The notes under the pieces are model-generated. The model was given only the letters and a program-made list of their open reading frames with translations, had not been told where the DNA came from and did no database searches. Shown here piece by piece: positions 1-64,000 of a DNA stretch of 64,000 nt. Origin of the DNA: Beijerinckiaceae bacterium (GTDB lineage: Bacteria; Pseudomonadota; Alphaproteobacteria; Rhizobiales; Beijerinckiaceae); assembly GCA_947475995.1 (NCBI GenBank), contig CANJNI010000003.1, positions 1-64,000 of the forward strand, read 5' to 3'. Within the stretch, counting starts at the first letter, position 1. The number at the start of each line of letters is the position of its first letter. The position numbers and the translations under genes were made by a program.

Positions 1-831
1 GCCGACTTCCCAGTCGTAGCGCTTGGGCTCTTCGCCCTCCGGCCACATCAGCGAATAGCCTTCGCCCGACAGGATGATGACGTAAGCGCCCGGACCGTGT
101 GCGTGGCCCTTCTTGTAGGTCCCGACCGGGAACTGCGAGATGTGGCTGTTCATCGAGCCCTTGGCCATGTTGAAGCGGATATGTCCGCCGCCCGCGCCGC
201 GCTCCTTGGCGGTGATGAGGGGCAGGTTCACCGCATCCGGCACAAAGTTGGTCTGCAGCAGGAAGCCCTTCTGCTCGGTCTTCGCCGCGAAGTAGTCCGG
301 CTCGCCCGAGAAGCGGCTCTTGAAGTCGTGCTTCGTGCTGAAGACGAAATCGAGGTCTTCATACAGGTTGATGACCGGGGGAGCATTGGTGACGCCGATA
401 TAGCGCGCCGGCTCGCGGCCCGAACCGTTGAAGTGCTGGTGCATGGTGTTGATCGGAATCGCGAAAAGCGAACCCGGACCCCATTCGAAGGTGATCTTCT
501 TGCCTTCGTCGTTCCACACCGTGGTGGAGCCGCGGCCGTCGAGAATGAGGACCATTTCCTCGTAAAGCTGGCGATGGGGCGCGAGCTGCTTGCCCGGCGG
601 AATTTCCATCACGTAGCTGTCGTTCGAGGTGCGCGAGGCGTCGTGGTTGACGAACACCGCATTGCCGCCGCGACGAGCCCAGGGCTTCAGCGGAACGGTG
701 CGCAGGTTGCGGACATAGAGGCCGGGGATGATGTCGAGACCTTCGCCCGCCACCCAGCGGGTGTAGGGAGTCTCTTTTTCGGTCGCGAACTTCTGGGCCA
801 GTTCTGTCGAAACGATCGCGTCTTTTGCCAT
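1..831 (-). CDS. Double-cupin (bicupin) protein, C-terminus beyond window
   Basis: The reading frame opens with ATG at 831, preceded by AGGAG about 6 nt upstream, and runs off the left edge after 277 codons, so the C-terminus is missing. Two cupin modules are visible. The first carries GKQLAPHRQLYEEMVLILDGRGST (about residues 80-105, shown here only by its shape) followed by NTMHQHF; the second carries KKGHAHGPGAYVIILSGEGY near residue 245. The histidines fit a metal-binding jelly roll of the gentisate-dioxygenase/bicupin type. It is a paralogue of the cupin gene at 9545-10777, sharing the E-E-x-x-L-I-x-x-G-R-G-S-T block. It is the last visible gene of a leftward set with an ABC ATPase, permease and EutA-like protein. 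Substrate is unknown; a dioxygenase acting on a carboxylated aromatic is an inference from context. Confidence 0.85.
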   Translation of the reverse strand, partial: MAKDAIVSTELAQKFATEKETPYTRWVAGEGLDIIPGLYVRNLRTVPLKPWARRGGNAVFVNHDASRTSNDSYVMEIPPGKQLAPHRQLYEEMVLILDGRGSTTVWNDEGKKITFEWGPGSLFAIPINTMHQHFNGSGREPARYIGVTNAPPVINLYEDLDFVFSTKHDFKSRFSGEPDYFAAKTEQKGFLLQTNFVPDAVNLPLITAKERGAGGGHIRFNMAKGSMNSHISQFPVGTYKKGHAHGPGAYVIILSGEGYSLMWPEGEEPKRYDWEVG

Positions 832-849
832 TCAATACTCCTGGTCTGG

Positions 850-880
850 GGCGCGCCTTCGCCCGGGGGCGTGGCGCGCC
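850..880. other. Perfect GC-rich hairpin between ABC ATPase and cupin genes
   Basis: GGCGCGCC (850-857) pairs with GGCGCGCC (873-880), and inside it CGCCC (860-864) pairs with GGGCG (867-871). The element lies between the ATPase stop (900) and the cupin start (831), just upstream of the cupin ribosome binding site. It has no T-run in either direction, so an RNA-stabilising or expression-adjusting intercistronic stem is more likely than a terminator. Function is inferred. Confidence 0.5.
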
Positions 881-899
881 GATGCAAATGCGGGGCCGA

Positions 900-2030
900 T
901 CAGGCCACTTCCTTGAGCCCGCCGTCGTCCTCGATGGCGAGGCACTTTTCCGGGTTCATGCGGACATTGATCTTTTCGCCGATCGGCGTGCGCAGCGAGG
1001 GATGCGCACGGGAACGGAGCAGGTAATTGCCCACCTTGACCTCAAGGTCAACGAAATCGCCCAGGAAGATGCGCTGGTCAACCACGCCCGACAGATGGTT
1101 GTCGGTCGGGCTGCCGGACAGAGGGGCTTCCTGAAGTTCGACGTCTTCCGGACGGATCGAGATCGAAGCCTTGCCGCCCAGCTTGAGGGTGCCGTCGCTC
1201 TCGACCAGGATCTGGCCGAGCGGGGTGTCGACGCGCCAGCGCTTGGCGGTCTCGTCGAAGCCGCGCACGTCGCCGTCGATGAAGTTGGTGGTGCCGATGA
1301 AGTCGGCCACGAACTTGGTCTTCGGACGCTCGTAGATGGCGCGCGGCGGCCCGATCTGGACCACGCGGCCTTCGTTCATGACGGCGATTTCGTGCGACAG
1401 CGCCAGAGCCTCGCCCTGGTCGTGGGTCACGTAGATGGTGGTGATGCCGAGATCGCGCTGGATGCGCTTCAGCTCGAACCGCATCTTGTCGCGCAGCTTG
1501 GCGTCGAGGTTCGACAGCGGCTCGTCGAGCAGGAGCAGTTCGGGCTCCATCACGAGGGCGCGGGCGAGCGCCAGACGCTGCTGCTGGCCGCCGGACAGCT
1601 TGGTGGCTTCGCGTTCGGCCAGATGGTCGAGGCCGACGGCGTGCAGCACGCTCATCACCTTGTCCTTGATCTGCTGCTTGTTCGGGCGGTTCTTGCGGAC
1701 TTCGAGCGGGAATGCCGCATTGGCGAACACCGTCATGTGCGGCCAGATCGCGTAGGACTGGAACACCATGCCGAAGTTGCGGCGGTTCGGCGGAACGAAA
1801 ATCCCGCGCGAGGAGGAATAGACCAGGTTTCCGTTGACCTCGATGTCGCCCGAGACGGGACGTTCGAGACCCGCGATGGAACGCAGCGTCGTCGTCTTGC
1901 CGCAGCCCGAAGGTCCGAGCAGCGTGAAGAACTTGCCTTTCGGCACCTCAAAGGTGACGTCCTGCGCCGCCTTCACCGGTGGGCCTTTCGGCGTCTGGTA
2001 TTCAGTAAAAAGTGCCTTGACGCTGAGCAC
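900..2030 (-). CDS. ABC transporter ATP-binding protein, Fe3+/polyamine (FbpC/PotA) type
   Basis: This 376-residue cytoplasmic ATPase energises an ABC importer. Walker A is GPSGCGKTT (39-47), the signature LSGGQQQR is near 145-152, Walker B LLLLDEP is at 165-171, and the switch His lies in VTHDQGEA. The last ~100 residues form the TOBE-type regulatory region seen in FbpC, PotA and MalK relatives. The start is GTG at 2030 with GGAGGGAGGA upstream. It sits 21 bp after the permease gene and is clearly its partner. It is the only ABC ATPase of this class in the window, while a second paralogous permease at 22460-24220 has none. Imported substrate cannot be read from sequence. Confidence 0.93.
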   Translation of the reverse strand: MLSVKALFTEYQTPKGPPVKAAQDVTFEVPKGKFFTLLGPSGCGKTTTLRSIAGLERPVSGDIEVNGNLVYSSSRGIFVPPNRRNFGMVFQSYAIWPHMTVFANAAFPLEVRKNRPNKQQIKDKVMSVLHAVGLDHLAEREATKLSGGQQQRLALARALVMEPELLLLDEPLSNLDAKLRDKMRFELKRIQRDLGITTIYVTHDQGEALALSHEIAVMNEGRVVQIGPPRAIYERPKTKFVADFIGTTNFIDGDVRGFDETAKRWRVDTPLGQILVESDGTLKLGGKASISIRPEDVELQEAPLSGSPTDNHLSGVVDQRIFLGDFVDLEVKVGNYLLRSRAHPSLRTPIGEKINVRMNPEKCLAIEDDGGLKEVA

Positions 2031-2051
2031 GCGATCCTCCCTCCAGGATTG

Positions 2052-3779
2052 TTACGTTTCCTTGATGCCGTACCGACGCCCGATCGCCTGCGCCACAAGG
2101 GTGAAGACGAACAGGGTTGCGATCAACATTACACCAAATGCGGACAATTCCACATACTGTCCGTTTTGCCAAAGTTCCCAGATGATCACAGAAACCACTT
2201 CGGAGCCGGGGCTGTAAAGCAGGATCGAACTCGACAGTTCGCGAACCGAGACCACCACCACGTAGATCCAGCCGGCCAGGAGGCCCGGTTTCAGCAGCGG
2301 CAGAACGATATGCCAGAATGACTGCAGCCAGGAAGCGCCGCTCATGGCGGCCGATTCTTCCAGTTCCTTGTGAATCTGCAGCATCGAAGTCGTGTTGTAG
2401 CGCATCCCATAGGGCAGGAAACGGGTGACATAGGCGATCAGCAGGATCCAGATCGTGCCGTAAATGCCGCCCCCGACGGTCAAATAGCAGATCATGATCG
2501 CCAGGCCGAGGACGAGGCCCGGCATCACCATGGGCAGGGACGCCATATTGTCGAGCATCCAGCGGCCCCGAATCCTCGTGCGCAGGACGATCCACGCCAG
2601 AACCGCCGTCAGGAGCATGACGAGCGTGGCGCTGCTCAGCGACAGGACCATGCTGTTCCAGACCGCGCCGCTGACATTCGGGTAGGAAATGATCGACTGG
2701 TAGGAGCGCAGCGTGACGTTCTTCAGCGCTGCCCAGGACGGAACGCTGTAAAATCGCTGCAGCGACGACCAGACCAGAATGAAGAACGGCATCGCGATGG
2801 CGAAAAGCGCATAGAGCAGGAAGATCGCCGCCGTTACATAGCGCCAGCGGCCGAGATCGATCACGCGGGGCCGGAACCCCTTGCCGGTGACGGTGGAATA
2901 TTTGTTCCCCTGGCTGCCGATGCGGGCCTGGAACCAGATACCCCCCGAGGTGATGACCAGAAGGGTCAGCGCATAGGCCGAAGCGAGGCCCACATTGCTC
3001 GGATAGCGGTGGATCGCGTCATAAATGGACGAGGTGAAGACCTGAATCCCGACCGGCAACCCGAGCAGGGCCGGCACCTCGAAGGATTCGATCGACCGGA
3101 TAAACAGGATCAGGAAGGAGGCCGCCACCGCCGGCCAGGCGAGGCGCAACGTGATGCGCCAGGCGATCTGCAAGGTCGATGCGCCGCTCATCAGGGCCGA
3201 TTCTTCGAGCGACGGGTCCATGGACCGGAAGGCCGCCGTCATCAGCAGGAAAGCGATGGGCGCATAGTGCAGTCCGTCGACGACGATCATGCCGCTCATC
3301 GAATAGACGTCGAAGAACGTGTAATCCGTGTCGAACAGGTTCCGGAGGATCAGGTTGAAAAGCCCGATCTTGGGGCTCGCCAGCATGATCCATGAAACCA
3401 CGAACAGGATGCCCGGCACCACCAGCGGGATGATGGACGTGGCGTAGAAGACCGATTTGAACGGCGTATTCGTGCGCTCGCTCATCCATGCGAGCAATGT
3501 CCCGAGCACCAGCGCAAAAACCGCAGTGCCGGATGCAAACTGCACGGAATTGACGAACAGGCTGAAGGTTTCGGGGCTCGTATAGGCCTCGATGTAATTG
3601 GCGAGCGTGAATTGCTGCGCCCGTGCGGCCGTCTGGGGAGTCATGAAACTCTGCCAGACGAGGAAGCCGAGCGGAATCAACGTCAGCCACGCAACGAATG
3701 TGACGACGCCGGACGTCACCACCCATTCGCTGCTGACGCGCGGCGTCGCAGGCGCATCGCCGCGTCTCACTCCCGACAT
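2052..3779 (-). CDS. ABC transporter permease, two fused FbpB-type domains
   Basis: About 575 residues with roughly 12 membrane helices, made of two BPD-transporter permease domains in tandem. Each domain has an EAA loop that docks on the ATPase: EESALMSGASTLQIAWR in the first half and EESAAMSGASWLQSFWH in the second. This is the usual build of Fe3+-type (FbpB/SfuB/AfuB) permeases. I choose ATG 3779 because AGGGGAA precedes it; a TTG six codons upstream is also possible. The gene lies between an EutA-like gene (70 bp) and the ATPase (21 bp). No substrate-binding protein is present in this operon inside the window; it may lie beyond position 1 or be supplied by the one at 21413-22450. Confidence 0.92.
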   Translation of the reverse strand: MSGVRRGDAPATPRVSSEWVVTSGVVTFVAWLTLIPLGFLVWQSFMTPQTAARAQQFTLANYIEAYTSPETFSLFVNSVQFASGTAVFALVLGTLLAWMSERTNTPFKSVFYATSIIPLVVPGILFVVSWIMLASPKIGLFNLILRNLFDTDYTFFDVYSMSGMIVVDGLHYAPIAFLLMTAAFRSMDPSLEESALMSGASTLQIAWRITLRLAWPAVAASFLILFIRSIESFEVPALLGLPVGIQVFTSSIYDAIHRYPSNVGLASAYALTLLVITSGGIWFQARIGSQGNKYSTVTGKGFRPRVIDLGRWRYVTAAIFLLYALFAIAMPFFILVWSSLQRFYSVPSWAALKNVTLRSYQSIISYPNVSGAVWNSMVLSLSSATLVMLLTAVLAWIVLRTRIRGRWMLDNMASLPMVMPGLVLGLAIMICYLTVGGGIYGTIWILLIAYVTRFLPYGMRYNTTSMLQIHKELEESAAMSGASWLQSFWHIVLPLLKPGLLAGWIYVVVVSVRELSSSILLYSPGSEVVSVIIWELWQNGQYVELSAFGVMLIATLFVFTLVAQAIGRRYGIKET

Positions 3780-3849
3780 TTCCCCTGCGACGGCCAAGAA
3801 GGTCTCCGTGTCGCGTTGTTGCGCCGGGCTGTTCCGCCCGGTCGCTCAG

Positions 3850-5616
3850 CTAGTGCTTGTGATCGCCGTGGCTATGGCCATGACCGTGATGATGATCGTG
3901 ATCATGGTCGTGGTGGTGATGCTGCCCGTGGCCATGTTCACGCCCATGGGCATGGTCGTGACCGTGGTGGTGGTCATCCTCGCGGTGGTGGATGATTTCC
4001 TTGGCGCGCGGCCCGCGCGGGTCCTCGCTGAACACGAGCGACTTGATCGTCACCGGAACCGTGAAGGACGGAACACGCACCTTGCCGAGGTCGATATAAT
4101 CGAAATCCATGAGCATCACGCCGTCGATGACCAGGATCTCGCTTTCGATGTGCAGTTCCTCGCGCAGCAGGGCGCCCAGTGTCTGGGCCACGTCGCCGTC
4201 GAGCATGACATAGACCGGCTTTTTTTCGGCGATCTTGTCCGCGAGCCCTTCCCGGATACCCAGCGCGAAGGCGTGAATGCGCTCGTAGGAGGGGGCGCCC
4301 GTCCAGCGCAAGGCCAGCGCAATCTCGGTTTCCGTGTCTTCGAGTTCGAAGGCCTTGCGGTGCGAGATGATCGCCCTGGCGAGCGCCTTCGGGTCGATCT
4401 CCTCGCCAGCCTCGAAGGGCGGCTGGATGACCTGCAGATTGCGGCGCGGCAGCAGCTTTCCGGGATTGGAAATGTAGCTCGTGTTGCCGGAGAGCTGGAC
4501 AGAATATTCCGATGCGCCGAGCGCGGTCGCCCGGATGCATTCGCGCGCCGGCAGCATGGGCCACGGCAGGAACTTGCCTTCCGCAACCTTGCGGGCAATG
4601 GCGGTTCCAAGCCGCTTGCCCATGTCGCCGAAGTCGCGCTCCTCGCGCGCGTAGATGTATTCTGCGACGCCGCCCGAAAACATGATGCCGCCGAGCGATC
4701 CGAAATCCTCGATCGGATCGGTCAGATAGAGATGGGCCACATCATGCGGCAGGGGGCGCGCCTTAAGGGCCGCCACCAGCGTGTCGGCCATGATGTCCGC
4801 CACTTTGTCGAGCTGTTCGGACGTCACCGTGTCGCCGAGCTTCCAGTCGAAGCCGGCGCGGCGCGCATGGGTGCGGCCCGCCGGGTCGAGGCGGACAATC
4901 CTGAAGTTTTCGTCGACCACCTGGAGGCGGCCGCCTATATGCACCGCAGCCGTCACCATCACCTTGCCGCCTTCGATCAGGCCGAGCTTGGTGGTGCCGC
5001 CGCCGATGTCGATATTGAGCACCCGCATCTGGCCTTCGAGCGAGGCCGCGGAAGCGCCCGAACCATAGGCGGCCAGCATGGATTCCATATGATGGCCGGC
5101 GGTGGCGCATACGAATTCGCCGCCTGCTTCGGACAGCATGGTCGAGATCGCCTGCGCGTTCTCGCGCCGCAGGGCCTCCCCGGTAAGGATCACGGCGCCG
5201 GTGTCGATGTCCTTCTTCTCGACTCCCGCACCCTGATAGGCGTCCTCGATGATCTTCCGGAGTTTCTCGTCGTCGATCCGGGTCTCGCTGGCGTAGGGCG
5301 TCAGCGAGACCGGCGACAGATAAATGGTGTCGCGGGAGACGACGTAGTAGCGGCTGGTCAGGTCTTCGGCGAGGCGGCGCAGGCGGATCTTGGAGAAGAT
5401 GACCTGCGTCCCGGACGAGCCGATGTCGATGCCGACTGTCGTCAGCGTGACGTTATCGGCGATCCAGAGAGGATTTTCCTCCAGCGGTCCGTCGCTCTCC
5501 CACTCGTCGTGTTCGTGGTCGGCGTCGTCCCCGTGCTCGTGCTGAAAAGTCTGGCCGTAAACGTGATCGGTCATCTTGTGACCTTCGGCCTGCTTCTTGT
5601 CGTCGTCCTCAGCCAT
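3850..5616 (-). CDS. EutA-family ASKHA ATPase with His-rich tail
   Basis: A 588-residue member of the EutA family. EutA reactivates adenosylcobalamin-dependent ethanolamine ammonia-lyase by ATP-driven exchange of damaged cofactor. The two phosphate loops DIGSSGT (64-70) and DIGGGTTK (203-210), the LTGEALRRENAQ block and the ending YIDLGKV...VPVTIKSLVF match EutA. Two additions are not found in E. coli EutA: an acidic/His-rich N-terminal stretch (about 15-40) and a C-terminal tail (543-588) with 24 histidines in 46 residues, like tails of nickel/zinc/cobalt metallochaperones. ATG 5616 was chosen; ATG 5574 with GAAGG upstream would drop 14 residues. No EutB/EutC lyase is in the window. It leads the ABC transporter/cupin operon, so its client may be another enzyme; metal delivery is a hypothesis. 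Confidence 0.88.
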   Translation of the reverse strand: MAEDDDKKQAEGHKMTDHVYGQTFQHEHGDDADHEHDEWESDGPLEENPLWIADNVTLTTVGIDIGSSGTQVIFSKIRLRRLAEDLTSRYYVVSRDTIYLSPVSLTPYASETRIDDEKLRKIIEDAYQGAGVEKKDIDTGAVILTGEALRRENAQAISTMLSEAGGEFVCATAGHHMESMLAAYGSGASAASLEGQMRVLNIDIGGGTTKLGLIEGGKVMVTAAVHIGGRLQVVDENFRIVRLDPAGRTHARRAGFDWKLGDTVTSEQLDKVADIMADTLVAALKARPLPHDVAHLYLTDPIEDFGSLGGIMFSGGVAEYIYAREERDFGDMGKRLGTAIARKVAEGKFLPWPMLPARECIRATALGASEYSVQLSGNTSYISNPGKLLPRRNLQVIQPPFEAGEEIDPKALARAIISHRKAFELEDTETEIALALRWTGAPSYERIHAFALGIREGLADKIAEKKPVYVMLDGDVAQTLGALLREELHIESEILVIDGVMLMDFDYIDLGKVRVPSFTVPVTIKSLVFSEDPRGPRAKEIIHHREDDHHHGHDHAHGREHGHGQHHHHDHDHDHHHGHGHSHGDHKH

Positions 5617-5835
5617 TTCCACCGTCGTATTGTTTGCCGGCGAGCCCGGCCTGTCGGGGGGACCGTTCCCGTAACTGGACCGCAGTGTCAACGGGAATCT
5701 TATCAGCGGCTTAGGATCGGGCCGGGTCGGCCGTGCGGCTTCAGCATTCCTTAGCGCTTTAGGGTTAAGTGTCGATTCAGCTTAATCTGACGGCAGAAGC
5801 GACCGGTCCGGCATGTCCGGACGGCAGACCGGGGG

Positions 5836-7560
5836 ATGATGGATCAATCGGCGGATCAGACCAGCCTGGTCAAGGAAGCGCTGGCGCGCCTGCTGGCCAA
5901 CCCTGCCTTCGGGGCGACGCCCCGGCAGCGGGGCCTGCTCGAATTCGTCGTCGAGGAGACCCTCGCGGGCCGGGCCAATCGAATCAAGGCCTTCACCATC
6001 GCCACCAGCCTGTTCGGGCGCGATGCCGATTTCGATCCCCAGAAAAGCTCGATCGTGCGCGTCGAGGCGCTTCGGCTCAGGCGAATTCTGGAGAGCTTTT
6101 ACGCCGGTCCCGGCTCCGGGGAACCGCTGCAGTTTCGTCTCAATCCGGGCTCCTATGTTCCCCAGTTCGCCGCGGGAGCGCCCGTCCCGGAGCCAGAGTC
6201 CGAGACGCCTTCAGTCGAGGAATCAACCGAACCATCGTCGCGGGTCCTTCCCCTTCCGGTCGTCGCCAAAACCCACCGGCCCAGCTTTCGCCCGTTTCTG
6301 GCCGGAGCGGCCATCCTGACGATCATCGGGGCGACACTGGCCGGCGCATGGATGCTAGCCGCCCCCAGCCCCGAGGCGACGCCGCTGCCGCGCTCGACGG
6401 TCGCGGCAGCGGAATCGCTGACGCCGCTCATTCTGGAGCCTCTTGAATCAGCCGCCGACGACCGACCGGCGTCTGAATTGGCCCGGCATCTGACTCACGA
6501 CATTGTCGAAACCCTGAGCCTGTTCGAAAACCCGCGCGTGATCGAGCCAGGCAACGAATCGTCCCAGCCCGGCTACCGACTCGGAGGTCGGCTTTCGCGC
6601 GTCTCGGAGGACATCTTCGCGCTGGCCCTGCGCCTGACGCGCCGGACGCAGGATCGCCCGGTGGAAGTTATCTGGAGCGCGCGGTTTGACAGCCTTCGGA
6701 CAGCCGACCTGCAGGGCGAGCGCCCGCAGGTGGTCGTCGCCGTCGCCAAAGCTCTGGCGCAGACCTACGGGGCCATCTTCGCCGACCTGCGGCAGCAGGG
6801 GCCTTCGGACCCGGCGCAGGTCACCGGATTTGGATGCGTGGTCATGGCCTATGACACGCTGGACGAGCCATCGGCCGCCGATTTCCGCAATTCCCGCGAT
6901 TGCCTGAAGCGCGCGCTGGCGGCAGACGACAGCTTCGCCTCGGCGCTCGCGGCGCTGGCCTATCTGGACATTGCCGAGTGGCAATATGGAATGTCCGACG
7001 AGCCCGAGGCCCAGATTTTGACCCGGGCGCGCGAAATGACCCGGCAAGCGGTGCGGATCGCGCCCGCCAAGGGCCGGGTCCATGCGGCGCGCTTTTGGGC
7101 GCGCTTCGTGTCGGAGCGCTATGATGACGCGCTGCAATCAGCCCAGGCGGCCATGGAGCTCAATCCGTTCGCGTCCGACACCGTCGCCCGGATTGGCGCA
7201 TCCAAACTCCTGCGGGGAGAGCTCGCCGAAGGACGCAAGCTGCTGGAGCACTCGGCGGCCACCAACGAGACGCGGCCGAGCTGGCAGGATTTCTTCCTTT
7301 TCCTCGCCGCCTATCTGGAAGGCGACGCACAAGAAGCCGCCCGCTACGCCAACATCAGCGGGGCCGAACGCACTCCGATCGGCCTCCTGTCGCAAATCGT
7401 CGTGGCCGAACATGCGGGCGACAGCAAGAAGGCCGAAGCGCGACGCACACGGCTGAAAGAGAGCTTTCCGGGCTTTGCGGCGGATCCTGCCGGCGCGCTG
7501 GACCGCTGGAGAATGCTTCCGGAAATCCGCGACAGGCTGGTTCGCTCGGCGGGATTCTGA
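5836..7560 (+). CDS. Single-pass membrane protein with N-terminal TolB-like/DNA-binding-type domain and TPR C-terminus
   Basis: 574 residues. Residues 10-112 form a conserved module (LLANPAF..TPRQRGLLEFVVEETL, then FDPQKSSIVRVEALRLRR and NPGSYVPQF) common at the N-terminus of TPR or cyclase-type signalling proteins. A proline-rich linker precedes one membrane helix (about 153-176). The remaining part contains helical TPR-like repeats, clearest at 330-510 (for example ALAADDSFASALAALAYLD). It begins MM with GGGGG upstream. The gene is divergent from the EutA operon across a 219-bp gap that must hold both promoters. The family is usually annotated as adenylate-cyclase-like or hypothetical; no cyclase catalytic domain is present here. 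Role unknown. Confidence 0.8.
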   Translation: MMDQSADQTSLVKEALARLLANPAFGATPRQRGLLEFVVEETLAGRANRIKAFTIATSLFGRDADFDPQKSSIVRVEALRLRRILESFYAGPGSGEPLQFRLNPGSYVPQFAAGAPVPEPESETPSVEESTEPSSRVLPLPVVAKTHRPSFRPFLAGAAILTIIGATLAGAWMLAAPSPEATPLPRSTVAAAESLTPLILEPLESAADDRPASELARHLTHDIVETLSLFENPRVIEPGNESSQPGYRLGGRLSRVSEDIFALALRLTRRTQDRPVEVIWSARFDSLRTADLQGERPQVVVAVAKALAQTYGAIFADLRQQGPSDPAQVTGFGCVVMAYDTLDEPSAADFRNSRDCLKRALAADDSFASALAALAYLDIAEWQYGMSDEPEAQILTRAREMTRQAVRIAPAKGRVHAARFWARFVSERYDDALQSAQAAMELNPFASDTVARIGASKLLRGELAEGRKLLEHSAATNETRPSWQDFFLFLAAYLEGDAQEAARYANISGAERTPIGLLSQIVVAEHAGDSKKAEARRTRLKESFPGFAADPAGALDRWRMLPEIRDRLVRSAGF

Positions 7561-7773
7561 TCGCGTCGCCGGACCCTTATGTCACGCATCAAGAATGAAT
7601 TAACCACCCAAGCTGCTGCGATTGCAGAGAGTAACATGTTTCGCTCTCCGGCGGCGTTTTCGGTCGGGGTTAATACAGGGCCGAGTCCGCAACCGATGCA
7701 AGGTCTTGGTAAGAGGCGGACGGGTAGTTTCCGGCCATCGGGACACCGATCCTATCCTGACCGGGAGCGTTTG

Positions 7774-7938
7774 ATGAGCAACAGGTTTCTGAGTTTCTGG
7801 CGCAATGAAAGCGGCGCCACCGCTATTGAATATGGTCTGATCGCCGGCCTCATCGGCGTCGTGGTGATCACCGCAGTGACCAGTGTCGGCACCAAGGTGT
7901 CCAACCAGTTCAAGACCATCGGCAACGCTCTGAAGTAG
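7774..7938 (+). CDS. Flp/Fap-type IVb pilin
   Basis: A 54-residue prepilin. After a short polar leader comes ESGATAIEYGLIAGLIGVVVI, the Flp signature: the TadV/CpaA prepilin peptidase cuts after the Gly, leaving ATAIE with Glu at +5, followed by a single hydrophobic helix. GGGAG precedes the ATG. The product would be the major subunit of tad-secreted pili for surface attachment. No tad/cpa assembly genes are in the window, so it is an orphan pilin served from elsewhere or an extra copy. Confidence 0.93.
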   Translation: MSNRFLSFWRNESGATAIEYGLIAGLIGVVVITAVTSVGTKVSNQFKTIGNALK

Positions 7939-7951
7939 CCGCGGGTCCCGC

Positions 7952-7977
7952 GGCGAAGCGGCTTCGGTCGCTTCGCC
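7952..7977. terminator. Bidirectional hairpin between convergent genes
   Basis: GGCGAAGCG (7952-7960) and CGCTTCGCC (7969-7977) form a perfect 9-bp stem with an 8-nt loop, located between the Flp pilin stop (7938) and the convergent hydrolase stop (8004). There is no long T-run on the plus side, so termination strength is uncertain. Confidence 0.5.
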
Positions 7978-8003
7978 AAAAGGTCTTCTGCCCTTGCAGC
8001 GCC

Positions 8004-9326
8004 TCAGAACCGCTTCGCCAGCCAGCTGTCGAGGTGATCGAAGGTGCGTTTCACGGTGTCGCCGAAATGTGTCGGCGTCGGGCCGCAGGGAACGCAGGGG
8101 GTGAAGCCGTGGCTTGCGCCTTCGATGCCGACCATTTCCTTGTCGCTGCTGCCGGCAGCTTCGAGGATCATTTCGCCCGGGCGCATGAAATAATGGCCGG
8201 TCATCACCTCGATGAGCAGCGGAACCGTGACGCCCTTGATGTTGACCGTCGTATTGGCGTTGGATGACGCCCAGTCGACGCCGGTCACATCGTCCTCCGT
8301 CTGGTTGTAGCCGGGCAGCGTCCGCATGGCGTGGGCGCCGAGAAAGTTCTTCACCGACACCTGCAGCACAGAGCCGTAGCCGCGTGCTTCATTGGCGTTG
8401 CCCGAGGCGACCCGGACCGAAGTCAGGGTTTCGGTCGGCGTCGAGCCGTCCGCCTTCAGCAGCGGATAGGCTTTCTTGCTCTTCTTCAGAAGGCTTACGT
8501 CCGGCTGCCACAGGCGCGCAGACGTGCCTCCCGGAATGATGAAGGGCATGTCGTCGGCAAAAACCCCATCGGCCTTGCTGTTGATCTTCGCCAGAAGGGC
8601 CTGCGCCTCTGAAATGAGTTTCGCATTGCGGGCGGCCTGGCCGGCCAGGAAAGCCTTGCGGAAGCTTTCGGGGTAATTGGCGGCGCGTTTGGCCGGGTCA
8701 TAGCCGTTCGCGGGATCGTAGAGGTCGAGCGCCTTCGTGCGGTTGCCGGGCTTCACGCCGTCCTCGATCGCCGGGTCGATATAGGTGAGGGTTGCGAAAG
8801 CATCGCCCATATGGGGATCGAGCAGCACCAGACCGTCCGCCTTTTGCAGGTTCTGGACGAGCGCATCCTCGCAAGGCATGAGCTTTTCAGGCCCCTTGCA
8901 GACCGCCGGGCCGTTCTGCGCCACGTTCTGATAGTAGGACATCATGGGCGCAGCGGCGCTATGGCCGATCAACACCACCTTTTCGACACCCGGCACTTTC
9001 TTCAGCCGCTCGATGGCCGCCGTGATCGTCGGGAACTGCTTCTCGACCGACGAATAGCCGTACTGGTTGTTCGTGTAAGGCGTGTTGGCGCACATCACCA
9101 CATAGCCGCGCTCCGACATATTCGCGCAGCTGGCGTGGTTGATATAGGCCGAATAGGGGTGAATGGTGACCAGCCCGACCTTCGCCTTCGGGCCCGGCGT
9201 GGCCGGCTCGTAGATCATGGCCTGCATGCCCTGCCCCAGCTGGACGAACGTTTCCTTGTGGGCGGCAGTGGCCGGAATGGTTGCGGCCAGCGTGAAGGCC
9301 GACAGGACTGCGAGACGTGCGAACAT
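8004..9326 (-). CDS. Periplasmic alpha/beta hydrolase of unknown substrate
   Basis: 440 residues with a typical Sec signal peptide (cleavage likely after ATAA near residue 22). The alpha/beta-hydrolase nucleophile elbow reads GHSAA with Ser123, where most relatives have GxSxG; the elbow's final Gly is Ala. A candidate catalytic His is in GASHGFTP near the C-terminus, and the HPYSAY segment resembles an oxyanion region. CPCG and other cysteines in the last part may form disulphides. ATG 9326 follows GGGGAG. The gene stands alone, leftward, convergent with the pilin. An esterase or lactonase on imported organic compounds is plausible but unproven. Confidence 0.75.
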   Translation of the reverse strand: MFARLAVLSAFTLAATIPATAAHKETFVQLGQGMQAMIYEPATPGPKAKVGLVTIHPYSAYINHASCANMSERGYVVMCANTPYTNNQYGYSSVEKQFPTITAAIERLKKVPGVEKVVLIGHSAAAPMMSYYQNVAQNGPAVCKGPEKLMPCEDALVQNLQKADGLVLLDPHMGDAFATLTYIDPAIEDGVKPGNRTKALDLYDPANGYDPAKRAANYPESFRKAFLAGQAARNAKLISEAQALLAKINSKADGVFADDMPFIIPGGTSARLWQPDVSLLKKSKKAYPLLKADGSTPTETLTSVRVASGNANEARGYGSVLQVSVKNFLGAHAMRTLPGYNQTEDDVTGVDWASSNANTTVNIKGVTVPLLIEVMTGHYFMRPGEMILEAAGSSDKEMVGIEGASHGFTPCVPCGPTPTHFGDTVKRTFDHLDSWLAKRF

Positions 9327-9544
9327 GTTTCTCCCCGGGGATATTCTTGATTAACTGCCTGTAACCATAGGAGCCGGGCTCCTCACCGTCCAGCGGCCGC
9401 GGGCGCGATTCATTGACAGTACCGGGACTTTGCCCCAAACACGCCCGAATGCCGGACGATTGCCCGGCCGCAGAACAATCGCGAGGGAACGCGTCACGCA
9501 GCATCCTGCGCCGGTCGCGACCCCGCCCCAAACCGGAGGTCCCC

Positions 9545-10777
9545 ATGCCGCATGACGCCAAAGACGACAAAGCCCAGCACTGGCACGAGCCGGCGGGCAT
9601 GAAGAAAGCCGGCCACGGCGAATTCAAGAAGCAGCCGACCCCTTATGACGCCTGGATGGAATCGGAAGGCATTCCGGTGTTCCGCGACATCGGCATTTCC
9701 AAGGTTCAGAACCTGCCGCTCTACCCGTGGAAGCGGACGGGCGGCAAGGGCCACTTCATCCAGCTTTACGGCACCGAGACCAAGTGGGGCTGCTACGTCG
9801 TTGAAGTGCCGCCGGGCGGCGCGCTCAATCCCGAAAAGCATATGTACGAGGAAATCTTCCTCGTGATCGAGGGCCGCGGCTCGACGGAAGTCTGGCAGGA
9901 AGGCGACACGAAGAAGCACGTGTTTGAATGGCAGAAGGGTTCGATGTTCTCGATCCCGATGAACGCCATGCACCGCATCGTGAACGCCACCTCGGGTGGC
10001 GCGCTGCTGCTGGCCGGCACGACCGCGCCGAACATCATGAACATGATCAACAATGTGGACGCGATCTTCAACAATCCGTTCGTGTTCCGCGATCGCTTCT
10101 CGGGCGCCGACGACTTCTTCAAGCCGAAGGACGACATCGAATCCGATCCGGTTCGCGGCCTCGCCATGCGCCGCACGAACTTCATTCCGGACGTCATCAA
10201 TTGCGACCTGCCGCTCGATAACCGTCGCTCCGTCGGCTATCGCCGCGTCGAGCCGTTCATGACCAACAACCAGTTCTATTTCTGGATCGGTCAGCACGAG
10301 AACGGTCGCTATTCCAAGGCGCACGCGCATACGTCGGCGGCGATCCTGATCTGCCTGAAGGGCAAGGGCTACACCTATTCGTGGCCTGAGCGTTGCGGCC
10401 CGACGCCGTGGAAAGACGGACACGCCAGTGAAGTGCGCCGTCTCGACTACGAGCCGGTCGGCATGGTGACGGCGGCCCCGGGCGGCGCGCGCTGGTATCA
10501 CCAGCACTTCAGCGTCTCGAAGGACGATTTCCGTCTCACCGCATGGTTCGGCCCGCACAATCCGGGCCGCGATCCGGGCGCGCCGGGCGAGAAGCACACC
10601 GATTACACCGCGATCGATCTCGACAAGGGCGGCACGGCCATTCCGTATTACATGGAAGACCCGTATCTGCGCCGCGAATATGAAGAGACGCTCAAGCGCA
10701 ACGGCGTCGAATGCCGCATGGACCCGAAGTGGTACGACAAGGCCACCGCTCCGGCGAACATGAAGGACGTGGTGTAA
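9545..10777 (+). CDS. Double-cupin (bicupin) protein
   Basis: 410 residues with two cupin domains. The first includes HMYEEIFLVIEGRGST (about residues 99-114) and NAMHRIVN; the second includes KAHAHTSAAILICLKGKGYTYSW (about residues 259-281, only described) and a late WYHQHF block, giving the His clusters expected for a metal-binding site. It is full length and paralogous to the truncated cupin at the left window edge. ATG 9545 follows GGAGG closely. The N-terminal 30 residues are charged and Lys/His-rich. Relatives in gentisate/salicylate/1-hydroxy-2-naphthoate dioxygenases cleave aromatic rings, so a ring-cleaving oxygenase is possible, but many bicupins are not oxygenases. It ends in a palindromic repeat before a convergent operon. 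Confidence 0.87.
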   Translation: MPHDAKDDKAQHWHEPAGMKKAGHGEFKKQPTPYDAWMESEGIPVFRDIGISKVQNLPLYPWKRTGGKGHFIQLYGTETKWGCYVVEVPPGGALNPEKHMYEEIFLVIEGRGSTEVWQEGDTKKHVFEWQKGSMFSIPMNAMHRIVNATSGGALLLAGTTAPNIMNMINNVDAIFNNPFVFRDRFSGADDFFKPKDDIESDPVRGLAMRRTNFIPDVINCDLPLDNRRSVGYRRVEPFMTNNQFYFWIGQHENGRYSKAHAHTSAAILICLKGKGYTYSWPERCGPTPWKDGHASEVRRLDYEPVGMVTAAPGGARWYHQHFSVSKDDFRLTAWFGPHNPGRDPGAPGEKHTDYTAIDLDKGGTAIPYYMEDPYLRREYEETLKRNGVECRMDPKWYDKATAPANMKDVV

Positions 10778-10790
10778 GGTATAAAAGCAC

Positions 10791-10865
10791 CGTCATTGCG
10801 AGCAAAGCGAAGCAATCCACCAGCACAGGCTGGATTGCTTCGTGGCTACGCTCCACGCAACGACG
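10791..10865. repeat. REP-like palindromic repeat (GTCATTGCGAGC family)
   Basis: CGTCATTGCGAGCAAAGCGAAGCAATCCA is followed after a short loop by TGGATTGCTTCGTGGCTACGCTCCACGCAACGACG (described in outline), making an imperfect ~30-bp stem. This dispersed palindrome type is common between convergent genes in Bradyrhizobiaceae and some other bacteria. It sits exactly between the cupin stop and the convergent VOC gene stop, so it may also end both transcripts. Only one copy was seen in the window. Confidence 0.8.
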
Positions 10866-10873
10866 CCTCGGCG

Positions 10874-11353
10874 CTATTCGCCCCGAAACGCCTTCTCGAC
10901 CGTCGCCAGATCAATCTTCCCCATCTGCATGATGGCGCCGAACGCGCGACCGGCGGCATCCTTGTCGGGGTCCGTCATCCATTCGCCGATGCGTGACGGC
11001 ACGATCTGCCATGAGACGCCGAAACGATCCTTCAGCCAGCCGCACTGGCTTTCCTTGCCGCCATCGGCTGTGAGCGCGGTCCAAAGGCTGTCGATCTCCT
11101 CCTGCGTGTCGCATTGCACGACAATGGAGGCGGCCTCCGATTGCGGGAAGATCGGACCGCCGTTCAGCCCCATATATTCCACGCCTGCCAGCTGAAACAC
11201 CACCGTCAGGGCGGTTCCCTTCGGCATCGGTCCAGCCTCGCCATACCGGGTGACGGCGGTGACGCGCGAGTCCGGAATGAGCGAGACATAAAAGTTCGCC
11301 GCCTCCTCGGCATTGTTGTCGTACCAGAGGCAAGTCGAGACCTTGTGCGACAT
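10874..11353 (-). CDS. VOC-family (PhnB-like) protein
   Basis: 159 residues with the paired beta-alpha-beta-beta-beta units of the vicinal oxygen chelate superfamily, closest to the PhnB/3-demethylubiquinone methyltransferase-like group (CLWYDNNAEEAANFYVSLIPDSRV at the start, FGVSWQIVP in the second half). Proteins of this group usually travel with SRPBCC/AHSA1 proteins and TetR or ArsR regulators, as here. It is the last gene of a four-gene leftward operon, 10 bp after the preceding gene. Enzymatic role is not known. Confidence 0.88.
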   Translation of the reverse strand: MSHKVSTCLWYDNNAEEAANFYVSLIPDSRVTAVTRYGEAGPMPKGTALTVVFQLAGVEYMGLNGGPIFPQSEAASIVVQCDTQEEIDSLWTALTADGGKESQCGWLKDRFGVSWQIVPSRIGEWMTDPDKDAAGRAFGAIMQMGKIDLATVEKAFRGE

Positions 11354-11363
11354 GGTATGCTCC

Positions 11364-11912
11364 TCAGGCGACGGTTGCGGGCGCTTCGGCGAGCTTCTTC
11401 ATGTTCGACAGGCCTTCTTCAAAATCGCGGCCCATCATCTTGTCCCAGTCGATGAACAACAGCATCGCCTTGCCGAGAAGCGGCTGCTTGCCGCTCATCG
11501 CCCAGGTGACGTCCGTGCCGGAGTCCATGGGCCTGATGGTGAAGTCGACGCGATTGTCGAACTTGAACGGTTTCACCATGGCAAGCCGCATGACGATCGA
11601 TGAAGCAGGCGTCGATTCCAGAATCTCGACGAAGCCGGTTCCGGATTTCGATCCTGCGAAGTCGAAGCGCTGGCCGGGTCCGGACGGTGCGCCGCTGTAA
11701 TCGGCTTTGCCGCCTTTTTCGCGCAGCGCATAAGGATTCCAGCGATTCATCTGGCGAAGATCGTTGATCATCGCGAACAAGGCTTCGGGCGAGGCCGCGA
11801 TGCGCCTCGTACGCGCATAGGCGAAGCTGTCGGGTTTACGTGAAGCCATCAGTAGGATGACGCCAACGATCACGACCAGTGCGGCGATGACGCCAAATAT
11901 GATCTCCAGCAT
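11364..11912 (-). CDS. Membrane-anchored SRPBCC (START-like) protein
   Basis: 182 residues. One N-terminal membrane helix (about 4-22, IIFGVIAALVVIVGVILLM) is followed by a polyketide-cyclase/dehydrase-type START fold that binds hydrophobic ligands: RIAASPEALFAMINDLRQMNRWNP opens the fold and FEEGLSNMKKLAE closes it. It follows the AHSA1-like gene by 10 bp and precedes the VOC gene by 10 bp. A ligand-binding or stress role is inferred from family only. Confidence 0.85.
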   Translation of the reverse strand: MLEIIFGVIAALVVIVGVILLMASRKPDSFAYARTRRIAASPEALFAMINDLRQMNRWNPYALREKGGKADYSGAPSGPGQRFDFAGSKSGTGFVEILESTPASSIVMRLAMVKPFKFDNRVDFTIRPMDSGTDVTWAMSGKQPLLGKAMLLFIDWDKMMGRDFEEGLSNMKKLAEAPATVA

Positions 11913-11922
11913 GACGTTCTCC

Positions 11923-12384
11923 CTATTTCAGGCTGCGCGCGAGTTCTTCCAGCTGGTCGGCGGCTTTGCCCCAGCCTTCGTGGAAGCCCATTTTTTCGTG
12001 CTGCTCGCGATCTTCGGCTGACCAATGGCTTGCGGTCGCGCGATATTTCGTCTTGCCGCCCGGCGCGTCTTCCATCGTGACGGTCGAGACCATGAAGGCT
12101 TTCGGCGACGGAACCCAATCGCTTACGAAGGCGTCGGTGAAAACAATCTTCCGCTGCGGGACGATTTCCAGATAAACCCCGCGATTTGGGAACTTCTCGC
12201 CGTTCGGGCCTTCCATCAGATAATAGGCAGAGCCGCCGACCCTTTGGTCCATCACGGCTTCCGTCACTCTCCAGGGCTTCGGGCAGAACCATTGCTTGAT
12301 GAGTTCCGCCTCCATCCAGCAGCGCCAGACGTTTGCGCGCGGGGCGTCGAGGATGCGTTCGAGAACCAGTTCGTTGTCAGACAT
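11923..12384 (-). CDS. SRPBCC / AHSA1-like protein
   Basis: 153 residues of the activator-of-Hsp90-ATPase-1-like (AHSA1) SRPBCC family: LERILDAPRANVWRCW at the N-terminus, a YLMEGPNGEKFPNRG strand region and a C-terminal helix HEGWGKAADQLEELA. These small cytosolic proteins have a hydrophobic cavity; molecular function is generally undefined. The start overlaps the tetR 3' end by 8 bp, so translation is probably coupled. Confidence 0.88.
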   Translation of the reverse strand: MSDNELVLERILDAPRANVWRCWMEAELIKQWFCPKPWRVTEAVMDQRVGGSAYYLMEGPNGEKFPNRGVYLEIVPQRKIVFTDAFVSDWVPSPKAFMVSTVTMEDAPGGKTKYRATASHWSAEDREQHEKMGFHEGWGKAADQLEELARSLK

Positions 12385-13006
12385 TTGCGTCTCCCTTTTG
12401 CGACCTGCCGAAAAGCAGTTCGATGTAACGGCGCAGATGCTCTGCTGATTGCGCCGCGATGTCCGGCCCGCCTTTGGCTTTGGCCAGAATGAATGCGCCC
12501 TGCAACACGGCCTGCGTGTGCAGCGCGAGACTTTTCGCCGTCCAGTCGGCGTTGATTTTGTGACGCCGCATCGCCTCCGCGATATCCACCTCGACCTTTT
12601 CGGCGTGGGATGAGATCGAACGGTCGCAGGCGTCCCGAATGGCGGGGTGGCTGTCGTAAGTCTCCTGCACCATCGTGCCGACCAAGCAGGTAAAGTCCGC
12701 CACTCGCCCCTGCAGGATCTGTTTGCGAAACTCGATGTAGCCGAGCACCCGGTCGAGCGGGTCTTCGTGCTGATGGTAGGGCGCGTCGGCGAAGAAGCCG
12801 CCCGTCATTTCCGACCAGTAATCCGCTGCCGCCACCGCCAGTTCATCCTTGGTGGCGAAATGGTGGAAGAATGCCCCCTTGGTGACGCCCGCCGCGCGGC
12901 AAAGGTCGTCGACCGTGGTGGCCGAATAGCCCTGCTCCCGAACGACCCGCAGCGCGGCGTCGAGCAGTTTCTGGCGGCTGGTGGGTTTGGGGGTCGGGGT
13001 TGTCAT
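12377..13006 (-). CDS. TetR-family transcriptional regulator
   Basis: 209 residues. The N-terminal helix-turn-helix (about 10-60) reads RQKLLDAALRVVREQGYSATTVDDLCRAAGVTKGAFFHHFATKDEL in outline, a standard TetR DNA-binding domain; the rest is an all-helical ligand/dimer domain. It heads the SRPBCC-SRPBCC-VOC operon. A 20-bp near-palindrome lies 21 bp upstream of the ATG, as expected for autorepression. Ligand unknown; relatives often sense electrophiles or xenobiotics. Confidence 0.92.
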   Translation of the reverse strand: MTTPTPKPTSRQKLLDAALRVVREQGYSATTVDDLCRAAGVTKGAFFHHFATKDELAVAAADYWSEMTGGFFADAPYHQHEDPLDRVLGYIEFRKQILQGRVADFTCLVGTMVQETYDSHPAIRDACDRSISSHAEKVEVDIAEAMRRHKINADWTAKSLALHTQAVLQGAFILAKAKGGPDIAAQSAEHLRRYIELLFGRSQKGDANV

Positions 13007-13026
13007 ATGGGCTCTCGATGGGGAAG

Positions 13027-13046
13027 CATACCGACCGGTTGGTATG
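13027..13046. promoter_or_regulatory. Candidate TetR operator
   Basis: CATACCGACCGGTTGGTATG is palindromic at 9 of 10 base pairs (one mismatched pair) and contains the ACCGACCGGT core common to TetR-family operators. It lies 21 bp upstream of the tetR start and 57 bp before the divergent ccdA start, so it most likely mediates autoregulation of the tetR operon. Confidence 0.7.
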
Positions 13047-13102
13047 TGTCAAGCCGTTTACTTGCCCTTGCTACGCACCTTCTGCCCGCATACATTTTGC
13101 GC

Positions 13103-13354
13103 ATGAGTTATGCGCAGAAAAAATCCGTAAACCTGTCCATCGACGCCGAACTGGTGACGAAAGCAAAGGATCTTGGACTCAATCTGTCCCGGATTTCAGC
13201 GGAAGCCATTGCGGAGGCTGTGCGGCGTGAGGCCGCCCGCAAGTGGCAGGAGGAAAATGCCGAGGCCATTGAGGCCTATAATGCGCGCATAGACGCGGAG
13301 GGGACATGGCACGCATCCCTGCCGGGCTGGTGGAATCCCGATGCGCCAGTTTGA
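13103..13354 (+). CDS. ccdA: CcdA-type antitoxin
   Basis: 83 residues. A ribbon-helix-helix-like N-terminus (KKSVNLSIDAELVTKAKDLG) and an acidic C-terminal tail ending in GTWHASLPGWWNPDAPV fit the CcdA antitoxin family. The N-terminal part would bind the operon promoter and the tail would wrap around the CcdB toxin. The gene overlaps ccdB by 14 bp, the usual order. It starts 57 bp beyond the TetR operator on the opposite strand. Confidence 0.88.
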   Translation: MSYAQKKSVNLSIDAELVTKAKDLGLNLSRISAEAIAEAVRREAARKWQEENAEAIEAYNARIDAEGTWHASLPGWWNPDAPV

Positions 13355-13649
13355 CGTCTGTGCGCCGACATTTCGGACTCCCCCGGATGCGCCGTACCTG
13401 ATCGTCCTGCAGAGCGACCTGCTTTCAGGATTGCGGACAACAATCGCAGCGCCACTTCGCCGCCGGCATCCAAAGGAAAATTTCACGCGCCTCACACCGC
13501 CTGTGCAGGTCGAGGGCGAGGAGTTTCTGCTTTCGGTGACCGAGGTCGCCTATGTTCCCGTCCAGAGCCTCGGGCGGGTTGCGGCCAACCTGTCGGCCGA
13601 CCGCGAGCGCATCATCGCAGCGCTCGACATGCTGTTCACCGGCATCTAG
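13341..13649 (+). CDS. ccdB: CcdB-type gyrase-poison toxin
   Basis: 102 residues of the CcdB/MazF-fold family: MRQFDVCAP at the start, YLIVLQSDLLSGLRT, LTPPVQVEGEEFLLSV and the C-terminal AALDMLFTGI helix, which in F-plasmid CcdB carries the gyrase-contacting residues. F CcdB is 101 residues, so this copy is full length. It likely stabilises this chromosomal region or acts in stress. The 14-bp overlap with ccdA couples translation. Confidence 0.9.
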   Translation: MRQFDVCAPTFRTPPDAPYLIVLQSDLLSGLRTTIAAPLRRRHPKENFTRLTPPVQVEGEEFLLSVTEVAYVPVQSLGRVAANLSADRERIIAALDMLFTGI

Positions 13650-13713
13650 CCGCCCCTCCCCTTGCCAAGCCCGCGCGCAGCGGCGAAAAGGCTCGGAACC
13701 GGAGGATCGCTGA

Positions 13714-15234
13714 ATGACCGAAGAACCCGTCGGGGGACGCATCTTTTTCTCGAACGTGCGACGCAGCCTCGAAGAGGAAGACGAAATCCGCCTCGTGAGC
13801 GTGGGCGTCGATATCGGCTCTTCGACCTCGCATCTGGTGTTCTCCCGTCTGGTGCTGGAGCGTCTCGACAATCGCTACATCGTCTCCGAGCGCGAAGTCG
13901 TGCATGAATCCGAAGTGCTGCTGACGCCCTATGCGGACGACATGACGATTGACGCGACCAAGCTCGGCGCGTTCATCGACCGGCAGTATGAACTGGCGCA
14001 GATCGACCCGGCCGCCATCGACACCGGCGCGCTGATCCTCACAGGCGTCGCGGTGCGCCGCTCCAATGCGCGCGCTATCGGCGAATTGTTCGCCGCCCAG
14101 ACCGGCAAGTTCGTGTCCGTGTCGGCGGGCGACGGACTTGAGACAACGCTGGCGGCCTTCGGGTCTGGCGCTGCGGCGCGGTCCATCCGCGAGAAGAACC
14201 GCGTGATGAACATCGACATCGGCGGCGGCACGTCCAAGATCGCCGTCTGCGAAGACGGCGAAGTCGTCGAGATGACCGCCGTGGATGTCGGGGCGCGCAT
14301 CGTGTCCTTCGAGACGGACGGAAAGGTCACGCGCGTCGAGGAGGCCGGGAAGCGTTTCGCCAAGGAAGCCGGTTTCGATCTCGTACTGGGCGGGATGATC
14401 AGCGAAGACCAGCGCGGCGCGATGGTGGAGCGCATGGCGGACCGTCTGTTCGAGGCGATCTCGGCTCCGAAGCTTTCCGCAGAAACGTCCGAGCTGCTTC
14501 GCCTCGAAGCGATGAAGAACGAGCGCAAGCCCGACGCCATCACCTTCTCGGGCGGCGTGTCGGAATATGTTTACGGATTGCAGACGCAGGGATTCGGGGA
14601 TCTCGGTCCGCGTCTGGCGAAGGCCATCAAGACGCGCATCGACGCCTGGGGCGTGACGATCGTGAAGCCCGACCAGGGCATCCGGGCGACCGTGGTGGGC
14701 GCTTCGCAATATACGATTCAGGTCAGCGGCAGCACGATTTTCGTGAACCCGCAGGACGTGCTGCCGGTGCGCAACGTGCCGGTGGTGGTGCCGGAACTGC
14801 CGTTGTCGACAGAGACGCTCGATCAAGAGGCGATCGCCAATGCGGTGCGCGCCGCCTTGCGCCGTCTCGACCAGCACGAAGGCGAGCAGGCGGTGGCCCT
14901 CTGCTACCGTTGGGATGGTTCAGCGACCTTCCGGCGTCTGGATGATTTCTGCCGCGGCATCGCAAAGGGCCTGTCTAAGCATCTCGACAAGGGCTTCCCG
15001 CTGATCCTCGTCGGCGATGGCGACATTGGCGGCCTCGTGGGCATTCACGCGCTTGAAGAAGCCAAGCTCACCAATCCGATCATCTCCATCGACGGAATCA
15101 TCCTGAAGGAGTTCGACTTCATCGACATTGGCGCGCTGCTGGAATCGTCCGGCGCAGTGCCGGTGGTCATCAAGTCGCTGGTGTTCCCGACGACGACGGC
15201 GCTTGGCCGCAAAGATCCCAATCTGGCGGCGTAA
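13714..15234 (+). CDS. EutA-family ASKHA ATPase (second copy)
   Basis: 506 residues, close to the EutA length with no His tail. Phosphate loops DIGSSTS (33-39) and DIGGGTSK (168-175), the LTGVAVRRSNAR block, SGGVSEY near 290 and the terminal FIDIGALL...VPVVIKSLVFP match EutA. EutA reactivates B12-dependent ethanolamine ammonia-lyase; no eutBC or cobalamin genes are seen here. It is a paralogue of the 3850-5616 gene. Its stop overlaps the next start (TAATG), coupling it to a peptidase-like gene. A reactivase for another radical or metal enzyme is an inference. Confidence 0.88.
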   Translation: MTEEPVGGRIFFSNVRRSLEEEDEIRLVSVGVDIGSSTSHLVFSRLVLERLDNRYIVSEREVVHESEVLLTPYADDMTIDATKLGAFIDRQYELAQIDPAAIDTGALILTGVAVRRSNARAIGELFAAQTGKFVSVSAGDGLETTLAAFGSGAAARSIREKNRVMNIDIGGGTSKIAVCEDGEVVEMTAVDVGARIVSFETDGKVTRVEEAGKRFAKEAGFDLVLGGMISEDQRGAMVERMADRLFEAISAPKLSAETSELLRLEAMKNERKPDAITFSGGVSEYVYGLQTQGFGDLGPRLAKAIKTRIDAWGVTIVKPDQGIRATVVGASQYTIQVSGSTIFVNPQDVLPVRNVPVVVPELPLSTETLDQEAIANAVRAALRRLDQHEGEQAVALCYRWDGSATFRRLDDFCRGIAKGLSKHLDKGFPLILVGDGDIGGLVGIHALEEAKLTNPIISIDGIILKEFDFIDIGALLESSGAVPVVIKSLVFPTTTALGRKDPNLAA

Positions 15235-16190
15235 TGCTGCCGGCTTCCGCACGGCTTCCGGATCTTTATCCGCCCATCGAGCCGCACAACAGCGGATGGA
15301 TGGAGCGCGACGGCGGCCATCGCATCTACTGGGAGGTCTGCGGCAACCCGAACGGCAAGCCCGCCGTCTTTCTGCACGGCGGGCCTGGCGGCGCGTGCCA
15401 TGCGGATCACCGGCGGCTGTTCGATCCGGACGCCTACCGGATCATCCTGTTCGACCAGCGCGGCTGCGGACGCTCCCAGCCGCACGCCACGATTGCGCAT
15501 AACACCACGCAGCATCTGGTGGGCGACATGGAGGCGCTGCGTGAGATGCTCGGCGTCAGGCGCTGGCTGGTTCTCGGCGGGTCGTGGGGCTCGACGCTGG
15601 CGCTCGCCTATGCGCAGGCCTATCCCGATTGCGTTTCAGCCATGATCCTGCGCGGGGTCTTCACCGGACGGCGCTGCGAACTCGACTGGCTGTATCGCGA
15701 AGGCGCGTCGGTGCTTTATCCGGATGCGTGGGAGCGTTTTGTCGCGCCAATTCCCGAAGACGAACGGGACGATCTGGTGCGCGCCTATTACAGGCGGCTT
15801 ACAGGTCCGGACATTTCGCTGCGCTTCGATTGCGCGCGCTCATGGTGTGCGTGGGAGTCGGAACTGCTCACTGTGATGCCGCGCGGCCGTATCGGCAGCG
15901 CAGCGGCGGATGAAATGGCGCTGGCCCGGATCGAGGCGCACTATTTCATCAACGACAGCTTCCTTCGCGAAGGACAAATTCTCGACGGAGCCGCCTCCAT
16001 CGCGGGCATTCCGTGCGTGATCGTGCAGGGGCGACATGATGTGGTGACGCCGCCCCGCACAGCCTGGGCCCTGCACAAAGCCCTGCCGGGGTCGCAGATT
16101 CATCTGGTTCCCGGCGCGGGCCATGCGACAGGCGAGCCGGGCATTCTGTCCCGGCTCGTGCAGGCGACGGATCGGTTCGCCGACGTCTGA
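15234..16190 (+). CDS. pip: Proline iminopeptidase (prolyl aminopeptidase) family
   Basis: 318 residues of peptidase family S33. FLHGGPGG (oxyanion loop, about 46-53), DQRGCGRS, the nucleophile elbow GGSWGS near residue 114, VQGRHDVVTPP with the acid, and GAGHATGEP with the His are all present, as in bacterial Pip, a cytosolic enzyme releasing N-terminal proline. It begins inside the EutA stop (TAATG). The coupling to an EutA-like gene is unexpected; it may instead act on a non-peptide ester or amide in the pathway. Confidence 0.9.
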   Translation: MLPASARLPDLYPPIEPHNSGWMERDGGHRIYWEVCGNPNGKPAVFLHGGPGGACHADHRRLFDPDAYRIILFDQRGCGRSQPHATIAHNTTQHLVGDMEALREMLGVRRWLVLGGSWGSTLALAYAQAYPDCVSAMILRGVFTGRRCELDWLYREGASVLYPDAWERFVAPIPEDERDDLVRAYYRRLTGPDISLRFDCARSWCAWESELLTVMPRGRIGSAAADEMALARIEAHYFINDSFLREGQILDGAASIAGIPCVIVQGRHDVVTPPRTAWALHKALPGSQIHLVPGAGHATGEPGILSRLVQATDRFADV

Positions 16191-16898
16191 CTATTTCTCG
16201 TCGGGAACGAGCAAGCCGCCCGACTTGAAGAGCACGCCTGCCGCAAAGGCGCCGATCAGCGGGGCGACGATGAACAGCCAAACCTGACCGAGCGCGGCCG
16301 CATTCGTACCCGCTCCGACAATCGCCGGGCCGAGCGAACGCGCCGGGTTCACCGACACGCCCGTGACGTTGATGCCGACGATATGGATGACGGTCAGGGT
16401 CAACCCGATCGCGAGGCCCGCCAGATGCGAGGGCGCGCGCTTCTCGGTCACGCCCAGAATGCAGACGAGGAACAGGAAGGTCGCCACCACCTCGAACACG
16501 AAGGCCGAGAACAGATTGTATTCGCCCAGATAGCCTTTGCCCCAGCCGTTCTGGCCGAGACCGCCCGTCCATCCGGAGGCCTTGCCGGAAAGGATGATGT
16601 AAAGGACGATCGCTCCAGCAACGGCGCCGAGCACCTGCGCGATCACGTAGGAAATGAAGTCGCTTTTGGACATGCGGCCGGCGATCAGCACCCCGAGGCT
16701 CACGGCGGGGTTCACATGGCAGCCGGAAACCGGGCCAATTCCATACGCCATGGCCACGATGGCGAGGCCGAAGGCGAAGGAAATGCCGAGGACGTCGATG
16801 GCTGTCGGGCCCGTCCCCATTCCGGCGATAACGGCTGCGCCGCAGCCGAACAGCACAAGGGTGAACGTGCCGATGAATTCCGCAATCGGTTTTTTCAT
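16191..16898 (-). CDS. aqpZ: Aquaporin Z
   Basis: 235 residues with six membrane helices and the two pore loops NPAVSLG and NPARSLG. The selectivity pattern (GCHVNPAVS and the Arg after the second NPA) is that of water-selective AqpZ rather than GlpF. It is convergent and directly adjacent to pip, with stop codons touching at 16190/16191. ATG 16898 follows GGAGACC. CGTTAA/TTAACG repeats about 40-60 bp upstream may be promoter elements. Confidence 0.95.
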   Translation of the reverse strand: MKKPIAEFIGTFTLVLFGCGAAVIAGMGTGPTAIDVLGISFAFGLAIVAMAYGIGPVSGCHVNPAVSLGVLIAGRMSKSDFISYVIAQVLGAVAGAIVLYIILSGKASGWTGGLGQNGWGKGYLGEYNLFSAFVFEVVATFLFLVCILGVTEKRAPSHLAGLAIGLTLTVIHIVGINVTGVSVNPARSLGPAIVGAGTNAAALGQVWLFIVAPLIGAFAAGVLFKSGGLLVPDEK

Positions 16899-17126
16899 AA
16901 TGGTCTCCCTGACCCTCCAGGCGGGGCCTTAGCAGCGTTAACGTAGCATTAACGTGCGAAAAGCCGAGTCCAAGTTTGCGCAATGCAGCAGCCTCCGCTC
17001 ACAGGAGCGCCGGAATTGTTTGGCTTGACCGGCAGGTCGCGGGTGAGTCAAATCGACGGAACGGGGGCGAGGGCTTCCGCAAAGGCGCGCATTTCAGCGC
17101 CAGACAATTGGGGAGGAGCCCGGCTC

Positions 17127-17492
17127 ATGGCTGAGCAGTTCGTCGGGAAGGCATCGGAATTCAAGGACGGCGCGCGCCAGATCGTTCGCATGGGGAAGCA
17201 TGAAGTCGGCGTTTTCCGGCATGAGGGCGAGTATTACGCCTACAGCAATTACTGTCTGCATCAGGGCGGCCCGGCCTGCGAGGGGCTGACCATCGCCCGC
17301 GTGGTGGAGAAACTGCGCGACGACAAGACTTCCATGGGCCTGTTCTTCTCCGAGACCGACATGAACTTCGTCTGCCCGTGGCACGGCTACGAATACGACA
17401 TGAAGACCGGCGAATGCATTTCCGACCGGAAGCTCAAACTGCGGCGCTATCAGGTTCTCCAGAAGGGGGACGACCTTTATGTCGTCTCCTAG
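17127..17492 (+). CDS. Rieske [2Fe-2S] ferredoxin-like protein
   Basis: 121 residues. Cluster ligands are Cys43/His45 (NYCLHQGG) and Cys83/His86 (CPWHGYEYD). The gap between the two ligand pairs is 37 residues, roughly twice that of dioxygenase ferredoxins; the extra helix-like segment contains ARVVEKLRDDKTSMGLFF. It could pass electrons to an oxygenase in this cluster, although no catalytic alpha subunit is present in the window. GGGAGGAG precedes ATG 17127. Its last 14 bp overlap the next gene. Confidence 0.9.
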   Translation: MAEQFVGKASEFKDGARQIVRMGKHEVGVFRHEGEYYAYSNYCLHQGGPACEGLTIARVVEKLRDDKTSMGLFFSETDMNFVCPWHGYEYDMKTGECISDRKLKLRRYQVLQKGDDLYVVS

Positions 17493-17898
17493 GACGGCGA
17501 CCAAAAAGCCGGCGGCCCGCAAGGTCGCGCCCAAGGCGGCGAAGCCTGCGGCCTCAACAAAGAAAGCCGCCGCACCCACCGCGCGGACTGAAAAAGCCTT
17601 GCCGCCTCCGGCCGAGAATGTCGAAGCGAGCGCCAGCGCGCTTGCGCTCGCAAGGGTGATCGAGGCGGGCCTGATCAACGGCAACGGGGACATCATCAGC
17701 ATCGAGGCGCAGCAGGCGCTCAACGCCGCGCTGGTGAAACTTTTCGGCGGCAATGCGGAAGCCGGGCATCGTTATCCGATCGTCCGCGCCAATTCGGTTG
17801 CCTCGACAGATGTGATGCTGTCCTGCGCGGCGCTTCTCAAATCGGCCAATCTGCAGGTGTTCGAACTGGGCATGTGGCAAAGCTGGACGGGCCGCTAG
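17479..17898 (+). CDS. Unknown protein with Lys/Ala/Pro-rich N-terminus
   Basis: 139 residues that I do not recognise. Residues 1-45 are rich in Lys, Ala and Pro, like histone-H1-type or disordered tails. Residues 48-139 look folded (ALALARVIEAGLINGNGDIISIEAQQALNAAL), ending LQVFELGMWQSWTGR. The gene begins inside the Rieske gene and ends 53 bp before the amidohydrolase, so it belongs to that transcription unit and is probably a partner or small subunit of one of them. No catalytic motif seen. Confidence 0.75.
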   Translation: MSSPRTATKKPAARKVAPKAAKPAASTKKAAAPTARTEKALPPPAENVEASASALALARVIEAGLINGNGDIISIEAQQALNAALVKLFGGNAEAGHRYPIVRANSVASTDVMLSCAALLKSANLQVFELGMWQSWTGR

Positions 17899-17951
17899 AC
17901 GCCCGCACAACAATTTCAGGCGATGGTTCGCCAAAGGAACGGGAGACAGAG

Positions 17952-19193
17952 ATGGATCTGATTGCTGACCGCGGCCGCCGCGTCACCGTCGAGGAACTCA
18001 ACACCACGAAGCTGCTGGCGCACGCGACTGAGCAGGCGCGCGACCGCAATTACAAGCGCATGATGATCGTCGATTGCGACGCGCATCATTACGAGCAGGA
18101 AAATTTCGGCGAAATTCTCCCCTACATGGAAAGCGACGTCTATCGGCAACTGCTGAATTCGGGCCGTGCAAAATCGCGCCACACGATCGTTCCGGGCGGC
18201 GTCGGCTACCAGGACATGGGCGGGCGCGTGACGCGCTATCCGCTGCGCTCGACAGAAAAGACCGAGCCCGGCCGTCAACGCGACGTGCAGCTCGGCGAAC
18301 GCTGGATGGACGCGATGGGCGTCGATTATTCCTGCCTGTTCCCGACCGGCATGCTGAACATCGGCCTGCATCCGCAGAAAGAAATCGAAACCGACATTTG
18401 CTGGGCCTACAATCGCTGGCTGACCGAAAAGGTTCTGCCGGAAGCCGGCGGGCGGCTTTATTCCATGCTGTCGCTGCCGTTCAGCGACCCGGATGAATCG
18501 CTGCGCCACGTCGAACGTTTCGGGGATTGCAAGCACGTCACAGGCTTCATGGTGACGACCGTGCGCTCCAACATGGCAGTGCACGACAATGCGCTGATGA
18601 AGGTCTATCGGGCCATCGAGGAGCGCGGCCTCAGCCTCGCCTTCCACTCCGGCCCCAACTGGGGCGAGCCGGTGTTCAAGAGCTGCAACCGCTTCATCTC
18701 GGTGCATGCGCTCGGCTTCTCCTTCTACAATATCCTGCACTGCACGAACTGGGTCATCAACGGCATGGGGGAGCGCTTCCCCAAGCTTCCGGTGATGTGG
18801 GTCGAAGGCGGCCTGTCGTGGATTCCATTCCTGATGCAGCGCCTCGATCACGAATACATGCTGCGTCCGTCCGAATGCCCGCTGCTCAAGAAGAAGCCGT
18901 CGGACTACATGCGCGACATGTATTACTCGACGCAGCCGATGGAAATTCAGGACATGGACGCGCTGCAGACGACGTTCCGGATGATGAACGCGGAGACGCA
19001 GCTGCTCTACGCATCCGACTATCCGCACTGGGACTTCGACCTGCCCTCGACCATCTACGATTTGCCGTTCCTGACCGAGAAGGCCAAGCACAACATTCTG
19101 GGCGGCACCGCCGCACGCCTCTTCAAGTTGCCGCCGCGCAACGAGGAGCAGAAGGCAAATCTGATCAAGTTCGGCAATTACACAGCCGCCTGA
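17952..19193 (+). CDS. Amidohydrolase family 2 (ACMSD-like) enzyme
   Basis: 413 residues forming a TIM-barrel metal enzyme. The metal motif is IVDCDAHHYE (Asp41, Asp43, His45/46), followed by a central AFHSGPNWGEP (His ligand), a WVEGGLSWIPF segment and the late YASDYPHWD with the conserved Asp. Family members include decarboxylases of aromatic acids (LigW, gamma-resorcylate decarboxylase) and hydrolases. The acid/arene decarboxylase branch fits the neighbouring CoA-ligase and crotonase. GGGAG precedes ATG 17952; an in-frame ATG at 17874 would overlap the preceding gene by 25 bp and lacks a clear ribosome site. Confidence 0.88.
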   Translation: MDLIADRGRRVTVEELNTTKLLAHATEQARDRNYKRMMIVDCDAHHYEQENFGEILPYMESDVYRQLLNSGRAKSRHTIVPGGVGYQDMGGRVTRYPLRSTEKTEPGRQRDVQLGERWMDAMGVDYSCLFPTGMLNIGLHPQKEIETDICWAYNRWLTEKVLPEAGGRLYSMLSLPFSDPDESLRHVERFGDCKHVTGFMVTTVRSNMAVHDNALMKVYRAIEERGLSLAFHSGPNWGEPVFKSCNRFISVHALGFSFYNILHCTNWVINGMGERFPKLPVMWVEGGLSWIPFLMQRLDHEYMLRPSECPLLKKKPSDYMRDMYYSTQPMEIQDMDALQTTFRMMNAETQLLYASDYPHWDFDLPSTIYDLPFLTEKAKHNILGGTAARLFKLPPRNEEQKANLIKFGNYTAA

Positions 19194-19271
19194 CGCGACG
19201 ACACTATTGCAGGCGGACCTTGCCTCCTGGGCGCCCGGTCCGCCAAACTGGTAAAAATCCGGGAGGGCCTT

Positions 19272-20321
19272 ATGGCGCGAATGACCCATCTGCTGCAGAC
19301 GGCGGCGGCAATGACTGTTCTGGTATGCGCGGCCCATCAGGCCAGGGCGCAGGATGCGATTGCCCAATTCTACAAGGGCAAGACCGTCTATGTGGTGATC
19401 GGCTCGGCAGCAGGCGGCGGCTTCGACACATACGGGCGTCTGGTGGCGCGCCATATCGGCAAGCATATTCCGGGCAATCCGAATGTGGTGCCGCAAAACA
19501 TGCCGGGCGCGGGCGGCGGCGCGGCCGCCAATCATGTGGGCACAATCGCCACGCAGGACGGGACCTATATCGGCGCCGTGCATCCGGCCGTCATCATGGA
19601 CCCGATTCTCGGCGACCGCACCAAATCCAAGATGGACGTCACCAAGATCAACTGGATCGGCAGCGCCAACAGCGACACCTATGTGTGCGTCATGCGGGCC
19701 GACGCCGAGGTGAAAACATTCGCGGATGCGCGCGAGAAGCAGGTCATTCTCGGCGCAAGCTCGGACGCAGCCTCAACCCGCGAGTTCCCCACCCTGCTCA
19801 ACAACGTGCTGGGCACGAAATTCAAGCTGGTGTCGGGCTACACGGGCAACCGCGAGGTCATGCTTGCGGTGGACAAGAACGAGGTTCAGGGCATCTGCGG
19901 AGCGGGCTGGTCCAGCGTTCAGACCGCGCGGCCGCAATGGTTCAAGGATGGAACCGTCAAGGTTCTGGCGCAGGAAAATGTCCCCGGCCATCCCGATCTC
20001 AACAAGCAGGGCGTACCGAAAACCATCGATTTCGCCACCGGAGCCGAGCAGCGCCAGATCATGGAGCTTTACTATAGCCAGGAGACCTTCGGGCGGCCCT
20101 ACATGATGGCCGCAGCCGTGCCGAAAGAGCGGGTGGAAGCCATGCGGGCGGCTTTCAGCGCATCCATGCGCGATCCGGAATTGCTCGCTGAAGCAAAGAA
20201 GCTCAATCTCGATGTGGATTTCCTGAGCGGCGACGAGTTGCAGAAGATCGTTGCGAAGAATTTCGCCATGGACCCGGCGATCGTTGAACGGACCAAGAAG
20301 GCGCTGGGCTACGAGAAATAG
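19272..20321 (+). CDS. Bug/TctC-type periplasmic solute receptor
   Basis: 349 residues with a Sec signal (AHQARAQD cleavage). The ligand loops of the Bug family are present: [42 protein letters not shown] in outline, then a type-1 loop around WIGSANSDTYV. Such receptors bind carboxylates, amino acids or aromatic acids with high affinity and serve tripartite tricarboxylate transporters or signalling. No tctA/tctB permease lies nearby. GGGAGG precedes ATG. Encoded between the amidohydrolase and the crotonase, it probably captures the pathway substrate. Confidence 0.92.
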   Translation: MARMTHLLQTAAAMTVLVCAAHQARAQDAIAQFYKGKTVYVVIGSAAGGGFDTYGRLVARHIGKHIPGNPNVVPQNMPGAGGGAAANHVGTIATQDGTYIGAVHPAVIMDPILGDRTKSKMDVTKINWIGSANSDTYVCVMRADAEVKTFADAREKQVILGASSDAASTREFPTLLNNVLGTKFKLVSGYTGNREVMLAVDKNEVQGICGAGWSSVQTARPQWFKDGTVKVLAQENVPGHPDLNKQGVPKTIDFATGAEQRQIMELYYSQETFGRPYMMAAAVPKERVEAMRAAFSASMRDPELLAEAKKLNLDVDFLSGDELQKIVAKNFAMDPAIVERTKKALGYEK

Positions 20322-20465
20322 CTCGCGCGGCCTCTCGCCGCTACATTCTGCGGCATCGGTCTATTGACCCAAAGATGCAGGAATGTTTCATTCGCCCCCG
20401 ACGTTTTTGCCGCTCCGCTTGGGGCGGACGACCAATGTCGCAACAACCCTTTTCGGGAGGAATGA

Positions 20466-21299
20466 ATGTCCGACGTCATCACACTGGAGAATGTAAAGAT
20501 CGAGCGCGATGGGGGCGTGACCTTCATCATCCTCAACCGGCCGGAGAAGCGCAACGCCATGTCGCCGCAGCTGCACATGGACATGTGCGATGCGCTCGAC
20601 TGGGCCGAGATGGACGACCAGACGCGCGTCGTGGTCATCACCGGCGCGGGCGGCAATTTCTGCGCCGGCCAGGACCTCAAGCTGTATTTCCGCGGCACGG
20701 AAGATGATCCGAAGGCCCGCGTGAAGGCCCGCCGCGCCGCCCACGAATGGCGCTGGAACCGCCTGTCGGCCTTCCCGAAGGCCACCATCGCGATGGTGCA
20801 CGGCTACTGCTTCGGCGGCGGCTTCACCCCTGTCATCGCCTGCGACTTCGCCATTGCGGCTGACAACGCCACCTTCGGCCTGTCGGAAGTGAACTGGGGC
20901 ATCATTCCGGGCGGTCTCGTCGCCTGGGCGGTGACGGAAGTTCTCGGCTATCGCGACGCGATCTATTACTCCGTGACCGGCGACCAGTTCAGCGGCACGG
21001 AAGCGGCGGCGATGAAGTTCGTCAACAAGTCCGTCCCGCTGGAAAAGCTGCGCGAAGAGACGATGGCTCTGGCCCGCAAGCTCGAAGCCAAGTCGCCGGC
21101 CGCCGTGAAGTACACGAAGGAATGTGTGCGCACCGTTCGCCGCATGTCGAAGGATCAGGCGCTCGACTACCTCAACGTCAAGAGCGACGCGCTCAAGCTG
21201 AACGACCCGGAAAAGGGCCGCGCCAAGGCGATGAAGCAGTTCCTCGACGACAAGGTGTTCAAGCCGGGCCTCGGCGAGTTCAAGCGCGAAAACGCCTGA
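20466..21299 (+). CDS. Crotonase-fold hydroxycinnamoyl-CoA hydratase/lyase-like enzyme
   Basis: 277 residues. Several blocks match p-hydroxycinnamoyl-CoA hydratase/lyase (HCHL; feruloyl-CoA to vanillin plus acetyl-CoA): LNRPEKRNAMSP, GQDLKLYF (Tyr74 aligns with the phenol-binding Tyr75 of HCHL), YCFGGGF oxyanion loop and FGLSEVNWGI with Glu141 at the place of catalytic Glu143, plus the C-terminal FLDDKVFKPGL. General enoyl-CoA hydratases lack this combination. ATG 20466 has GGGAGGA upstream. An NDP-forming acyl-CoA ligase follows downstream, the enzyme type that would make the CoA ester. The exact aromatic or acyl substrate remains inferred. Confidence 0.85.
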   Translation: MSDVITLENVKIERDGGVTFIILNRPEKRNAMSPQLHMDMCDALDWAEMDDQTRVVVITGAGGNFCAGQDLKLYFRGTEDDPKARVKARRAAHEWRWNRLSAFPKATIAMVHGYCFGGGFTPVIACDFAIAADNATFGLSEVNWGIIPGGLVAWAVTEVLGYRDAIYYSVTGDQFSGTEAAAMKFVNKSVPLEKLREETMALARKLEAKSPAAVKYTKECVRTVRRMSKDQALDYLNVKSDALKLNDPEKGRAKAMKQFLDDKVFKPGLGEFKRENA

Positions 21300-21320
21300 T
21301 CATCCGAACATGACTTGCGG

Positions 21321-21344
21321 CCCCGCGCGATCAGACGTGCGGGG
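21321..21344. other. Hairpin between crotonase and binding-protein genes
   Basis: CCCCGC (21321-21326) pairs with GCGGGG (21339-21344) across a 12-nt loop in the 113-bp gap before the substrate-binding protein gene. No T-run follows, so it may be a weak attenuator or mRNA stabiliser rather than a full terminator. Confidence 0.3.
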
Positions 21345-21412
21345 TCGTCTGCGACAGAAGCGGCGAAACAGTCGCGCTGCGCATCCGGCGGGGCACAGGA
21401 GGGAACGCGATC

Positions 21413-22450
21413 ATGAGCAAAGTGACGAACATCCGCACCTTCATGACGGGGCTTGCGCTTGGCGCGGGGCTCGTTTCGACCGCAATGGCGCAGGACAAGG
21501 CGCTGATCGACGCCGCCAAGAAGGAAGGCGCGGTCACCTGGTACACGACCCAGATCATCAATCAGTTCGCGCGCCCGGCCGCCGAGGCCTTCGAGAAGAA
21601 GTACGGCGTCAAGGTCGATTATGTGCGCGCCGATTCCAATCAGGTGGCGCTGCGCATCGTCACTGAATCAAAAGCGGGCCGCCCGATCGTCGACGTGTTC
21701 GACGGCACCACCGTGACGCCCATCCTGAAGAAGGAAGGTCTCGTCGAAAGGTGGATCCCTGAATCCGCCAAGCGATTCGGGCCCGAATATTACGACAAGG
21801 AAGGCTACTGGATCGCCACGAACCTCTATGTACTGACGCCCGGATACAACACCAGCATGGTGACGAAGGCGCAGGCGCCGAAGACCTGGAACGATCTGCT
21901 CGATCCCAAGTGGAAGGGCAAGATGGCGTGGAACGCCAGTTCCTCCACGTCTGCCGGTCCGGGCTTCATCGGCCTCGTTCTGGCCGAACTCGGGCAGGAC
22001 AAGGGCATGGACTACATCAAGGCGCTTTCGAAGCAGAATGTGACGGGGCTCAAGGTCGCCGCGCGTCAGGTGCTCGATCAGGTGATCGCCGGCGAATACC
22101 CGATTGCGCTGGAGATCTTCAACAATCACGCCGTCATCAGCGCCCAGCAGGGCGCGCCGGTCGACTGGATTGCGATGAATCCCTCGCTGGCGGTTCTGTC
22201 GGTCCTCTCCATCATCAAGAATGCGCCGCATCCCAACGCGGCCAAGCTGCTCGTCGAATTCCTCGCCTCGGAAGAAGGCCAGAAGCTCTATCGGGATGCG
22301 GATTACATGCCGGTCGACCCGAATGTGCCTCCGCGCGATCCCTCGCTCCGGCCGGACGGGAAAAACTTCCGCGCCATCTACATGACGCCGGAGCAGGTTC
22401 AGGACGCGATGCCGCGCTGGACTGATATCTACAAGCAGTACTTCAACTAG
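21413..22450 (+). CDS. ABC transporter substrate-binding protein, Fe3+ (FbpA/AfuA) type
   Basis: 345 residues with a signal peptide (cleavage near STAMAQD). The fold is that of class-D binding proteins: KKEGAVTWYTTQ, FEKKYGVKVDYVRADSNQV, PKTWNDLLDPKWKGKMAW and HPNAAKLLVEFLASEEGQ are family blocks. Ferric-binding tyrosine pairs cannot be assigned with certainty, and many members bind organic phosphates, sugars or carboxylates instead of iron. It is 9 bp from its permease. No ATPase gene follows, which is unusual. Confidence 0.92.
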   Translation: MSKVTNIRTFMTGLALGAGLVSTAMAQDKALIDAAKKEGAVTWYTTQIINQFARPAAEAFEKKYGVKVDYVRADSNQVALRIVTESKAGRPIVDVFDGTTVTPILKKEGLVERWIPESAKRFGPEYYDKEGYWIATNLYVLTPGYNTSMVTKAQAPKTWNDLLDPKWKGKMAWNASSSTSAGPGFIGLVLAELGQDKGMDYIKALSKQNVTGLKVAARQVLDQVIAGEYPIALEIFNNHAVISAQQGAPVDWIAMNPSLAVLSVLSIIKNAPHPNAAKLLVEFLASEEGQKLYRDADYMPVDPNVPPRDPSLRPDGKNFRAIYMTPEQVQDAMPRWTDIYKQYFN

Positions 22451-22459
22451 GATCAGCTG

Positions 22460-24220
22460 ATGTCCACGAATTTTGCGACGACCGGGGACGGCAAATCGCC
22501 CTCGCAAGGCGCCGTGCGCCGCCTGATTCCGTTGAGCGACAAGCTGATCTTCTCGATCATCATCGGGGTGATCCTTGCCATTCTGGTGATCCCGCCGCTG
22601 ATCTTCCTGATCACCGGCGCCTTCTCGATCGACCTGCCGGGCCGCGCGCGCGAATGGACGCTGAAGAACTTCACCGACATTCTGTCCCAGAAGGGCTTGA
22701 CGGCCAGCCTCGCCAATTCGTTCATCTTCGCCATCGGCAGCGCGGTGTTCGCCCTGGCGCTGGGCGGCATCATCGCGTGGCTGGCGGAGCGCACGAATGC
22801 TCCCTTCAAGCAGCTCGCCTATTTCACCACGATCCTGTCGCTCGGCACGCCCTATGTGCTTTACACGAGCGCATGGCTGCTGCTGCTGGCGCGTTCAGGT
22901 CCGATCAATACGTGGTATCGCCAGTTCACCGGCAGCACGGACGTTCTGATCAACGTCTACGGCCTTGGCGGGATGATCCTGATCGAGGGCCTCCTGTGGT
23001 CGCCGCTGGTGTTCCTGCTGCTCGGCGCGACCTTGCGCAACTTCAATCCCGAGCTTGAAGAAGCCGCCAAGATGAGCGGCGCGAGCACGTGGGACACGAT
23101 CCGCCGCATCACGCTGCGCCTGTCGCTGCCGTCGATTCTCGCGCTGGCGATGCTGGTCTTCATCCGCTCGATCGAGGCGTTCGAAGTGCCGGCGCTGGTC
23201 GGCCTGCCGGGCCGCGTCCATGTGCTGACAACGGACATTTACGACCTGATGCACCGCACGATGCCGCCCAATCTGGGCGCTGCGAGTTCACTGTCGGTTC
23301 TGCTGCTCGTGCTGGTCTCGGTGCTGCTCTACTACTACGGCAAGCTGACCCGCAACGCGGAGAAGTTCGCCACCATCACGGGCAAGAACTTCCGCCCGAA
23401 TCGCTTCGACCTCGGCGCCTGGCGCTATGTGGGCGGTTTCGCGCTGTGCTTCTACTTCTTCCTGATGATCATCCTGCCGTTGATCATCCTCGTTTGGGCG
23501 TCGCTGTTGCCGTTCTACACGACGTTCAGCTGGGCTGCCTGGAGCCGCGCGTCCTTCATCAACTACGGCCGCGTGTTCTCGTCCTCCCGCTACATCACGC
23601 TGCTGGGCAATACGTTCATCATCGCTGTGGTGACCGCAACGGTCGTCATGCTGATCGCGTCCCTCACCGCATGGCTCACCGTGCGAAAGGCCCCCGGTTC
23701 GAAGTGGCTAGACCAGCTTGCAACGACGCCGCTCGTGTTTCCCGGCATCGTGCTCGGCGTCGGCGTGATGCAATTCTTCCTCAACATGCCCATCGGGGTT
23801 TACGGGACCGTCTGGATCATCGTCTGGGCCTTCACGATCAACTACATGCCGTATGGCGTCCGCTATTCGTTCGCCGGCATGCTGCAGGTGCATCGCGAGC
23901 TTGAGGAAGTGGCCGCCGTTTCGGGCGCTTCGCCGCTGCTGGGTTTCAGGCGCATCGTGCTGCCGCTGCTGGCCCCGTCGCTGATCGCCGGCTGGCTGTT
24001 CATCTTCCTGCTGGCGACGCGCGTTCTGTCGTTGCCGGTGCTGCTGTCCGGACCGAGTTCGCAGACCATGGCGGTGGCCATGTTCGACCTGTGGGGCAAC
24101 GGACAAGGACCCGAACTGGCCGCGCTCGGCCTGCTCTGGAGCCTGCTGATGACATCCATTGCGGTCACGTTCTATCTGGTGGCGCGCCGTTCCGGGACGG
24201 GCATTCACGGACAGCATTGA
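22460..24220 (+). CDS. ABC transporter permease, two fused FbpB-type domains
   Basis: 586 residues, about 12 membrane helices, two permease domains. EAA loops EEAAKMSGASTWDTIRR and EEVAAVSGASPLLGFRR would contact an ATPase. It is a clear paralogue of the 2052-3779 permease (both have a KF/KY-x-T-x-TGK-x-FRP linker and LGxWRYV). Spacing to the binding protein is 9 bp and to the acyl-CoA synthetase 14 bp. Because no ATPase is encoded here, the ATPase at 900-2030 is the natural candidate partner. Confidence 0.92.
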   Translation: MSTNFATTGDGKSPSQGAVRRLIPLSDKLIFSIIIGVILAILVIPPLIFLITGAFSIDLPGRAREWTLKNFTDILSQKGLTASLANSFIFAIGSAVFALALGGIIAWLAERTNAPFKQLAYFTTILSLGTPYVLYTSAWLLLLARSGPINTWYRQFTGSTDVLINVYGLGGMILIEGLLWSPLVFLLLGATLRNFNPELEEAAKMSGASTWDTIRRITLRLSLPSILALAMLVFIRSIEAFEVPALVGLPGRVHVLTTDIYDLMHRTMPPNLGAASSLSVLLLVLVSVLLYYYGKLTRNAEKFATITGKNFRPNRFDLGAWRYVGGFALCFYFFLMIILPLIILVWASLLPFYTTFSWAAWSRASFINYGRVFSSSRYITLLGNTFIIAVVTATVVMLIASLTAWLTVRKAPGSKWLDQLATTPLVFPGIVLGVGVMQFFLNMPIGVYGTVWIIVWAFTINYMPYGVRYSFAGMLQVHRELEEVAAVSGASPLLGFRRIVLPLLAPSLIAGWLFIFLLATRVLSLPVLLSGPSSQTMAVAMFDLWGNGQGPELAALGLLWSLLMTSIAVTFYLVARRSGTGIHGQH

Positions 24221-24234
24221 GGAGTAGGTGGGGC

Positions 24235-26403
24235 ATGAGCAGTGCAAGCATGAAGACCGCAGGCAACAATGCGGTCGCGAAGGTCGAAGCGCTGCTCAAC
24301 CCCCGCAACGTCGTCATCATCGGAGCCACCGACAAGCCCGGCAACTGGGCGCAGCGCGTGTGGCGCAACCTCAAGCGCTACAATTATCCGGGCAAGATCT
24401 ATCCGTTCAATCCCGCGCGCGAGAGCGTGTGGGATGAACGCTGCTATCGAAGCTTCGACGAGTTGCCCGAAGCCCCCGACCATCTGATCGTCCTCGCCCC
24501 CGCCAAGCATGTGGCCGGAATGCTGCGGGACGCGGCCGCCAGGGGCGCGCGCAGCGCGACGGTGATGAGCTCGGGCTTTGACGAAGCGCCCGAGGCCGAA
24601 GGCAAGGTTTTGGGCGCGGAATTGCGCAAGGCCATCGAGGAGACCGGGCTGGCGGTGTCGGGGCCGAACTGCCTCGGCAATTTCAACGCGGCGGCAAGCT
24701 TCTTTTCGATGACGGACGATCGTCCGCACAAATTTACCGTTGGACCTGTGGCGGTGTTTGGCCAGTCGGGCGGCATCGTGATGGCCATCAAGCGCACGCT
24801 GGAAGAGCGCGGCATCGACACTGCCGCGCTGGTCACGACAGGGAACGAGACCGGCCTGACGACCGCCGATTACATCACCTATTTCGCGCAGGTCGACCAC
24901 ATCCGGGTCATCGCCTGCTATGTGGAGTCCGTGCACGATCCGAAGGCGTTTCTGGATGCGCTGCGCATCGCACGCGCCGCCGGAAAGCCGGTTGTGGTGA
25001 TGAAGCTGGGCGCGTCCGACAAGGGCCGCGAAGCCGCCGCCGCTCATACGGGCGCGTTGGCCGGCTCGATGGAAGCTTTCGACGCCATTGCGGGCGAGGC
25101 TGGCGCGCTGCGCGTGCGCAATCTCGACGACATGGTGGAGGCGGTGGAATTCCTGACCCACGCGCCGCTGCCGACCGGCAGCCGCCTCGGGTCCATCACC
25201 TTCTCGGGCGGCATGCGCGGATTGCTTCTCGACGGCGCGGCGATGAATAGTCTCGACTATCGCCCGCTGAGCGATGCGACCTTCAAAAGACTTTCAGAAT
25301 TTCTCGGCGTCGGCACCATCATCGGCAATCCGCTCGACACGGGCTTTACGGGCCTCACCAATCCCGCCGCCTATGTGAAGAGCGTCGAGGCGCTGCTGAC
25401 CGACCCGGAGATCGACATTCTGCTGCTGCAGGAAGAATTGCCGCGCGGACCCGGCTCGGAGCGCAAGGAAGCCAACCTGCGCGCCGTCAACGACCTTGTT
25501 CCGAAATACGGGAAGCCGGTCGCCTTCGTGACGATGATCTCGCACGGCGTGAATGATTATGCCCGCAAGCTGCGCGACGAACTGCCGAACCTGGCCTTCC
25601 TGCAGGAAGTGGAGAAGTCGCTGCGCGCCGTCGCGAATGTCATCGCCTATGCGGAGCGGATCGGACAAAAGACCCCTGCCCTTCCGGCGCCGAACGAGGC
25701 CGGACGGAAGCTGCTCGCCGACTACGCGCGCGTTGCGGGGCCGGCGACGCTGGACGAAGTGCGTTCGAAGAACCTGCTGCGCGCCTATGGAGTTCCTGCG
25801 CCGCGCGAAGAACTTGCGGTGACCGAGGATCAGGCCGTCGCGGCTGCCGGGCGCATCGGCTACCCGGTTGTGGCGAAGCTCGTCAGCGCAGCGATCCCGC
25901 ACAAATCTGACGTCGGCGGCGTCATCGTCGGCATCAAGAACGAGGCCGATCTGCGGGCGGCTTTCGCAAGGATCGTTTCGGCAGTCGCGGCCCTCCCCGG
26001 CAAGCCCTCGCTCGATGGCGTGCTGATCGCCGAGATGGTGAGCGGCGGTCTGGAACTGGTGCTGGGCGCATCGCACGATCCCGAAATGGGTCCGACGATC
26101 CTGTTCGGCGCGGGCGGCGTCGATCTCGAACTCGTGCGCGATGTGGCGCTCGCCGCGCCGCCGCTGGATGAAGCGCGCGCCAATGCGCTCATCGACCGCA
26201 CGCGCGTGGCGCATATCATCGCCGGTTATCGCGGACGGCCTGCGCTCGACCGCGCAGCGCTGGTTCAAGCGCTGATCGGGCTGTCGCATCTGGTGACGGA
26301 CGCGGGCGAAGATATCGATTCCATCGACATCAACCCCTTCCTGTTGCGCACGAGCGGGGGCATGATGCTCGACGCGCTGGTGGTGCGCAAAAAGGGCGCT
26401 TGA
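24235..26403 (+). CDS. NDP-forming acyl-CoA synthetase (acetate-CoA ligase family)
   Basis: 722 residues with alpha and beta parts fused. A CoA-binding Rossmann domain (NVVIIGATDKPGNWAQ, about 25-40), ligase-CoA domains with the phosphorylated His271 in AAAAHTGALAGS, and an ATP-grasp domain from about 500 (YPVVAKLVSAAIPHKSDVGGV) are all present. It forms acyl-CoA from an acid, CoA and NTP. Feruloyl-CoA synthetase FerA of Sphingobium belongs to this superfamily, which fits the HCHL-like crotonase three genes upstream. ATG 24235 preceded by GGAG; sits 14 bp after the permease. Confidence 0.9.
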   Translation: MSSASMKTAGNNAVAKVEALLNPRNVVIIGATDKPGNWAQRVWRNLKRYNYPGKIYPFNPARESVWDERCYRSFDELPEAPDHLIVLAPAKHVAGMLRDAAARGARSATVMSSGFDEAPEAEGKVLGAELRKAIEETGLAVSGPNCLGNFNAAASFFSMTDDRPHKFTVGPVAVFGQSGGIVMAIKRTLEERGIDTAALVTTGNETGLTTADYITYFAQVDHIRVIACYVESVHDPKAFLDALRIARAAGKPVVVMKLGASDKGREAAAAHTGALAGSMEAFDAIAGEAGALRVRNLDDMVEAVEFLTHAPLPTGSRLGSITFSGGMRGLLLDGAAMNSLDYRPLSDATFKRLSEFLGVGTIIGNPLDTGFTGLTNPAAYVKSVEALLTDPEIDILLLQEELPRGPGSERKEANLRAVNDLVPKYGKPVAFVTMISHGVNDYARKLRDELPNLAFLQEVEKSLRAVANVIAYAERIGQKTPALPAPNEAGRKLLADYARVAGPATLDEVRSKNLLRAYGVPAPREELAVTEDQAVAAAGRIGYPVVAKLVSAAIPHKSDVGGVIVGIKNEADLRAAFARIVSAVAALPGKPSLDGVLIAEMVSGGLELVLGASHDPEMGPTILFGAGGVDLELVRDVALAAPPLDEARANALIDRTRVAHIIAGYRGRPALDRAALVQALIGLSHLVTDAGEDIDSIDINPFLLRTSGGMMLDALVVRKKGA

Positions 26404-26504
26404 CGCCTGCGCCGATTGGGCGAAACTGATGGAATGCGGAGCGCCATGCTCCGAAAGAAACAACATCGGCGCGGATGGCGCGCCACAGCGGGAGACGCTC
26501 GTCC

Positions 26505-27278
26505 ATGAGAAAGATTCTTTTCCTCAATCAGGCGCCCCGCAAGGGCGACAAGGGCCCGCCCTATGAGGTCGAAAAGATCGAGGCGCAACTCAATTCCTAT
26601 GCGACGGCAGGAACCAAGGTCGAAATCGGATTTCCGGACGATTACGAAGGCTCGCAGCTCTTCAACACCATCGGGGCGCAGAGCCATCTGAACGGCCTGC
26701 ATCACATGATGGAAACGCCCGCCCTCGTTCGCAAGATCTTCTGGGCGGCCGAGAACGGCTACGACGCCGTGATTTCTTCGAATACCTTCGATCCGGGCGT
26801 CGACGGCGGCCGTCTTGCGGTGGACATTCCGGTGATCGGCCTGCTGCGCACCACGATGCATGCGGCGCTGACGCTGGCGGACCGCGTCGGCGTCACCGTG
26901 CCGCTGGGCCCTCACGTGCCTTACACATGGCGGCACATGCGCACGCTCGGGCTTGATCGTTTCGTCACCGAGATCCAGCCCATCGGGGTTTATGTCGATG
27001 TGCAGAAGCGCAAGGACGAGATTTTCGACATCACCGTCAAGCTCATCAAGAAGATGATCGCGAATGGCGCGGAAATCATCATGCCGCTGGGCGGCGCGCT
27101 CATTCCATATGTGGTGAACCCCGACGATCTGGCGCGCGAGACCGGCATCCAGGTGCTCAACACGAAGGCCATCGGCATTCGCTTCGCGGAAGCCTGCATC
27201 GACCTGAAGATGACCCAGAGCGGCATCACCTATCCGCGCACGAAGCTGAATTACGCAGACTTCACCAACAAGCTCTGA
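26505..27278 (+). CDS. Asp/Glu/hydantoin racemase-fold protein lacking both catalytic Cys
   Basis: 257 residues with the two-domain fold of Asp/Glu and hydantoin racemases (about 240 residues normally). The first catalytic Cys site reads SSNTFDPGVDGGR, with Asn93 where Cys stands in CFxDP; the second reads MPLGGAL, with Gly197 where Cys is expected. The only Cys is 231. The two-cysteine racemase mechanism is therefore impossible. A binding, decarboxylase-like or isomerase-like role is open. ATG 26505 is preceded by GGGAGA. It is followed 60 bp later by a CapA-like gene. Confidence 0.78.
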   Translation: MRKILFLNQAPRKGDKGPPYEVEKIEAQLNSYATAGTKVEIGFPDDYEGSQLFNTIGAQSHLNGLHHMMETPALVRKIFWAAENGYDAVISSNTFDPGVDGGRLAVDIPVIGLLRTTMHAALTLADRVGVTVPLGPHVPYTWRHMRTLGLDRFVTEIQPIGVYVDVQKRKDEIFDITVKLIKKMIANGAEIIMPLGGALIPYVVNPDDLARETGIQVLNTKAIGIRFAEACIDLKMTQSGITYPRTKLNYADFTNKL

Positions 27279-27338
27279 GGCGGGGCGGCGACGTCCGCCG
27301 CTCTCCAGCCTCTCCTTTTTTCGCGTCGTGAGACTCCC

Positions 27339-28700
27339 ATGATCTATTCTTCGCAAGCCGGTAATTTCAGCATTGCGCTCGCGGGCGACTGCCTCGTGAC
27401 GCGCCGCCTCAGCATTTTCGACGAGCCTGCCTACATGGATCTCGTCAACATCATTCGCGATTGCGACGCCGGTTTCGTCAATCTCGAAACCGTGGTGCGC
27501 AACTGGGACGAAGGCGAGCCTGGCATCACGCGCGGCACTTTCATGACCACGCCGCCAGAACTGCTGGAAGACTTCAAGTGGCTCGGCATCAACATGGTCA
27601 ATTGCGCCAATAATCATATGTTCGACTATGGCCGCGACGGATTGATGGCGACCATCAAGCACCTCAATGAGGCCGGCATCGTTCACGCAGGCTCCGGCAA
27701 GAATCTCGCCGAAGCCCGCATGGCGCGCTATCTCGACACGAAGGGCGGGCGCGTGGCCCTGCTCGGCACGACAGCGACCTATCGCCCGTGGAACGCCGCG
27801 GGCGCGCAGCGGCAGGACATTGCCGGGCGTCCGGGCGTCTCGCCGTTTTCGACGAAGGTCACATACACGGTCGACAACGAGGCCTTCAGCGCCTTGCAGC
27901 GCATGGGCCGCGAGCTTGGTTTCGAGCGCACGCGCGAGCGCGACGCGACGCATTTCTATGCCGCGTCTGAACTCGGCGCGACCGGCGCGGACAAGATGAG
28001 CGCGTTCGGAACGGCGTTCGTGAAGGGCGAGTCCTTCGGGGCGACCGCGACCGCCAGTCAGGACGATATCGACGACATCCTGCGCTATGTGCGCGAGGCG
28101 CGCCGCATGGCGGACTGGGTGGTGGTGAGCTTCCACACGCACGATTTCTCGCAGAAGGCGCAGGCCAAGGCGCGCACGCGCATCGAGCTGGAGGAACCGG
28201 CCGACTTCATCCCGGATTTCGCCCGTCAGGTGATCGACGCGGGCGCGGACGTGTTCGCCGGCCATGGATCGCATACACCGCTCGGGATCGAAATCTACAA
28301 GGGCAAGCCGATCTTCTACTCGCTCGGCAATTTCATCATGCAGAACGAGACGCTGCCGTTCTTCCCCGAGACGGCCTACAAGCGTTTCGGCCTCGGCCAC
28401 GACGCCACGCCGTCGGACTTCCTGCACGCGCGCACCGACGGCGGCAAGAAGGGCCACGAGGCTCATGCGGGCTTCTGGGAAAACTTCACCGTCACCTGCC
28501 ATTTCACGGGCGGCAAGCTTTCGGAAATTCGCATTCACCCGATTGACCTGGGCTTCGGCCTGCCGCGCAGCCAGCGCGGGCGTCCGGTGCTGGCGGGCGA
28601 TCCCGTCCGCACGCGCGTGATCGACCGCGTGGCGCGTCTGTCAAAGCCCTACGGAACCACGATCGAGAACCGCAACGGGACCGGCGTCATCACCATGTAG
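27339..28700 (+). CDS. CapA-family (PgsA-like) metallophosphoesterase-fold protein
   Basis: 453 residues of the CapA/poly-gamma-glutamate-biosynthesis family with metal-site motifs IALAGDCLV, FVNLETV, CANNHMFDYG, SFHTHDF and AGHGSHTPLG, then YSLGNFIMQ. Unlike capsule PgsA, there is no signal peptide or membrane anchor, and no capBC synthase genes nearby, so it is cytosolic and probably a hydrolase of a pathway intermediate rather than a capsule protein. It lies between the racemase-like gene and a Bug receptor. Confidence 0.87.
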   Translation: MIYSSQAGNFSIALAGDCLVTRRLSIFDEPAYMDLVNIIRDCDAGFVNLETVVRNWDEGEPGITRGTFMTTPPELLEDFKWLGINMVNCANNHMFDYGRDGLMATIKHLNEAGIVHAGSGKNLAEARMARYLDTKGGRVALLGTTATYRPWNAAGAQRQDIAGRPGVSPFSTKVTYTVDNEAFSALQRMGRELGFERTRERDATHFYAASELGATGADKMSAFGTAFVKGESFGATATASQDDIDDILRYVREARRMADWVVVSFHTHDFSQKAQAKARTRIELEEPADFIPDFARQVIDAGADVFAGHGSHTPLGIEIYKGKPIFYSLGNFIMQNETLPFFPETAYKRFGLGHDATPSDFLHARTDGGKKGHEAHAGFWENFTVTCHFTGGKLSEIRIHPIDLGFGLPRSQRGRPVLAGDPVRTRVIDRVARLSKPYGTTIENRNGTGVITM

Positions 28701-28724
28701 CCGGCCACACCACAGGGGGAATCC

Positions 28725-29756
28725 GTGACGCCTTTACTCTCGCGCGTATCGGCAGCTTTCGTAGCGCTCTGCAGCATGCAATGCGCGGCATCAGCCCAGA
28801 CGGCGGATTTCTACAAGGGCAAGACGCTCACCATCCTGTGCAGCACCGAGGCCGGCACGCTGTACGACACCTATGCGCGCGCCATCGCGCAGTATCTGCC
28901 CGAGTACATACCCGGCCGCCCGAACATCATTGTCGAGAACATGCCGGGCGCGAGCGGCATCCGGGTGGCGAACTACACATGGACCGTCGCCGCCAAGGAC
29001 GGGACGGTGATCGCCGCGACCCATGCGGCGATACCCACCCAGCCCCTCTTCACGCCCGACACGACCCGCTACGATTCCCGCAAGCTCGGCTGGATCGGCA
29101 GCGCCAACCGCGAACCCTTCGTGGGCTTCGTGCGCGGCGCTGTGCCGGTGCGCAGCATCGAGGACATGAAGACCATGCCGCTGATCGTGGGCGGCACCTC
29201 GCTGGGCTCCGCCTCGATCGACATGGCGATCGTGATGCGGGACATGTTCGGCCTGAAAGTGAAGATCGTCACCGGGTACAAGTCGTCGCTCGAAACCAAG
29301 CTCGCCATCGAGAAGGGCGAGATCGACGGCACCTTCGGCAACGGATGGTCGTCCGCCAAGACCGAATTGAAGAACCAGCTGGCGGACGGGTCGATCCGGG
29401 TCATCACGCAGTTCGGGGCCCGGCGTCTTCCGGATTTGCCAGACATTCCGGTTTTTGCGGAGATCGCCCGCAACGATGAAGAGCGCCAGATGCTCGAATT
29501 GCTGCTCGCACGGCAGGAGTTCGCCAAGCCCTATTTCGCCCCGCCCGGCGTTCCGGCAGAAAGGCTCGCGATCCTGCGCAGGGCCTTCGATCGGGTCATG
29601 GAGAACAAGTCCTTCCTGAGCGACATGGAGCGCAGGCAATTGCCGGTCGAGGCCATGACGGGCGAGGAACTGGCCGCGATGATCGACCGCCTGATGAGCA
29701 CGCCGCCGGAACTCACGGCCCGTCTCAAGGCTTTGTTTGCCAACTTCAAGAATTGA
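28725..29756 (+). CDS. Bug/TctC-type periplasmic solute receptor
   Basis: 343 residues, GTG start at 28725 with GGGGGA upstream, 24 bp after the CapA-like stop. Signal peptide ends near AASAQ. Bug-family loops are present (TILCSTEAGTLYDTYARAIAQ, IIVENMPGASG, WIGSANREP), with the family's usual GG-x-YD altered to GTLYD. It has no tctAB partner in the window. It closes the rightward catabolic run and probably delivers or senses a carboxylated substrate. Confidence 0.9.
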   Translation: MTPLLSRVSAAFVALCSMQCAASAQTADFYKGKTLTILCSTEAGTLYDTYARAIAQYLPEYIPGRPNIIVENMPGASGIRVANYTWTVAAKDGTVIAATHAAIPTQPLFTPDTTRYDSRKLGWIGSANREPFVGFVRGAVPVRSIEDMKTMPLIVGGTSLGSASIDMAIVMRDMFGLKVKIVTGYKSSLETKLAIEKGEIDGTFGNGWSSAKTELKNQLADGSIRVITQFGARRLPDLPDIPVFAEIARNDEERQMLELLLARQEFAKPYFAPPGVPAERLAILRRAFDRVMENKSFLSDMERRQLPVEAMTGEELAAMIDRLMSTPPELTARLKALFANFKN

Positions 29757-29884
29757 CCGCATTTGACCGGCCGTGTTTACGCCGGGTTAACCGCACCGCT
29801 ATGAGCTGAATCTTCGTTGCTGCGGCATCGCCATCAAATTGCCGCGCCGCTCGACAAGATGCGCCGCATGGGCCGGAAGATCAG

Positions 29885-30496
29885 ATGAACCGTGTATCAC
29901 TCCTCGGCGGACTGTTCTGCCTGGCGGCGTCCGTCGCCTGGGCGGATACGCCGCGTGGAACGTATCGATACGCCAACGAGCAGCAGTGCAGTTCGGCCAA
30001 GGTGCTGAACTCCAACCTGTGCCGTGCAGCCGCCCTCAATGCAGGCGCGGAATTCGACGAGAAGGTGCCGCATTTCCCCACCCGCGACGCCTGCGAGCGC
30101 GCCATGGGGGCGAACCGCTGCATGATCGGGGAATTCGCCGGGTCAGGCGGGGTCTATTTCGTGCCGCAGCGGGCGGGCTTTGTGGTGACCGTAAAGTCCG
30201 AGCGGGACATGAGCGTCGTGCCTGTGTCCGGCTCGCGTTCGGCGCAGGGCTTCCGGCCCCGCTCGATCCTGCGCATCGACACGGCGCGCAGTTTTGGTCG
30301 CGGCGGGCGCAGCGCGGGCGGGCAGACGTTCGGGGAGGCTGTGCCGACCGGCGTCGGCGGGCCGTTGCCGCCGCCGCCCAAGTTCCAGCCGGGGTTCGAT
30401 TGCAACGCCCTGCTTGAGCCGAAATCGTCCAGGGAGGACGATATCGGCTGTTATCCGGTCAGCCCCGGCATGATGCAGCGGCTTAAGGGCGATTAA
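29885..30496 (+). CDS. DUF1190/YgiB-like secreted protein
   Basis: 203 residues with an N-terminal signal (cleavage near AWAD). Cysteine spacing and the block HFPTRDACERAMGANRC resemble the YgiB/DUF1190 motif (TREDC...FG...C), and a long Pro/Gly-rich tail follows (GVGGPLPPPPKFQPG). E. coli YgiB is an outer-envelope protein of unknown role. It is monocistronic, with GGAAG before ATG 29885 and a convergent neighbour 18 bp downstream. Confidence 0.65.
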   Translation: MNRVSLLGGLFCLAASVAWADTPRGTYRYANEQQCSSAKVLNSNLCRAAALNAGAEFDEKVPHFPTRDACERAMGANRCMIGEFAGSGGVYFVPQRAGFVVTVKSERDMSVVPVSGSRSAQGFRPRSILRIDTARSFGRGGRSAGGQTFGEAVPTGVGGPLPPPPKFQPGFDCNALLEPKSSREDDIGCYPVSPGMMQRLKGD

Positions 30497-30514
30497 AATC
30501 GCTGCCGCTACGGA

Positions 30515-31600
30515 TCAGGCTTCCGCCAGCGCCGGATAATCCGTGTAGCCCTTTTCGGCGCCGCCATAGAACGTCGCCTGTTCGGGCGTGTTGAGCGGCG
30601 CATTCCGGGCGAGACGCATCGGAAGGTCCGGATTGGCCAGGAAAGGCTTGCCGAACGCGACCAGATCCGCATCGCCTTCGGCAATCGCCTGCGCGGCGCG
30701 ATCGCGCGTATAGCCGAAGTTGGCGATCCATGTGCGGCGGAACAGGCGACGCAACGCCTTGAAATCGAAATCGCCGGAGTCGGGCCCGGTCATCTCGTTG
30801 CAATGGACATAACCGATGTTCAGCGCGTCGAGACATTTCACCAGATAACCGAACACCTCGGCCGGGTTGCGCTCGCGCACGTCGTTGGTGACGGAGGCGG
30901 GCGAGATGCGGAAGCCCACGCGCGAAGGCTCGAATACGCGCAGGACGGCTTCAGTCACTTCCACCGCGAAGCGCACGCGGTTCTCGACCGGGCCGCCGTA
31001 AGCGTCGTGGCGATGGTTGGTGCCGTCGTGCAGGAACTGGTCGATCAGATAGCCGTTCGCCCCGTGCAGTTCGACGCCGTCAAAACCGGCGCGCTTGGCA
31101 TTCTCGGCGGCGTTCAGGAAGTCGCGCACGATGCCAGGAATCTCTTCGGTCTGCAGCGCGCGCGGCGCGGAGACAGTGACGAAGCCGTTGTTCACATAGG
31201 TCTTCGTCTGGGCCGGAAGGGCGCTTGGCGCGACGGGCCAGTTATTTCCCGGCTGCAGCGTGATGTGCGACACGCGGCCAACGTGCCAGAGCTGGGCGAA
31301 GATGCGCCCGCCAGCCTTGTGGACGGCGTCGGTGATCTTCGACCAGCCTTCGACCTGAGCCTCGCTGTAGATGCCCGGAGTCTGCTGATATCCCTGCCCC
31401 TGCTGGCTGATCTGCGTGCCTTCCGTGATGATGAGACCTGCGGAGGCGCGCTGGCGGTAATATTCGACCATCAGGTCAGTCGGGGCCATCGTCTCCTCAT
31501 CGGCCCGGTTGCGGGTCATGGGGGCCATGATGACGCGATTGGGGAGAGTCAGCGAACCCAACTGATAGGACGATTGCAGAATTGATGCGTCAGCCGCCAT
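30515..31600 (-). CDS. Old Yellow Enzyme family NADH:flavin oxidoreductase (alkene/N-ethylmaleimide reductase)
   Basis: 361 residues, FMN-binding TIM barrel. LTLPNRVIMAPMTRNRA opens the barrel; GFDGVELHGANGYLIDQFL, FGKPFLANPDLP and the HGANGYLI His/Asn pair that hydrogen-bonds the substrate are present. Members reduce activated C=C bonds (NemA, enoate-type) and nitro compounds. It is the last gene of a leftward operon, 30 bp after apt. Confidence 0.92.
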   Translation of the reverse strand: MAADASILQSSYQLGSLTLPNRVIMAPMTRNRADEETMAPTDLMVEYYRQRASAGLIITEGTQISQQGQGYQQTPGIYSEAQVEGWSKITDAVHKAGGRIFAQLWHVGRVSHITLQPGNNWPVAPSALPAQTKTYVNNGFVTVSAPRALQTEEIPGIVRDFLNAAENAKRAGFDGVELHGANGYLIDQFLHDGTNHRHDAYGGPVENRVRFAVEVTEAVLRVFEPSRVGFRISPASVTNDVRERNPAEVFGYLVKCLDALNIGYVHCNEMTGPDSGDFDFKALRRLFRRTWIANFGYTRDRAAQAIAEGDADLVAFGKPFLANPDLPMRLARNAPLNTPEQATFYGGAEKGYTDYPALAEA

Positions 31601-31630
31601 TCGAAAATGCTCCGGATATGTGGGGTTCGG

Positions 31631-32173
31631 TCAGTGACCGTCGAAAGACACCAGTGTCCGCACCGGGACGCCGAGGTCGCGGATCTTGTTCGCCCCGCCG
31701 AGCGCCGGAAGGTCTATCACGAAACACGCGGCCACCACATCGGCGCCGATCTGCTTCAGCAGTTTCACCGCGCCTTCGGCCGTGCCGCCCGTGGCGATGA
31801 GATCGTCCACCAGAATGACGCGCTCGCCGGGAGTCACGGCGTCCTGATGCATTTCCATTTCGTCGAGGCCATATTCGAGCGAATAGGCGATCGACACCTT
31901 GGCCCAGGGCAGCTTGCCCTTCTTGCGGATCGGAACGAAACCGGCCGAAAGCTGATGCGCCACCGCGCCGCCGAGGATGAAGCCGCGCGCTTCCATACCG
32001 GCCACTTTGTCGATCTTCAGTCCCGCCCACGGCTGTACGAGTTCATCGACGGCGCGGCGGAAGGCCTGGGCATTGCCCAGCAGGGTCGTGATGTCGCGGA
32101 ACTGGATGCCGGCCTTCGGATAGTCCGGTATTGTGCGGATCGCGTCCTTGAGAGTGCTGGCCGTGTCGTTCAT
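31631..32173 (-). CDS. apt: Adenine phosphoribosyltransferase
   Basis: 180 residues. The PRPP-binding loop [14 protein letters not shown], the adenine-site [11 protein letters not shown] and [21 protein letters not shown] identify Apt, which makes AMP from adenine and PRPP. ATG 32173 chosen because homologues begin about here (MND...[12 protein letters not shown]). It works downstream of MtnP, which releases adenine in the methylthioadenosine salvage route; the two genes are 83 bp apart on the same strand. Confidence 0.95.
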
Positions 32174-32256
32174 GCTCGGAAACCCCCTTGCGTGGTTTCG
32201 ACATAGCACAGTCGCAAGTGCGGGACAGCACCGGCAGCCACGCGGGGGTGCTCTAC

Positions 32257-33129
32257 CTATTTCAGCACACGTCCTGCGACAGCATCGAGCTTCCTGAGCA
32301 CCTCGGGATCGCGCGCGGACGGAGCGGTCATGATCGCGCCATCCAGCGCGCAATCGGACCGCACCGGGCACGGCTCGTGCTCTGCGGGGAATTCGCGCAG
32401 CAGGCGAGTCAGCAGGCCCGCCACCTTGCTGGCGTTGTCATGCGCCACCTTGATGACCGAGGCGACGTCCACGGCGTCGTGCTCGGGATGCCAGCAATCG
32501 TAATCGGTCACCATCGCGATGGTGGCGTAGGACATTTCGGCCTCGCGGGCGAGCTTGGCTTCCGGCATGGCGGTCATGCCGATGACGTCATAACCGAGGC
32601 CCTTGTAGGTGATGGATTCCGCGTAGCTCGAAAACTGCGGGCCTTCCATGCACACGTAGGTTCCACCGCGCCGGTGCGGAATATTCTCCGTGTGCGCTGC
32701 ATCTGCTATGCGCTGCTGCAGGCGCGGGGCGACCGGATGCGCCATCGACACATGAGCCACGCAGCCCTTGCCGAAGAAGCTGGACTGGCGACCGACCGTC
32801 CGATCCACGAACTGATCGACCAGCACGAAGAAGCCCGGATAAAGCTCCGGCCTGAACGAACCGCACGCCGAGACGGACACGATGTCGGTGACGCCCGCGC
32901 GTTTCAGCGCGTCGATGTTGGCCCGATAGTTGATGTCGGACGGCGAGAAACGATGGCCGCGACCGTGGCGCGGCAGAAACACCGCCTGCGTGTTTCCGAT
33001 GCGACCGAAGCGCAGGGCGTCGGACGGTTCGCCCCAGGGCGTCGCGATGCGCTCTTCTCGCAGGTCTTCCAGACCCGGCAGGTCATAGACGCCCGATCCG
33101 CCGATGATTCCGACAACCGCCCTCGTCAT
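32257..33129 (-). CDS. mtnP: S-methyl-5'-thioadenosine phosphorylase
   Basis: 290 residues of the PNP/MTAP family: [10 protein letters not shown] at the N-terminus, [25 protein letters not shown] and [11 protein letters not shown] (substrate loop) are MTAP features, and VTDYDCWH carries the Asp pair that binds adenine. It converts methylthioadenosine to adenine and methylthioribose-1-phosphate. ATG 33129 sits 11 bp after the AGE-family stop, indicating an operon. Confidence 0.94.
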
Positions 33130-33140
33130 GAACCGCCCCG

Positions 33141-34310
33141 TCAGATTTCGAACGCCTGCAATTCCGAAATGGCGCAGACGATGTGATAAAAGGTGCTGGC
33201 GGGCGCGGGTTCTTCGACGAAACTTCCGTCGCCCTTCATCTTGTCGCGCCACAGGCCGGGCCGCAATCCCTCGAAATATTGCCAGAGCGCCGCAGCGGCC
33301 TCGGTCGCGTTTGCCACATAGCGGGCGCGCTCGTCGCCCGATGTGCGCGAGGCGAGCGCGAGGCTGGATTTCAGGCGCTCTGTCTGCGGCCAGAGGCGCG
33401 CCTGCGGGCCCGCCCATTCGAGCGACATTTTCAGCGCGTCAATGGCGACACGGCGTGTCGGGCAGACGCCGTGCCTGTCGCCGATGTCATAGAAGCGGCG
33501 GTAGATTCCGGAGCAGTCAGCCCCGCCGGCCTCTTCCCATTTCATCAAGAGCCACGCCCATTCGAACTGGTGTCCCGGCTCGATGACGGCGGACTCATCG
33601 AGCGCCGGATTCCAGTTCGCGTCGAATGTTTCGAGCAGCGCGCCGTCGGAGGCGCGCACGAAGCGCTTGCGGCAGAGGCCCGCGATTTCTTCAGCCAGCG
33701 CGAACCAGGGGCCGTCCGGATCGACGCTGATCCAGGCCAGCGCGCATTCGAACATGTGCATGTGCGGATTCGAGCGAAGGATATCGCGCTGGTCCAGCGC
33801 ATCGTAGAAGCCGCCGTCCGGATGGCCGAAGTTGGCGCGCAGCCAGTCAAGTCCGCCTCGCGCGAAGTCTCGATATGTCTCGTCTCCGGTCGCCCGGAAC
33901 GTCTCGGCAAGCGCCAGCAGTATGAAGGCCTGATCGTAGAGATCGGGTCCGTCGTTCACCACATGACCGTCGCGCGTCACGATGTGGCGCAGGGTGTGGT
34001 CGTCGCGCAGGCCCGTGGTGAGCAGGAAACGCCAGCCATGGTCGACAGCTTCGCGCCAGTCGCCGGTCCAGCCGAGACGCTGCGCCTGCGCAAAGCAATA
34101 GACCTGCCGCGCCGTGACGCGCACGCGCTTATTGTCGAAGACAGGCGAACCCGTCAGGCTCAGCGTCTCGTAATAGCCGCCGCATTCGAGATCGCGATCG
34201 GCCTCGAACCAGAGATCGAAGGCCGGGCCCTTCAGCCAGTCCGTCATGCGGGCCCGGATGGCGGCGAGGTCGTGTCTTTCGAGGTCGGTCAGCGCAGGCG
34301 TCGTGGTCAT
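33141..34310 (-). CDS. AGE-family epimerase/isomerase (mannose isomerase-like)
   Basis: 389 residues with the (alpha/alpha)6 barrel of the N-acylglucosamine 2-epimerase/mannose isomerase family. ECGGYYETL, RVTARQVYCFAQA, DLYDQAFILLA, NPHMHMFECALAW and PGHQFEWAWLL supply the paired His residues used in sugar isomerisation (HMHMFE and GHQFEW). It catalyses aldose/ketose or epimer conversion, probably mannose/fructose. Genes upstream (MFS) and downstream (mtnP) are each 11 bp away. Confidence 0.92.
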   Translation of the reverse strand: MTTTPALTDLERHDLAAIRARMTDWLKGPAFDLWFEADRDLECGGYYETLSLTGSPVFDNKRVRVTARQVYCFAQAQRLGWTGDWREAVDHGWRFLLTTGLRDDHTLRHIVTRDGHVVNDGPDLYDQAFILLALAETFRATGDETYRDFARGGLDWLRANFGHPDGGFYDALDQRDILRSNPHMHMFECALAWISVDPDGPWFALAEEIAGLCRKRFVRASDGALLETFDANWNPALDESAVIEPGHQFEWAWLLMKWEEAGGADCSGIYRRFYDIGDRHGVCPTRRVAIDALKMSLEWAGPQARLWPQTERLKSSLALASRTSGDERARYVANATEAAAALWQYFEGLRPGLWRDKMKGDGSFVEEPAPASTFYHIVCAISELQAFEI

Positions 34311-34321
34311 GTCGGGTCCCG

Positions 34322-35731
34322 TCAGTCGCGGAAGGCGCGTGTGCGGCGCTCCACCGGCCCGCGTCCCGCCAGGACAGCGCCCGCATCATGCGGCAGCCGC
34401 CAGAAGGCAAAGGACGCCATGGCCGAAATGAAGCCGATGACCGCGAAGGTAAGCTGAAAAGCCTTAACGGGAACATGCAGCGGATCGCCCGCGAACTGAT
34501 GCAGCAGAAAGGCCGCGAAGGCGACCCCGAGGCTCATGGAGAGGCGTTGCGCCATCTGCGAGAAACTCGTCGCCTGGCTCATCTGGGCGCGTTCGATCTC
34601 GGCAAATGCAATGGCGCTGATGGCGGTGAATTCAAGCGAGCGAAACACGCCGCCGGAAAAGATCACGATCATCATGACGAATTGCGGCGTCGAAGGCTGG
34701 AAGAAGCCGCAGCAGGCGAACAACATGGCGGCGATCAGCGAATTCCAGATCAGCACATTGCGGAAGCCGAATCGGCGCAGGACGCGCTTGGAAATCGTCC
34801 GCATCCCGAAGGCCCCGGCGGCGGAGCAACAGGTGATGATGCCGGACTCGAACGGCGAATACCCGAAACCTTCCTGCATCATCAGCGGCAGCAGGAACGG
34901 GTTCGCGCCGATTGCGCCGCGAAACAGCGAGCCGCCCGTTACGGTGGCGCGGAATGTGGGAATTTTCAGCAGGCCGAGATCAATGAGCGGAAACTTCACC
35001 TTGCGGGCGTGGATCACATAAAGCGCGAGCGCAATGAGGCCGGCGGTGAGCGTGCCCAGCGACACCGGGTCCAGCGACGTCCTGGCGATGACGGCGTCCA
35101 TCCCGAACAGGGACGCCACCAGACCGAAGCCCAGAAGCCAGAAACCCTTCCAGTCGAATGGCTTCACGTCGGTTTCACGGACGTCGTCGATGAACCTCGT
35201 GACGAGGACGATGCCGACGATGCCGATCGGGACATTCATCCAGAAGATCCAGCGCCATGAGGCGAACGTCGTGATGAACCCGCCCATGACGGGGCCGAGC
35301 AGCGGGCCGATGATCGTCGGCATGCCCATCAGGGCCATGGCGCCGACGAGTTCGGACTTGGGCACGGCTCGGACAAGGATCAGACGCCCCACCGGCACCA
35401 TGAGCGCGCCGCCGATGCCTTGCAGCAGGCGGAAAAAGATCAGTTCCTCGAAGGAATGCGAGAAGCCGCAGGCGACCGACGCCAGCGTGAAAATCGCCAT
35501 CGCCAGCCGGAAGATCAGCCGCGCCCCGAAACGGTCCGCCAGCCAGCCGCTCACCGGCAGCGCCGCCGCAAAGGCCAGCATGTATCCGGTTATCGCCATA
35601 TGGAGCCGCAACGGCGGCTCCCCCAGCGACTGGGCGATGAGCGGCAGCGACGTCACGAGCGCGGTCGAGTCGAGGTTCTGCATCAGCAGCGCAAAGGCCA
35701 CGATGAGCGGGACGACGACGCGGCGCTCCAA
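34322..35731 (-). CDS. MFS exporter, DHA2 (EmrB/QacA) family
   Basis: About 469 residues with 12-14 helices. The drug:H+ antiporter pattern is seen: MQNLDSTALVTSLPLIAQSL, GWLADRFGARLIF (motif A) and GPLLGPVMGGFI (motif C of antiporters). TTG 35731 is preferred (GGGAG 8 nt upstream); a GTG at 35818 would add an unlike 29-residue Cys/Pro/Trp-rich leader. First gene of the leftward MFS-AGE-mtnP-apt-OYE operon. Substrate unknown. Confidence 0.87.
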   Translation of the reverse strand: MERRVVVPLIVAFALLMQNLDSTALVTSLPLIAQSLGEPPLRLHMAITGYMLAFAAALPVSGWLADRFGARLIFRLAMAIFTLASVACGFSHSFEELIFFRLLQGIGGALMVPVGRLILVRAVPKSELVGAMALMGMPTIIGPLLGPVMGGFITTFASWRWIFWMNVPIGIVGIVLVTRFIDDVRETDVKPFDWKGFWLLGFGLVASLFGMDAVIARTSLDPVSLGTLTAGLIALALYVIHARKVKFPLIDLGLLKIPTFRATVTGGSLFRGAIGANPFLLPLMMQEGFGYSPFESGIITCCSAAGAFGMRTISKRVLRRFGFRNVLIWNSLIAAMLFACCGFFQPSTPQFVMMIVIFSGGVFRSLEFTAISAIAFAEIERAQMSQATSFSQMAQRLSMSLGVAFAAFLLHQFAGDPLHVPVKAFQLTFAVIGFISAMASFAFWRLPHDAGAVLAGRGPVERRTRAFRD

Positions 35732-35857
35732 AGAGTTGCTCCCGGCGGGGGTTGGGGGAAGACACGGCTTCCTAGCCCAGCAACCCGGAGGGGTCCAGTG
35801 CGGCGCCCGGGAGGACACTCTGGGCTGGGCGCCCTCCCGAACGGGGCCGCAAGAGGT

Positions 35858-38800
35858 TCAGGCGGCGGCCGGCTTCCGGGCGGCCGTATCGGACGCCAGC
35901 GGCGAGCGCCCCAGCGCAGCCTCGCGCTCGCAGCGCGCCGCGAATTCCGAAGCCGGGATCGGCGGCGAGTAGAGGAAGCCCTGCACCGTATCGCAGCCAT
36001 GCTGCCGCAGGAATTCAAGCTGCTCGGGCTTCTCCACCCCTTCGGCGAGAACTTCGAGACGCAGGCTGCGCGCCATCGAGATGATCGCCGAGGAAATCTG
36101 CACGTCGGCGGCGTCATCGGGCAGGTTGCGGATGAAGCTGCGGTCGATCTTCAGCTTGTCGATCGGGAACCGCTTCAGATAGGCGAGCGAGGAATAGCCG
36201 GTCCCGAAGTCGTCGATGGCGAGGCGCACCCCGAGCCGCCGCAGCGCTGCGAGCCTGGCGTCAGGTTCCTCTCCGGTTTCAGCCAGCGTACTTTCGGTGA
36301 TTTCGAGTTCGAGGCAATCGGCCGGCAGGCCGGTCTCCTGCAAGGCGGCCTCGACACGCTCCAGCAGCCAGGAATCGCGGAACTGCATCGGCGAGAGGTT
36401 CACCGCCACATAGTCAATATCGCGGCCGGCCGCACGCCATTGCTGCAATTGCCGGCATGCCGTGCGCAGGACCCAGGCGCCGATCGGGATGATCGCGCCC
36501 GTCTGTTCCGCGACGGGAATGAACAGGCCGGGAGGTATGACGCCGCCGCCCGGTCCCTGCCAGCGGATCAGCGCCTCGCAACCGACGGTGCGGGAATCCG
36601 CCATACGAACCAGGGGCTGATAGTGCAGGACGAATTCGTCCCGTTCGAGCGCATGATGCAGATTGGTTTCAAGCTCAAGCCTCGCCTGGGCGAGATCAGT
36701 CAGCGCTGCGGCATAGAAGACGGAGTGGCCTCCGCCGAGGCGCTTGGCCTCGTAAAGCGCGGCCGAGGCATGTTGCAGCAGGTCTCCTGCCGTCGCGCCA
36801 TCCTGCGGAAACAGACAGATGCCGACGCTGGCGCTCACCGCTGCTTCGTGACTGTCGTCAAGACGAACGGGCTTGGCGAAAGCCTCGATGATGCGCGCTG
36901 CAAGCGACTGTGCAGCCGCAAGCGACTGTGCAGCCGCAGGCGATGCGGCCTCGATCACGATGACGAATTCGTCGCCGCCGAAGCGAGCCAGCGTATCCTG
37001 TGCGCTGAGGCAATCACTCAGGCGGCGCGCGGTCTCCCGCAACATTTCATCGCCTGCCAAATGGCCGAGGCTCTCATTGACGGTCTTGAACCGGTCGAGA
37101 TTGACATGGAGCACTGCGCATGTGCTCGCGTCCTTCCGAGCCCTCCCAAGGATGAATTCGAGCCGCGAGTGCAACAGCAGCCTGTTCGGCAGGCCGGTCA
37201 ACGGATCATGGTGGGCCAGATGCTCGAGTTGCGATTCCGATTGTTTCAGTTTCGAAATATCCGAAAGAATCGCGATGTGGTTGACGACTTGCCCGGCCGC
37301 GTCGCGCACGGTCGTCAGCGACATCCATTGCGGATAGATCTCGCCTGACTTGCGGCGGTTCCAGATTTCGCCCCGCCATGACCCATGCTGCTGCAGGGTG
37401 CTCCACATGTCGCGGTAAAAGCCCGCATCATGACGACCCGACTGGAGAAACTTCGGCTTCCGGTGCGCCGTTTCGGATCGCGCATAGCCGGAAATGCGGG
37501 TGAACGCCTGATTGACCGTCAGGATTTCATTGTTGGCGTCCGTGATCATGACGCCCTCGTCCGCGCTGTCGAACACGATGGACGACAGCCGCATGCGGTC
37601 CCCGGCTTCGCGGCGGCTCGTCACATCGAGCAGGAATCCATGCCACGACACCGAACCGTCAGGATGACGCTCGGGCGAGGTGCGCGCCTCCAGCCAGCGG
37701 AGGCCGCTTGCCGGATGATTGATGCGAAACTCGCACTGGAACATCTGCAACCCGTCCCTTGAGCCTTCCATCTTTTGCAGGAACCGGGACATGTCCTCCG
37801 GGAGGATGCGCTCGAAAAAGGCGCGCGCGTCGACCCGAAGGCCGGACGGGTCGAGACCGCAGATTTCCGCAAATTTCGCCGACGCAAAGGGGAGCGAGAT
37901 ACGCCCTCCTGACTCCATGCGGAAAGTCAGAAGCGCGCCGGGGGAGGCGGACGCGATGCGCGTCAGGAAGCCCCGCAGTTCGAGTTCTCCAAGCGCAGCC
38001 TGCAGGCGTCCACGGTGCCACACGACGCTGGCGAGCGCCGCAATCGCCACGAGAACTGCGGCAAGGATGACGGCCGTCGCAAAGGCTGTGTCCTCCAGAT
38101 CGCTGAAGGTTTCCGCCTGATCGACTTTAGCCACAAGCCGCCATGGAGTTCCCGGCAGGTCGCGGATGACGGCGAAAACCGGATGCCCCCGGAAGTCGGC
38201 GCCGTGGCTGAATTGCGCATCCGGCCCCAGATCGTGCGGCGAACGATCAGGGTTCTCGGTGAATTCGAAAGCAAGCGACAAAGGCTCCCGCGTGCCGTCG
38301 CGCAGGCGGTTCAGCACGATGTTCGTGCCATTCTGCGGACGCACCAGCAAGGCTTCGCCGGTCTGGGTCGGCATCGGCCAGGCGTTCAATGTCGGTTCGA
38401 GATAAGTCTGCGGCGAGATGTTGAACAGCAATGCGCCAAGCTGCGTGGCCCCGTCCTGTCCGAATACTGGAGTCAGCAGGCCGAAATGAATCTCGCCGTC
38501 GCTGCCATGGTGGAGATCAATCAGGGCGATCTCGCCCGCGCGCAGCCCTCCTGTGCGCATCGCCTCGATGTCCGCGATGTCCGGCCTGCCCTTGCCGACT
38601 TCGAGGTTTCGAGGCCCCTTTGTATCGAGCACCATGATGCTGGCGAAGCCGTAGGTGTCTGCATAGACGCGCATGCGGCGTCCCAGTTCGGCTGCGGCGT
38701 CTTTGTCGCCGCTCTGCAGCCAACTGCGTATTTCGTCGCGGCCCGAAACGGCCGAATCGACAAAGGCGTGGACATTGGATTTGCGGTCGTCCAGCCAGCG

Positions 38801-39211
38801 GAGAATTTCCGTGGCCTTGAGCTTCGAGACGGCGTCCAGCGCCTCTCGTTCCTGCCGTTCGGTGGTTTCAAGCTGGCGATAGTAGGCAAGAACGCCGACG
38901 CCTCCCAGAAGCCCTGCCGCCAGAGCGAGAACGCCGATCAGCGCCCAGGGCTGGGCCTTGCGCGCGTCAAGGGGACCGCTTCGTGGAGCATCCGCGGCGG
39001 GGACATTCAGCATCGCCACGACCAGCAGGATTGTCGTGGCGAAGACAAACGCCAGACCCTTGATCACCGAGACGCGAACGAAGGTTTCCTGATCGAGGAT
39101 TCCGGCCAGCAGGCGATCGGAGAAGAATATCCAGATCGACGCGAAGGTTGCGTAAGCAGCACTCGCCGCTGCCAGATAGCCGATTCGACCGGACTGGCGC
39201 ATGCGCTCCAC
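35858..39211 (-). CDS. Membrane sensor with CACHE, PAS, GGDEF and EAL domains
   Basis: 1117 residues. Three or four membrane helices near the N-terminus (about 10-70, 88-110) frame an extracytoplasmic dCACHE-like region (about 115-365), followed by a helix near 370-395, two PAS domains (about 410-540 and 545-680), GGDEF and EAL. The cyclase motif RFGGDEF (745-749) and the phosphodiesterase motif CEALIRW (Glu879) are both intact, with DDFGTGYSS present. It may make or degrade c-di-GMP. GTG 39211 has GGAG 7 nt upstream, better than the ATG at 39202. An 18-bp tandem repeat lies inside. Confidence 0.93.
36900..36935. repeat. Tandem 18-bp duplication inside the GGDEF domain
   Basis: GCAAGCGACTGTGCAGCC occurs twice back to back, giving the duplicated hexapeptide [12 protein letters not shown] in the diguanylate cyclase domain about 11 residues after GGDEF. 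It keeps the frame. Probable recent slippage. Confidence 0.85.
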
Positions 39212-39384
39212 CTGTGGACTCCAAAGGCCAAGGTCGCCTGAATCAGCTTACAGGTGATGAACCTGGCGCAAAGCCCTCCCAGTCTGGTTAAGCAAGGGTA
39301 AATTCCACCGCCGAATGGCCGCTCCCTTGTGACCCGCATCGGACCTTCGTACGATTGCGCATCCCAACAGGAGGAAACTGCCAA

Positions 39385-40185
39385 ATGACCTATACGTCGG
39401 TAGAAGTGACGCGCGACAACGGCGTCGGAACGATTCAGATGTTCATGGATCGCAGGGCCTCGCGGGGCGGAGCGGCGAGCCATCATTCGGAAGTCGGCCG
39501 CGCGCTCAACGAGCTGCGCTTCGACAATTCCGTCCGCGTCGTCGTTCTGACCGGCGCCAACGGGGCGTTCTACACATCGCCGCTGGGACGCCCGCGCATG
39601 GAAAACCGCAACCCGGCGGAAGACTGGGACCTGACGCAGGGCATGCAGTTCACCTTCCAGACGTTGATCGAGATGGAGAAGCCGGTCATCGCGAAGGTCA
39701 ACGGCCGCGCGGCCAGCTTCGGCGGCTCGATGGTCTTCGCCTGCGACTTCATCTGCGCGGCGGAAGACGCCCCGTTCGGCGACCCCCATATCGGGATGGG
39801 CGACGGCGTCCTGTTTCCGATGGGGCGTCCGGACAGCGGCACGGCGCCCGGCGACGGGGCGAACGCCTTCGTGCCGATCCACATGCCGCCGTGCATTGCG
39901 CGCGAATATCTGTGGCTCGCGAAGCAGTTCACCGGCGCGGACCTGTTCCGCATGGGCGTCATCAACCGCGCGGTCCCGGCCGATCAGCTCGACGCGACCG
40001 TGCAGAAGATGTGCGACGACCTGCTGCGACGGCCCGCCTATGCGCTCGCCCTGTCGAAGCGCGCGTTCAACAAGCACATCACGGATCGATTCAACGCGAC
40101 GTTCGATCTCGCATGGGCCTATGAGGCGCTGAACTTCTACCAGTTCGGGCGCTACGTCGACGGCCGCGGCGACAAGACGCTCTGA
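39385..40185 (+). CDS. Divergent crotonase-fold protein (enoyl-CoA hydratase/isomerase family)
   Basis: 266 residues. The oxyanion-hole region reads RAASFGGSMVFACDF and the second helix region FGDPHIGMGDG. The catalytic Glu144 and Glu164 positions of enoyl-CoA hydratase appear as Met116 and His135, and the CoA A-loop RPEKRNA is replaced by MDRRASRGGA. So it is not an ordinary hydratase; a lyase, decarboxylase or isomerase activity is possible. GGAGGAA precedes ATG 39385. Monocistronic, followed by a hairpin. Confidence 0.85.
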   Translation: MTYTSVEVTRDNGVGTIQMFMDRRASRGGAASHHSEVGRALNELRFDNSVRVVVLTGANGAFYTSPLGRPRMENRNPAEDWDLTQGMQFTFQTLIEMEKPVIAKVNGRAASFGGSMVFACDFICAAEDAPFGDPHIGMGDGVLFPMGRPDSGTAPGDGANAFVPIHMPPCIAREYLWLAKQFTGADLFRMGVINRAVPADQLDATVQKMCDDLLRRPAYALALSKRAFNKHITDRFNATFDLAWAYEALNFYQFGRYVDGRGDKTL

Positions 40186-40192
40186 GCGGGAC

Positions 40193-40212
40193 GGCGGGGC
40201 GAAAGCCCCGCC
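40193..40212. terminator. GNRA-loop hairpin between convergent genes
   Basis: GGCGGGGC (40193-40200) pairs with GCCCCGCC (40205-40212) over a GAAA tetraloop. It sits between the crotonase stop (40185) and the convergent small gene (stop at 40219). Only a weak T-rich tail follows. Confidence 0.6.
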
Positions 40213-40218
40213 ATTCGC

Positions 40219-40449
40219 TCAGATATGTTCGGCCACGAGCTTGCGCCGCAGGTCCTCGCGCATGCAGGAGCCGAAATAGACCTGCCCGTCCGGCGGGGAT
40301 GGCAGTTTCCGCATGACCGACATGGCCATCGCATTGCATTCGACACGCGACACCGGCCCTTGCGAAAAGGCGATGGTCTCGTAATGCGAGGCTGAACATT
40401 GGGCGCCGGGGGCGCTCGAGCATAAAAGAACGACGAGAGCGAATTCCAT
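40219..40449 (-). CDS. Small secreted protein of unknown function
   Basis: 76 residues. The start MEFALVVLLCSSAPGAQC looks like a signal peptide or lipoprotein-like leader (cleavage near GAQ). The mature part has three Cys residues (SRVECNAMAM, FGSCMRED and the leader-proximal one) and no known domain. ATG 40449 is preceded by GAGGT. Lone leftward gene, convergent with the crotonase. Confidence 0.65.
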   Translation of the reverse strand: MEFALVVLLCSSAPGAQCSASHYETIAFSQGPVSRVECNAMAMSVMRKLPSPPDGQVYFGSCMREDLRRKLVAEHI

Positions 40450-40623
40450 TCTGGACCTCGTTTCGTTGGCGCTGCGGCGCAGCGCTTCCAGCCACAAAGC
40501 CCTCGCGGGACGACCTCCGACCAATCAAAAGCAATTCACATGCCGCACTATCCACCAGCGGTCACTTGCGGCACATAAGGGGCAGGTGGCACTTTCGCCC
40601 ACCAAACGGCCCTGGAGTTCCAG

Positions 40624-42282
40624 TTGACCGCGTCCGACGCCACACCCCGCGCTGAAACGCCGCATATCCCGGAAAGGTTGCTTCTGGGCGCGGGATTCCT
40701 TGCGGTCTATCTCGGGCTGGAGTGGCTGAGCTTCATTCACGAGTTCAACGGCCTTCCGGTCACGCCGTGGAATCCGGGGCTAGGGGTCGGATTTGCCCTC
40801 ATGGTGCTGCGCGATCCGCGCTATGCGCTGGTGCTTTTCGCCGGCATCGTGATTTCCGAGGCCTTCATAGTCGGCAGCCATCTCGAAAAGCCTGTCGTGG
40901 CGCTGGTCGCGGGCATCATCGCAGGCGGCTATGCGCTGGCGGCCTTTCTGGTGCGCCGGGAGTTCCGGATCGACATCAGCCTGACGCGGCTACGCGATGT
41001 GCTGGTGCTGCTGGGAACCGGCGCCGCCACAGTCATCTGCGCAACCCTGCTGCTGACCGCTGTTCTGGTGACCTCCGGCGACCTCACCAGAGAGGACGCC
41101 TGGCTTCCGGCAACCGCCTTTCTGGTCGGCGACCTGATCGGCATTGCGGTGACGACGCCGCTGATCCTGCGGTTTGCCCGCCGGAACCGCGCCGCTGTTC
41201 TGTCGCCGCGTCTGTTCGGAGAGATCGCCCTGCTGGCTGGCGCGGTCGCGGTCGCGCTCTGGCTCGTGGCGGGCGATGAAAGCCGGGACGGGCACAAGCT
41301 GTTTTATGTGCTGTTCGTGCCGGTGGTCGCCGCCGCCCTGCGGGGCGGTCTCGACGGAGCCTGCATCGGACTGGCGATGACGCAGATCGGTCTGGTGGGC
41401 CTGCTTCGGGCGCGCGCTTACGACGCGATCGTGTTCACCGAATTTCAGGGCATGATGCTCGCGCTGACATTGACCGGCCTGATCGTCGGCATCGTGGTGA
41501 CGGAGCGCCGGGAAGCGGACCGTCTGGTGCGGGCGGCCGAAGCTCGCATCAAGGAGAAGGAAGAAGAACTTGCGCGCGCGGGGCGTTTCAGCCTCGTCAG
41601 CGGCCTGGCCTCGGCGCTGGCTCATGAGATCAACCAGCCGATGGCGGCCGCGCGGGCGCTGGCGCGTTCGGCGCAGCAATTGCTGAACATGCCGCAAGGC
41701 GACATGGCGCGCGCAGAGCGCAATCTCGAGACGGCCATCGCCGAAATCGATCTCGCCAGCGGCATCGTTCGTCGCATGCGGGAATTCCTGCGCCGGGGAA
41801 AGCCGCAGGTTTCGCCCGTCGAGTTCGGAACGCTGGTCGAGGAAATCCTGCCGCTGATCCGCCCCGAGGCCGCCGGACGCAAGATCGCCCTGAATCATCT
41901 GATGACGCCGGATCTGCCGGCGATTGCGGTCGATCCGGTGCAGATCCAGCAGGTGATCCTCAATCTCGTCCGCAATGCGCTCGACTCAATCGGAGGCGCC
42001 GGGCAGGCTGACGGTCTTGTGACGATCGAGGCTAAAGTGTCCGGGGACGGGCGGTTTCTGGTTGCGAGCGTCTGCGACAACGGTCCGGGCATCGCGCCCG
42101 AACTGGCCGGGAAACTGTTTGATCCGCTGACGACCTCTAAACCCGAAGGCCTTGGCCTCGGGCTTTCGATCTGCCGGGCGATCATCGACGCCCATCGCGG
42201 CCGCATCTGGCTCGACCAGACCCCGGGCGCGACGTATTTCCACTTTGCAATTCCGCTGGAAACGCCGATATCAAAAGCATGA
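40624..42282 (+). CDS. MASE1-domain sensor histidine kinase
   Basis: 552 residues. About eight membrane helices (residues 18-295) form a MASE1 sensor: the NPGLGVGFALMVL segment is typical. Then a short coiled coil (EARIKEKEEEL), HisKA with phospho-His334 in ALAHEINQP, and HATPase with NLVRNALDS (N box), DNGPGIAPE and GLGLGLSICR (G boxes). It starts at TTG 40624, preceded by GGAG. Its stop overlaps the regulator start by 4 bp (ATGA), so they form a two-component pair. Signal unknown. Confidence 0.93.
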   Translation: MTASDATPRAETPHIPERLLLGAGFLAVYLGLEWLSFIHEFNGLPVTPWNPGLGVGFALMVLRDPRYALVLFAGIVISEAFIVGSHLEKPVVALVAGIIAGGYALAAFLVRREFRIDISLTRLRDVLVLLGTGAATVICATLLLTAVLVTSGDLTREDAWLPATAFLVGDLIGIAVTTPLILRFARRNRAAVLSPRLFGEIALLAGAVAVALWLVAGDESRDGHKLFYVLFVPVVAAALRGGLDGACIGLAMTQIGLVGLLRARAYDAIVFTEFQGMMLALTLTGLIVGIVVTERREADRLVRAAEARIKEKEEELARAGRFSLVSGLASALAHEINQPMAAARALARSAQQLLNMPQGDMARAERNLETAIAEIDLASGIVRRMREFLRRGKPQVSPVEFGTLVEEILPLIRPEAAGRKIALNHLMTPDLPAIAVDPVQIQQVILNLVRNALDSIGGAGQADGLVTIEAKVSGDGRFLVASVCDNGPGIAPELAGKLFDPLTTSKPEGLGLGLSICRAIIDAHRGRIWLDQTPGATYFHFAIPLETPISKA

Positions 42283-42893
42283 CAGGAACCAGTGTTTTCA
42301 TCATCGACGATCAGGCCTCCGTGCGGCACGCGCTCGGCGAGATGCTCGGCGTGTTCGGCTACCGGATCGAGACCTTCGAATCCGCCGAAAGCTTTTTGTC
42401 CGCCGTGACGCCAGAAAAGACCGGTTGCGTGGTCTCGGATGTGCGGATGGACGGCATGGACGGCATCGAACTCGTCCATGAAATGAGACGCCGCCACCTC
42501 TCCATGCCGGTGGTGGTCATTTCCGGCCATGCGGATGTGCCGATGGCTGTGGCGGCCATCAAGGCGGGCGCTGAAGACTTCATCGAAAAGCCTGTTGACG
42601 ACCGGCAACTTGTGGCGGCCATCAACCGGGGCCTCGCGCGCCTGCATGAGCAGCAGCACCAGCACGACGCCGTGAAGGATCTGCGCGAACGTTTCGATCG
42701 CCTGACCCCGCGCGAGAGCGAGGTTCTGCTCGATGTCGTGAAGGGCCATACGAGCCATTCGGTCGCGGCGCGTCTCGGCATCAGCGTCAGGACCGTTGAA
42801 GGATACCGGGTCCAGATCATGGAAAAGATGCGGGCGGAAAGCGTCGCAAGCCTGGTGCGGCAAGCCATCCGGCTGCAGCTTATAAATCCGTAG
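42279..42893 (+). CDS. FixJ-family response regulator
   Basis: 204 residues. A receiver domain (phospho-Asp54 in VVSDVRMDGMDG, Thr/Ser-type switch VVISGHAD, conserved Lys in IEKPVDD) is joined to a LuxR-type HTH (LTPRESEVLLDVVKGHTSHSVAARLGISVRTVEGYR in outline). Partner of the overlapping MASE1 kinase. Likely an activator; regulated promoters are not evident from sequence. Confidence 0.95.
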   Translation: MTGTSVFIIDDQASVRHALGEMLGVFGYRIETFESAESFLSAVTPEKTGCVVSDVRMDGMDGIELVHEMRRRHLSMPVVVISGHADVPMAVAAIKAGAEDFIEKPVDDRQLVAAINRGLARLHEQQHQHDAVKDLRERFDRLTPRESEVLLDVVKGHTSHSVAARLGISVRTVEGYRVQIMEKMRAESVASLVRQAIRLQLINP

Positions 42894-42999
42894 ATTTACG
42901 CGGTTGGTTGTTCGGATACCGCTTCCCGTATTGCTACCCTACTCTTCCTGCATGCAACGCGGCTTGCGCCGCAAGGGCATCAACGGGATGGAGTGTCGC

Positions 43000-43329
43000 A
43001 TGCAACGCCCCGGACTTGACGGCAATCAGGCGCATCCGCGCGATTTCATCGGCGCTTCGCGCGCACCGATGAATATGTTTCTGGCTCTGGCGCTCGGGCC
43101 GATGGCAATTCTGGCGCTGGTCGCGCCGCTCAAGCTCGTGATGCCCATCATGAGCCTGCTGGCTTTCACGGCCGCCGCCATTCTGGCGCTGATCGCCCGG
43201 CGCGCGCAGCCCGGACTGTCCATTGCGGGACTGCGACCTGCCGATGCGGCGGCCCTTTTCGGGCTGATGTGGATTGTGACGGCGGCGCTGAGCAACCCGA
43301 CCAATATTCTGAGAGCTTTCGGCGGCTGA
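43000..43329 (+). CDS. Small multi-pass membrane protein, unknown
   Basis: About 109 residues. After a polar N-terminus come two to three hydrophobic helices (MNMFLALALGPMAILALVAPL, VMPIMSLLAFTAAAILALI and ADAAALFGLMWIVTAAL). ATG 43000 is chosen because GGAG lies 6 nt upstream; earlier ATGs at 42952 and 42988 are possible. It follows the response regulator by 106 bp and precedes the structured TerC leader. No family recognised. Confidence 0.6.
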   Translation: MQRPGLDGNQAHPRDFIGASRAPMNMFLALALGPMAILALVAPLKLVMPIMSLLAFTAAAILALIARRAQPGLSIAGLRPADAAALFGLMWIVTAALSNPTNILRAFGG

Positions 43330-43346
43330 ACCGCCGCTTTCCCCAT

Positions 43347-43502
43347 ACCAGACCGGGCCCCTCTGGCAGCCATCAGGCTGCGATGTCGGACTGGAAATCT
43401 CCCGAGCGGCCTGCTGGTCTGGTCTTGTCGCTTCCTGCCAATCGCCCCGAACGTTGCTTGCGTTCGGGGCGCTTGATCGAAGAGCCTGACAGGCTTTCGA
43501 TC
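43347..43502 (+). promoter_or_regulatory. Structured 5' leader of TerC-family gene (riboswitch-like candidate)
   Basis: Several nested stems lie in the 232-bp gap before the TerC gene. ACCAGACC (43347-43354) pairs with GGTCTGGT (43416-43423) as an outer closing helix. GCAGCC (43366-43371) pairs with GGCTGC (43376-43381) inside it. Then come an 11-bp perfect hairpin (43443-43453 with 43461-43471) and a hairpin GATCGAA-AGCCT-GAC-AGGCT-TTCGATC (43475-43502) with one bulged G. TerC/Alx/YkoY relatives are often controlled by the Mn2+-sensing yybP-ykoY riboswitch, but I could not recognise that motif's conserved loops. Confidence 0.45.
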
Positions 43503-43561
43503 TGGAACGACGACCTCGTTGCAGTCTGCTCCCCATCGGCAAAAACGAGCGAGCAAAAGCA

Positions 43562-44224
43562 ATGATGGAATGGTTTACGGCAGACATGATGACCGCGCTT
43601 TTTCAGGTCATCATGATCGACCTTGTTCTGGCGGGCGACAACGCCGTCGTGATCGGCCTCGCTGCTGCGGGGCTCCCCAAGGATCAGAGAACAAGAGCCA
43701 TTCTGGTCGGCATCATCGCGGCGACCGTGCTGCGCATCATTTTCGCAGGCTTTACAACGCAACTTCTGCAGATCGTCGGGCTTCTGCTCGCAGGCGGCAT
43801 CCTGTTGCTGTGGGTTTCCTGGAAGATGTGGCGCGAGTTGCGTCATTCGGCGCATGAAGAGAACGACGCCGCCGAAGCGCTGGAAAACGCCGATCTCAAC
43901 GCGGACGGAACCATCGCGGGCGGCGCCCGGCGCAAGACGTTCGCGCAGGCCGCCTGGCAGATCATCGTGGCCGACGTCTCCATGTCGCTCGACAACGTGC
44001 TGGCGGTCGCCGGCGCAGCGCGCGAGCATCCCTATGTGCTGATCTTCGGCCTTGCTCTTTCCATCGCCCTCATGGGCATCGCGGCGAGCTTCATCGCCCG
44101 CCTGCTCCAGAAGCATCGCTGGATCGCCTATGTGGGTCTCGCGATCATTCTCTATGTGGCGGTCGAGATGATCTATCGCGGCTGGCTGGAAGTCTGGCCG
44201 GTCGTCGTCGCCCTCAATGGATGA
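43562..44224 (+). CDS. TerC-family (YjbE/YkoY-type) integral membrane protein
   Basis: 220 residues with about seven helices. The two conserved acidic half-sites DLVLAGDNAVVIG and DVSMSLDNVLAVAG are the TerC/Alx metal-transport signature. YjbE/YkoY relatives export Mn2+ or metallate secreted proteins. MM start at 43562. The long structured leader upstream suggests post-transcriptional control. Its last 11 bp overlap the convergent gene at 44214. Confidence 0.93.
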   Translation: MMEWFTADMMTALFQVIMIDLVLAGDNAVVIGLAAAGLPKDQRTRAILVGIIAATVLRIIFAGFTTQLLQIVGLLLAGGILLLWVSWKMWRELRHSAHEENDAAEALENADLNADGTIAGGARRKTFAQAAWQIIVADVSMSLDNVLAVAGAAREHPYVLIFGLALSIALMGIAASFIARLLQKHRWIAYVGLAIILYVAVEMIYRGWLEVWPVVVALNG

Positions 44225-44570
44225 CGTGCGGCAGCCGCTCGTCCTCGCGGACGAATTCGAGATCGAGCTGGTCGATCGCCTGCGAACGGGCGGCCTCCAG
44301 CTTCTCGATCTGGCTCGTCAGCTCCTGGCGGGTGGACCCTGACGATCCGGCGACCACAAAGCCGCCGATGGAGAGGATCAGCCCGACCACGCCCAGTTCC
44401 ACCCGGTTCCAGATCGCGAACCCCAGGAACACGGCCAGAAGGAGCAGCGCGCCGCCCCACAGCGCGAGGCGCGCCAGCAAGATAGCCTTGCCGGCGCGTT
44501 CGCGAAGTTCGCCGAGATGCTCGATGCGGGCCTCGATATCGGCGATCAGTACGGGTGTGTTCTGGTCCAC
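44214..44570 (-). CDS. Small membrane protein with coiled-coil ends
   Basis: 118 residues, GTG start. An amphipathic N-terminal helix (IADIEARIEHLGELRERAG), two hydrophobic helices (about 28-50 and 60-75) and a charged C-terminal helix (RQELTSQIEKLEAARSQAIDQL) are seen. No family recognised. It overlaps the terC-like gene tail to tail by 11 bp, so strong expression of both may interfere. Confidence 0.7.
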   Translation of the reverse strand: MDQNTPVLIADIEARIEHLGELRERAGKAILLARLALWGGALLLLAVFLGFAIWNRVELGVVGLILSIGGFVVAGSSGSTRQELTSQIEKLEAARSQAIDQLDLEFVREDERLPHVIH

Positions 44571-44701
44571 GCGGCCAACTTAGGCTTGGGACCTCCAAAT
44601 GCAAGGCTGCGCGGCGGCCAGGTCGGGGCGTTTCGCTTTCGCCGCCGGTCCGCTATGAGAAGCGCAGGGGCGCTCGGCTCCGGTGGTCAGGGAGAGCCGC
44701 C

Positions 44702-45739
44702 ATGAAGATCCGGACGGGTTTTGTCGCGGCGCTAGCGGCGCTTTTTCTCGCCGTTCCGGCGGCGGCGCAGAACAATTCGTCGCCGCAAACCGCCGAACAG
44801 GTTTTCAGCGCCAAAAAGACCGTCAATCTTTACATCGGCTACACGCCGGGCGGCAGCTACGATCTGTATGCGCGCCTGGTGGCCCAGCACCTCGGCCGGC
44901 ACCTGCCGGGCAAGCCGACCGTCATCCCCAACAACATGCCGGGCGCCGGTTCTCTCACGGCCGCCAATTATGTGAACGAGGTCGCCCCGAAGGACGGAAC
45001 GGCGCTGGCCATCGTGTCGGAAACGGCCGCGATGGAGCAGGCCCTCGGCAATCCGGCCGCTAAATATGACGCGACGAAATTCACCTGGGTCGGCCGCGTG
45101 GCCTCGTCCAACAACATCCATCTCGTCTGGCATGCGGCCAGGGCGCAGTCGGTCGAGGATACGAAGACCATCGAGATGACGGTCGCCGGGACAGGCCCGG
45201 CCAATATAGCCGAAGCGGTGCCGCGCCTGCTGAACGCGATCGCCGGCACTAAATTCAAGATCATCAGCGGCTATCAGGCGGCCGGGCCCGGCATGCTGGC
45301 GATGGAGCGCGGCGAGGTGGACAGCGCCGGCACATCCTGGGCGGCGATCAAATCCACCAAGCAGGACTGGCTGGACAAGAAGCTGGCCAGGATCATTCTC
45401 CAGAGCGTTCCCGAGCGCAGCCCCGAGCTTCCCGACGTCCCTGCCCTGCCGGAATTCGGCGCGACGCCCGAAGACAAGCAGGTGCTGGGCCTCTATGCGT
45501 CCGGCGGCGCCATAGGCCGGTCGTTCTTCGGTCCGCCGGGCGTTCCTCCGCAGATCGCCAAGGCCCTGCGCGACGGCTTTCAGGCCATGGTGAAGGACCC
45601 GGATTTCATCGCCGATGTGAAGCGCGCCAGTCTGGACGTCGAACCCGCGACAGCGGCCGAACTCCAGAGGATCGTCGAAAACACCGTCAAGGTGCCGGAC
45701 ACGGTGCGGGCGCGCGTGCGGGCGATTTTTGGAAATTGA
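44702..45739 (+). CDS. Bug/TctC-type periplasmic solute receptor
   Basis: 345 residues with a signal peptide (AVPAAAQN cleavage). Bug loops YIGYTPGGSYDLYARLVAQHLGRHLPGKPTVIPNNMPGAGS in outline. It is the third of four orphan receptors in the window and the nearest gene is a thioredoxin-fold protein (62 bp downstream), not a transporter. AGGGAGAG precedes ATG 44702. Ligand unknown. Confidence 0.92.
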   Translation: MKIRTGFVAALAALFLAVPAAAQNNSSPQTAEQVFSAKKTVNLYIGYTPGGSYDLYARLVAQHLGRHLPGKPTVIPNNMPGAGSLTAANYVNEVAPKDGTALAIVSETAAMEQALGNPAAKYDATKFTWVGRVASSNNIHLVWHAARAQSVEDTKTIEMTVAGTGPANIAEAVPRLLNAIAGTKFKIISGYQAAGPGMLAMERGEVDSAGTSWAAIKSTKQDWLDKKLARIILQSVPERSPELPDVPALPEFGATPEDKQVLGLYASGGAIGRSFFGPPGVPPQIAKALRDGFQAMVKDPDFIADVKRASLDVEPATAAELQRIVENTVKVPDTVRARVRAIFGN

Positions 45740-45801
45740 GGCGTCACACTTCCACCACGCCTTGAGGGAAGAAGACGTTTTTCCGCGAGAAGGCGCATCT
45801 T

Positions 45802-46488
45802 ATGGCGATTGATCGGCGAAACGTGCTGGCGGGCGGGCTGGCGCTGGGGACGTTCGGACTGACCCGGTCCGTCGCGGCGCAGACGCATTTCTACAAATCC
45901 GTCGCGGGCGACGATGGAACGCCGGTCCCGAACTATCTTGTTCCGGCTGACCTGTCGGTCGACGGCCTGCCGGGCGTCGTCTGGGCAGGCTCGGAACATC
46001 CCGATGTCATCCTGGTCGAATTCTTCGACTACAATTGTCCGTTCTGCCGCCGCGCCGCCAGCGATCTTGAAGCGATGCTGAAGGAAGACGGCAACTTGCG
46101 GCTGGCGCTGGTCAACAATCCGGTTCTGTCCCCCCAAAGCCTTGAGGCGGCGCAGGTGCAGCAGTCCGTGCTGAAACTCTATGGGCCGCGCGCTGCGCTC
46201 GCCCTGCATCTGGCCCTGTTCGGAGCACGCCGCCCCAATAACCGCGAAACCGCGCTGGCGACCGCCAAAAGAATTGGGCTCGATGAAACGAAGATCGCGG
46301 AAGCCTCGCAGGGCGCCGATGTGGGGCGTGTTCTCGACCGCCAGCGCAAGCTGGCCGAGGCGCTGGGCTTTTCGGCGACGCCTTCATTCTTGCTGAAGAC
46401 GGTGGGCATCCTGGGCTACCCGGGCCGCTTCGCAATGCGCCGGATGGTGGCTTCCGTGCGGAGCTGCGACCAGATCGCGTGCGGGTGA
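45802..46488 (+). CDS. DsbA/Com1-family thiol oxidoreductase
   Basis: 228 residues exported by a leader with a weak twin-arginine pattern (DRRNVLAGG) ending near SVAAQ. The redox site CPFC (Cys79/Cys82) and the cis-proline ATPSFL near residue 197 mark the thioredoxin-like DsbA/Com1/BdbD family. CPFC differs from DsbA's CPHC and resembles other periplasmic members that may form or isomerise disulphides. It follows the Bug receptor by 62 bp. Confidence 0.9.
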   Translation: MAIDRRNVLAGGLALGTFGLTRSVAAQTHFYKSVAGDDGTPVPNYLVPADLSVDGLPGVVWAGSEHPDVILVEFFDYNCPFCRRAASDLEAMLKEDGNLRLALVNNPVLSPQSLEAAQVQQSVLKLYGPRAALALHLALFGARRPNNRETALATAKRIGLDETKIAEASQGADVGRVLDRQRKLAEALGFSATPSFLLKTVGILGYPGRFAMRRMVASVRSCDQIACG

Positions 46489-46679
46489 TCCAGTGCGGGT
46501 GGTTACGAGGCTTTAGCAAGGCTATCCAGATTCAGAAACTGCCGTCTTAATGATTGGACTTGCAGAATCCGCCCGCCATCGTCTCCAGCCGTTTGCGGTT
46601 GTGGCGGTTGTGATTCCCGCAGCTCCGTCGCGGGCGCAAATATTTTATCGGTTTGATATCGGCTGGAGATTTCAACCTC

Positions 46680-47621
46680 ATGGATGTGTCGCTGCTTCAG
46701 GCCTCTTCCGTCCTGAGGACGACCAGGGCGCTTGAACCGGCCTATGCGAACCGCATTCCATCCATCCATGCGAAATGGTTGCCGTTCGCAGGCTCGTTCG
46801 AATTCGTACAGGCCGCTTTCGCGCTGAACGGCATCTATCTGTCCATGGCTAAACGCTGGCCCAACGTGACTGACGGCGTCGTGACAGGCGCGCAGACCAT
46901 GCTGGCGGTCAGCATGACCGACCCCGAAGCCCTGGTGGTGAACGGAAAAAAGGTCGATGGTCCCGGCATCGCCATGGGCCGGGGCGGCTCCCAATATCGC
47001 TCCGCCGAGGGCGCGCCGTGGACATCGGCAATCGTGATGTTTCCCACGCTGATGCATGATCGCGGCTGGCCGGATACCGGGCCGCTGCATTCCGTCGTCC
47101 CGGTCGCGCGCGAGTCGCTGAACGCCTTGCGGGCGACCCTGAGCGACCTGTTTCAGATTGCTTCATTGAGACCGGAACGCTTCGCCTCGTGGGATGCCGT
47201 GAACGGCATGGTGGAAAGTCTCCACGGCGCTTTCGATCAGGCGTTCCGGACCTCCACCGCAGCCGAAACGCCTTCGCTGACCGTGAAGCATTTCCGCATT
47301 GCCCGGCAGGTCGACGAGTTCATCGCCGCCCATGCGCAGCGCCCGATCTACAGCGATGAAATCGCCGATGCGCTCGGCGTCACGTCGCGGACGCTTCATA
47401 CGGTGATGCAGACGTTCAACGGCATGAGCCTGCATCGCTACATGCGGCTGCGGCGTCTGTGGATGGCGCGCAACGCCCTGATGAACGCGCAGCCTTCAAC
47501 GCTGGTGAAAACCGTCGCGCTCGACCATGGCTTCTGGCATCTGGGGCGCTTCTCGAACGAATATTTCCGGCAGTTCGGAGAAACGCCCTCGCAGACGCTG
47601 TCGAGCGGACGCTCGCCCTGA
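46680..47621 (+). CDS. AraC-family transcriptional regulator
   Basis: About 313 residues. The C-terminal HTH pair is clear: YSDEIADALGVTSRTLHTVMQTFNGMSLHRYMRLRRL, then DHGFWHLGRFSNEYFRQFGETPSQTL (outline). The N-terminal ~200 residues are a variable ligand/dimer domain. ATG 46680 with GGAG 11 nt upstream is chosen; a TTG at 46653 is also in frame but without a ribosome site. It precedes a secreted hydrolase by 60 bp on the same strand and may regulate it. Confidence 0.92.
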   Translation: MDVSLLQASSVLRTTRALEPAYANRIPSIHAKWLPFAGSFEFVQAAFALNGIYLSMAKRWPNVTDGVVTGAQTMLAVSMTDPEALVVNGKKVDGPGIAMGRGGSQYRSAEGAPWTSAIVMFPTLMHDRGWPDTGPLHSVVPVARESLNALRATLSDLFQIASLRPERFASWDAVNGMVESLHGAFDQAFRTSTAAETPSLTVKHFRIARQVDEFIAAHAQRPIYSDEIADALGVTSRTLHTVMQTFNGMSLHRYMRLRRLWMARNALMNAQPSTLVKTVALDHGFWHLGRFSNEYFRQFGETPSQTLSSGRSP

Positions 47622-47681
47622 TGCGAGCTTGACCGCCTGTGACCCCGGTGGTCAGATGCCCTTCAACAAATGGGGGGATTC

Positions 47682-49016
47682 ATGCGGAAGCTTGCGGGTA
47701 TCTTGTTGTTTGCAGTCATGCCCGCCGGACAGGGCCTCGCGCAGACAGCCCTTCCGAATCCTTCCGCGTCTGTCACCGCCTGTCCGCCTGCGGTCGCCGA
47801 TATCGCCACGTGCTATTCCGACAAGGACCCCAACGGGGCCTACATACTGGCCGCCATGCCGAAGCAATGGAACGGCAATCTGGTTGTCTATGCCCACGGC
47901 GGGCCTTCGGTCATTCCTTACGCAGCCGACAGCAACAAGTCCGATCTGAACAAATACGCCATCAGCGTGAAGCTCGGATTTGCGTGGGTCGCCTCCACCT
48001 ATCGCCGCGAAGGCTACGGCGTCAGAATGGCCGCCACGGATACGGACAATGCGCGAAAATATTTTGTCGAGCGGATCGCCCAGCCCAGGCGCACCGTCCT
48101 GCATGGCGCTTCCTATGGCGGCATTGTCGGCGCGAAGCTCGTCGAAATCTACGGCAAGACCATCGACGGCAAGACCATCTATGACGGCGCGTTTCTCAAC
48201 AGCGGTCTCGTGGGCGGGCCGCTGAAAGGTTATGATTTCCGCGTCGATCTGCGCGCCGTCTATCAGCACTATTGCCAGAATCTGCCGCATCCGGACGAGC
48301 CGCAATATCCGCTCTGGATGGGGCTCGCGCAGGATCAGAAAATATCGCTGCCGGGACTGGAAAAGCTCATCAACGACTGCACCGGCGTCTCGCGGCCAGC
48401 CGCCGAACGGACGGCGGAGCAGAAGGCGCGGCTCGCCAACATCGTCAATGTGGTGAACATCCCCGAAAATCTTCTGTTCAGGCACATGCAATCCTCGACG
48501 CTTCTGTTCGCGGGAATCGTGCGCGACATGACGAAGGGACGGAACCCGTTCTCCAATACCGGCGTCGTCTACAAGGGCTCGAACGACGATGCCGCGCTCA
48601 ACCGCGACGTGGCGCGCTTCGCGGCCGATCCGTCGGCCGTGGCGGATCTTCGTCACGACGGCGAAGTGACCGGCAACATTCCTGTTCCGGTGATCTCGAT
48701 TCACTCGATCAACGATCCGCAGGTGGCGGTTGAACACCAGTCGGTCTATCGCGACGCGGCCGCGAAAGGCGGCAGCGGCGAACGCCTCGTGCAGGCCTAT
48801 ACGGACGAGCCGGAACATACCGGTCAGAGCGCGCCGGAGATCGCGGCTTCCATCAACGCCCTGATGCAATGGATCGAGAAAGGCCAGAAGCCTTCCGCCG
48901 TCTCCATCGCGGCGGATTGCAAGACGCTCAGCGCAACCCTGACGGGCCCTTGCCGCTATCAGCCGGATTTCCAGCCCAAGCCCATCGAGACGCGCTTCTA
49001 TCAGCGGACGCGCTGA
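47682..49016 (+). CDS. Secreted alpha/beta hydrolase
   Basis: 444 residues, Sec signal ending near GLAQ. The nucleophile elbow GASYGG (about residue 146), AHGGPS oxyanion region near 70 and a late EHTGQ His segment indicate an alpha/beta-hydrolase with an inserted cap domain (about 180-320). Cysteines pairing across the mature chain (TACP...TCYS, CQNL, NDCTG, DCKT, GPCR) suggest disulphides. GGGGGGA precedes ATG 47682. A serine esterase or peptidase acting outside the cytoplasm; substrate unknown. Confidence 0.85.
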   Translation: MRKLAGILLFAVMPAGQGLAQTALPNPSASVTACPPAVADIATCYSDKDPNGAYILAAMPKQWNGNLVVYAHGGPSVIPYAADSNKSDLNKYAISVKLGFAWVASTYRREGYGVRMAATDTDNARKYFVERIAQPRRTVLHGASYGGIVGAKLVEIYGKTIDGKTIYDGAFLNSGLVGGPLKGYDFRVDLRAVYQHYCQNLPHPDEPQYPLWMGLAQDQKISLPGLEKLINDCTGVSRPAAERTAEQKARLANIVNVVNIPENLLFRHMQSSTLLFAGIVRDMTKGRNPFSNTGVVYKGSNDDAALNRDVARFAADPSAVADLRHDGEVTGNIPVPVISIHSINDPQVAVEHQSVYRDAAAKGGSGERLVQAYTDEPEHTGQSAPEIAASINALMQWIEKGQKPSAVSIAADCKTLSATLTGPCRYQPDFQPKPIETRFYQRTR

Positions 49017-49089
49017 CTTGTTTTTATCGACTGACGCAGAGGCTCGCAGCGACATAACGCAGATGAGGTTTCGCCAGTTACGCCGTGGG

Positions 49090-49461
49090 CTAGCGGAATC
49101 TTAATTCGAAAGCTGCGATCTGATGTTTCGGCCAGCGAATGCCGCCAACGAAAACGGCGTCGCCGCGCAGATTATATGTCGAGGCCCAGGGGTGGCGGGC
49201 GAGCCAGTGCGCGGCGGCGATTGAAATGCGCTGCTGCTTGGTCGCCGTAATGGAAGTCATGGCCTGTTCGAGCGTCGGCCGCGCCTTCACTTCCACAAAG
49301 GCGACCGTGGCGCCGCGCCGGGCCACGAGATCAATCTCGCCGCCGGGCGCGATGTAGCGGCGCGCCAGAATGCGATAGCCAGACAGGAGCAGAACAGCCA
49401 TGGCGGCCCATTCGGCGCGATGGCCCAGACTATAGGCGCGCCTGCGTCTCTCCCGCGTCAC
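49090..49461 (-). CDS. yraN: YraN-family (UPF0102) nuclease-fold protein
   Basis: 123 residues of the UPF0102 family: GHRAEWAAM, APGGEIDLVARRG and VAFVEVKAR give the E-D-ExK core of a restriction-endonuclease-like fold. GTG 49461 overlaps the rsmI stop (GTGA). In many proteobacteria yraN sits beside rsmI and lpoA/lppC, as here. Biochemical role is unproven. Confidence 0.92.
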   Translation of the reverse strand: MTRERRRRAYSLGHRAEWAAMAVLLLSGYRILARRYIAPGGEIDLVARRGATVAFVEVKARPTLEQAMTSITATKQQRISIAAAHWLARHPWASTYNLRGDAVFVGGIRWPKHQIAAFELRFR

Positions 49462-50396
49462 GGATCGGCCGCGCGGCGGGCCGCGCTGAGTTCCACCGCG
49501 CGCGCATAGACCTTTCGGCGCGGCTGGCCGGTTTCGGCGGAGACGACGGAAGCGGCGTCCTTGACCGAAAGGGTTTCGAGCGCACGGACGAGTTTGGCGT
49601 CGAGGTCTTCAGTGGCCACTTCCGGCGCGGCGGCGTCGGGCGGGCCGACGAGCAGAACGATCTCGCCTTTTGGGGGGGCCTCTGCGGCAAGGGCAGCCGC
49701 AAGGTCCGGCAGGCTGCCGCGCCGCACCGTCTCGTAATGTTTGGTCAATTCCCTGGCGATGGCGGCGGGCCGTCCGCCCAGGACGGCGGCCAGATCCCCC
49801 AGCACTTCGGCGAGGCGGCGCGGCGATTCAAAGAACACAAGCGTGCCCGGAATGGCGGCGAGTTCGGCGATGCGCTGGCGGCGGGCGGCGCTTCGGGGCG
49901 GCAGAAAGCCTTCGAAGAAAAAGCGGTCGGTCGGCAGGCCGGCGACTACGAGCGCCGCCAGCACCGCCGAGGGGCCGGGGATCGGCACGACCTCGATGTT
50001 TTCGGCCAGCGCATCCGCGACGAGCTTGAACCCCGGGTCGGATACGAGCGGCGTGCCGGCGTCCGAAACCAGAGCCAGAGCCGCGCCGGTCTTCAGGCGA
50101 GCGATCAGGTGCGGGCGCATCACGGCGGCGTTGTGCTCATGGTAGGTCACGAGCGGGGTCGCGATGCCGTAATGGGCCAGCAACGTTTTGGTGACGCGCG
50201 TGTCCTCGGCGATCACGGCGTCGGCGGAGGCCAGAGTCGCCAGCGCCCGGAAAGATATGTCCTTCAGATTGCCGATGGGGGTCGCCACTACATGAAGGCC
50301 CGGACGGATCGGCTCCGCCTCGGCCCGCAGGCCCAGCACCGTATAGGAGGGCGAGGGCCTGTCGGCGGGTCGGTGATCGGCAGGCGGCTTCGACAT
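49458..50396 (-). CDS. rsmI: 16S rRNA (cytidine-1402 2'-O) methyltransferase
   Basis: 312 residues of the RsmI/YraL family: LHVVATPIGNLKDISFRAL, AVIAEDTR, LVSDAGTPLVSDPG and IPGPSAVLAALVVAGLPTDRFFFEGFLP are diagnostic. It methylates the 2'-O of C1402 of 16S rRNA with S-adenosylmethionine. A 30-residue N-terminal extension precedes the core. ATG 50396; the gene is divergent from the LppC-type lipoprotein and coupled to yraN. Confidence 0.96.
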   Translation of the reverse strand: MSKPPADHRPADRPSPSYTVLGLRAEAEPIRPGLHVVATPIGNLKDISFRALATLASADAVIAEDTRVTKTLLAHYGIATPLVTYHEHNAAVMRPHLIARLKTGAALALVSDAGTPLVSDPGFKLVADALAENIEVVPIPGPSAVLAALVVAGLPTDRFFFEGFLPPRSAARRQRIAELAAIPGTLVFFESPRRLAEVLGDLAAVLGGRPAAIARELTKHYETVRRGSLPDLAAALAAEAPPKGEIVLLVGPPDAAAPEVATEDLDAKLVRALETLSVKDAASVVSAETGQPRRKVYARAVELSAARRAADP

Positions 50397-50441
50397 GGCT
50401 TGGTCCAGACTTGAGTACAGACATCCTGCACCGGGCAAATC

Positions 50442-50477
50442 GTTCTGTAAACCGTCCGATCGTTCGATTTACAGAAC
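50442..50477. promoter_or_regulatory. Inverted repeat in rsmI/lppC divergent promoter region
   Basis: GTTCTGTAAA (50442-50451) and TTTACAGAAC (50468-50477) are perfect 10-bp arms around a 16-bp spacer. A TTGACA -35-like hexamer overlaps the region's right side (50480-50485) facing lppC, with only a weak -10 (CGAAAT at 50502) 16 bp later. The repeat may be an operator for either gene; no cognate regulator is known. Confidence 0.45.
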
Positions 50478-50604
50478 AATTGACATTGCGGGCGCGCGCC
50501 TCGAAATGGTCGGCAGGATGCGGACTCTTTACTTTTCCTTACCCAAAACAGGGTAAATTGAACGCAACCATAGTAAGCGGTGCGGTTTTCGCGTGGAGGG
50601 TTGG

Positions 50605-51837
50605 GTGACGAAGGTCATGACGGCGGGCAGAGGCCACCTGCGCCGCAGCTTTCCCATCAGGCTGTTTGCCCCGATCCTGCTTGCCGGCGCGCTCGCCGGC
50701 TGCAGCAGTACGGGAGGCCTCGGGCCGGTCATTCCGGGGGGCAATTTGTCCGCCCCGACGACGCCGGTCGAATCCGGCCCGCTGGACGCCGCCAACACGA
50801 TCGGGACCGGACCGGTCCGTATCGCCCTCATCCTTCCGCTGACGCAGGGGTCCGGCCCCAGCGTGGTGGGCCAGTCGCTCCGCAATGCGGCCGAACTCGC
50901 GGTGAGCGAATCCGGGGGCGCCGACATCACAGTTCTGGTGAAGGACGACCAGTCGACGCCGGAAGGCGCGCGCGCCGCCACGCAGGCTGCGCTTGGCGAA
51001 GGCGCGGATCTGATCCTTGGACCGCTCTACGCCAATAACGTGCGCGAAGCCGGACGCCTCGGCCGCGGCGCAAACAAATCCGTCATCGCCTTCTCGACCG
51101 ACACAAGCGTCGCATCGCGCGGCATTTACCTTCTGTCATTCCTCGTCGAGAGCTATGTGAGCCGCATCGTGGATTTCGCTGCCTCCAAGGGCAAGAAGTC
51201 CGTGGCGGCGCTCGTGCCGGAAAACGATTACGGCAATGTGGCGCTCGCCGAATTCCAGGAGGCTGCGGCGCGGCGCGGGATGCGCGTGCAGGCCATCGAG
51301 CGTTACACGCCGGGCAATGCCGGGACAGCGATCCAGCGCATCGCGGGGGTCCAGAGCCAGATCGACGCCCTGTTCATTCCCGAACAGGCTGACGCCATGG
51401 CGACGATCTCCTCGCAATTGCAGAGCGCCAAGGTGGACACCAAGCGCGTGCAGATTCTCGGCACGGGTCTTTGGAACGATGCGCGGGTGCTGCGGCTTCC
51501 GGGCCTGCAGGGCGCATGGTTCTCGGGCCCCGAGAACAGCGGGTTCAATGCGTTCGCGCAGCGCTACCGGGCCAAGTTCAATTCCGACCCGACCCGCATC
51601 GCGACTCTCGCGTATGACGCGGTGTCGCTGGCGGCGGCGCTGGCGCGCACGCAGGGCGCACAACGCTTCTCGGAAGGCGTCCTGCTCAACTCGTCCGGCT
51701 TCAACGGCGCTGACGGCGTGTTCCGCTTCCGGGCGGACGGCCAGAACGACCGCGGCCTCTCGGTGCTGCAGATCAACAACGGGACCACGACGGTCGTGAG
51801 CCCTGCCCCGCGCAGCTTCGGCGGCGGCGCAGGCTAG
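50605..51837 (+). CDS. LppC-family lipoprotein (penicillin-binding protein activator)
   Basis: 410 residues. The lipobox LAGALAGC (Cys about residue 28) marks an outer-membrane lipoprotein; the rest has a type-1 periplasmic binding fold (IALILPLTQGSGPSVVGQSLRNAAELAV, DLILGPLYANNVREAG, SVAALVPENDYG). E. coli LpoA of this family stimulates PBP1a. GTG 50605 is close to GGAGGG; GTG 50593 is an alternative. Conserved neighbour of rsmI/yraN. Confidence 0.9.
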   Translation: MTKVMTAGRGHLRRSFPIRLFAPILLAGALAGCSSTGGLGPVIPGGNLSAPTTPVESGPLDAANTIGTGPVRIALILPLTQGSGPSVVGQSLRNAAELAVSESGGADITVLVKDDQSTPEGARAATQAALGEGADLILGPLYANNVREAGRLGRGANKSVIAFSTDTSVASRGIYLLSFLVESYVSRIVDFAASKGKKSVAALVPENDYGNVALAEFQEAAARRGMRVQAIERYTPGNAGTAIQRIAGVQSQIDALFIPEQADAMATISSQLQSAKVDTKRVQILGTGLWNDARVLRLPGLQGAWFSGPENSGFNAFAQRYRAKFNSDPTRIATLAYDAVSLAAALARTQGAQRFSEGVLLNSSGFNGADGVFRFRADGQNDRGLSVLQINNGTTTVVSPAPRSFGGGAG

Positions 51838-51848
51838 GACGCAGCGAG

Positions 51849-51864
51849 AGCGCCGCAAGGCGCT
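51849..51864 (+). terminator. Short hairpin after lppC
   Basis: AGCGCC (51849-51854) pairs with GGCGCT (51859-51864) over a GCAA tetraloop, 12 bp after the lppC stop. A T-stretch appears only 13 nt later, so the termination role is tentative. Confidence 0.35.
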
Positions 51865-51943
51865 TGACCGGCGCAATTTTCGCCCGCAAAGACCACCCAA
51901 CAGGTCCGCCTCGCGGCGGCGCCCACAGGCCTTTGCGGAGGAA

Positions 51944-52936
51944 ATGCGTTTGACCAGCAAGCTGAAACTCACGCTCGCCTGCGGCGACTACGAGATTGTG
52001 CGCGCCCTCAAGGAAGGCATCGTGCAGCCCGACGGGATCGACCTGACGATCCTCACCAAAATGGACTCGAGCACGCGCCACTGGCGCTTCCTGCGCAATC
52101 AGGAATTCGACGTCGCCGAGCTTTCCAGTTCGTCCTACCTGCTGTCGCGCGATCAGGGCATGCCGTTCGAGGCGATCCCGGTGTTCCTGCACCGGCGTTT
52201 CCGCCATGGCTTTGCGTTCATCAATACGCAAAAGGGCATCAACAGCCCGAAGGATCTGATCGGCAAGAGGATCGGCGTGAAGTCCTATCAGGTCAGCGCC
52301 ATCGTGTGGCTGCGGGGCATTCTGGAGCACGAATATGACGTGCCGCATCGCTCGATCGACTGGTATTCGGAGATCGACGAAGATGTGGAGTTCATCCCGC
52401 CTGCCGACCTGAAGCTCACCCGCCTGCCGCACGACAAGTTCGTGGAGGAGATGCTGGTGAACGGCGAACTTGACGCCGTGCTGCATCCCGACCTGATCGA
52501 GCCGTTCATCAAGAAAGACCCGCGTGTCGGGCGTCTTTTCAAGGACTACAAGAACGACGAACTGAATTATTTCCGCAAGACGCAGATCTTCCCGATCATG
52601 CATGTGATGGGGCTGCGCCGCGAGGTCGTCGAAAAGCACCCCTGGGTTCCGGTGGAGCTTTACAAGGCGTTCGACGCCGCCAAGAAGATCGGCATGCAGC
52701 GCATGGAAAATCCGCGCATCGCGCCGCTCGCCTGGTATCGCGAGGCCTGGGAGGAACAGGAAGAGGTGCTGGGCTCCGATCCGTGGGAATATGGGCTCAG
52801 CGACCGCAACCGGCACAATCTCGAAACGCTCGTTCAATATTCGCACGAGCAGGGATTGATGAAGCGCCGCATGGGGCTGGAAGAACTGTTCCTCGACGTC
52901 GATCAGGGCCGCAAGCGCGGCGGGTTCCGCATCTAG
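51944..52936 (+). CDS. 4,5-dihydroxyphthalate decarboxylase-like protein
   Basis: 330 residues, no signal peptide, so cytoplasmic. The protein belongs to the group related to NMT1/THI5-like binding proteins that includes 4,5-dihydroxyphthalate decarboxylase (Pht5) of phthalate degradation, whose length is similar: LACGDYEIVRALKEG, FDVAELSSSSYL, FRHGFAFINTQKG, and KRIGVKSYQVSA are family-type blocks. ATG 51944 has GGAGG only 2 nt away; the TTG at 51950 has ideal spacing and gives two fewer residues. A Bug receptor follows 93 bp later. Activity is inferred. Confidence 0.82.
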   Translation: MRLTSKLKLTLACGDYEIVRALKEGIVQPDGIDLTILTKMDSSTRHWRFLRNQEFDVAELSSSSYLLSRDQGMPFEAIPVFLHRRFRHGFAFINTQKGINSPKDLIGKRIGVKSYQVSAIVWLRGILEHEYDVPHRSIDWYSEIDEDVEFIPPADLKLTRLPHDKFVEEMLVNGELDAVLHPDLIEPFIKKDPRVGRLFKDYKNDELNYFRKTQIFPIMHVMGLRREVVEKHPWVPVELYKAFDAAKKIGMQRMENPRIAPLAWYREAWEEQEEVLGSDPWEYGLSDRNRHNLETLVQYSHEQGLMKRRMGLEELFLDVDQGRKRGGFRI

Positions 52937-52942
52937 GGCGGT

Positions 52943-52976
52943 GAAGCCCGAGGCTTGCTTTTGGCGTCCGGGCTTC
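52943..52976 (+). terminator. Hairpin between decarboxylase-like and Bug genes
   Basis: GAAGCCCG (52943-52950) pairs with CGGGCTTC (52969-52976) around an 18-nt loop. It lies just after the stop at 52936 and before the Bug start at 53030. T-tract is short, so partial termination is likely. Confidence 0.4.
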
Positions 52977-53029
52977 TAGTCTCCACAAATAATGAGCGGC
53001 CGCGAATGACCGCCTGAAGTGGAGGACCC

Positions 53030-54049
53030 ATGTTCAAGACAACAATGCGTTTCGGCCTCGCGGCCGTGGCGGCGACGATCCTCGCAGGCGCGGCGCAGGC
53101 GCAGGGCGCGGGACCGTTCTCGGGCGGCAAGCCGCTGACCATGATCATCGGGTTCGGGCCGGGCGGCGGCTACGACACGTGGGGGCGCACGCTGGCGCGG
53201 CATATCGGCAAACATTTGCCGGGAACGCCCAATGTGGTGCCGCAGAACATGCCGGGCGCGGGCTCCTACCAGGCCGCAAGCCACATCTACACGATCGCCC
53301 CCAAGGACGGCACCGTGATGGGCATCATCGCCCGAGACGCCCCGCTGGGACCGATCACGGGCGCGGAAGGCGCACGGTTCGATCCCTTGAAAATCTCGTG
53401 GATCGGCACGCCCACCACGGAAACCAATGTCTGCATCGCCACCGCCAAGTCGGGGCTGAAGACCCCGAAGGACATCACCGAAAAGACCTTTATCGTCGGC
53501 GACACAGGGGCCGGCACCGGCACCCGGTCCTACCCGAAGGCGCTGACCGAAATTCTCGGCATGAAGTTCAAGCTCATCAGCGGCTTCCCGTCCTCCTCCG
53601 ACGTGTTTCTGGCAATGGAGCGCGGCGAGGTGGACGGCATCTGCGAGAGCCTCGACAGCGTTTCGGGCAAGCGTCCGAACTGGCTGCGGGACAAGGTCGT
53701 CAACATCATCTTCTACGGCGGCGCGGAGCCGAACCCCACGCTCAAGGACCTGCCCTTCGTGCTCGACCTTGCGAAGGACGAGCAGCAGAAGACCGAACTG
53801 CGGTTCCTCTACGCCGGACAGGGCATCGGACGCCCGTTCGTGGCGCCGCCCGATCTGCCCGCAGATCGGCTGAAGATGCTTCGGGACGCCTTCAACGCGA
53901 CCATGAAGGACCCGGACTTCGTCGCGGAGGTCAAAAAGGCCGGGCTGGATCTCGAACCCGAGGACGGAGCGCACCTGGAAGCGCTCATCCGCCAGATCTA
54001 TGCGACCCCCAAGCCGATCGTCGAGAAAATCGGCAATCTCATCAAGTAG
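53030..54049 (+). CDS. Bug/TctC-type periplasmic solute receptor
   Basis: 339 residues; the signal ends near AAQAQG. Loops [42 protein letters not shown] in outline match the receptor at 19272, its closest relative in the window. GGAGG before ATG 53030. Located after the dihydroxyphthalate-decarboxylase-like gene, so an aromatic dicarboxylate ligand is plausible. No permease adjacent. Confidence 0.92.
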
Positions 54050-54075
54050 CCGGGTCCGCGATCCTGCAAGCTCGA

Positions 54076-54103
54076 GCGGGACAAGAAAATATTCTTGTCC
54101 CGC
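54076..54103 (+). terminator. Strong hairpin terminator after Bug gene
   Basis: GCGGGACAAGAA (54076-54087) pairs with TTCTTGTCCCGC (54092-54103), a perfect 12-bp stem with an AATA loop, 27 bp after the stop. The following CCTTGTATTG is only moderately T-rich. Confidence 0.65.
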
Positions 54104-54266
54104 CCTTGTATTGCGGCGGTTTGCCACGTATCTTGTTCGCATCGATCTTTGGCCGCGAACTTGGCCACGCACTGCGAGTGCTCTGTCTGACGACTCCCGA
54201 ACATCGATAAACTCACCGGTCCGCTCAGGCAGGCCAGCACTTATCTATCTGAAGAAAGGGTTTCCC

Positions 54267-54473
54267 ATGGCTACGGGAACCGTAAAGTGGTTTAACGGTC
54301 AAAAGGGCTACGGCTTCATCCAGCCCGACGACGGCGGCAAGGACGTGTTCGTTCACATCAGCGCTGTCGAACAGGCCGGTCTCAAGGGTCTCAACGAAGG
54401 TCAGAAGATCTCCTACGAGATCCTCACCGACCGTCGCTCGGGCAAGGCTTCCGCGGGCAACCTGCGCGCCTGA
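54267..54473 (+). CDS. Cold-shock protein (CspA family)
   Basis: 68 residues with the RNA-binding motifs KGYGFI (RNP1) and DVFVHIS (RNP2), start [10 protein letters not shown]. It binds single-stranded RNA/DNA as an RNA chaperone. A leader of at least 160 nt separates the preceding terminator from the ATG, typical of thermo-regulated csp mRNAs. A classic intrinsic terminator follows. Copies of this family often number several per genome. Confidence 0.97.
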
Positions 54474-54495
54474 TTGACGCCCTGGACGTCGTTTC

Positions 54496-54529
54496 AAAGC
54501 CCCGGTGAAAGCCGGGGCTTTTTGTTTTT
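54496..54529 (+). terminator. Rho-independent terminator of csp
   Basis: AAAGCCCCGG (54496-54505), loop TGAAAG, CCGGGGCTTT (54512-54521), then TTTGTTTTT. Canonical stem plus U-tract 22 bp after the csp stop. Confidence 0.93.
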
Positions 54530-54629
54530 CCCTTCGCCCTCTTCATCACGCCGCCGATGTCCTGGAGCGGCCCGTCTCCTGCATGGCGTCTGATCATCGT
54601 CCGCGCGGCGGACCGACCGGGAAATTTCA

Positions 54630-55883
54630 TTGACCGTCAAAGCTACACCGCCGTTGAGGAACCCTGCCTGGGCGCCCTTCGAGCATCGCGACTTCGCGCT
54701 CTATTTCGTCTCCCGCTTCTTCTCCGGCGCGTCGTCGCAGATGATCAATGTGGCGGTCGGCTGGCTGATCTACGATCTCACCGAAAGCGCCTTTGCGCTG
54801 GGCCTGATCGGCCTGTGCATTTTCGCGCCCAACATCATCTTCGCCCTGATCGCCGGGCATGTGGCGGACCGGTTCGACCGGCGTCTCGTGCTGATCATCT
54901 GCTATGCGGCGATGACGGTTTCGTCCCTCGGCCTGCTGACAGGCGTGATGACCCGCACGCTCAGCGTGACGATGATCTTCCTGCTGATCGGACTGCTTGG
55001 AACCGCGAAGGCTTTTTCCAACCCGGCCGGACAGGCGATCCTGCCCAATCTGGTGCCGCGCGACATCTTTCCGCGCGCCGTCGCCACCATGTCATGGGCC
55101 TGGCAGACGGCCACCATCGCCGGACCCGCCGTCGGCGGCCTGCTCTACGCTTTCGGCGCCGACAAGGTTTTCTTCGCCACCACGATCCTGAACTCCGCCT
55201 GCCTGATCTGCCTCGTCCTCCTCAAGCCGGGACTGCGGGTGCGGAGCAAGGAGCCGGTAACGTGGGAATATCTGACGGCCGGCGTGCGCTTTATCTGGGG
55301 CCACCAGATCCTGCTGGGGTCGATCTCGCTCGATCTTTTCGCCGTATTGCTGGGCGGCGCGACGGCTTTGCTGCCGATCTATGCGCGCGACATTCTGGAG
55401 ACGGGGCCGTCCGGCCTCGGCGTGCTGCGTACTGCGCCAGCCGTGGGAGCCTTTGCGACCGGGCTCGTGCTCGCCCATATGCCCGAGTTGCGGCAGGTTG
55501 GACGCAAGATGTTCATTGCAGTCGCGGTCTTCGGACTGGCGACCATCGGGTTCGGGCTGGCGACGAATTTCTATGCGGCGATGATCTTTCTGGCGGTGCT
55601 GGGCGCTGCCGACATGGTCAGCGTCTTCATCCGTTCGACGCTGATGCAGATCGAAACGCCGGACGAGATGCGCGGGCGCGTGTCGGCGGTGAATACGCTG
55701 TTCATCGGCGCATCCAACGAACTGGGCGAGTTCGAATCCGGAATTCTGGCGGGATTCGTCGGGGCGGTTCCGGCCGTTGTGATCGGGGGCGTCGGCTCGC
55801 TCGTCGTGACGGGCCTGTGGACCGTATGGTTTCCGCAATTGCGCGACCGCGACCGGCTTACGCAGGGCCCGCACAAGCCATGA
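54630..55883 (+). CDS. MFS transporter, EntS-like (MFS_3)
   Basis: 417 residues, about 12 helices: FEHRDFALYFVSRFFSGASSQM, GHVADRFDRRLVL (motif A) and the IETPDEMRGRVSAVNTLFIGASNELGEFESG block are typical of the enterobactin-exporter-like group. TTG start 54630 with GGGA upstream. Substrate is not determinable; members export siderophores and other small molecules. Confidence 0.88.
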   Translation: MTVKATPPLRNPAWAPFEHRDFALYFVSRFFSGASSQMINVAVGWLIYDLTESAFALGLIGLCIFAPNIIFALIAGHVADRFDRRLVLIICYAAMTVSSLGLLTGVMTRTLSVTMIFLLIGLLGTAKAFSNPAGQAILPNLVPRDIFPRAVATMSWAWQTATIAGPAVGGLLYAFGADKVFFATTILNSACLICLVLLKPGLRVRSKEPVTWEYLTAGVRFIWGHQILLGSISLDLFAVLLGGATALLPIYARDILETGPSGLGVLRTAPAVGAFATGLVLAHMPELRQVGRKMFIAVAVFGLATIGFGLATNFYAAMIFLAVLGAADMVSVFIRSTLMQIETPDEMRGRVSAVNTLFIGASNELGEFESGILAGFVGAVPAVVIGGVGSLVVTGLWTVWFPQLRDRDRLTQGPHKP

Positions 55884-55997
55884 CGGCGGATTGTAAAAAT
55901 AATTTTTCCTGTGCGGAACCAACCCCTTGTGGCGATTCGCGCTTGTGCCAAACATGGGGCGAATCACAAGCGGGCTGATTCGCAGGGGAACGGGCAA

Positions 55998-56393
55998 ATG
56001 CGGGCGATCGATCTGACGCAAGTCCGACGCGATCTGGCCGAATGGGGCGAACCGATCGTGGCCGATCAACTGATCGGCTTTTACGCCGCAGCTCTCAAGG
56101 GCCAGCAGAGCATCGCGCAGCCTCTCACATTCAACCACCGTCGCCTCTGGCGGCATCTGTTCAGCGGCCATGTGAAGGAGGCGCAGATCACGCGCCTTGA
56201 ATTGCAGCGGCTCGGCAAACTCTGCGGATTACGCCCGACGGCGATCGACGATGTGGACCATCAGGTCATCGACGAACTGATGTCGGTCATCATGGCGCGT
56301 TTCCACCGGTCTCCAGCAGTGGCGCGCGATTACAGCCTCACGCTGATCAACATCGCCGAAAGCCTGGCCGAGACGCGGCTGCGGGCCGCCTGA
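55998..56393 (+). CDS. Unknown helical protein
   Basis: 131 residues, predicted all-helical, cytosolic, no membrane segments. N-terminus MRAIDLTQVRRDLAEWGEP and ends with SLTLINIAESLAETRLRAA. GGGGAAC precedes ATG 55998. I do not recognise the family. It lies 114 bp after the MFS gene and 94 bp before the helicase gene on the same strand. Confidence 0.6.
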   Translation: MRAIDLTQVRRDLAEWGEPIVADQLIGFYAAALKGQQSIAQPLTFNHRRLWRHLFSGHVKEAQITRLELQRLGKLCGLRPTAIDDVDHQVIDELMSVIMARFHRSPAVARDYSLTLINIAESLAETRLRAA

Positions 56394-56487
56394 TCTTCTT
56401 CTTCGGCGCGAGGCCGGCCGGCGTGCTACAAGACCGCATGATTTGCGGCCCTGATCCTTCTTTCCATTTTGCGGCGGATTCCAGCCG

Positions 56488-57582
56488 GTGAGCCATGTCT
56501 GGTCGCCCCAGCAGGATCAGGCCCTGACGGCGGTCGCCCGCTGGCTGCGCGACGGCGACCGGCAGGTCTTCAGGCTGTTCGGCTTCGCCGGAACCGGCAA
56601 GACCACGCTGGCGCGCCACATCGCCGATCAGGCGGACGGCGAAACCGTGTTCGGGGCCTTCACCGGCAAAGCCGCCATGGTGCTGCGCCAGAAGGGGTGC
56701 AAGGACGCCCGGACGATTCACAGCATGATCTACAGACCGAAGGAGGTGGACAGCGAGGAGCCGTCCTTCGTGCTCAACGAGCAGAGCGCCGCCGCCACCG
56801 CCAGCCTCATCATCATCGACGAATGCTCGATGGTGGACGAGGAACTGGGTCGCGATCTTCTGTCCTTCGGCAAGCCGGTGCTGGTGCTGGGCGATCCGGC
56901 GCAATTGCCGCCCGTCAAGGGCGGGGGCTATTTCACCGAGGCGGAGCCTGACGTGATGCTCACCGAGGTGCATCGGCAGGCCGCCGACAATGCCATCATC
57001 CGGTTGTCGATGATCGTGCGCGACGGCGGATCGATCGAGCGCGGCGATTACGGCGACGCGCAGGTCATTCCTCGCAGCGCCATCGACCCGACCATTGTGA
57101 CCAAAGCCGATCAGGTGCTGGTCGGGATGAACAAGACGCGCCGCAACTACAATCGCCGCCTGCGCGAGCTTTTCGGTTTTTCCGAGCAGACACCACAAGT
57201 GGGCGACAAGCTGGTCTGCCTGCGCAACGACCGAACCAAGGGGCTGCTCAACGGCGGCCTCTGGAAGGTGAAGACACTGTCGCCGATGCGGCGCGGCAAG
57301 CTGCGGATGACGGTGACGCCCGAGGACGATCCGCGCCACAAGGGCCAGCGGATCGGGGTGATTCCGCAATTCTTCACCGGCGAAGAGGAAATCCCCTATT
57401 CGCTGCGCAAGGGATCGGACGAATTCGAATTCGGCTATGCGCTCACGGTGCACAAGGCGCAGGGTTCGCAATGGGACGAGGTCGTGCTGTTCGACGAATC
57501 CTGGGCCTTTCGCGAGCATCGCCATAGATGGCTCTACACGGCCGTCACCCGCGCCGCCAAGCGCCTCACCATCGTCACCTGA
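56488..57582 (+). CDS. RecD-like superfamily 1 helicase
   Basis: 364 residues, short relative to E. coli RecD (608). Walker A is GFAGTGKTT (near residue 32), Walker B LIIIDECSM near 110, GDPAQLPPV (motif III) and the C-terminal UvrD-type motif YALTVHKAQGSQWDEV. The 1B N-terminal accessory domains of RecD are missing, so it is a stand-alone RecD2/Dda-like motor for DNA repair. GTG 56488. DedA follows within 14 bp. Confidence 0.92.
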   Translation: MSHVWSPQQDQALTAVARWLRDGDRQVFRLFGFAGTGKTTLARHIADQADGETVFGAFTGKAAMVLRQKGCKDARTIHSMIYRPKEVDSEEPSFVLNEQSAAATASLIIIDECSMVDEELGRDLLSFGKPVLVLGDPAQLPPVKGGGYFTEAEPDVMLTEVHRQAADNAIIRLSMIVRDGGSIERGDYGDAQVIPRSAIDPTIVTKADQVLVGMNKTRRNYNRRLRELFGFSEQTPQVGDKLVCLRNDRTKGLLNGGLWKVKTLSPMRRGKLRMTVTPEDDPRHKGQRIGVIPQFFTGEEEIPYSLRKGSDEFEFGYALTVHKAQGSQWDEVVLFDESWAFREHRHRWLYTAVTRAAKRLTIVT

Positions 57583-57595
57583 AGGCTGCAGCTCG

Positions 57596-58117
57596 ATGCA
57601 CGAGATCACCCAGACGATCCTGGCCTTCATCAAGGAAAACGAGTTTTGGGCCGTGCCCATCGTGTTCGCGCTGGCGTTCGGCGAATCGCTCGCGCTGGTG
57701 GCGCTGCTGCTGCCGGCGACAGTGATCCTGTGGGGCGTCGGCGCGCTGATCGGCGCGAGCGGCCTGAACTTCTGGCCGATCTGGGCTGCGGCCGTGGTGG
57801 GCGCGGCGCTCGGCGACTGGCTGTCCTACTGGCTGGGCGTCCATTTCCACGAACAGATCGCCCGTATGTGGCCGCTGTCCCGGCACCCGACGCTGCTTCC
57901 CAGGGCGCATGTCTTCTTCGAGAAATGGGGCGCGCTGGGCGTGTTTTTCGGACGATTCATCGGGCCGTTGCGGGCGGCGGTGCCGCTGGTGGCGGGCGCG
58001 GTGCAGATGCCGCGGATTCCATTCCAGATCGCCAACTGGGCGTCGGCTTTCGTGTGGGGCTTTACGACGCTTGGACCGGGCGCATTCGGAATCCAGTGGC
58101 TGAAGGGGTTCGGGTGA
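57596..58117 (+). CDS. DedA-family (SNARE-associated) membrane protein
   Basis: 173 residues with four to five helices. GESLALVALLLPATVILW with the acidic residue and the conserved FFGRFIGPLRAAVPLVAGA are DedA motifs. DedA proteins recycle undecaprenyl-phosphate or act as proton-dependent transporters and influence drug tolerance. Stop touches the convergent AbrB-family stop. Confidence 0.92.
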   Translation: MHEITQTILAFIKENEFWAVPIVFALAFGESLALVALLLPATVILWGVGALIGASGLNFWPIWAAAVVGAALGDWLSYWLGVHFHEQIARMWPLSRHPTLLPRAHVFFEKWGALGVFFGRFIGPLRAAVPLVAGAVQMPRIPFQIANWASAFVWGFTTLGPGAFGIQWLKGFG

Positions 58118-59200
58118 TCAGCGGAACGACCGCGATCTGGCGCGCACGATGGAATCCTTCAGCCATACCTTCATGATCAAGGGGATCGAGAAGGTCATCA
58201 CCAGCACGCGCACGAGATGGTGGGCGACCGCGTAAAGCGGGTCGAGCCCAAGCGCGAAAGCCAGAAGCGTCATGGCCTCGAATGCGCCGGGCGCAAAAGC
58301 CAGCATGGTCTGGCCGATCGGAAAGCCCAGCCACCGCGAAGCCAGCCATGCAAAGGCCAGCGAAATCGCGATGGAACAGGTTACGGACCCGAGAGCCGCG
58401 CCGAGCATTCCGCCCAGCGACTTCCAGTCGAAGCCCACGAAGCGCGAGCCGATCCATGCGCCGATCAGGATCTGGCTCGACGCCATGTACCAGTCGGGCG
58501 GTCGCCCGTCGGCTATGCTGGTTCCGTGGAAGAAGCCGGACACCGCCATGATGCCGAGAAATAATCCGCCGGCCACTTTCCAGCGTTCCAGCAGCCAGCC
58601 GAAGGCCAGTCCTGGAACGGCGATGAGGGCGATCAGCCAGAGCGGATCGTCGGCATGCACGGCATTCGCCAACGCATGGCCGCTGGCGCCGGTGACCACG
58701 ATGGGCAGGACCGCCATGAGCAGAAAGGCCCGGAACATCTGGACCACGACGATGCGGGGGATGTTGGCGTTGGTCTGGCCGGCGATGATCAGCGCGGTCG
58801 ACATGGCGCCAGGGGTCGAGGCCAGCAGGGCGGTGGCCTTGTTCCAGCCGTGGACCCGCATGAGGTAAAAGGACGAGGTGGCGGTGACCGCATAGGCGGC
58901 TACGGCCATCAGGACGATGCTGAGCGGATAGGTCGCGGCGCCGCGCAATGTTTCAGGGGTGACGGCAGAGCCGATCGAGACGCCCGACAGAAGCATTGCG
59001 AGCCAGCGTAGCGGCGTGCCGATGGACGTCGCCTTGCCGGGGATGGACAGGAGCGCAACCGCCACCATCGCGCCCGACAGATAGGCGCCCGGCAGTTCAA
59101 GCCAGCGAAACGCAAAAGCGCCGAACAGCCCGACAGCCAGCGTCACGAGCTGGCCGACGGCAGGCGGTTCGTTCTTCAGGAATGATCTGGTGACGGCCAT
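58118..59200 (-). CDS. AbrB-family (ammonia monooxygenase-like) membrane protein
   Basis: 360 residues, about 10-11 helices in two related halves; the repeated pattern GTPLRWLAMLLSGVSIGSAVTPE and SQILIGAWIGSRFVG belongs to the AbrB/putative ammonia monooxygenase family, usually annotated as transporter of unknown substrate. LLASTPGAMSTALII and FAPGAFEAMTLLAFALG are the duplicated PGxxEx loops. ATG 59200. Convergent with dedA. Confidence 0.88.
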   Translation of the reverse strand: MAVTRSFLKNEPPAVGQLVTLAVGLFGAFAFRWLELPGAYLSGAMVAVALLSIPGKATSIGTPLRWLAMLLSGVSIGSAVTPETLRGAATYPLSIVLMAVAAYAVTATSSFYLMRVHGWNKATALLASTPGAMSTALIIAGQTNANIPRIVVVQMFRAFLLMAVLPIVVTGASGHALANAVHADDPLWLIALIAVPGLAFGWLLERWKVAGGLFLGIMAVSGFFHGTSIADGRPPDWYMASSQILIGAWIGSRFVGFDWKSLGGMLGAALGSVTCSIAISLAFAWLASRWLGFPIGQTMLAFAPGAFEAMTLLAFALGLDPLYAVAHHLVRVLVMTFSIPLIMKVWLKDSIVRARSRSFR

Positions 59201-59313
59201 GTCTATCCTTGCGGCGTCGGCCCCGCGTCGGGAGCCGGGCGCACCGCCATCCGGGGTTTACCCACGCGGGCGGTGCGTCGCAAGGATCGAGGTCGGGGGC
59301 CGGAAGCCCGCGT

Positions 59314-59406
59314 TCAGCGGAAAGCAACCGCCGAAATGGTCGCGAAAAGGCCGAGCGACATGGTGAAGGCGAGCACGATTACGTCGAGTTTTGCGGTCTT
59401 GGTCAT
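59314..59406 (-). CDS. Candidate 30-residue membrane microprotein
   Basis: A short frame, ATG 59406 to TGA 59314, encodes 30 residues: MTKTAKLDVIVLAFTMSLGL then FATISAVAFR. A basic N-terminus followed by one hydrophobic helix is typical of small membrane proteins. A weak AGAG lies upstream, and a -35/-10 pair with 17-bp spacing (59528-59556) points toward it. It is within the 424-bp gap between the AbrB-family gene and mscL. No homology can be tested here. Confidence 0.45.
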   Translation of the reverse strand: MTKTAKLDVIVLAFTMSLGLFATISAVAFR

Positions 59407-59624
59407 GGCTATCTCTTGATTTTGCCCCCCGGTCGGGAAAGGAGGCCGCTCGCGTTGGCAAGCGGCCCCAAGTCAGGGAGGAAACGCCCAAGGAGGGCAC
59501 AGCGGGCATAACCACGCTGCTGTGCACAATATGCTTGTTGCGTTGCACAAAATCAAATGCGGAGTTCGCATGGCTGCCCCGTTGGGGCAGGATAGCTGAC
59601 CTAATCCCTTCGTCGAAAACGCGC
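59407..59624. other. Intergenic stretch with hairpin, no further gene seen
   Basis: Between the microprotein candidate and mscL there is a perfect 7-bp hairpin GGCCGCT/AGCGGCC (59444-59450, 59461-59467) and a leftward promoter-like pair. Both strands were read for tRNA-like or longer coding structure and nothing else was found. Confidence 0.5.
59528..59556 (-). promoter_or_regulatory. Candidate sigma-70 promoter for microprotein
   Basis: On the minus strand TTGATT (59551-59556), a 17-bp spacer, then CATATT (59528-59533). Four of six consensus bases match in each hexamer. It would give a leader of about 115 nt before ATG 59406. Confidence 0.35.
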
Positions 59625-60038
59625 CTACTTTTTGGCGAGCAGATCGCGGATTTCGCTGAGCAGGACTTCCTGCTTCGGCGGCGGCACGGGTTCGGCGGGC
59701 TTGGCGGCTTCGCTCTTCTTCAGCGTGTTGATGGCGCGCACCACCATGAACAGGACGAACGCCACGATCAGGAAATTCACCACATAGGTGGCGAAGCTGC
59801 CCCACGCGAGGACCGGTCCCTGTTTCTGGGCGTCGACCAGGTTGGTCGCCGTGACGGCTTTGGAAAGCGGAATGAAATAGTTGGAGAAATCGGCGCTGCC
59901 GAACATGCCGATGAGCGGCATGATGAGGTCCTTAACCAGCGAGTCGACGATCTTGCTGAAGGCTGCGCCGATGATCACGCCGATGGCGAGATCAACCACA
60001 TTGCCGCGCATGGCAAATTCCTTGAATTCCTTGAGCAT
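59625..60038 (-). CDS. mscL: Large-conductance mechanosensitive channel
   Basis: 137 residues. N-terminal amphipathic helix [35 protein letters not shown] (outline), pore helix glycine/alanine pattern, second helix [20 protein letters not shown] and a C-terminal bundle helix [14 protein letters not shown]. It opens under membrane tension to release osmolytes on hypo-osmotic shock. A Pro-rich linker (PAEPVPPP) precedes the last helix. GGGGCC-rich ribosome site before ATG 60038. Confidence 0.97.
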
Positions 60039-60201
60039 CGAGGCCCCCTTTTTAAACTTATTGGTCAAAAGCCCATTCGGGCGCGGCAACCTAGCACCCG
60101 CGCAGGAGCCTTGAAAGGCATGCATCCGGCGTGTCGGTGCGAAAGCTGAAATTCGTCGCGTCCGGTGCTAGGATCATCGGCAGCGCGTCAGGGGAGCCCG
60201 C

Positions 60202-63200
60202 ATGGTTGCCGGTTCGGTCACAGTTCTCACGGCAATCGTCTATGTGTGCCTGCTTTTCGTGGTGGCGCATTACGGCGACATCTGGGGACGTCGCATTCTC
60301 GGCAAGCGGATCAGGCCGCTCGTTTATGCGCTGACGCTAGGCGTCTATTGCACTTCATGGACGTTCTACGGTTCGGTCGGCCTTGCCTCATCGCACGGGC
60401 TCGACTTCCTGCCGATCTATATCGGACCCCTGATCGTCGTAGGCCTGTTCTATCCGTTCATCCTGCGCGTCATCCGCCTCGCCAAGGCGCAGAACATCAC
60501 CTCCATCGCCGACTTCGTGGCGGCCCGCTACGGCAAGTCCGAAAAGGTGGCGGCGCTGGTCGCGATCATCATGGTGATCGGCGTTGTCCCGTATATAGCC
60601 CTGCAGCTCAAGGCGATTTCGACGAGCATCTCGACAGTCCTGAATCCCCTGCAGGTTGGCGAGACGGCCATAGCGGCCGCAGGCGGCGGCGTCCTGCCCA
60701 TCGTGGTGGCGCTGATGCTGGCGGGTTTCGCCATGGCCTTCGGAACGCGCCACATCGACGCGACGGAGCATCAGGACGGCCTCGTCCTGGCGATCGCCAC
60801 CGAGTCGCTCGTCAAACTCGCGGCCTTCCTGATCCTCGGCGTCTTCGTCACATGGTTCATGTTCGACGGTTTCGGCGACCTTGCCCAGAAGGCTGTCGCG
60901 GACACCAGGATCCGCGCGATTCTGGCCGAGACTCCTGCGGCAGATACGTGGATCGTCACGACCTTCCTGTCGGCGTGCTGCATCCTGCTGCTGCCGCGCC
61001 AGTTCCAGATGATGGTGGTCGAAAACCGCGACGAGAGCGACGTCAAGACGGCCGCATGGCTGTTCCCGCTTTACCTCGTGGCGATCAACCTGTTCGTCGT
61101 GCCTCTGGCTATCGCCGGGCTGCTGACCTTTCCGGGCAACGGCTTCGACCGCGACATGACGGTGCTGGCCCTGCCGCTTCATGCGCAGTCCGACGCGGTG
61201 GCGCTCATCACAATGATCGGCGGTCTTTCGGCGGCGACCGCGATGGTGATCGTCGAATGCGTCGCGCTTTCGATCATGGTGTCGAACGATCTCGTCATGC
61301 CGGTCCTGCTGCGCGGGCGCGACGCAGGCCTCGGCGTGCTGACCCGCAGGGGCGACCTCGGGTCCATCGTGCTCGGCGTGCGCCGCATCGCCATCGTGCT
61401 GATGCTGGGGCTCGGTTATCTCTATTACCGCTATGCAGGCGATGCGGGCCTCGCGTCCATCGGCCTTCTGGCGTTCGCGGCTGTGGCGCAGGTGGTTCCG
61501 CCGTTTCTCGGCGGACTGTTCTGGGGCCGTGCGACGGCTCGCGGCGCGACTGCGGGCCTTCTGGCAGGCGTCGCCTTGTGGGCCTACACGCTTTTCCTGC
61601 CCTCCGTGGCGGGCGGCTCGGAAGATCTTGCGGCGCTGGTCGAGTACGGTCCGCTCGGCGTCGCCGCCCTCAAGCCCACCTCGCTGCTCGGCGCCGAAAT
61701 GCCGACGCTCGTGCATGGCGTGCTGTGGAGTCTGGCTTTCAACATTCTCTGCTTTGTCGGCTTCTCGCTCAGCCGTCCGGCGACCCCCATCGAGAAACTG
61801 CAGGCCGACATTTTCGTGGGACATGCGCCCTCGCCGATGGCGCAGGCTTTCCGGATGTGGGGCGTCAACATCACGGTGAGCGAGCTTGAAACCGCCGTCG
61901 CCCGCTACCTCGGACCGGAACATACGCGCCGGGCTTTCGAAGGATTCATGGCGGATCTCGGTCTTGATTCGAATCCCGCGCATGAAGCCGATATTCGCCT
62001 GCTGCGTTTCGCCGAACATCTGCTGGCCTCGGCCATCGGGGCGGCCTCGTCGCGGCTTGTGCTCTCGCTGCTCCTGCGACGCCGCAACGTGTCGCGCGAA
62101 GCCGCGCTGCGGCTGATCGACCAGGCGTCGGCGACGTTGCAATACAATCGCGATCTGCTGCAACACGCGCTCGATTTCGCCCGCCAGGGGATCACGGTGT
62201 TCGACCGCGACCAGCGGCTGCTCTGCTGGAACCGCGAGTTCCGCGACCTGTTTGATCTGGCGCCCGACAAGCTCTCCATCGGACTCAGCCTCGAAGAGCT
62301 GCTGCGCTATAATGCCGAGCGCGGCTTGTATGGCCCCGGACGCATCGAGGAATTCGTCACGCAGCGCATGGAGGCGCTGGTCAATGTGAGCGAGCCGTTC
62401 AGGCTGCGCCTGTGGCCTTCGCAGCGTGTGATCGAAATACGCTCAGCCGGCATGCCGGACGGCGGCCTCGTGACGACCTATACGGATGTCACCGATGCGG
62501 TGAAGGCCGAGGAAGAACTGGAACGCACCAACGAGACGCTGGAAGAGCGCGTCCGCCAGCGCACCGAGGAGCTGGAGCAACTCAACAGCGCGCTTGCCAT
62601 CGCAAAGGCGGAAGCCGACGAGGCGAACCTGTCCAAGACGCGCTTTCTGGCCGCCGCCAGCCACGACATTCTTCAGCCGCTTAACGCCGCGCGCCTTTAC
62701 GCGACCTCGCTCGTCGAGCGCACGCGCGAGGGGGCTGCGGCCGCCGGCGAGCCCGGCGCGTCGACAGGCGAACTGACGCGACACCTCGACGCCTCGCTCG
62801 AAGCGGTGGAAGAAATCCTCACCGCGCTGCTTGAAATTTCGCGACTCGATGCCGGCGCGATGAAGGCCGAGCCGTCGAATTTCCGGCTCGACGAGGTGAT
62901 GCGCCAGTTGCGCATCGAGTTCGAACCGCAGGCGCGCCAGAAGGGACTGAAACTGCGTTTCGTTCCATGCTCTCTCAGCGTGCGCACCGACCGTCGCCTG
63001 CTGCGCCGCATGCTGCAGAACCTTATCTCCAACGGCATCAAATATACACAGTCCGGCAGCGTGCTGGTCGGTTGCCGCCGCGTCGGCAGGAATGTCCGCA
63101 TCGAAGTCTGGGACACGGGCGTAGGGATTCCCGCGTCGCAGCAAGCGAGCGTGTTCCGTGAGTTCGAGCGTCTGGCGCAAGGCGCGAAGATCGCGCGCGG

Positions 63201-63756
63201 GCTCGGCCTCGGCCTGTCCATTGTGGAACGTCTGGCGCGCGTTCTGGACAGCCAGATTCGCTTGCGATCACAGCCCGGCAAGGGTTCCGTTTTCTCGGTA
63301 GAGGTTCCGGTCGTGGCCATTGCGCCGTCGGAGTCCGCAGAGCCTGTGGCGGTCGCTTCCGCCCATGCGCCGCTCGCCGGAATGACGATCCTGACCATCG
63401 ACAACGACTCGCGCATTCTGGAAGGCATGCTGGCGCTGCTCACCGGCTGGGGATGCCGGGTGCTGTGCGCGCCGGGACTTGAGGAAGCGCGCGCGGCCAT
63501 TTATCTCGGCAGCGCGCCGGACGTGATCCTCGCCGACTACCATCTCGACGAGGGCGACGGACTCGACGCCATTTCGGCGCTGCGGGAGGAGTTCGGGGCC
63601 GACATCCCTGCCCTTCTGCTCACAGCCGACCGTTCGCCCGAAGTGCGCGACCGCGCAGCGGGGATTGACGTGCGCGTGCTCAACAAGCCGGTGCGGCCAG
63701 CGGCGCTGCGTTCGCTGCTCGCGCAATGGCGCGTGCTGCGGAGCGCGGCGGAATAA
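60202..63756 (+). CDS. SSS-domain hybrid sensor histidine kinase/response regulator
   Basis: 1184 residues. The N-terminal ~500 residues are a sodium:solute-symporter (SLC5) domain with about 13 helices. Then come a PAS domain (about 640-770, FDRDQRLLCWNREFRDLF), a coiled coil (ERTNETLEERVRQRTEELEQL), HisKA with His821 in ASHDILQPLNA, HATPase (NLISNGIKYTQSG, GVGIPAS, GLGLGLSIVERLA) and a C-terminal receiver (about 1068-1184) with Asp1112. The layout resembles CbrA-like and NahK-like sensors that couple solute uptake or sensing to signalling. AGGGGAG precedes ATG. Confidence 0.95.
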   Translation: MVAGSVTVLTAIVYVCLLFVVAHYGDIWGRRILGKRIRPLVYALTLGVYCTSWTFYGSVGLASSHGLDFLPIYIGPLIVVGLFYPFILRVIRLAKAQNITSIADFVAARYGKSEKVAALVAIIMVIGVVPYIALQLKAISTSISTVLNPLQVGETAIAAAGGGVLPIVVALMLAGFAMAFGTRHIDATEHQDGLVLAIATESLVKLAAFLILGVFVTWFMFDGFGDLAQKAVADTRIRAILAETPAADTWIVTTFLSACCILLLPRQFQMMVVENRDESDVKTAAWLFPLYLVAINLFVVPLAIAGLLTFPGNGFDRDMTVLALPLHAQSDAVALITMIGGLSAATAMVIVECVALSIMVSNDLVMPVLLRGRDAGLGVLTRRGDLGSIVLGVRRIAIVLMLGLGYLYYRYAGDAGLASIGLLAFAAVAQVVPPFLGGLFWGRATARGATAGLLAGVALWAYTLFLPSVAGGSEDLAALVEYGPLGVAALKPTSLLGAEMPTLVHGVLWSLAFNILCFVGFSLSRPATPIEKLQADIFVGHAPSPMAQAFRMWGVNITVSELETAVARYLGPEHTRRAFEGFMADLGLDSNPAHEADIRLLRFAEHLLASAIGAASSRLVLSLLLRRRNVSREAALRLIDQASATLQYNRDLLQHALDFARQGITVFDRDQRLLCWNREFRDLFDLAPDKLSIGLSLEELLRYNAERGLYGPGRIEEFVTQRMEALVNVSEPFRLRLWPSQRVIEIRSAGMPDGGLVTTYTDVTDAVKAEEELERTNETLEERVRQRTEELEQLNSALAIAKAEADEANLSKTRFLAAASHDILQPLNAARLYATSLVERTREGAAAAGEPGASTGELTRHLDASLEAVEEILTALLEISRLDAGAMKAEPSNFRLDEVMRQLRIEFEPQARQKGLKLRFVPCSLSVRTDRRLLRRMLQNLISNGIKYTQSGSVLVGCRRVGRNVRIEVWDTGVGIPASQQASVFREFERLAQGAKIARGLGLGLSIVERLARVLDSQIRLRSQPGKGSVFSVEVPVVAIAPSESAEPVAVASAHAPLAGMTILTIDNDSRILEGMLALLTGWGCRVLCAPGLEEARAAIYLGSAPDVILADYHLDEGDGLDAISALREEFGADIPALLLTADRSPEVRDRAAGIDVRVLNKPVRPAALRSLLAQWRVLRSAAE

Positions 63757-64000
63757 TCAGGGGTCCATCTGCGCGAAGTGCCACAGGACGCCCGCAGGAT
63801 CGACCACGTGGGTGACGAGAGCGCCATAATCCTCCCGCTTGGGCGGACTGACCCGAACCGACGCGAATTCGCCTTCGGATTTGACCCGTGTGGCAAGATC
63901 GAACCAGGCGGCGGCGTCATCCACGACCAAATGGAACATCGTGTTGTCCGCCCATTCGGGCTGAAAATAATTTTGAAGGAAGAAATGAGACGCGCCCAGA
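63757..64000 (-). CDS. VOC/glyoxalase-family protein, N-terminus beyond window
   Basis: The frame runs off the right edge; the last 81 residues are visible: HFFLQNYFQPEWADNTMFHLVVDD, AAAWFDLATRVK, RVSPPKREDYGALVTHVVDPAGVLWHFAQMDP (in parts). VxDPxGVLWHF is the typical VOC C-terminal strand, as in bleomycin-resistance/glyoxalase relatives. Its stop is adjacent to the hybrid kinase stop (convergent). Whether it is intact upstream is unknown. Confidence 0.85.
   Translation of the reverse strand, partial: LGASHFFLQNYFQPEWADNTMFHLVVDDAAAWFDLATRVKSEGEFASVRVSPPKREDYGALVTHVVDPAGVLWHFAQMDP

Follow-up and report, generated by a model that had tools for sequence, protein, structure and literature searches.

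A conserved pair of an EutA-family ATPase and a bicupin in Proteobacteria and Actinomycetota: a candidate module for metal-centre loading or reactivation

An EutA-like ATPase and a bicupin form a gene pair that is conserved from Proteobacteria to Actinomycetota. The two families co-occur, are adjacent and are matched subfamily to subfamily; the ATPase carries conserved ATPase motifs and, in one branch, His-rich tails, nickel genes are found in part of the loci, and EutB is absent from most carriers. We consider it reasonably probable that this actin-fold ATPase serves a cognate bicupin oxygenase in the breakdown of aromatics by loading or reactivating its metal centre, in which the metal is probably nickel. 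The pair was analysed in a window of 64,000 nt of contig CANJNI010000003.1 (C3; assembly GCA_947475995.1, Beijerinckiaceae bacterium, genome label G000).

The first base of the window is also the first base of contig C3. Sequence to the left of position 1 lies on contig C46, as a 63-base overlap shows: the start of C46 is the exact reverse complement of the first 63 bases of C3, and C46 holds the rest of the cut cupinA gene and two further cupinA paralogues. Genes were called with a home-made codon-usage caller trained on the window (in one neighbourhood comparison, on each locus), so exact gene starts are uncertain. The gene-content counts of EutA1 loci, the EutA-bicupin distances and the subfamily pairing were obtained from tblastn matches and not from gene calls. 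Profile searches of the window recovered all the genes that a preliminary description of this DNA had named in 1-29756, among them an ABC ATPase, a Rieske protein, an Amidohydro_2 protein, a PGA_cap/CapA-like protein and a TctC-type receptor (Table 1).

Table 1. Features of the pair and its surroundings in the window.
Feature	Position	Strand	Profile match or content
CupinA, N-terminal 277 residues of a bicupin truncated at the contig edge	1..831	-	Cupin_2
ABC transporter ATPase of the EutA1 operon	900..2030	-	ABC_tran + TOBE_2
Fused two-domain ABC permease of the EutA1 operon	2052..3797 (other start: 3722)	-	BPD_transp_1, two stretches
EutA1, EutA-family (ASKHA) ATPase, partner of cupinA	3850..5622	-	PF06277, 401.5 bits; EutA1 clade 100/99
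CupinB, bicupin partner of EutA2, motif KAHAH...HQHF	9545..10777	+	Cupin_2/Cupin_1 (on 9413-10777); EutA2-linked cupin clade
Insert between cupinB and EutA2	10874..13649		Methyltransferase-family gene, two SRPBCC-type genes, TetR, CcdA antitoxin, CcdB-like ORF
EutA2, EutA-family ATPase without His tails, partner of cupinB	13714..15234	+	PF06277, 391.8 bits; EutA2 clade 100/99
Prolyl-aminopeptidase-family alpha/beta hydrolase	15234..16190	+	TIGR01249, 374.8 bits (cut-off 259.75)
Neighbouring catabolic block	17952..29756	+	Amidohydro_2, TAXI/Bug-type receptor, HCHL-type crotonase, Fe3+-type SBP + permease, NDP-forming CoA ligase, Asp/Glu racemase fold, CapA-like, TctC
p-Hydroxycinnamoyl-CoA hydratase/lyase (HCHL-type crotonase)	20466-21299		NF006588, 362.2 bits (equivalog cut-off 276)

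Both EutA-family genes reported earlier from this stretch match PF06277 over their full length, far above the gathering score of 27 bits. Two more copies, absent from the preliminary description, lie beyond the window on contigs C19 and C8, each beside cupins, so that G000 has four full-length EutA-family genes with cupin genes near all of them. The C19 locus joins EutA3 to cupinC. The C8 copy falls on the EutA1 side of the tree, but it stands beside single cupins without a bicupin, an observation that counts against the reading proposed below. Searches of the whole G000 genome for EutB (PF06751) and EutC (PF05985) gave no match, while E. coli, used as control, gave a signal; the absence of eutBC claimed from the window therefore extends to the entire genome, and no eutBC adjoins the EutA copies.

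In the class sample (144 genomes), four genomes have full-length EutA; these four and no others have the bicupin, and EutB is missing from all of them. Among the 50 genomes with EutA1 loci, 49 contain a bicupin, which was not found in the one exception (G434), and eight contain EutB. On plasmids, EutA occurs in 25 records and the bicupin in four, and those four carry both genes side by side. As a control, the phylum sample (299 genomes) gave five EutA genomes: in four of them EutB and EutA are less than or equal to 160 bp apart and a bicupin is lacking, and the fifth is G000. When same-strand pairs less than 600 bp apart were considered, 50 of 51 joined matching subfamilies (EutA1-cupinA 30, EutA2-cupinB 15, EutA3-cupinC 5); the single mismatch (L100, in G104) is placed in different branches in the EutA and cupin trees. 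Close pairs on opposite strands number eight, six of them EutA1 with cupinB. The nearest bicupin is cupinB in 14/60 and cupinC in 1/60 of EutA1 loci, and cupinB in 13 of 16 EutA2 loci. In 11 of those 13 the two genes lie on the same strand with a gap of 14-132 bp, as opposed to the insert seen in the window. Within the 44 loci whose EutA1 is flanked on either side by 8 kb or more (full-flank loci), a bicupin is nearby in 38 and none in six, and matches to the ABC ATPase and the ABC permease were found in 29 and 24 respectively. The neighbourhoods are thus not random. That EutA-like ATPases accompany cupins and a transporter where eutBC is missing was borne out, and relatives conserve the arrangement.

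The EutA tree splits 30 cupin-type rows from four EutB-linked rows (97/93), with the qualification that the branch of one EutB-linked row, L108, is very long and that the program flagged a risk of long branches being drawn together. EutA and cupin subfamilies form clades; because rows were labelled according to their sequence subfamily and their locus, there is some circularity in the clades alone, and the subfamily matching of close pairs is a test independent of these labels. The motifs DxGS, DxGGGTxK and SGGV, which we take to be the phosphate-1, phosphate-2 and adenosine motifs of ASKHA/actin-fold ATPases, are invariant in 25 aligned EutA rows. Foldseek placed PilM, Ppx/GppA and MreB on top (E about 1e-9), with TM-scores by query of only 0.24-0.33, and a PDB sequence search with the EutA profile returned weak ASKHA matches only. 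Judged by motifs and fold, the EutA-like proteins are actin-fold (ASKHA) ATPases, and hydrolysis is predicted.

The two double cupins of the window are paralogous, as had been stated, and are 36% identical to each other. CupinA relatives in EutA1 loci are mostly 69-87% identical to the window copy; over 23 sequences from two phyla the mean identity per column is 80%, and HxH and HQHFN are nearly or fully invariant. The alignment suggests that the bicupin would have a putative three-His metal site like that of gentisate dioxygenase. Searched against PDB sequences, the cupin profiles returned distant matches only and none close. The cupin model has a mean pLDDT of 74.6 (residues 166-214 below 50), and Foldseek ranked bicupins on top with TM-scores of 0.43-0.49. 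Bicupins are multiplied in some Alphaproteobacteria, with 13, 14 and 27 matches in three genomes. The 13 matches of G000 (two being halves of the cut gene), which the preliminary description did not contain, stand against four EutA copies, and the 14 of G096 against two. Since bicupin matches outnumber EutA copies, strict one-to-one service is not general.

We propose that the core is a two-part module, in which a bicupin metalloenzyme would be attended by a dedicated EutA-family actin-fold ATPase. ATP would be used by the ATPase to load the bicupin metal or to replace a metal centre that is no longer active, a helper role modelled by analogy on the reactivation of ethanolamine ammonia-lyase by classical EutA. 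The metal is probably nickel, with cobalt possible; in the EutA1 branch it may be held by the His-rich tails, and in some hosts a NiCoT permease might supply it under regulation by NikR. The bicupin may be an oxygenase with a gentisate-dioxygenase-like three-His site, acting in pathways for methoxylated or carboxylated aromatics, and its substrate would be delivered by the ABC transporter. What we infer is that the two proteins are in contact, which metal is involved, which protein helps which, what reaction is catalysed and on what substrate. Because an EutA-family protein stands beside a perhaps nickel-binding enzyme in several groups, it probably helps to load or repair the metal of that enzyme. 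The preliminary description had the EutA-like ATPases maintain "a different radical or metal enzyme", and of these a different metal enzyme is still the best reading. A more specific version is put forward tentatively: an ASKHA ATPase with His-rich tails might insert or exchange nickel in a cognate nickel-dependent bicupin oxygenase, and matched subfamilies together with multiplied bicupins might widen the aromatic substrate range. Such an ATPase would represent a new class of machinery for maturing or repairing metal centres.

In the window copy of EutA1, the N-terminal tail is rich in His and Asp and the C-terminal tail in His; residues 7-49 and 533-590 are predicted to be disordered (pLDDT below 50). 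His-rich tails were found in 75/80 EutA1, 0/19 EutA2 and 0/4 EutB-linked EutA proteins, and at least eight His in a terminal 60 residues in 65/78 EutA1 proteins versus 1/552 neighbour proteins. NicO-type genes occur in 14, NikR-like genes in six and either of them in 15 of 80 EutA1 loci; about 0.66 NicO would be expected at the density of this genome, a Poisson comparison that, like a further figure of 1 in 477,191, takes no account of relatedness. In Phyllobacterium zundukense the order is cupin, EutA, HoxN/HupN/NixA transporter (opposite strand) and NikR. Two representatives of the neighbour NiCoT permeases matched PF03824 with 54 and 365 bits, and all six rows have H-x5-H with a conserved D (HGxDxDH/HAFDADH), in line with the HX4DH signature of NiCoT nickel/cobalt permeases. 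Other observations argue against nickel. The loci with nickel genes (15/80) are mostly from Betaproteobacteria, and G000 has no nickel genes beside the pair, its NicO genes being located on contigs C34 and C29 instead. Delivery by the tail is also opposed by EutA2, which has no His tail though cupinB has the same kind of site as cupinA.

Alternatively, the EutA-like ATPase may reactivate the bicupin, by relieving an oxidised Fe(II) centre or a dead-end ligand, without any handling of nickel, and the tails may act as a metal buffer or help in assembly. Cupins of the gentisate dioxygenase type are iron enzymes, and since EutA2 lacks His tails, the function that the subfamilies share does not require one. 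Classical EutA is likewise a reactivating factor, that of ethanolamine ammonia-lyase, according to passages of PMC12487888 and PMC3483176 and to a title cited in PMC10949508. Against this stand the nickel permease and NikR-like genes in loci of several lineages, and we regard the alternative as rather doubtful.

The preliminary description had further treated the whole of 1-29756 as one system for taking up and degrading a carboxylated substrate; in this reading it could serve the uptake and cleavage of hydroxycinnamate-type acids, and the HCHL-type crotonase and the NDP-forming CoA ligase do adjoin the EutA/cupin genes. At a threshold of 35% identity over half of the protein, however, the aquaporin, Rieske protein, amidohydrolase, crotonase, CoA ligase, racemase and CapA-like protein of 16191-28700 matched in none of 80 EutA1 loci. 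The two Bug/TAXI-type receptors matched in four loci each and the solute-binding protein in one; more matches appear at about 30% identity. The right-half permease (22460-24220, plus strand) matched in 38/80 loci, which is explained solely by its paralogy to the left-hand permease; the two are 41% identical, and their paralogy had been claimed earlier. The C19 EutA3/cupinC locus is a qualified exception: it has relatives of the window's crotonase (59%) and racemase (75%). Since the enzymes of the right block match in no EutA1 locus at this threshold, the block looks like a neighbouring hydroxycinnamate cluster outside the conserved pair, and a single system appears improbable. When plasmids were searched for the racemase, crotonase and CoA ligase, every match (in 31, 1812 and 481 records) was below 60% identity, and these matches have no bearing on the conservation of the block. 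The racemase, described before as lacking Cys, has one at residue 231.

Other genes also recur near the pair. A prolyl-aminopeptidase-family hydrolase is found repeatedly behind EutA2 (match in 12/80 loci), and RraA aldolase, amidohydrolase and Zn-ADH genes stand near the pair in Actinomycetota and P. zundukense. A LigXa-type Rieske oxygenase matched in 23/44 full-flank EutA1 loci; together with the aldolase, amidohydrolase and Zn-ADH genes it favours the proposed role in aromatic pathways. Alternatively, the ATPase might serve this oxygenase, or an unseen B12 enzyme, with the cupin as a mere frequent neighbour. This is very unlikely in view of the near-constant presence of the bicupin and the subfamily matching of close pairs described above; moreover, none of 18 scanned representatives of recurrent neighbour clusters matched a B12-enzyme family (two matched no family). 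That EutA is a remnant of ethanolamine utilisation left after loss of eutBC, as its Pfam name might suggest, is hardly credible in the face of four copies that are all intact, the conservation of the ATPase motifs, the separation from EutB-linked EutA in the tree, at least 536 confirmed relatives and scores (best 343.2 for EutA1 and 334.1 for EutA2) below the NCBIfam EutA equivalog cut-off of 598. Ethanolamine utilisation itself was rejected, G000 being without EutB and EutC. Another protein named EutA, a racemase in the degradation of hydroxyectoine (PMC5924519, PMC4334477), belongs to a different family from the PF06277 genes here.

No description of the EutA-cupin pair was found in the literature searched, which left most subscription papers outside its scope, and the same literature attributed a role in nickel insertion or exchange to none of the EutA-family proteins. 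According to the abstract of PMC4192464, about 70% of metalloenzymes are presumed to draw their metal from the buffered pools of the cell. If the proposal is true, one large bicupin family would join the enzymes that depend on a partner for acquiring or retaining their metal. Where a genome lacks ethanolamine ammonia-lyase, database entries under the name "ethanolamine ammonia-lyase reactivating factor EutA" would then be re-read as bicupin helpers. It would also give a handle on the uncharacterised, multiplied bicupins of Alphaproteobacteria, which lie in clusters resembling those for breakdown of lignin-derived aromatics.

Compared with classical EutA (PF06277; PRK10719 group), the G000 proteins belong to the same Pfam family over the full length, are 26-36% identical to four EutB-linked copies (tblastn) and share the phosphate-1 motif. 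They differ in having no EutB/EutC partner, in forming a separate clade below the NCBIfam cut-offs, and in their bicupin partner and, for EutA1, His-rich tails. Gentisate 1,2-dioxygenase and 5-aminosalicylate dioxygenase are bicupins with an HxH...H site, which the alignment suggests here as well; the profile matches are weak, both to 3bu7 (E 0.003 and 9e-6) and, for the cut cupinA, to the 5-aminosalicylate dioxygenase family NF049978 (18.7 bits; equivalog cut-off 650). We know of no dedicated ATPase for gentisate dioxygenases. The nickel metallochaperones HypB, UreE and CooJ combine a His-rich tail, a link to nickel transport and nucleotide-driven delivery, and are not actin-fold proteins; EutA1 resembles them in the first two features and in the delivery proposed here, a likeness of features. 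The XylT ferredoxin is a dedicated partner that keeps the ring-cleaving catechol 2,3-dioxygenase active. A dedicated partner for a dioxygenase would thus be common to XylT and the EutA-like protein as proposed here, but XylT acts by electron transfer and is not an ATPase.

The EutA-bicupin pair is well supported in the Beijerinckiaceae genome and its relatives. The preliminary description had proposed that the EutA-like ATPases maintain a different radical or metal enzyme. That they work with a different, probably metal-dependent partner was borne out, and a bicupin can now be named in this role. The assembly comprises 4.14 Mb in 73 contigs, the window being the opening 64 kb of contig C3. A genome search with PF06277 gave four full-length EutA copies (402, 392, 381 and 360 bits) and a fifth, partial match of 21 bits, which is under the cut-off; profile searches of the whole genome for EutB and EutC, the ethanolamine ammonia-lyase subunits, gave zero matches. 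Two of the copies, of the subfamilies EutA1 and EutA2, lie in the window with bicupins of the matching subfamilies cupinA and cupinB. On contig C19 the EutA copy is accompanied by a same-strand bicupin at a distance of about 35 bp, and on contig C8 two single cupins lie directly upstream of the copy.

Features of the window around the EutA and bicupin genes
Feature	Position	Strand
cupinA, truncated by contig start	1-831	minus
ABC ATPase	900-2030	minus
Fused ABC permease	2052-3797	minus
EutA1	3850-5622	minus
Flp pilin gene	7774-7938	
cupinB	9545-10777	plus
CcdA antitoxin (PF07362) and overlapping, presumably CcdB-like ORF	13115-13649	
EutA2	13714-15234	plus
Prolyl-aminopeptidase-family hydrolase	15234-16190	plus
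Right-hand block	17952-29756	
Racemase-fold protein	26505-27278	
CapA-like protein	27339-28700	
Protein similar to a TerC-type (YjbE) putative metal transporter	43574-44182	

The minus-strand run from EutA1 to cupinA has intergenic gaps of about 20-130 bases, varying with the starts chosen. The first 63 bases of C3 are the exact reverse complement of the start of contig C46, which then carries the remainder of cupinA, one solute-binding-protein-like gene, two further cupinA paralogues, a second solute-binding-protein-like gene and a single cupin. Therefore, the cluster extends leftward beyond the window. Between cupinB and EutA2 lie a methyltransferase-family gene, two SRPBCC-type genes, a TetR gene, a CcdA antitoxin and an ORF that we take to be CcdB-like, the last two immediately before EutA2. 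Among the 13 loci where cupinB is the nearest bicupin to EutA2, a distance of 14-132 bp separates the two matches in 11, so that the 2.9-kb gap in the window looks like an insertion; the spacing is 2.9 kb at locus L017 and 2.0 kb at L025. A Flp pilin gene also lies within the cluster, and Phyllobacterium zundukense has two close to its cupin-EutA-NikR cluster (L109, 18992-19715).

When the four EutA proteins were searched against GTDB genomes, at least 536 relatives were confirmed, in Alpha-, Beta- and Gammaproteobacteria and Actinomycetota, and the best 80 of these were fetched with their neighbourhoods. Where EutA1 is flanked by 8 kb or more on each side (44 loci), a bicupin of A, B or C type was present in 38, an ABC ATPase in 29, a permease in 24, a single cupin in 24 and a LigXa-type Rieske oxygenase in 23. 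The six loci without a nearby bicupin (L031, L039, L042, L051, L052 and L056) all come from genomes that carry one elsewhere. L042, L051, L052 and L056 show a common alternative EutA1 neighbourhood without a nearby cupin, and their genomes each hold two mutually adjacent bicupin matches elsewhere. When 50 of the 80 genomes were searched (all 19 without a cupin match in the stretch, 18 Actinomycetota and 13 others), a bicupin was found in 49, the sole miss being a metagenome-assembled genome (G434), and EutB in 8.

Co-occurrence was also seen in broader samples. Among 144 genomes of the class, full-length EutA was found in the present genome, G088, G096 and G104, other matches reaching at most 31.4 bits, and bicupins were found in the same four and nowhere else; EutB was not found in G088, G096 or G104. 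With the present genome set aside, since the finding itself led to its choice, EutA and bicupin share the same three positives among 143 genomes, with a chance of 1 in 477,191 under random placement, relatedness being ignored. Of 299 genomes sampled across the phylum, EutA is present in five, namely the present genome and four in which EutB lies within 160 bp of EutA and bicupins are absent. EutB is present in 61 of the 299, and therefore often occurs without EutA. On plasmids, EutA was found in 25 of 72,556 records and a bicupin in 4 (three Sinorhizobium and P. zundukense), all with EutA and bicupin side by side; the remaining 21 EutA records carry eut names on their features, where annotated.

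The pairing is subfamily-specific. Counted independently of tree labels, the window, the 80 loci and another 12 contain 51 EutA-bicupin pairs on the same strand within 600 bp: 30 EutA1-cupinA, 15 EutA2-cupinB, 5 EutA3-cupinC and a single mismatch (L100 of G104). Eight close pairs are on opposite strands, of which six join EutA1 with cupinB because the two modules run divergently, as they also do in the window. In an EutA tree of 34 rows, the cupinA-linked (14 rows, 100/99), cupinB-linked (7 rows, 100/99) and cupinC-linked (2 rows, 100/97) proteins each form one clade, and the C8 copy groups with the cupinA side. The EutB-linked rows (4) are split from all cupin-type rows at 97/93, one of them being a very long branch that drew a warning. 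A cupin tree of 29 rows again gave one clade apiece for cupins beside EutA1, EutA2 and EutA3.

The bicupin family has multiplied in some Alphaproteobacteria. A cupinA query gave 13 matches in the present genome (contigs C3, C8, C15, C19, C26, C27, C46 and C59), two being halves of the contig-split gene, 14 in G096 against two EutA copies, and 27 in G433, the genome of L040. Since bicupin matches far outnumber EutA copies in some genomes, one ATPase may serve several cupins.

Nickel is a plausible metal for the pair. A recurrent neighbour (family c4) is a NicO/NiCoT permease, its representative matching PF03824; such genes occur in 14 of 80 loci, at distances of 118 to 3,274 bp from EutA1. The present genome has two NicO genes, a density that predicts about 0.66 across the 80 stretches combined (relatedness ignored; the density of other genomes may differ). 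NikR-like genes, 42-53% identical to annotated NikR, occur in six loci, five adjoining the permease. The P. zundukense record is itself annotated as cupin, EutA, HoxN/HupN/NixA nickel/cobalt transporter (opposite strand) and NikR. Behind the second cupin-EutA pair of P. zundukense come a LysR gene and a putative metal transporter of the TerC type; the window encodes a protein 53% identical to this transporter. However, 65 of 80 loci have neither a NicO- nor a NikR-like gene, the 15 positive loci are mostly from Betaproteobacteria, and the NicO genes of the present genome lie away from the EutA/cupin pairs, all of which counts against nickel.

In Actinomycetota and P. zundukense the pair is accompanied by a LigXa-type Rieske oxygenase, an RraA-type aldolase, an Amidohydro_2 protein, a zinc alcohol dehydrogenase and an alpha/beta hydrolase. 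Amidohydrolases and RraA-type aldolases act after ring cleavage in protocatechuate and gallate pathways; the bicupin may thus be a ring-cleaving or related oxygenase. An HCHL-type crotonase that exceeds its equivalog cut-off lies in the right-hand block of the window together with an NDP-forming CoA ligase, a combination that fits CoA-dependent hydroxycinnamate breakdown. Its enzymes had matches in none of the 80 EutA1 loci; the block is tied to the pair by neighbourhood and by a related crotonase and racemase beside EutA3/cupinC on C19. The racemase-fold protein of the window is 75% identical to that of L006 (7535-8308), both having a lone Cys at residue 231 and no Cys pair. The CapA-like protein, in a catabolic setting, scores 301 bits, against a cut-off of 700, for MslH, the lasso peptide C-terminal Trp epimerase.

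An EutA-like ATPase likely has a maintenance role towards the bicupin. Its phosphate and adenosine motifs are invariant across a 25-row EutA alignment. His-rich tails (at least four His in one tail) are found in 75 of 80 proteins on the EutA1 side, 0 of 19 EutA2, 0 of 4 EutB-linked and 1 of 3 EutA3; at least eight His within 60 residues of one terminus occur in 65 of 78 EutA1 against 1 of 552 other proteins of more than 300 residues from the same loci. The EutA1 predicted model has a confident core and disordered tails, and its fold relatives, all at low TM-score, are PilM, Ppx/GppA, MreB and activators of 2-hydroxyacyl-CoA dehydratases.

The cupinA proteins have a mean column identity of 80% (23 sequences, two phyla), compared with 49% for the 25-row alignment of mixed EutA proteins. 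Their C-terminal cupin retains a nearly invariant KKxHxHxPGAH and HQHFN, and the N-terminal cupin lacks HxH (QRQLFEE there) and retains QHFN-type residues; cupinB has KAHAHTSAA and HQHF. By alignment, we take these His motifs to resemble the three-His site of gentisate dioxygenases. PDB profile searches gave distant matches only, to auxin-binding protein, gentisate dioxygenase (3bu7) and archaeal phosphoglucose isomerase, and the predicted model, of medium confidence, resembles bicupins, the top hits being oxalate decarboxylase, MncA and vicilins at TM-scores of 0.43-0.49.
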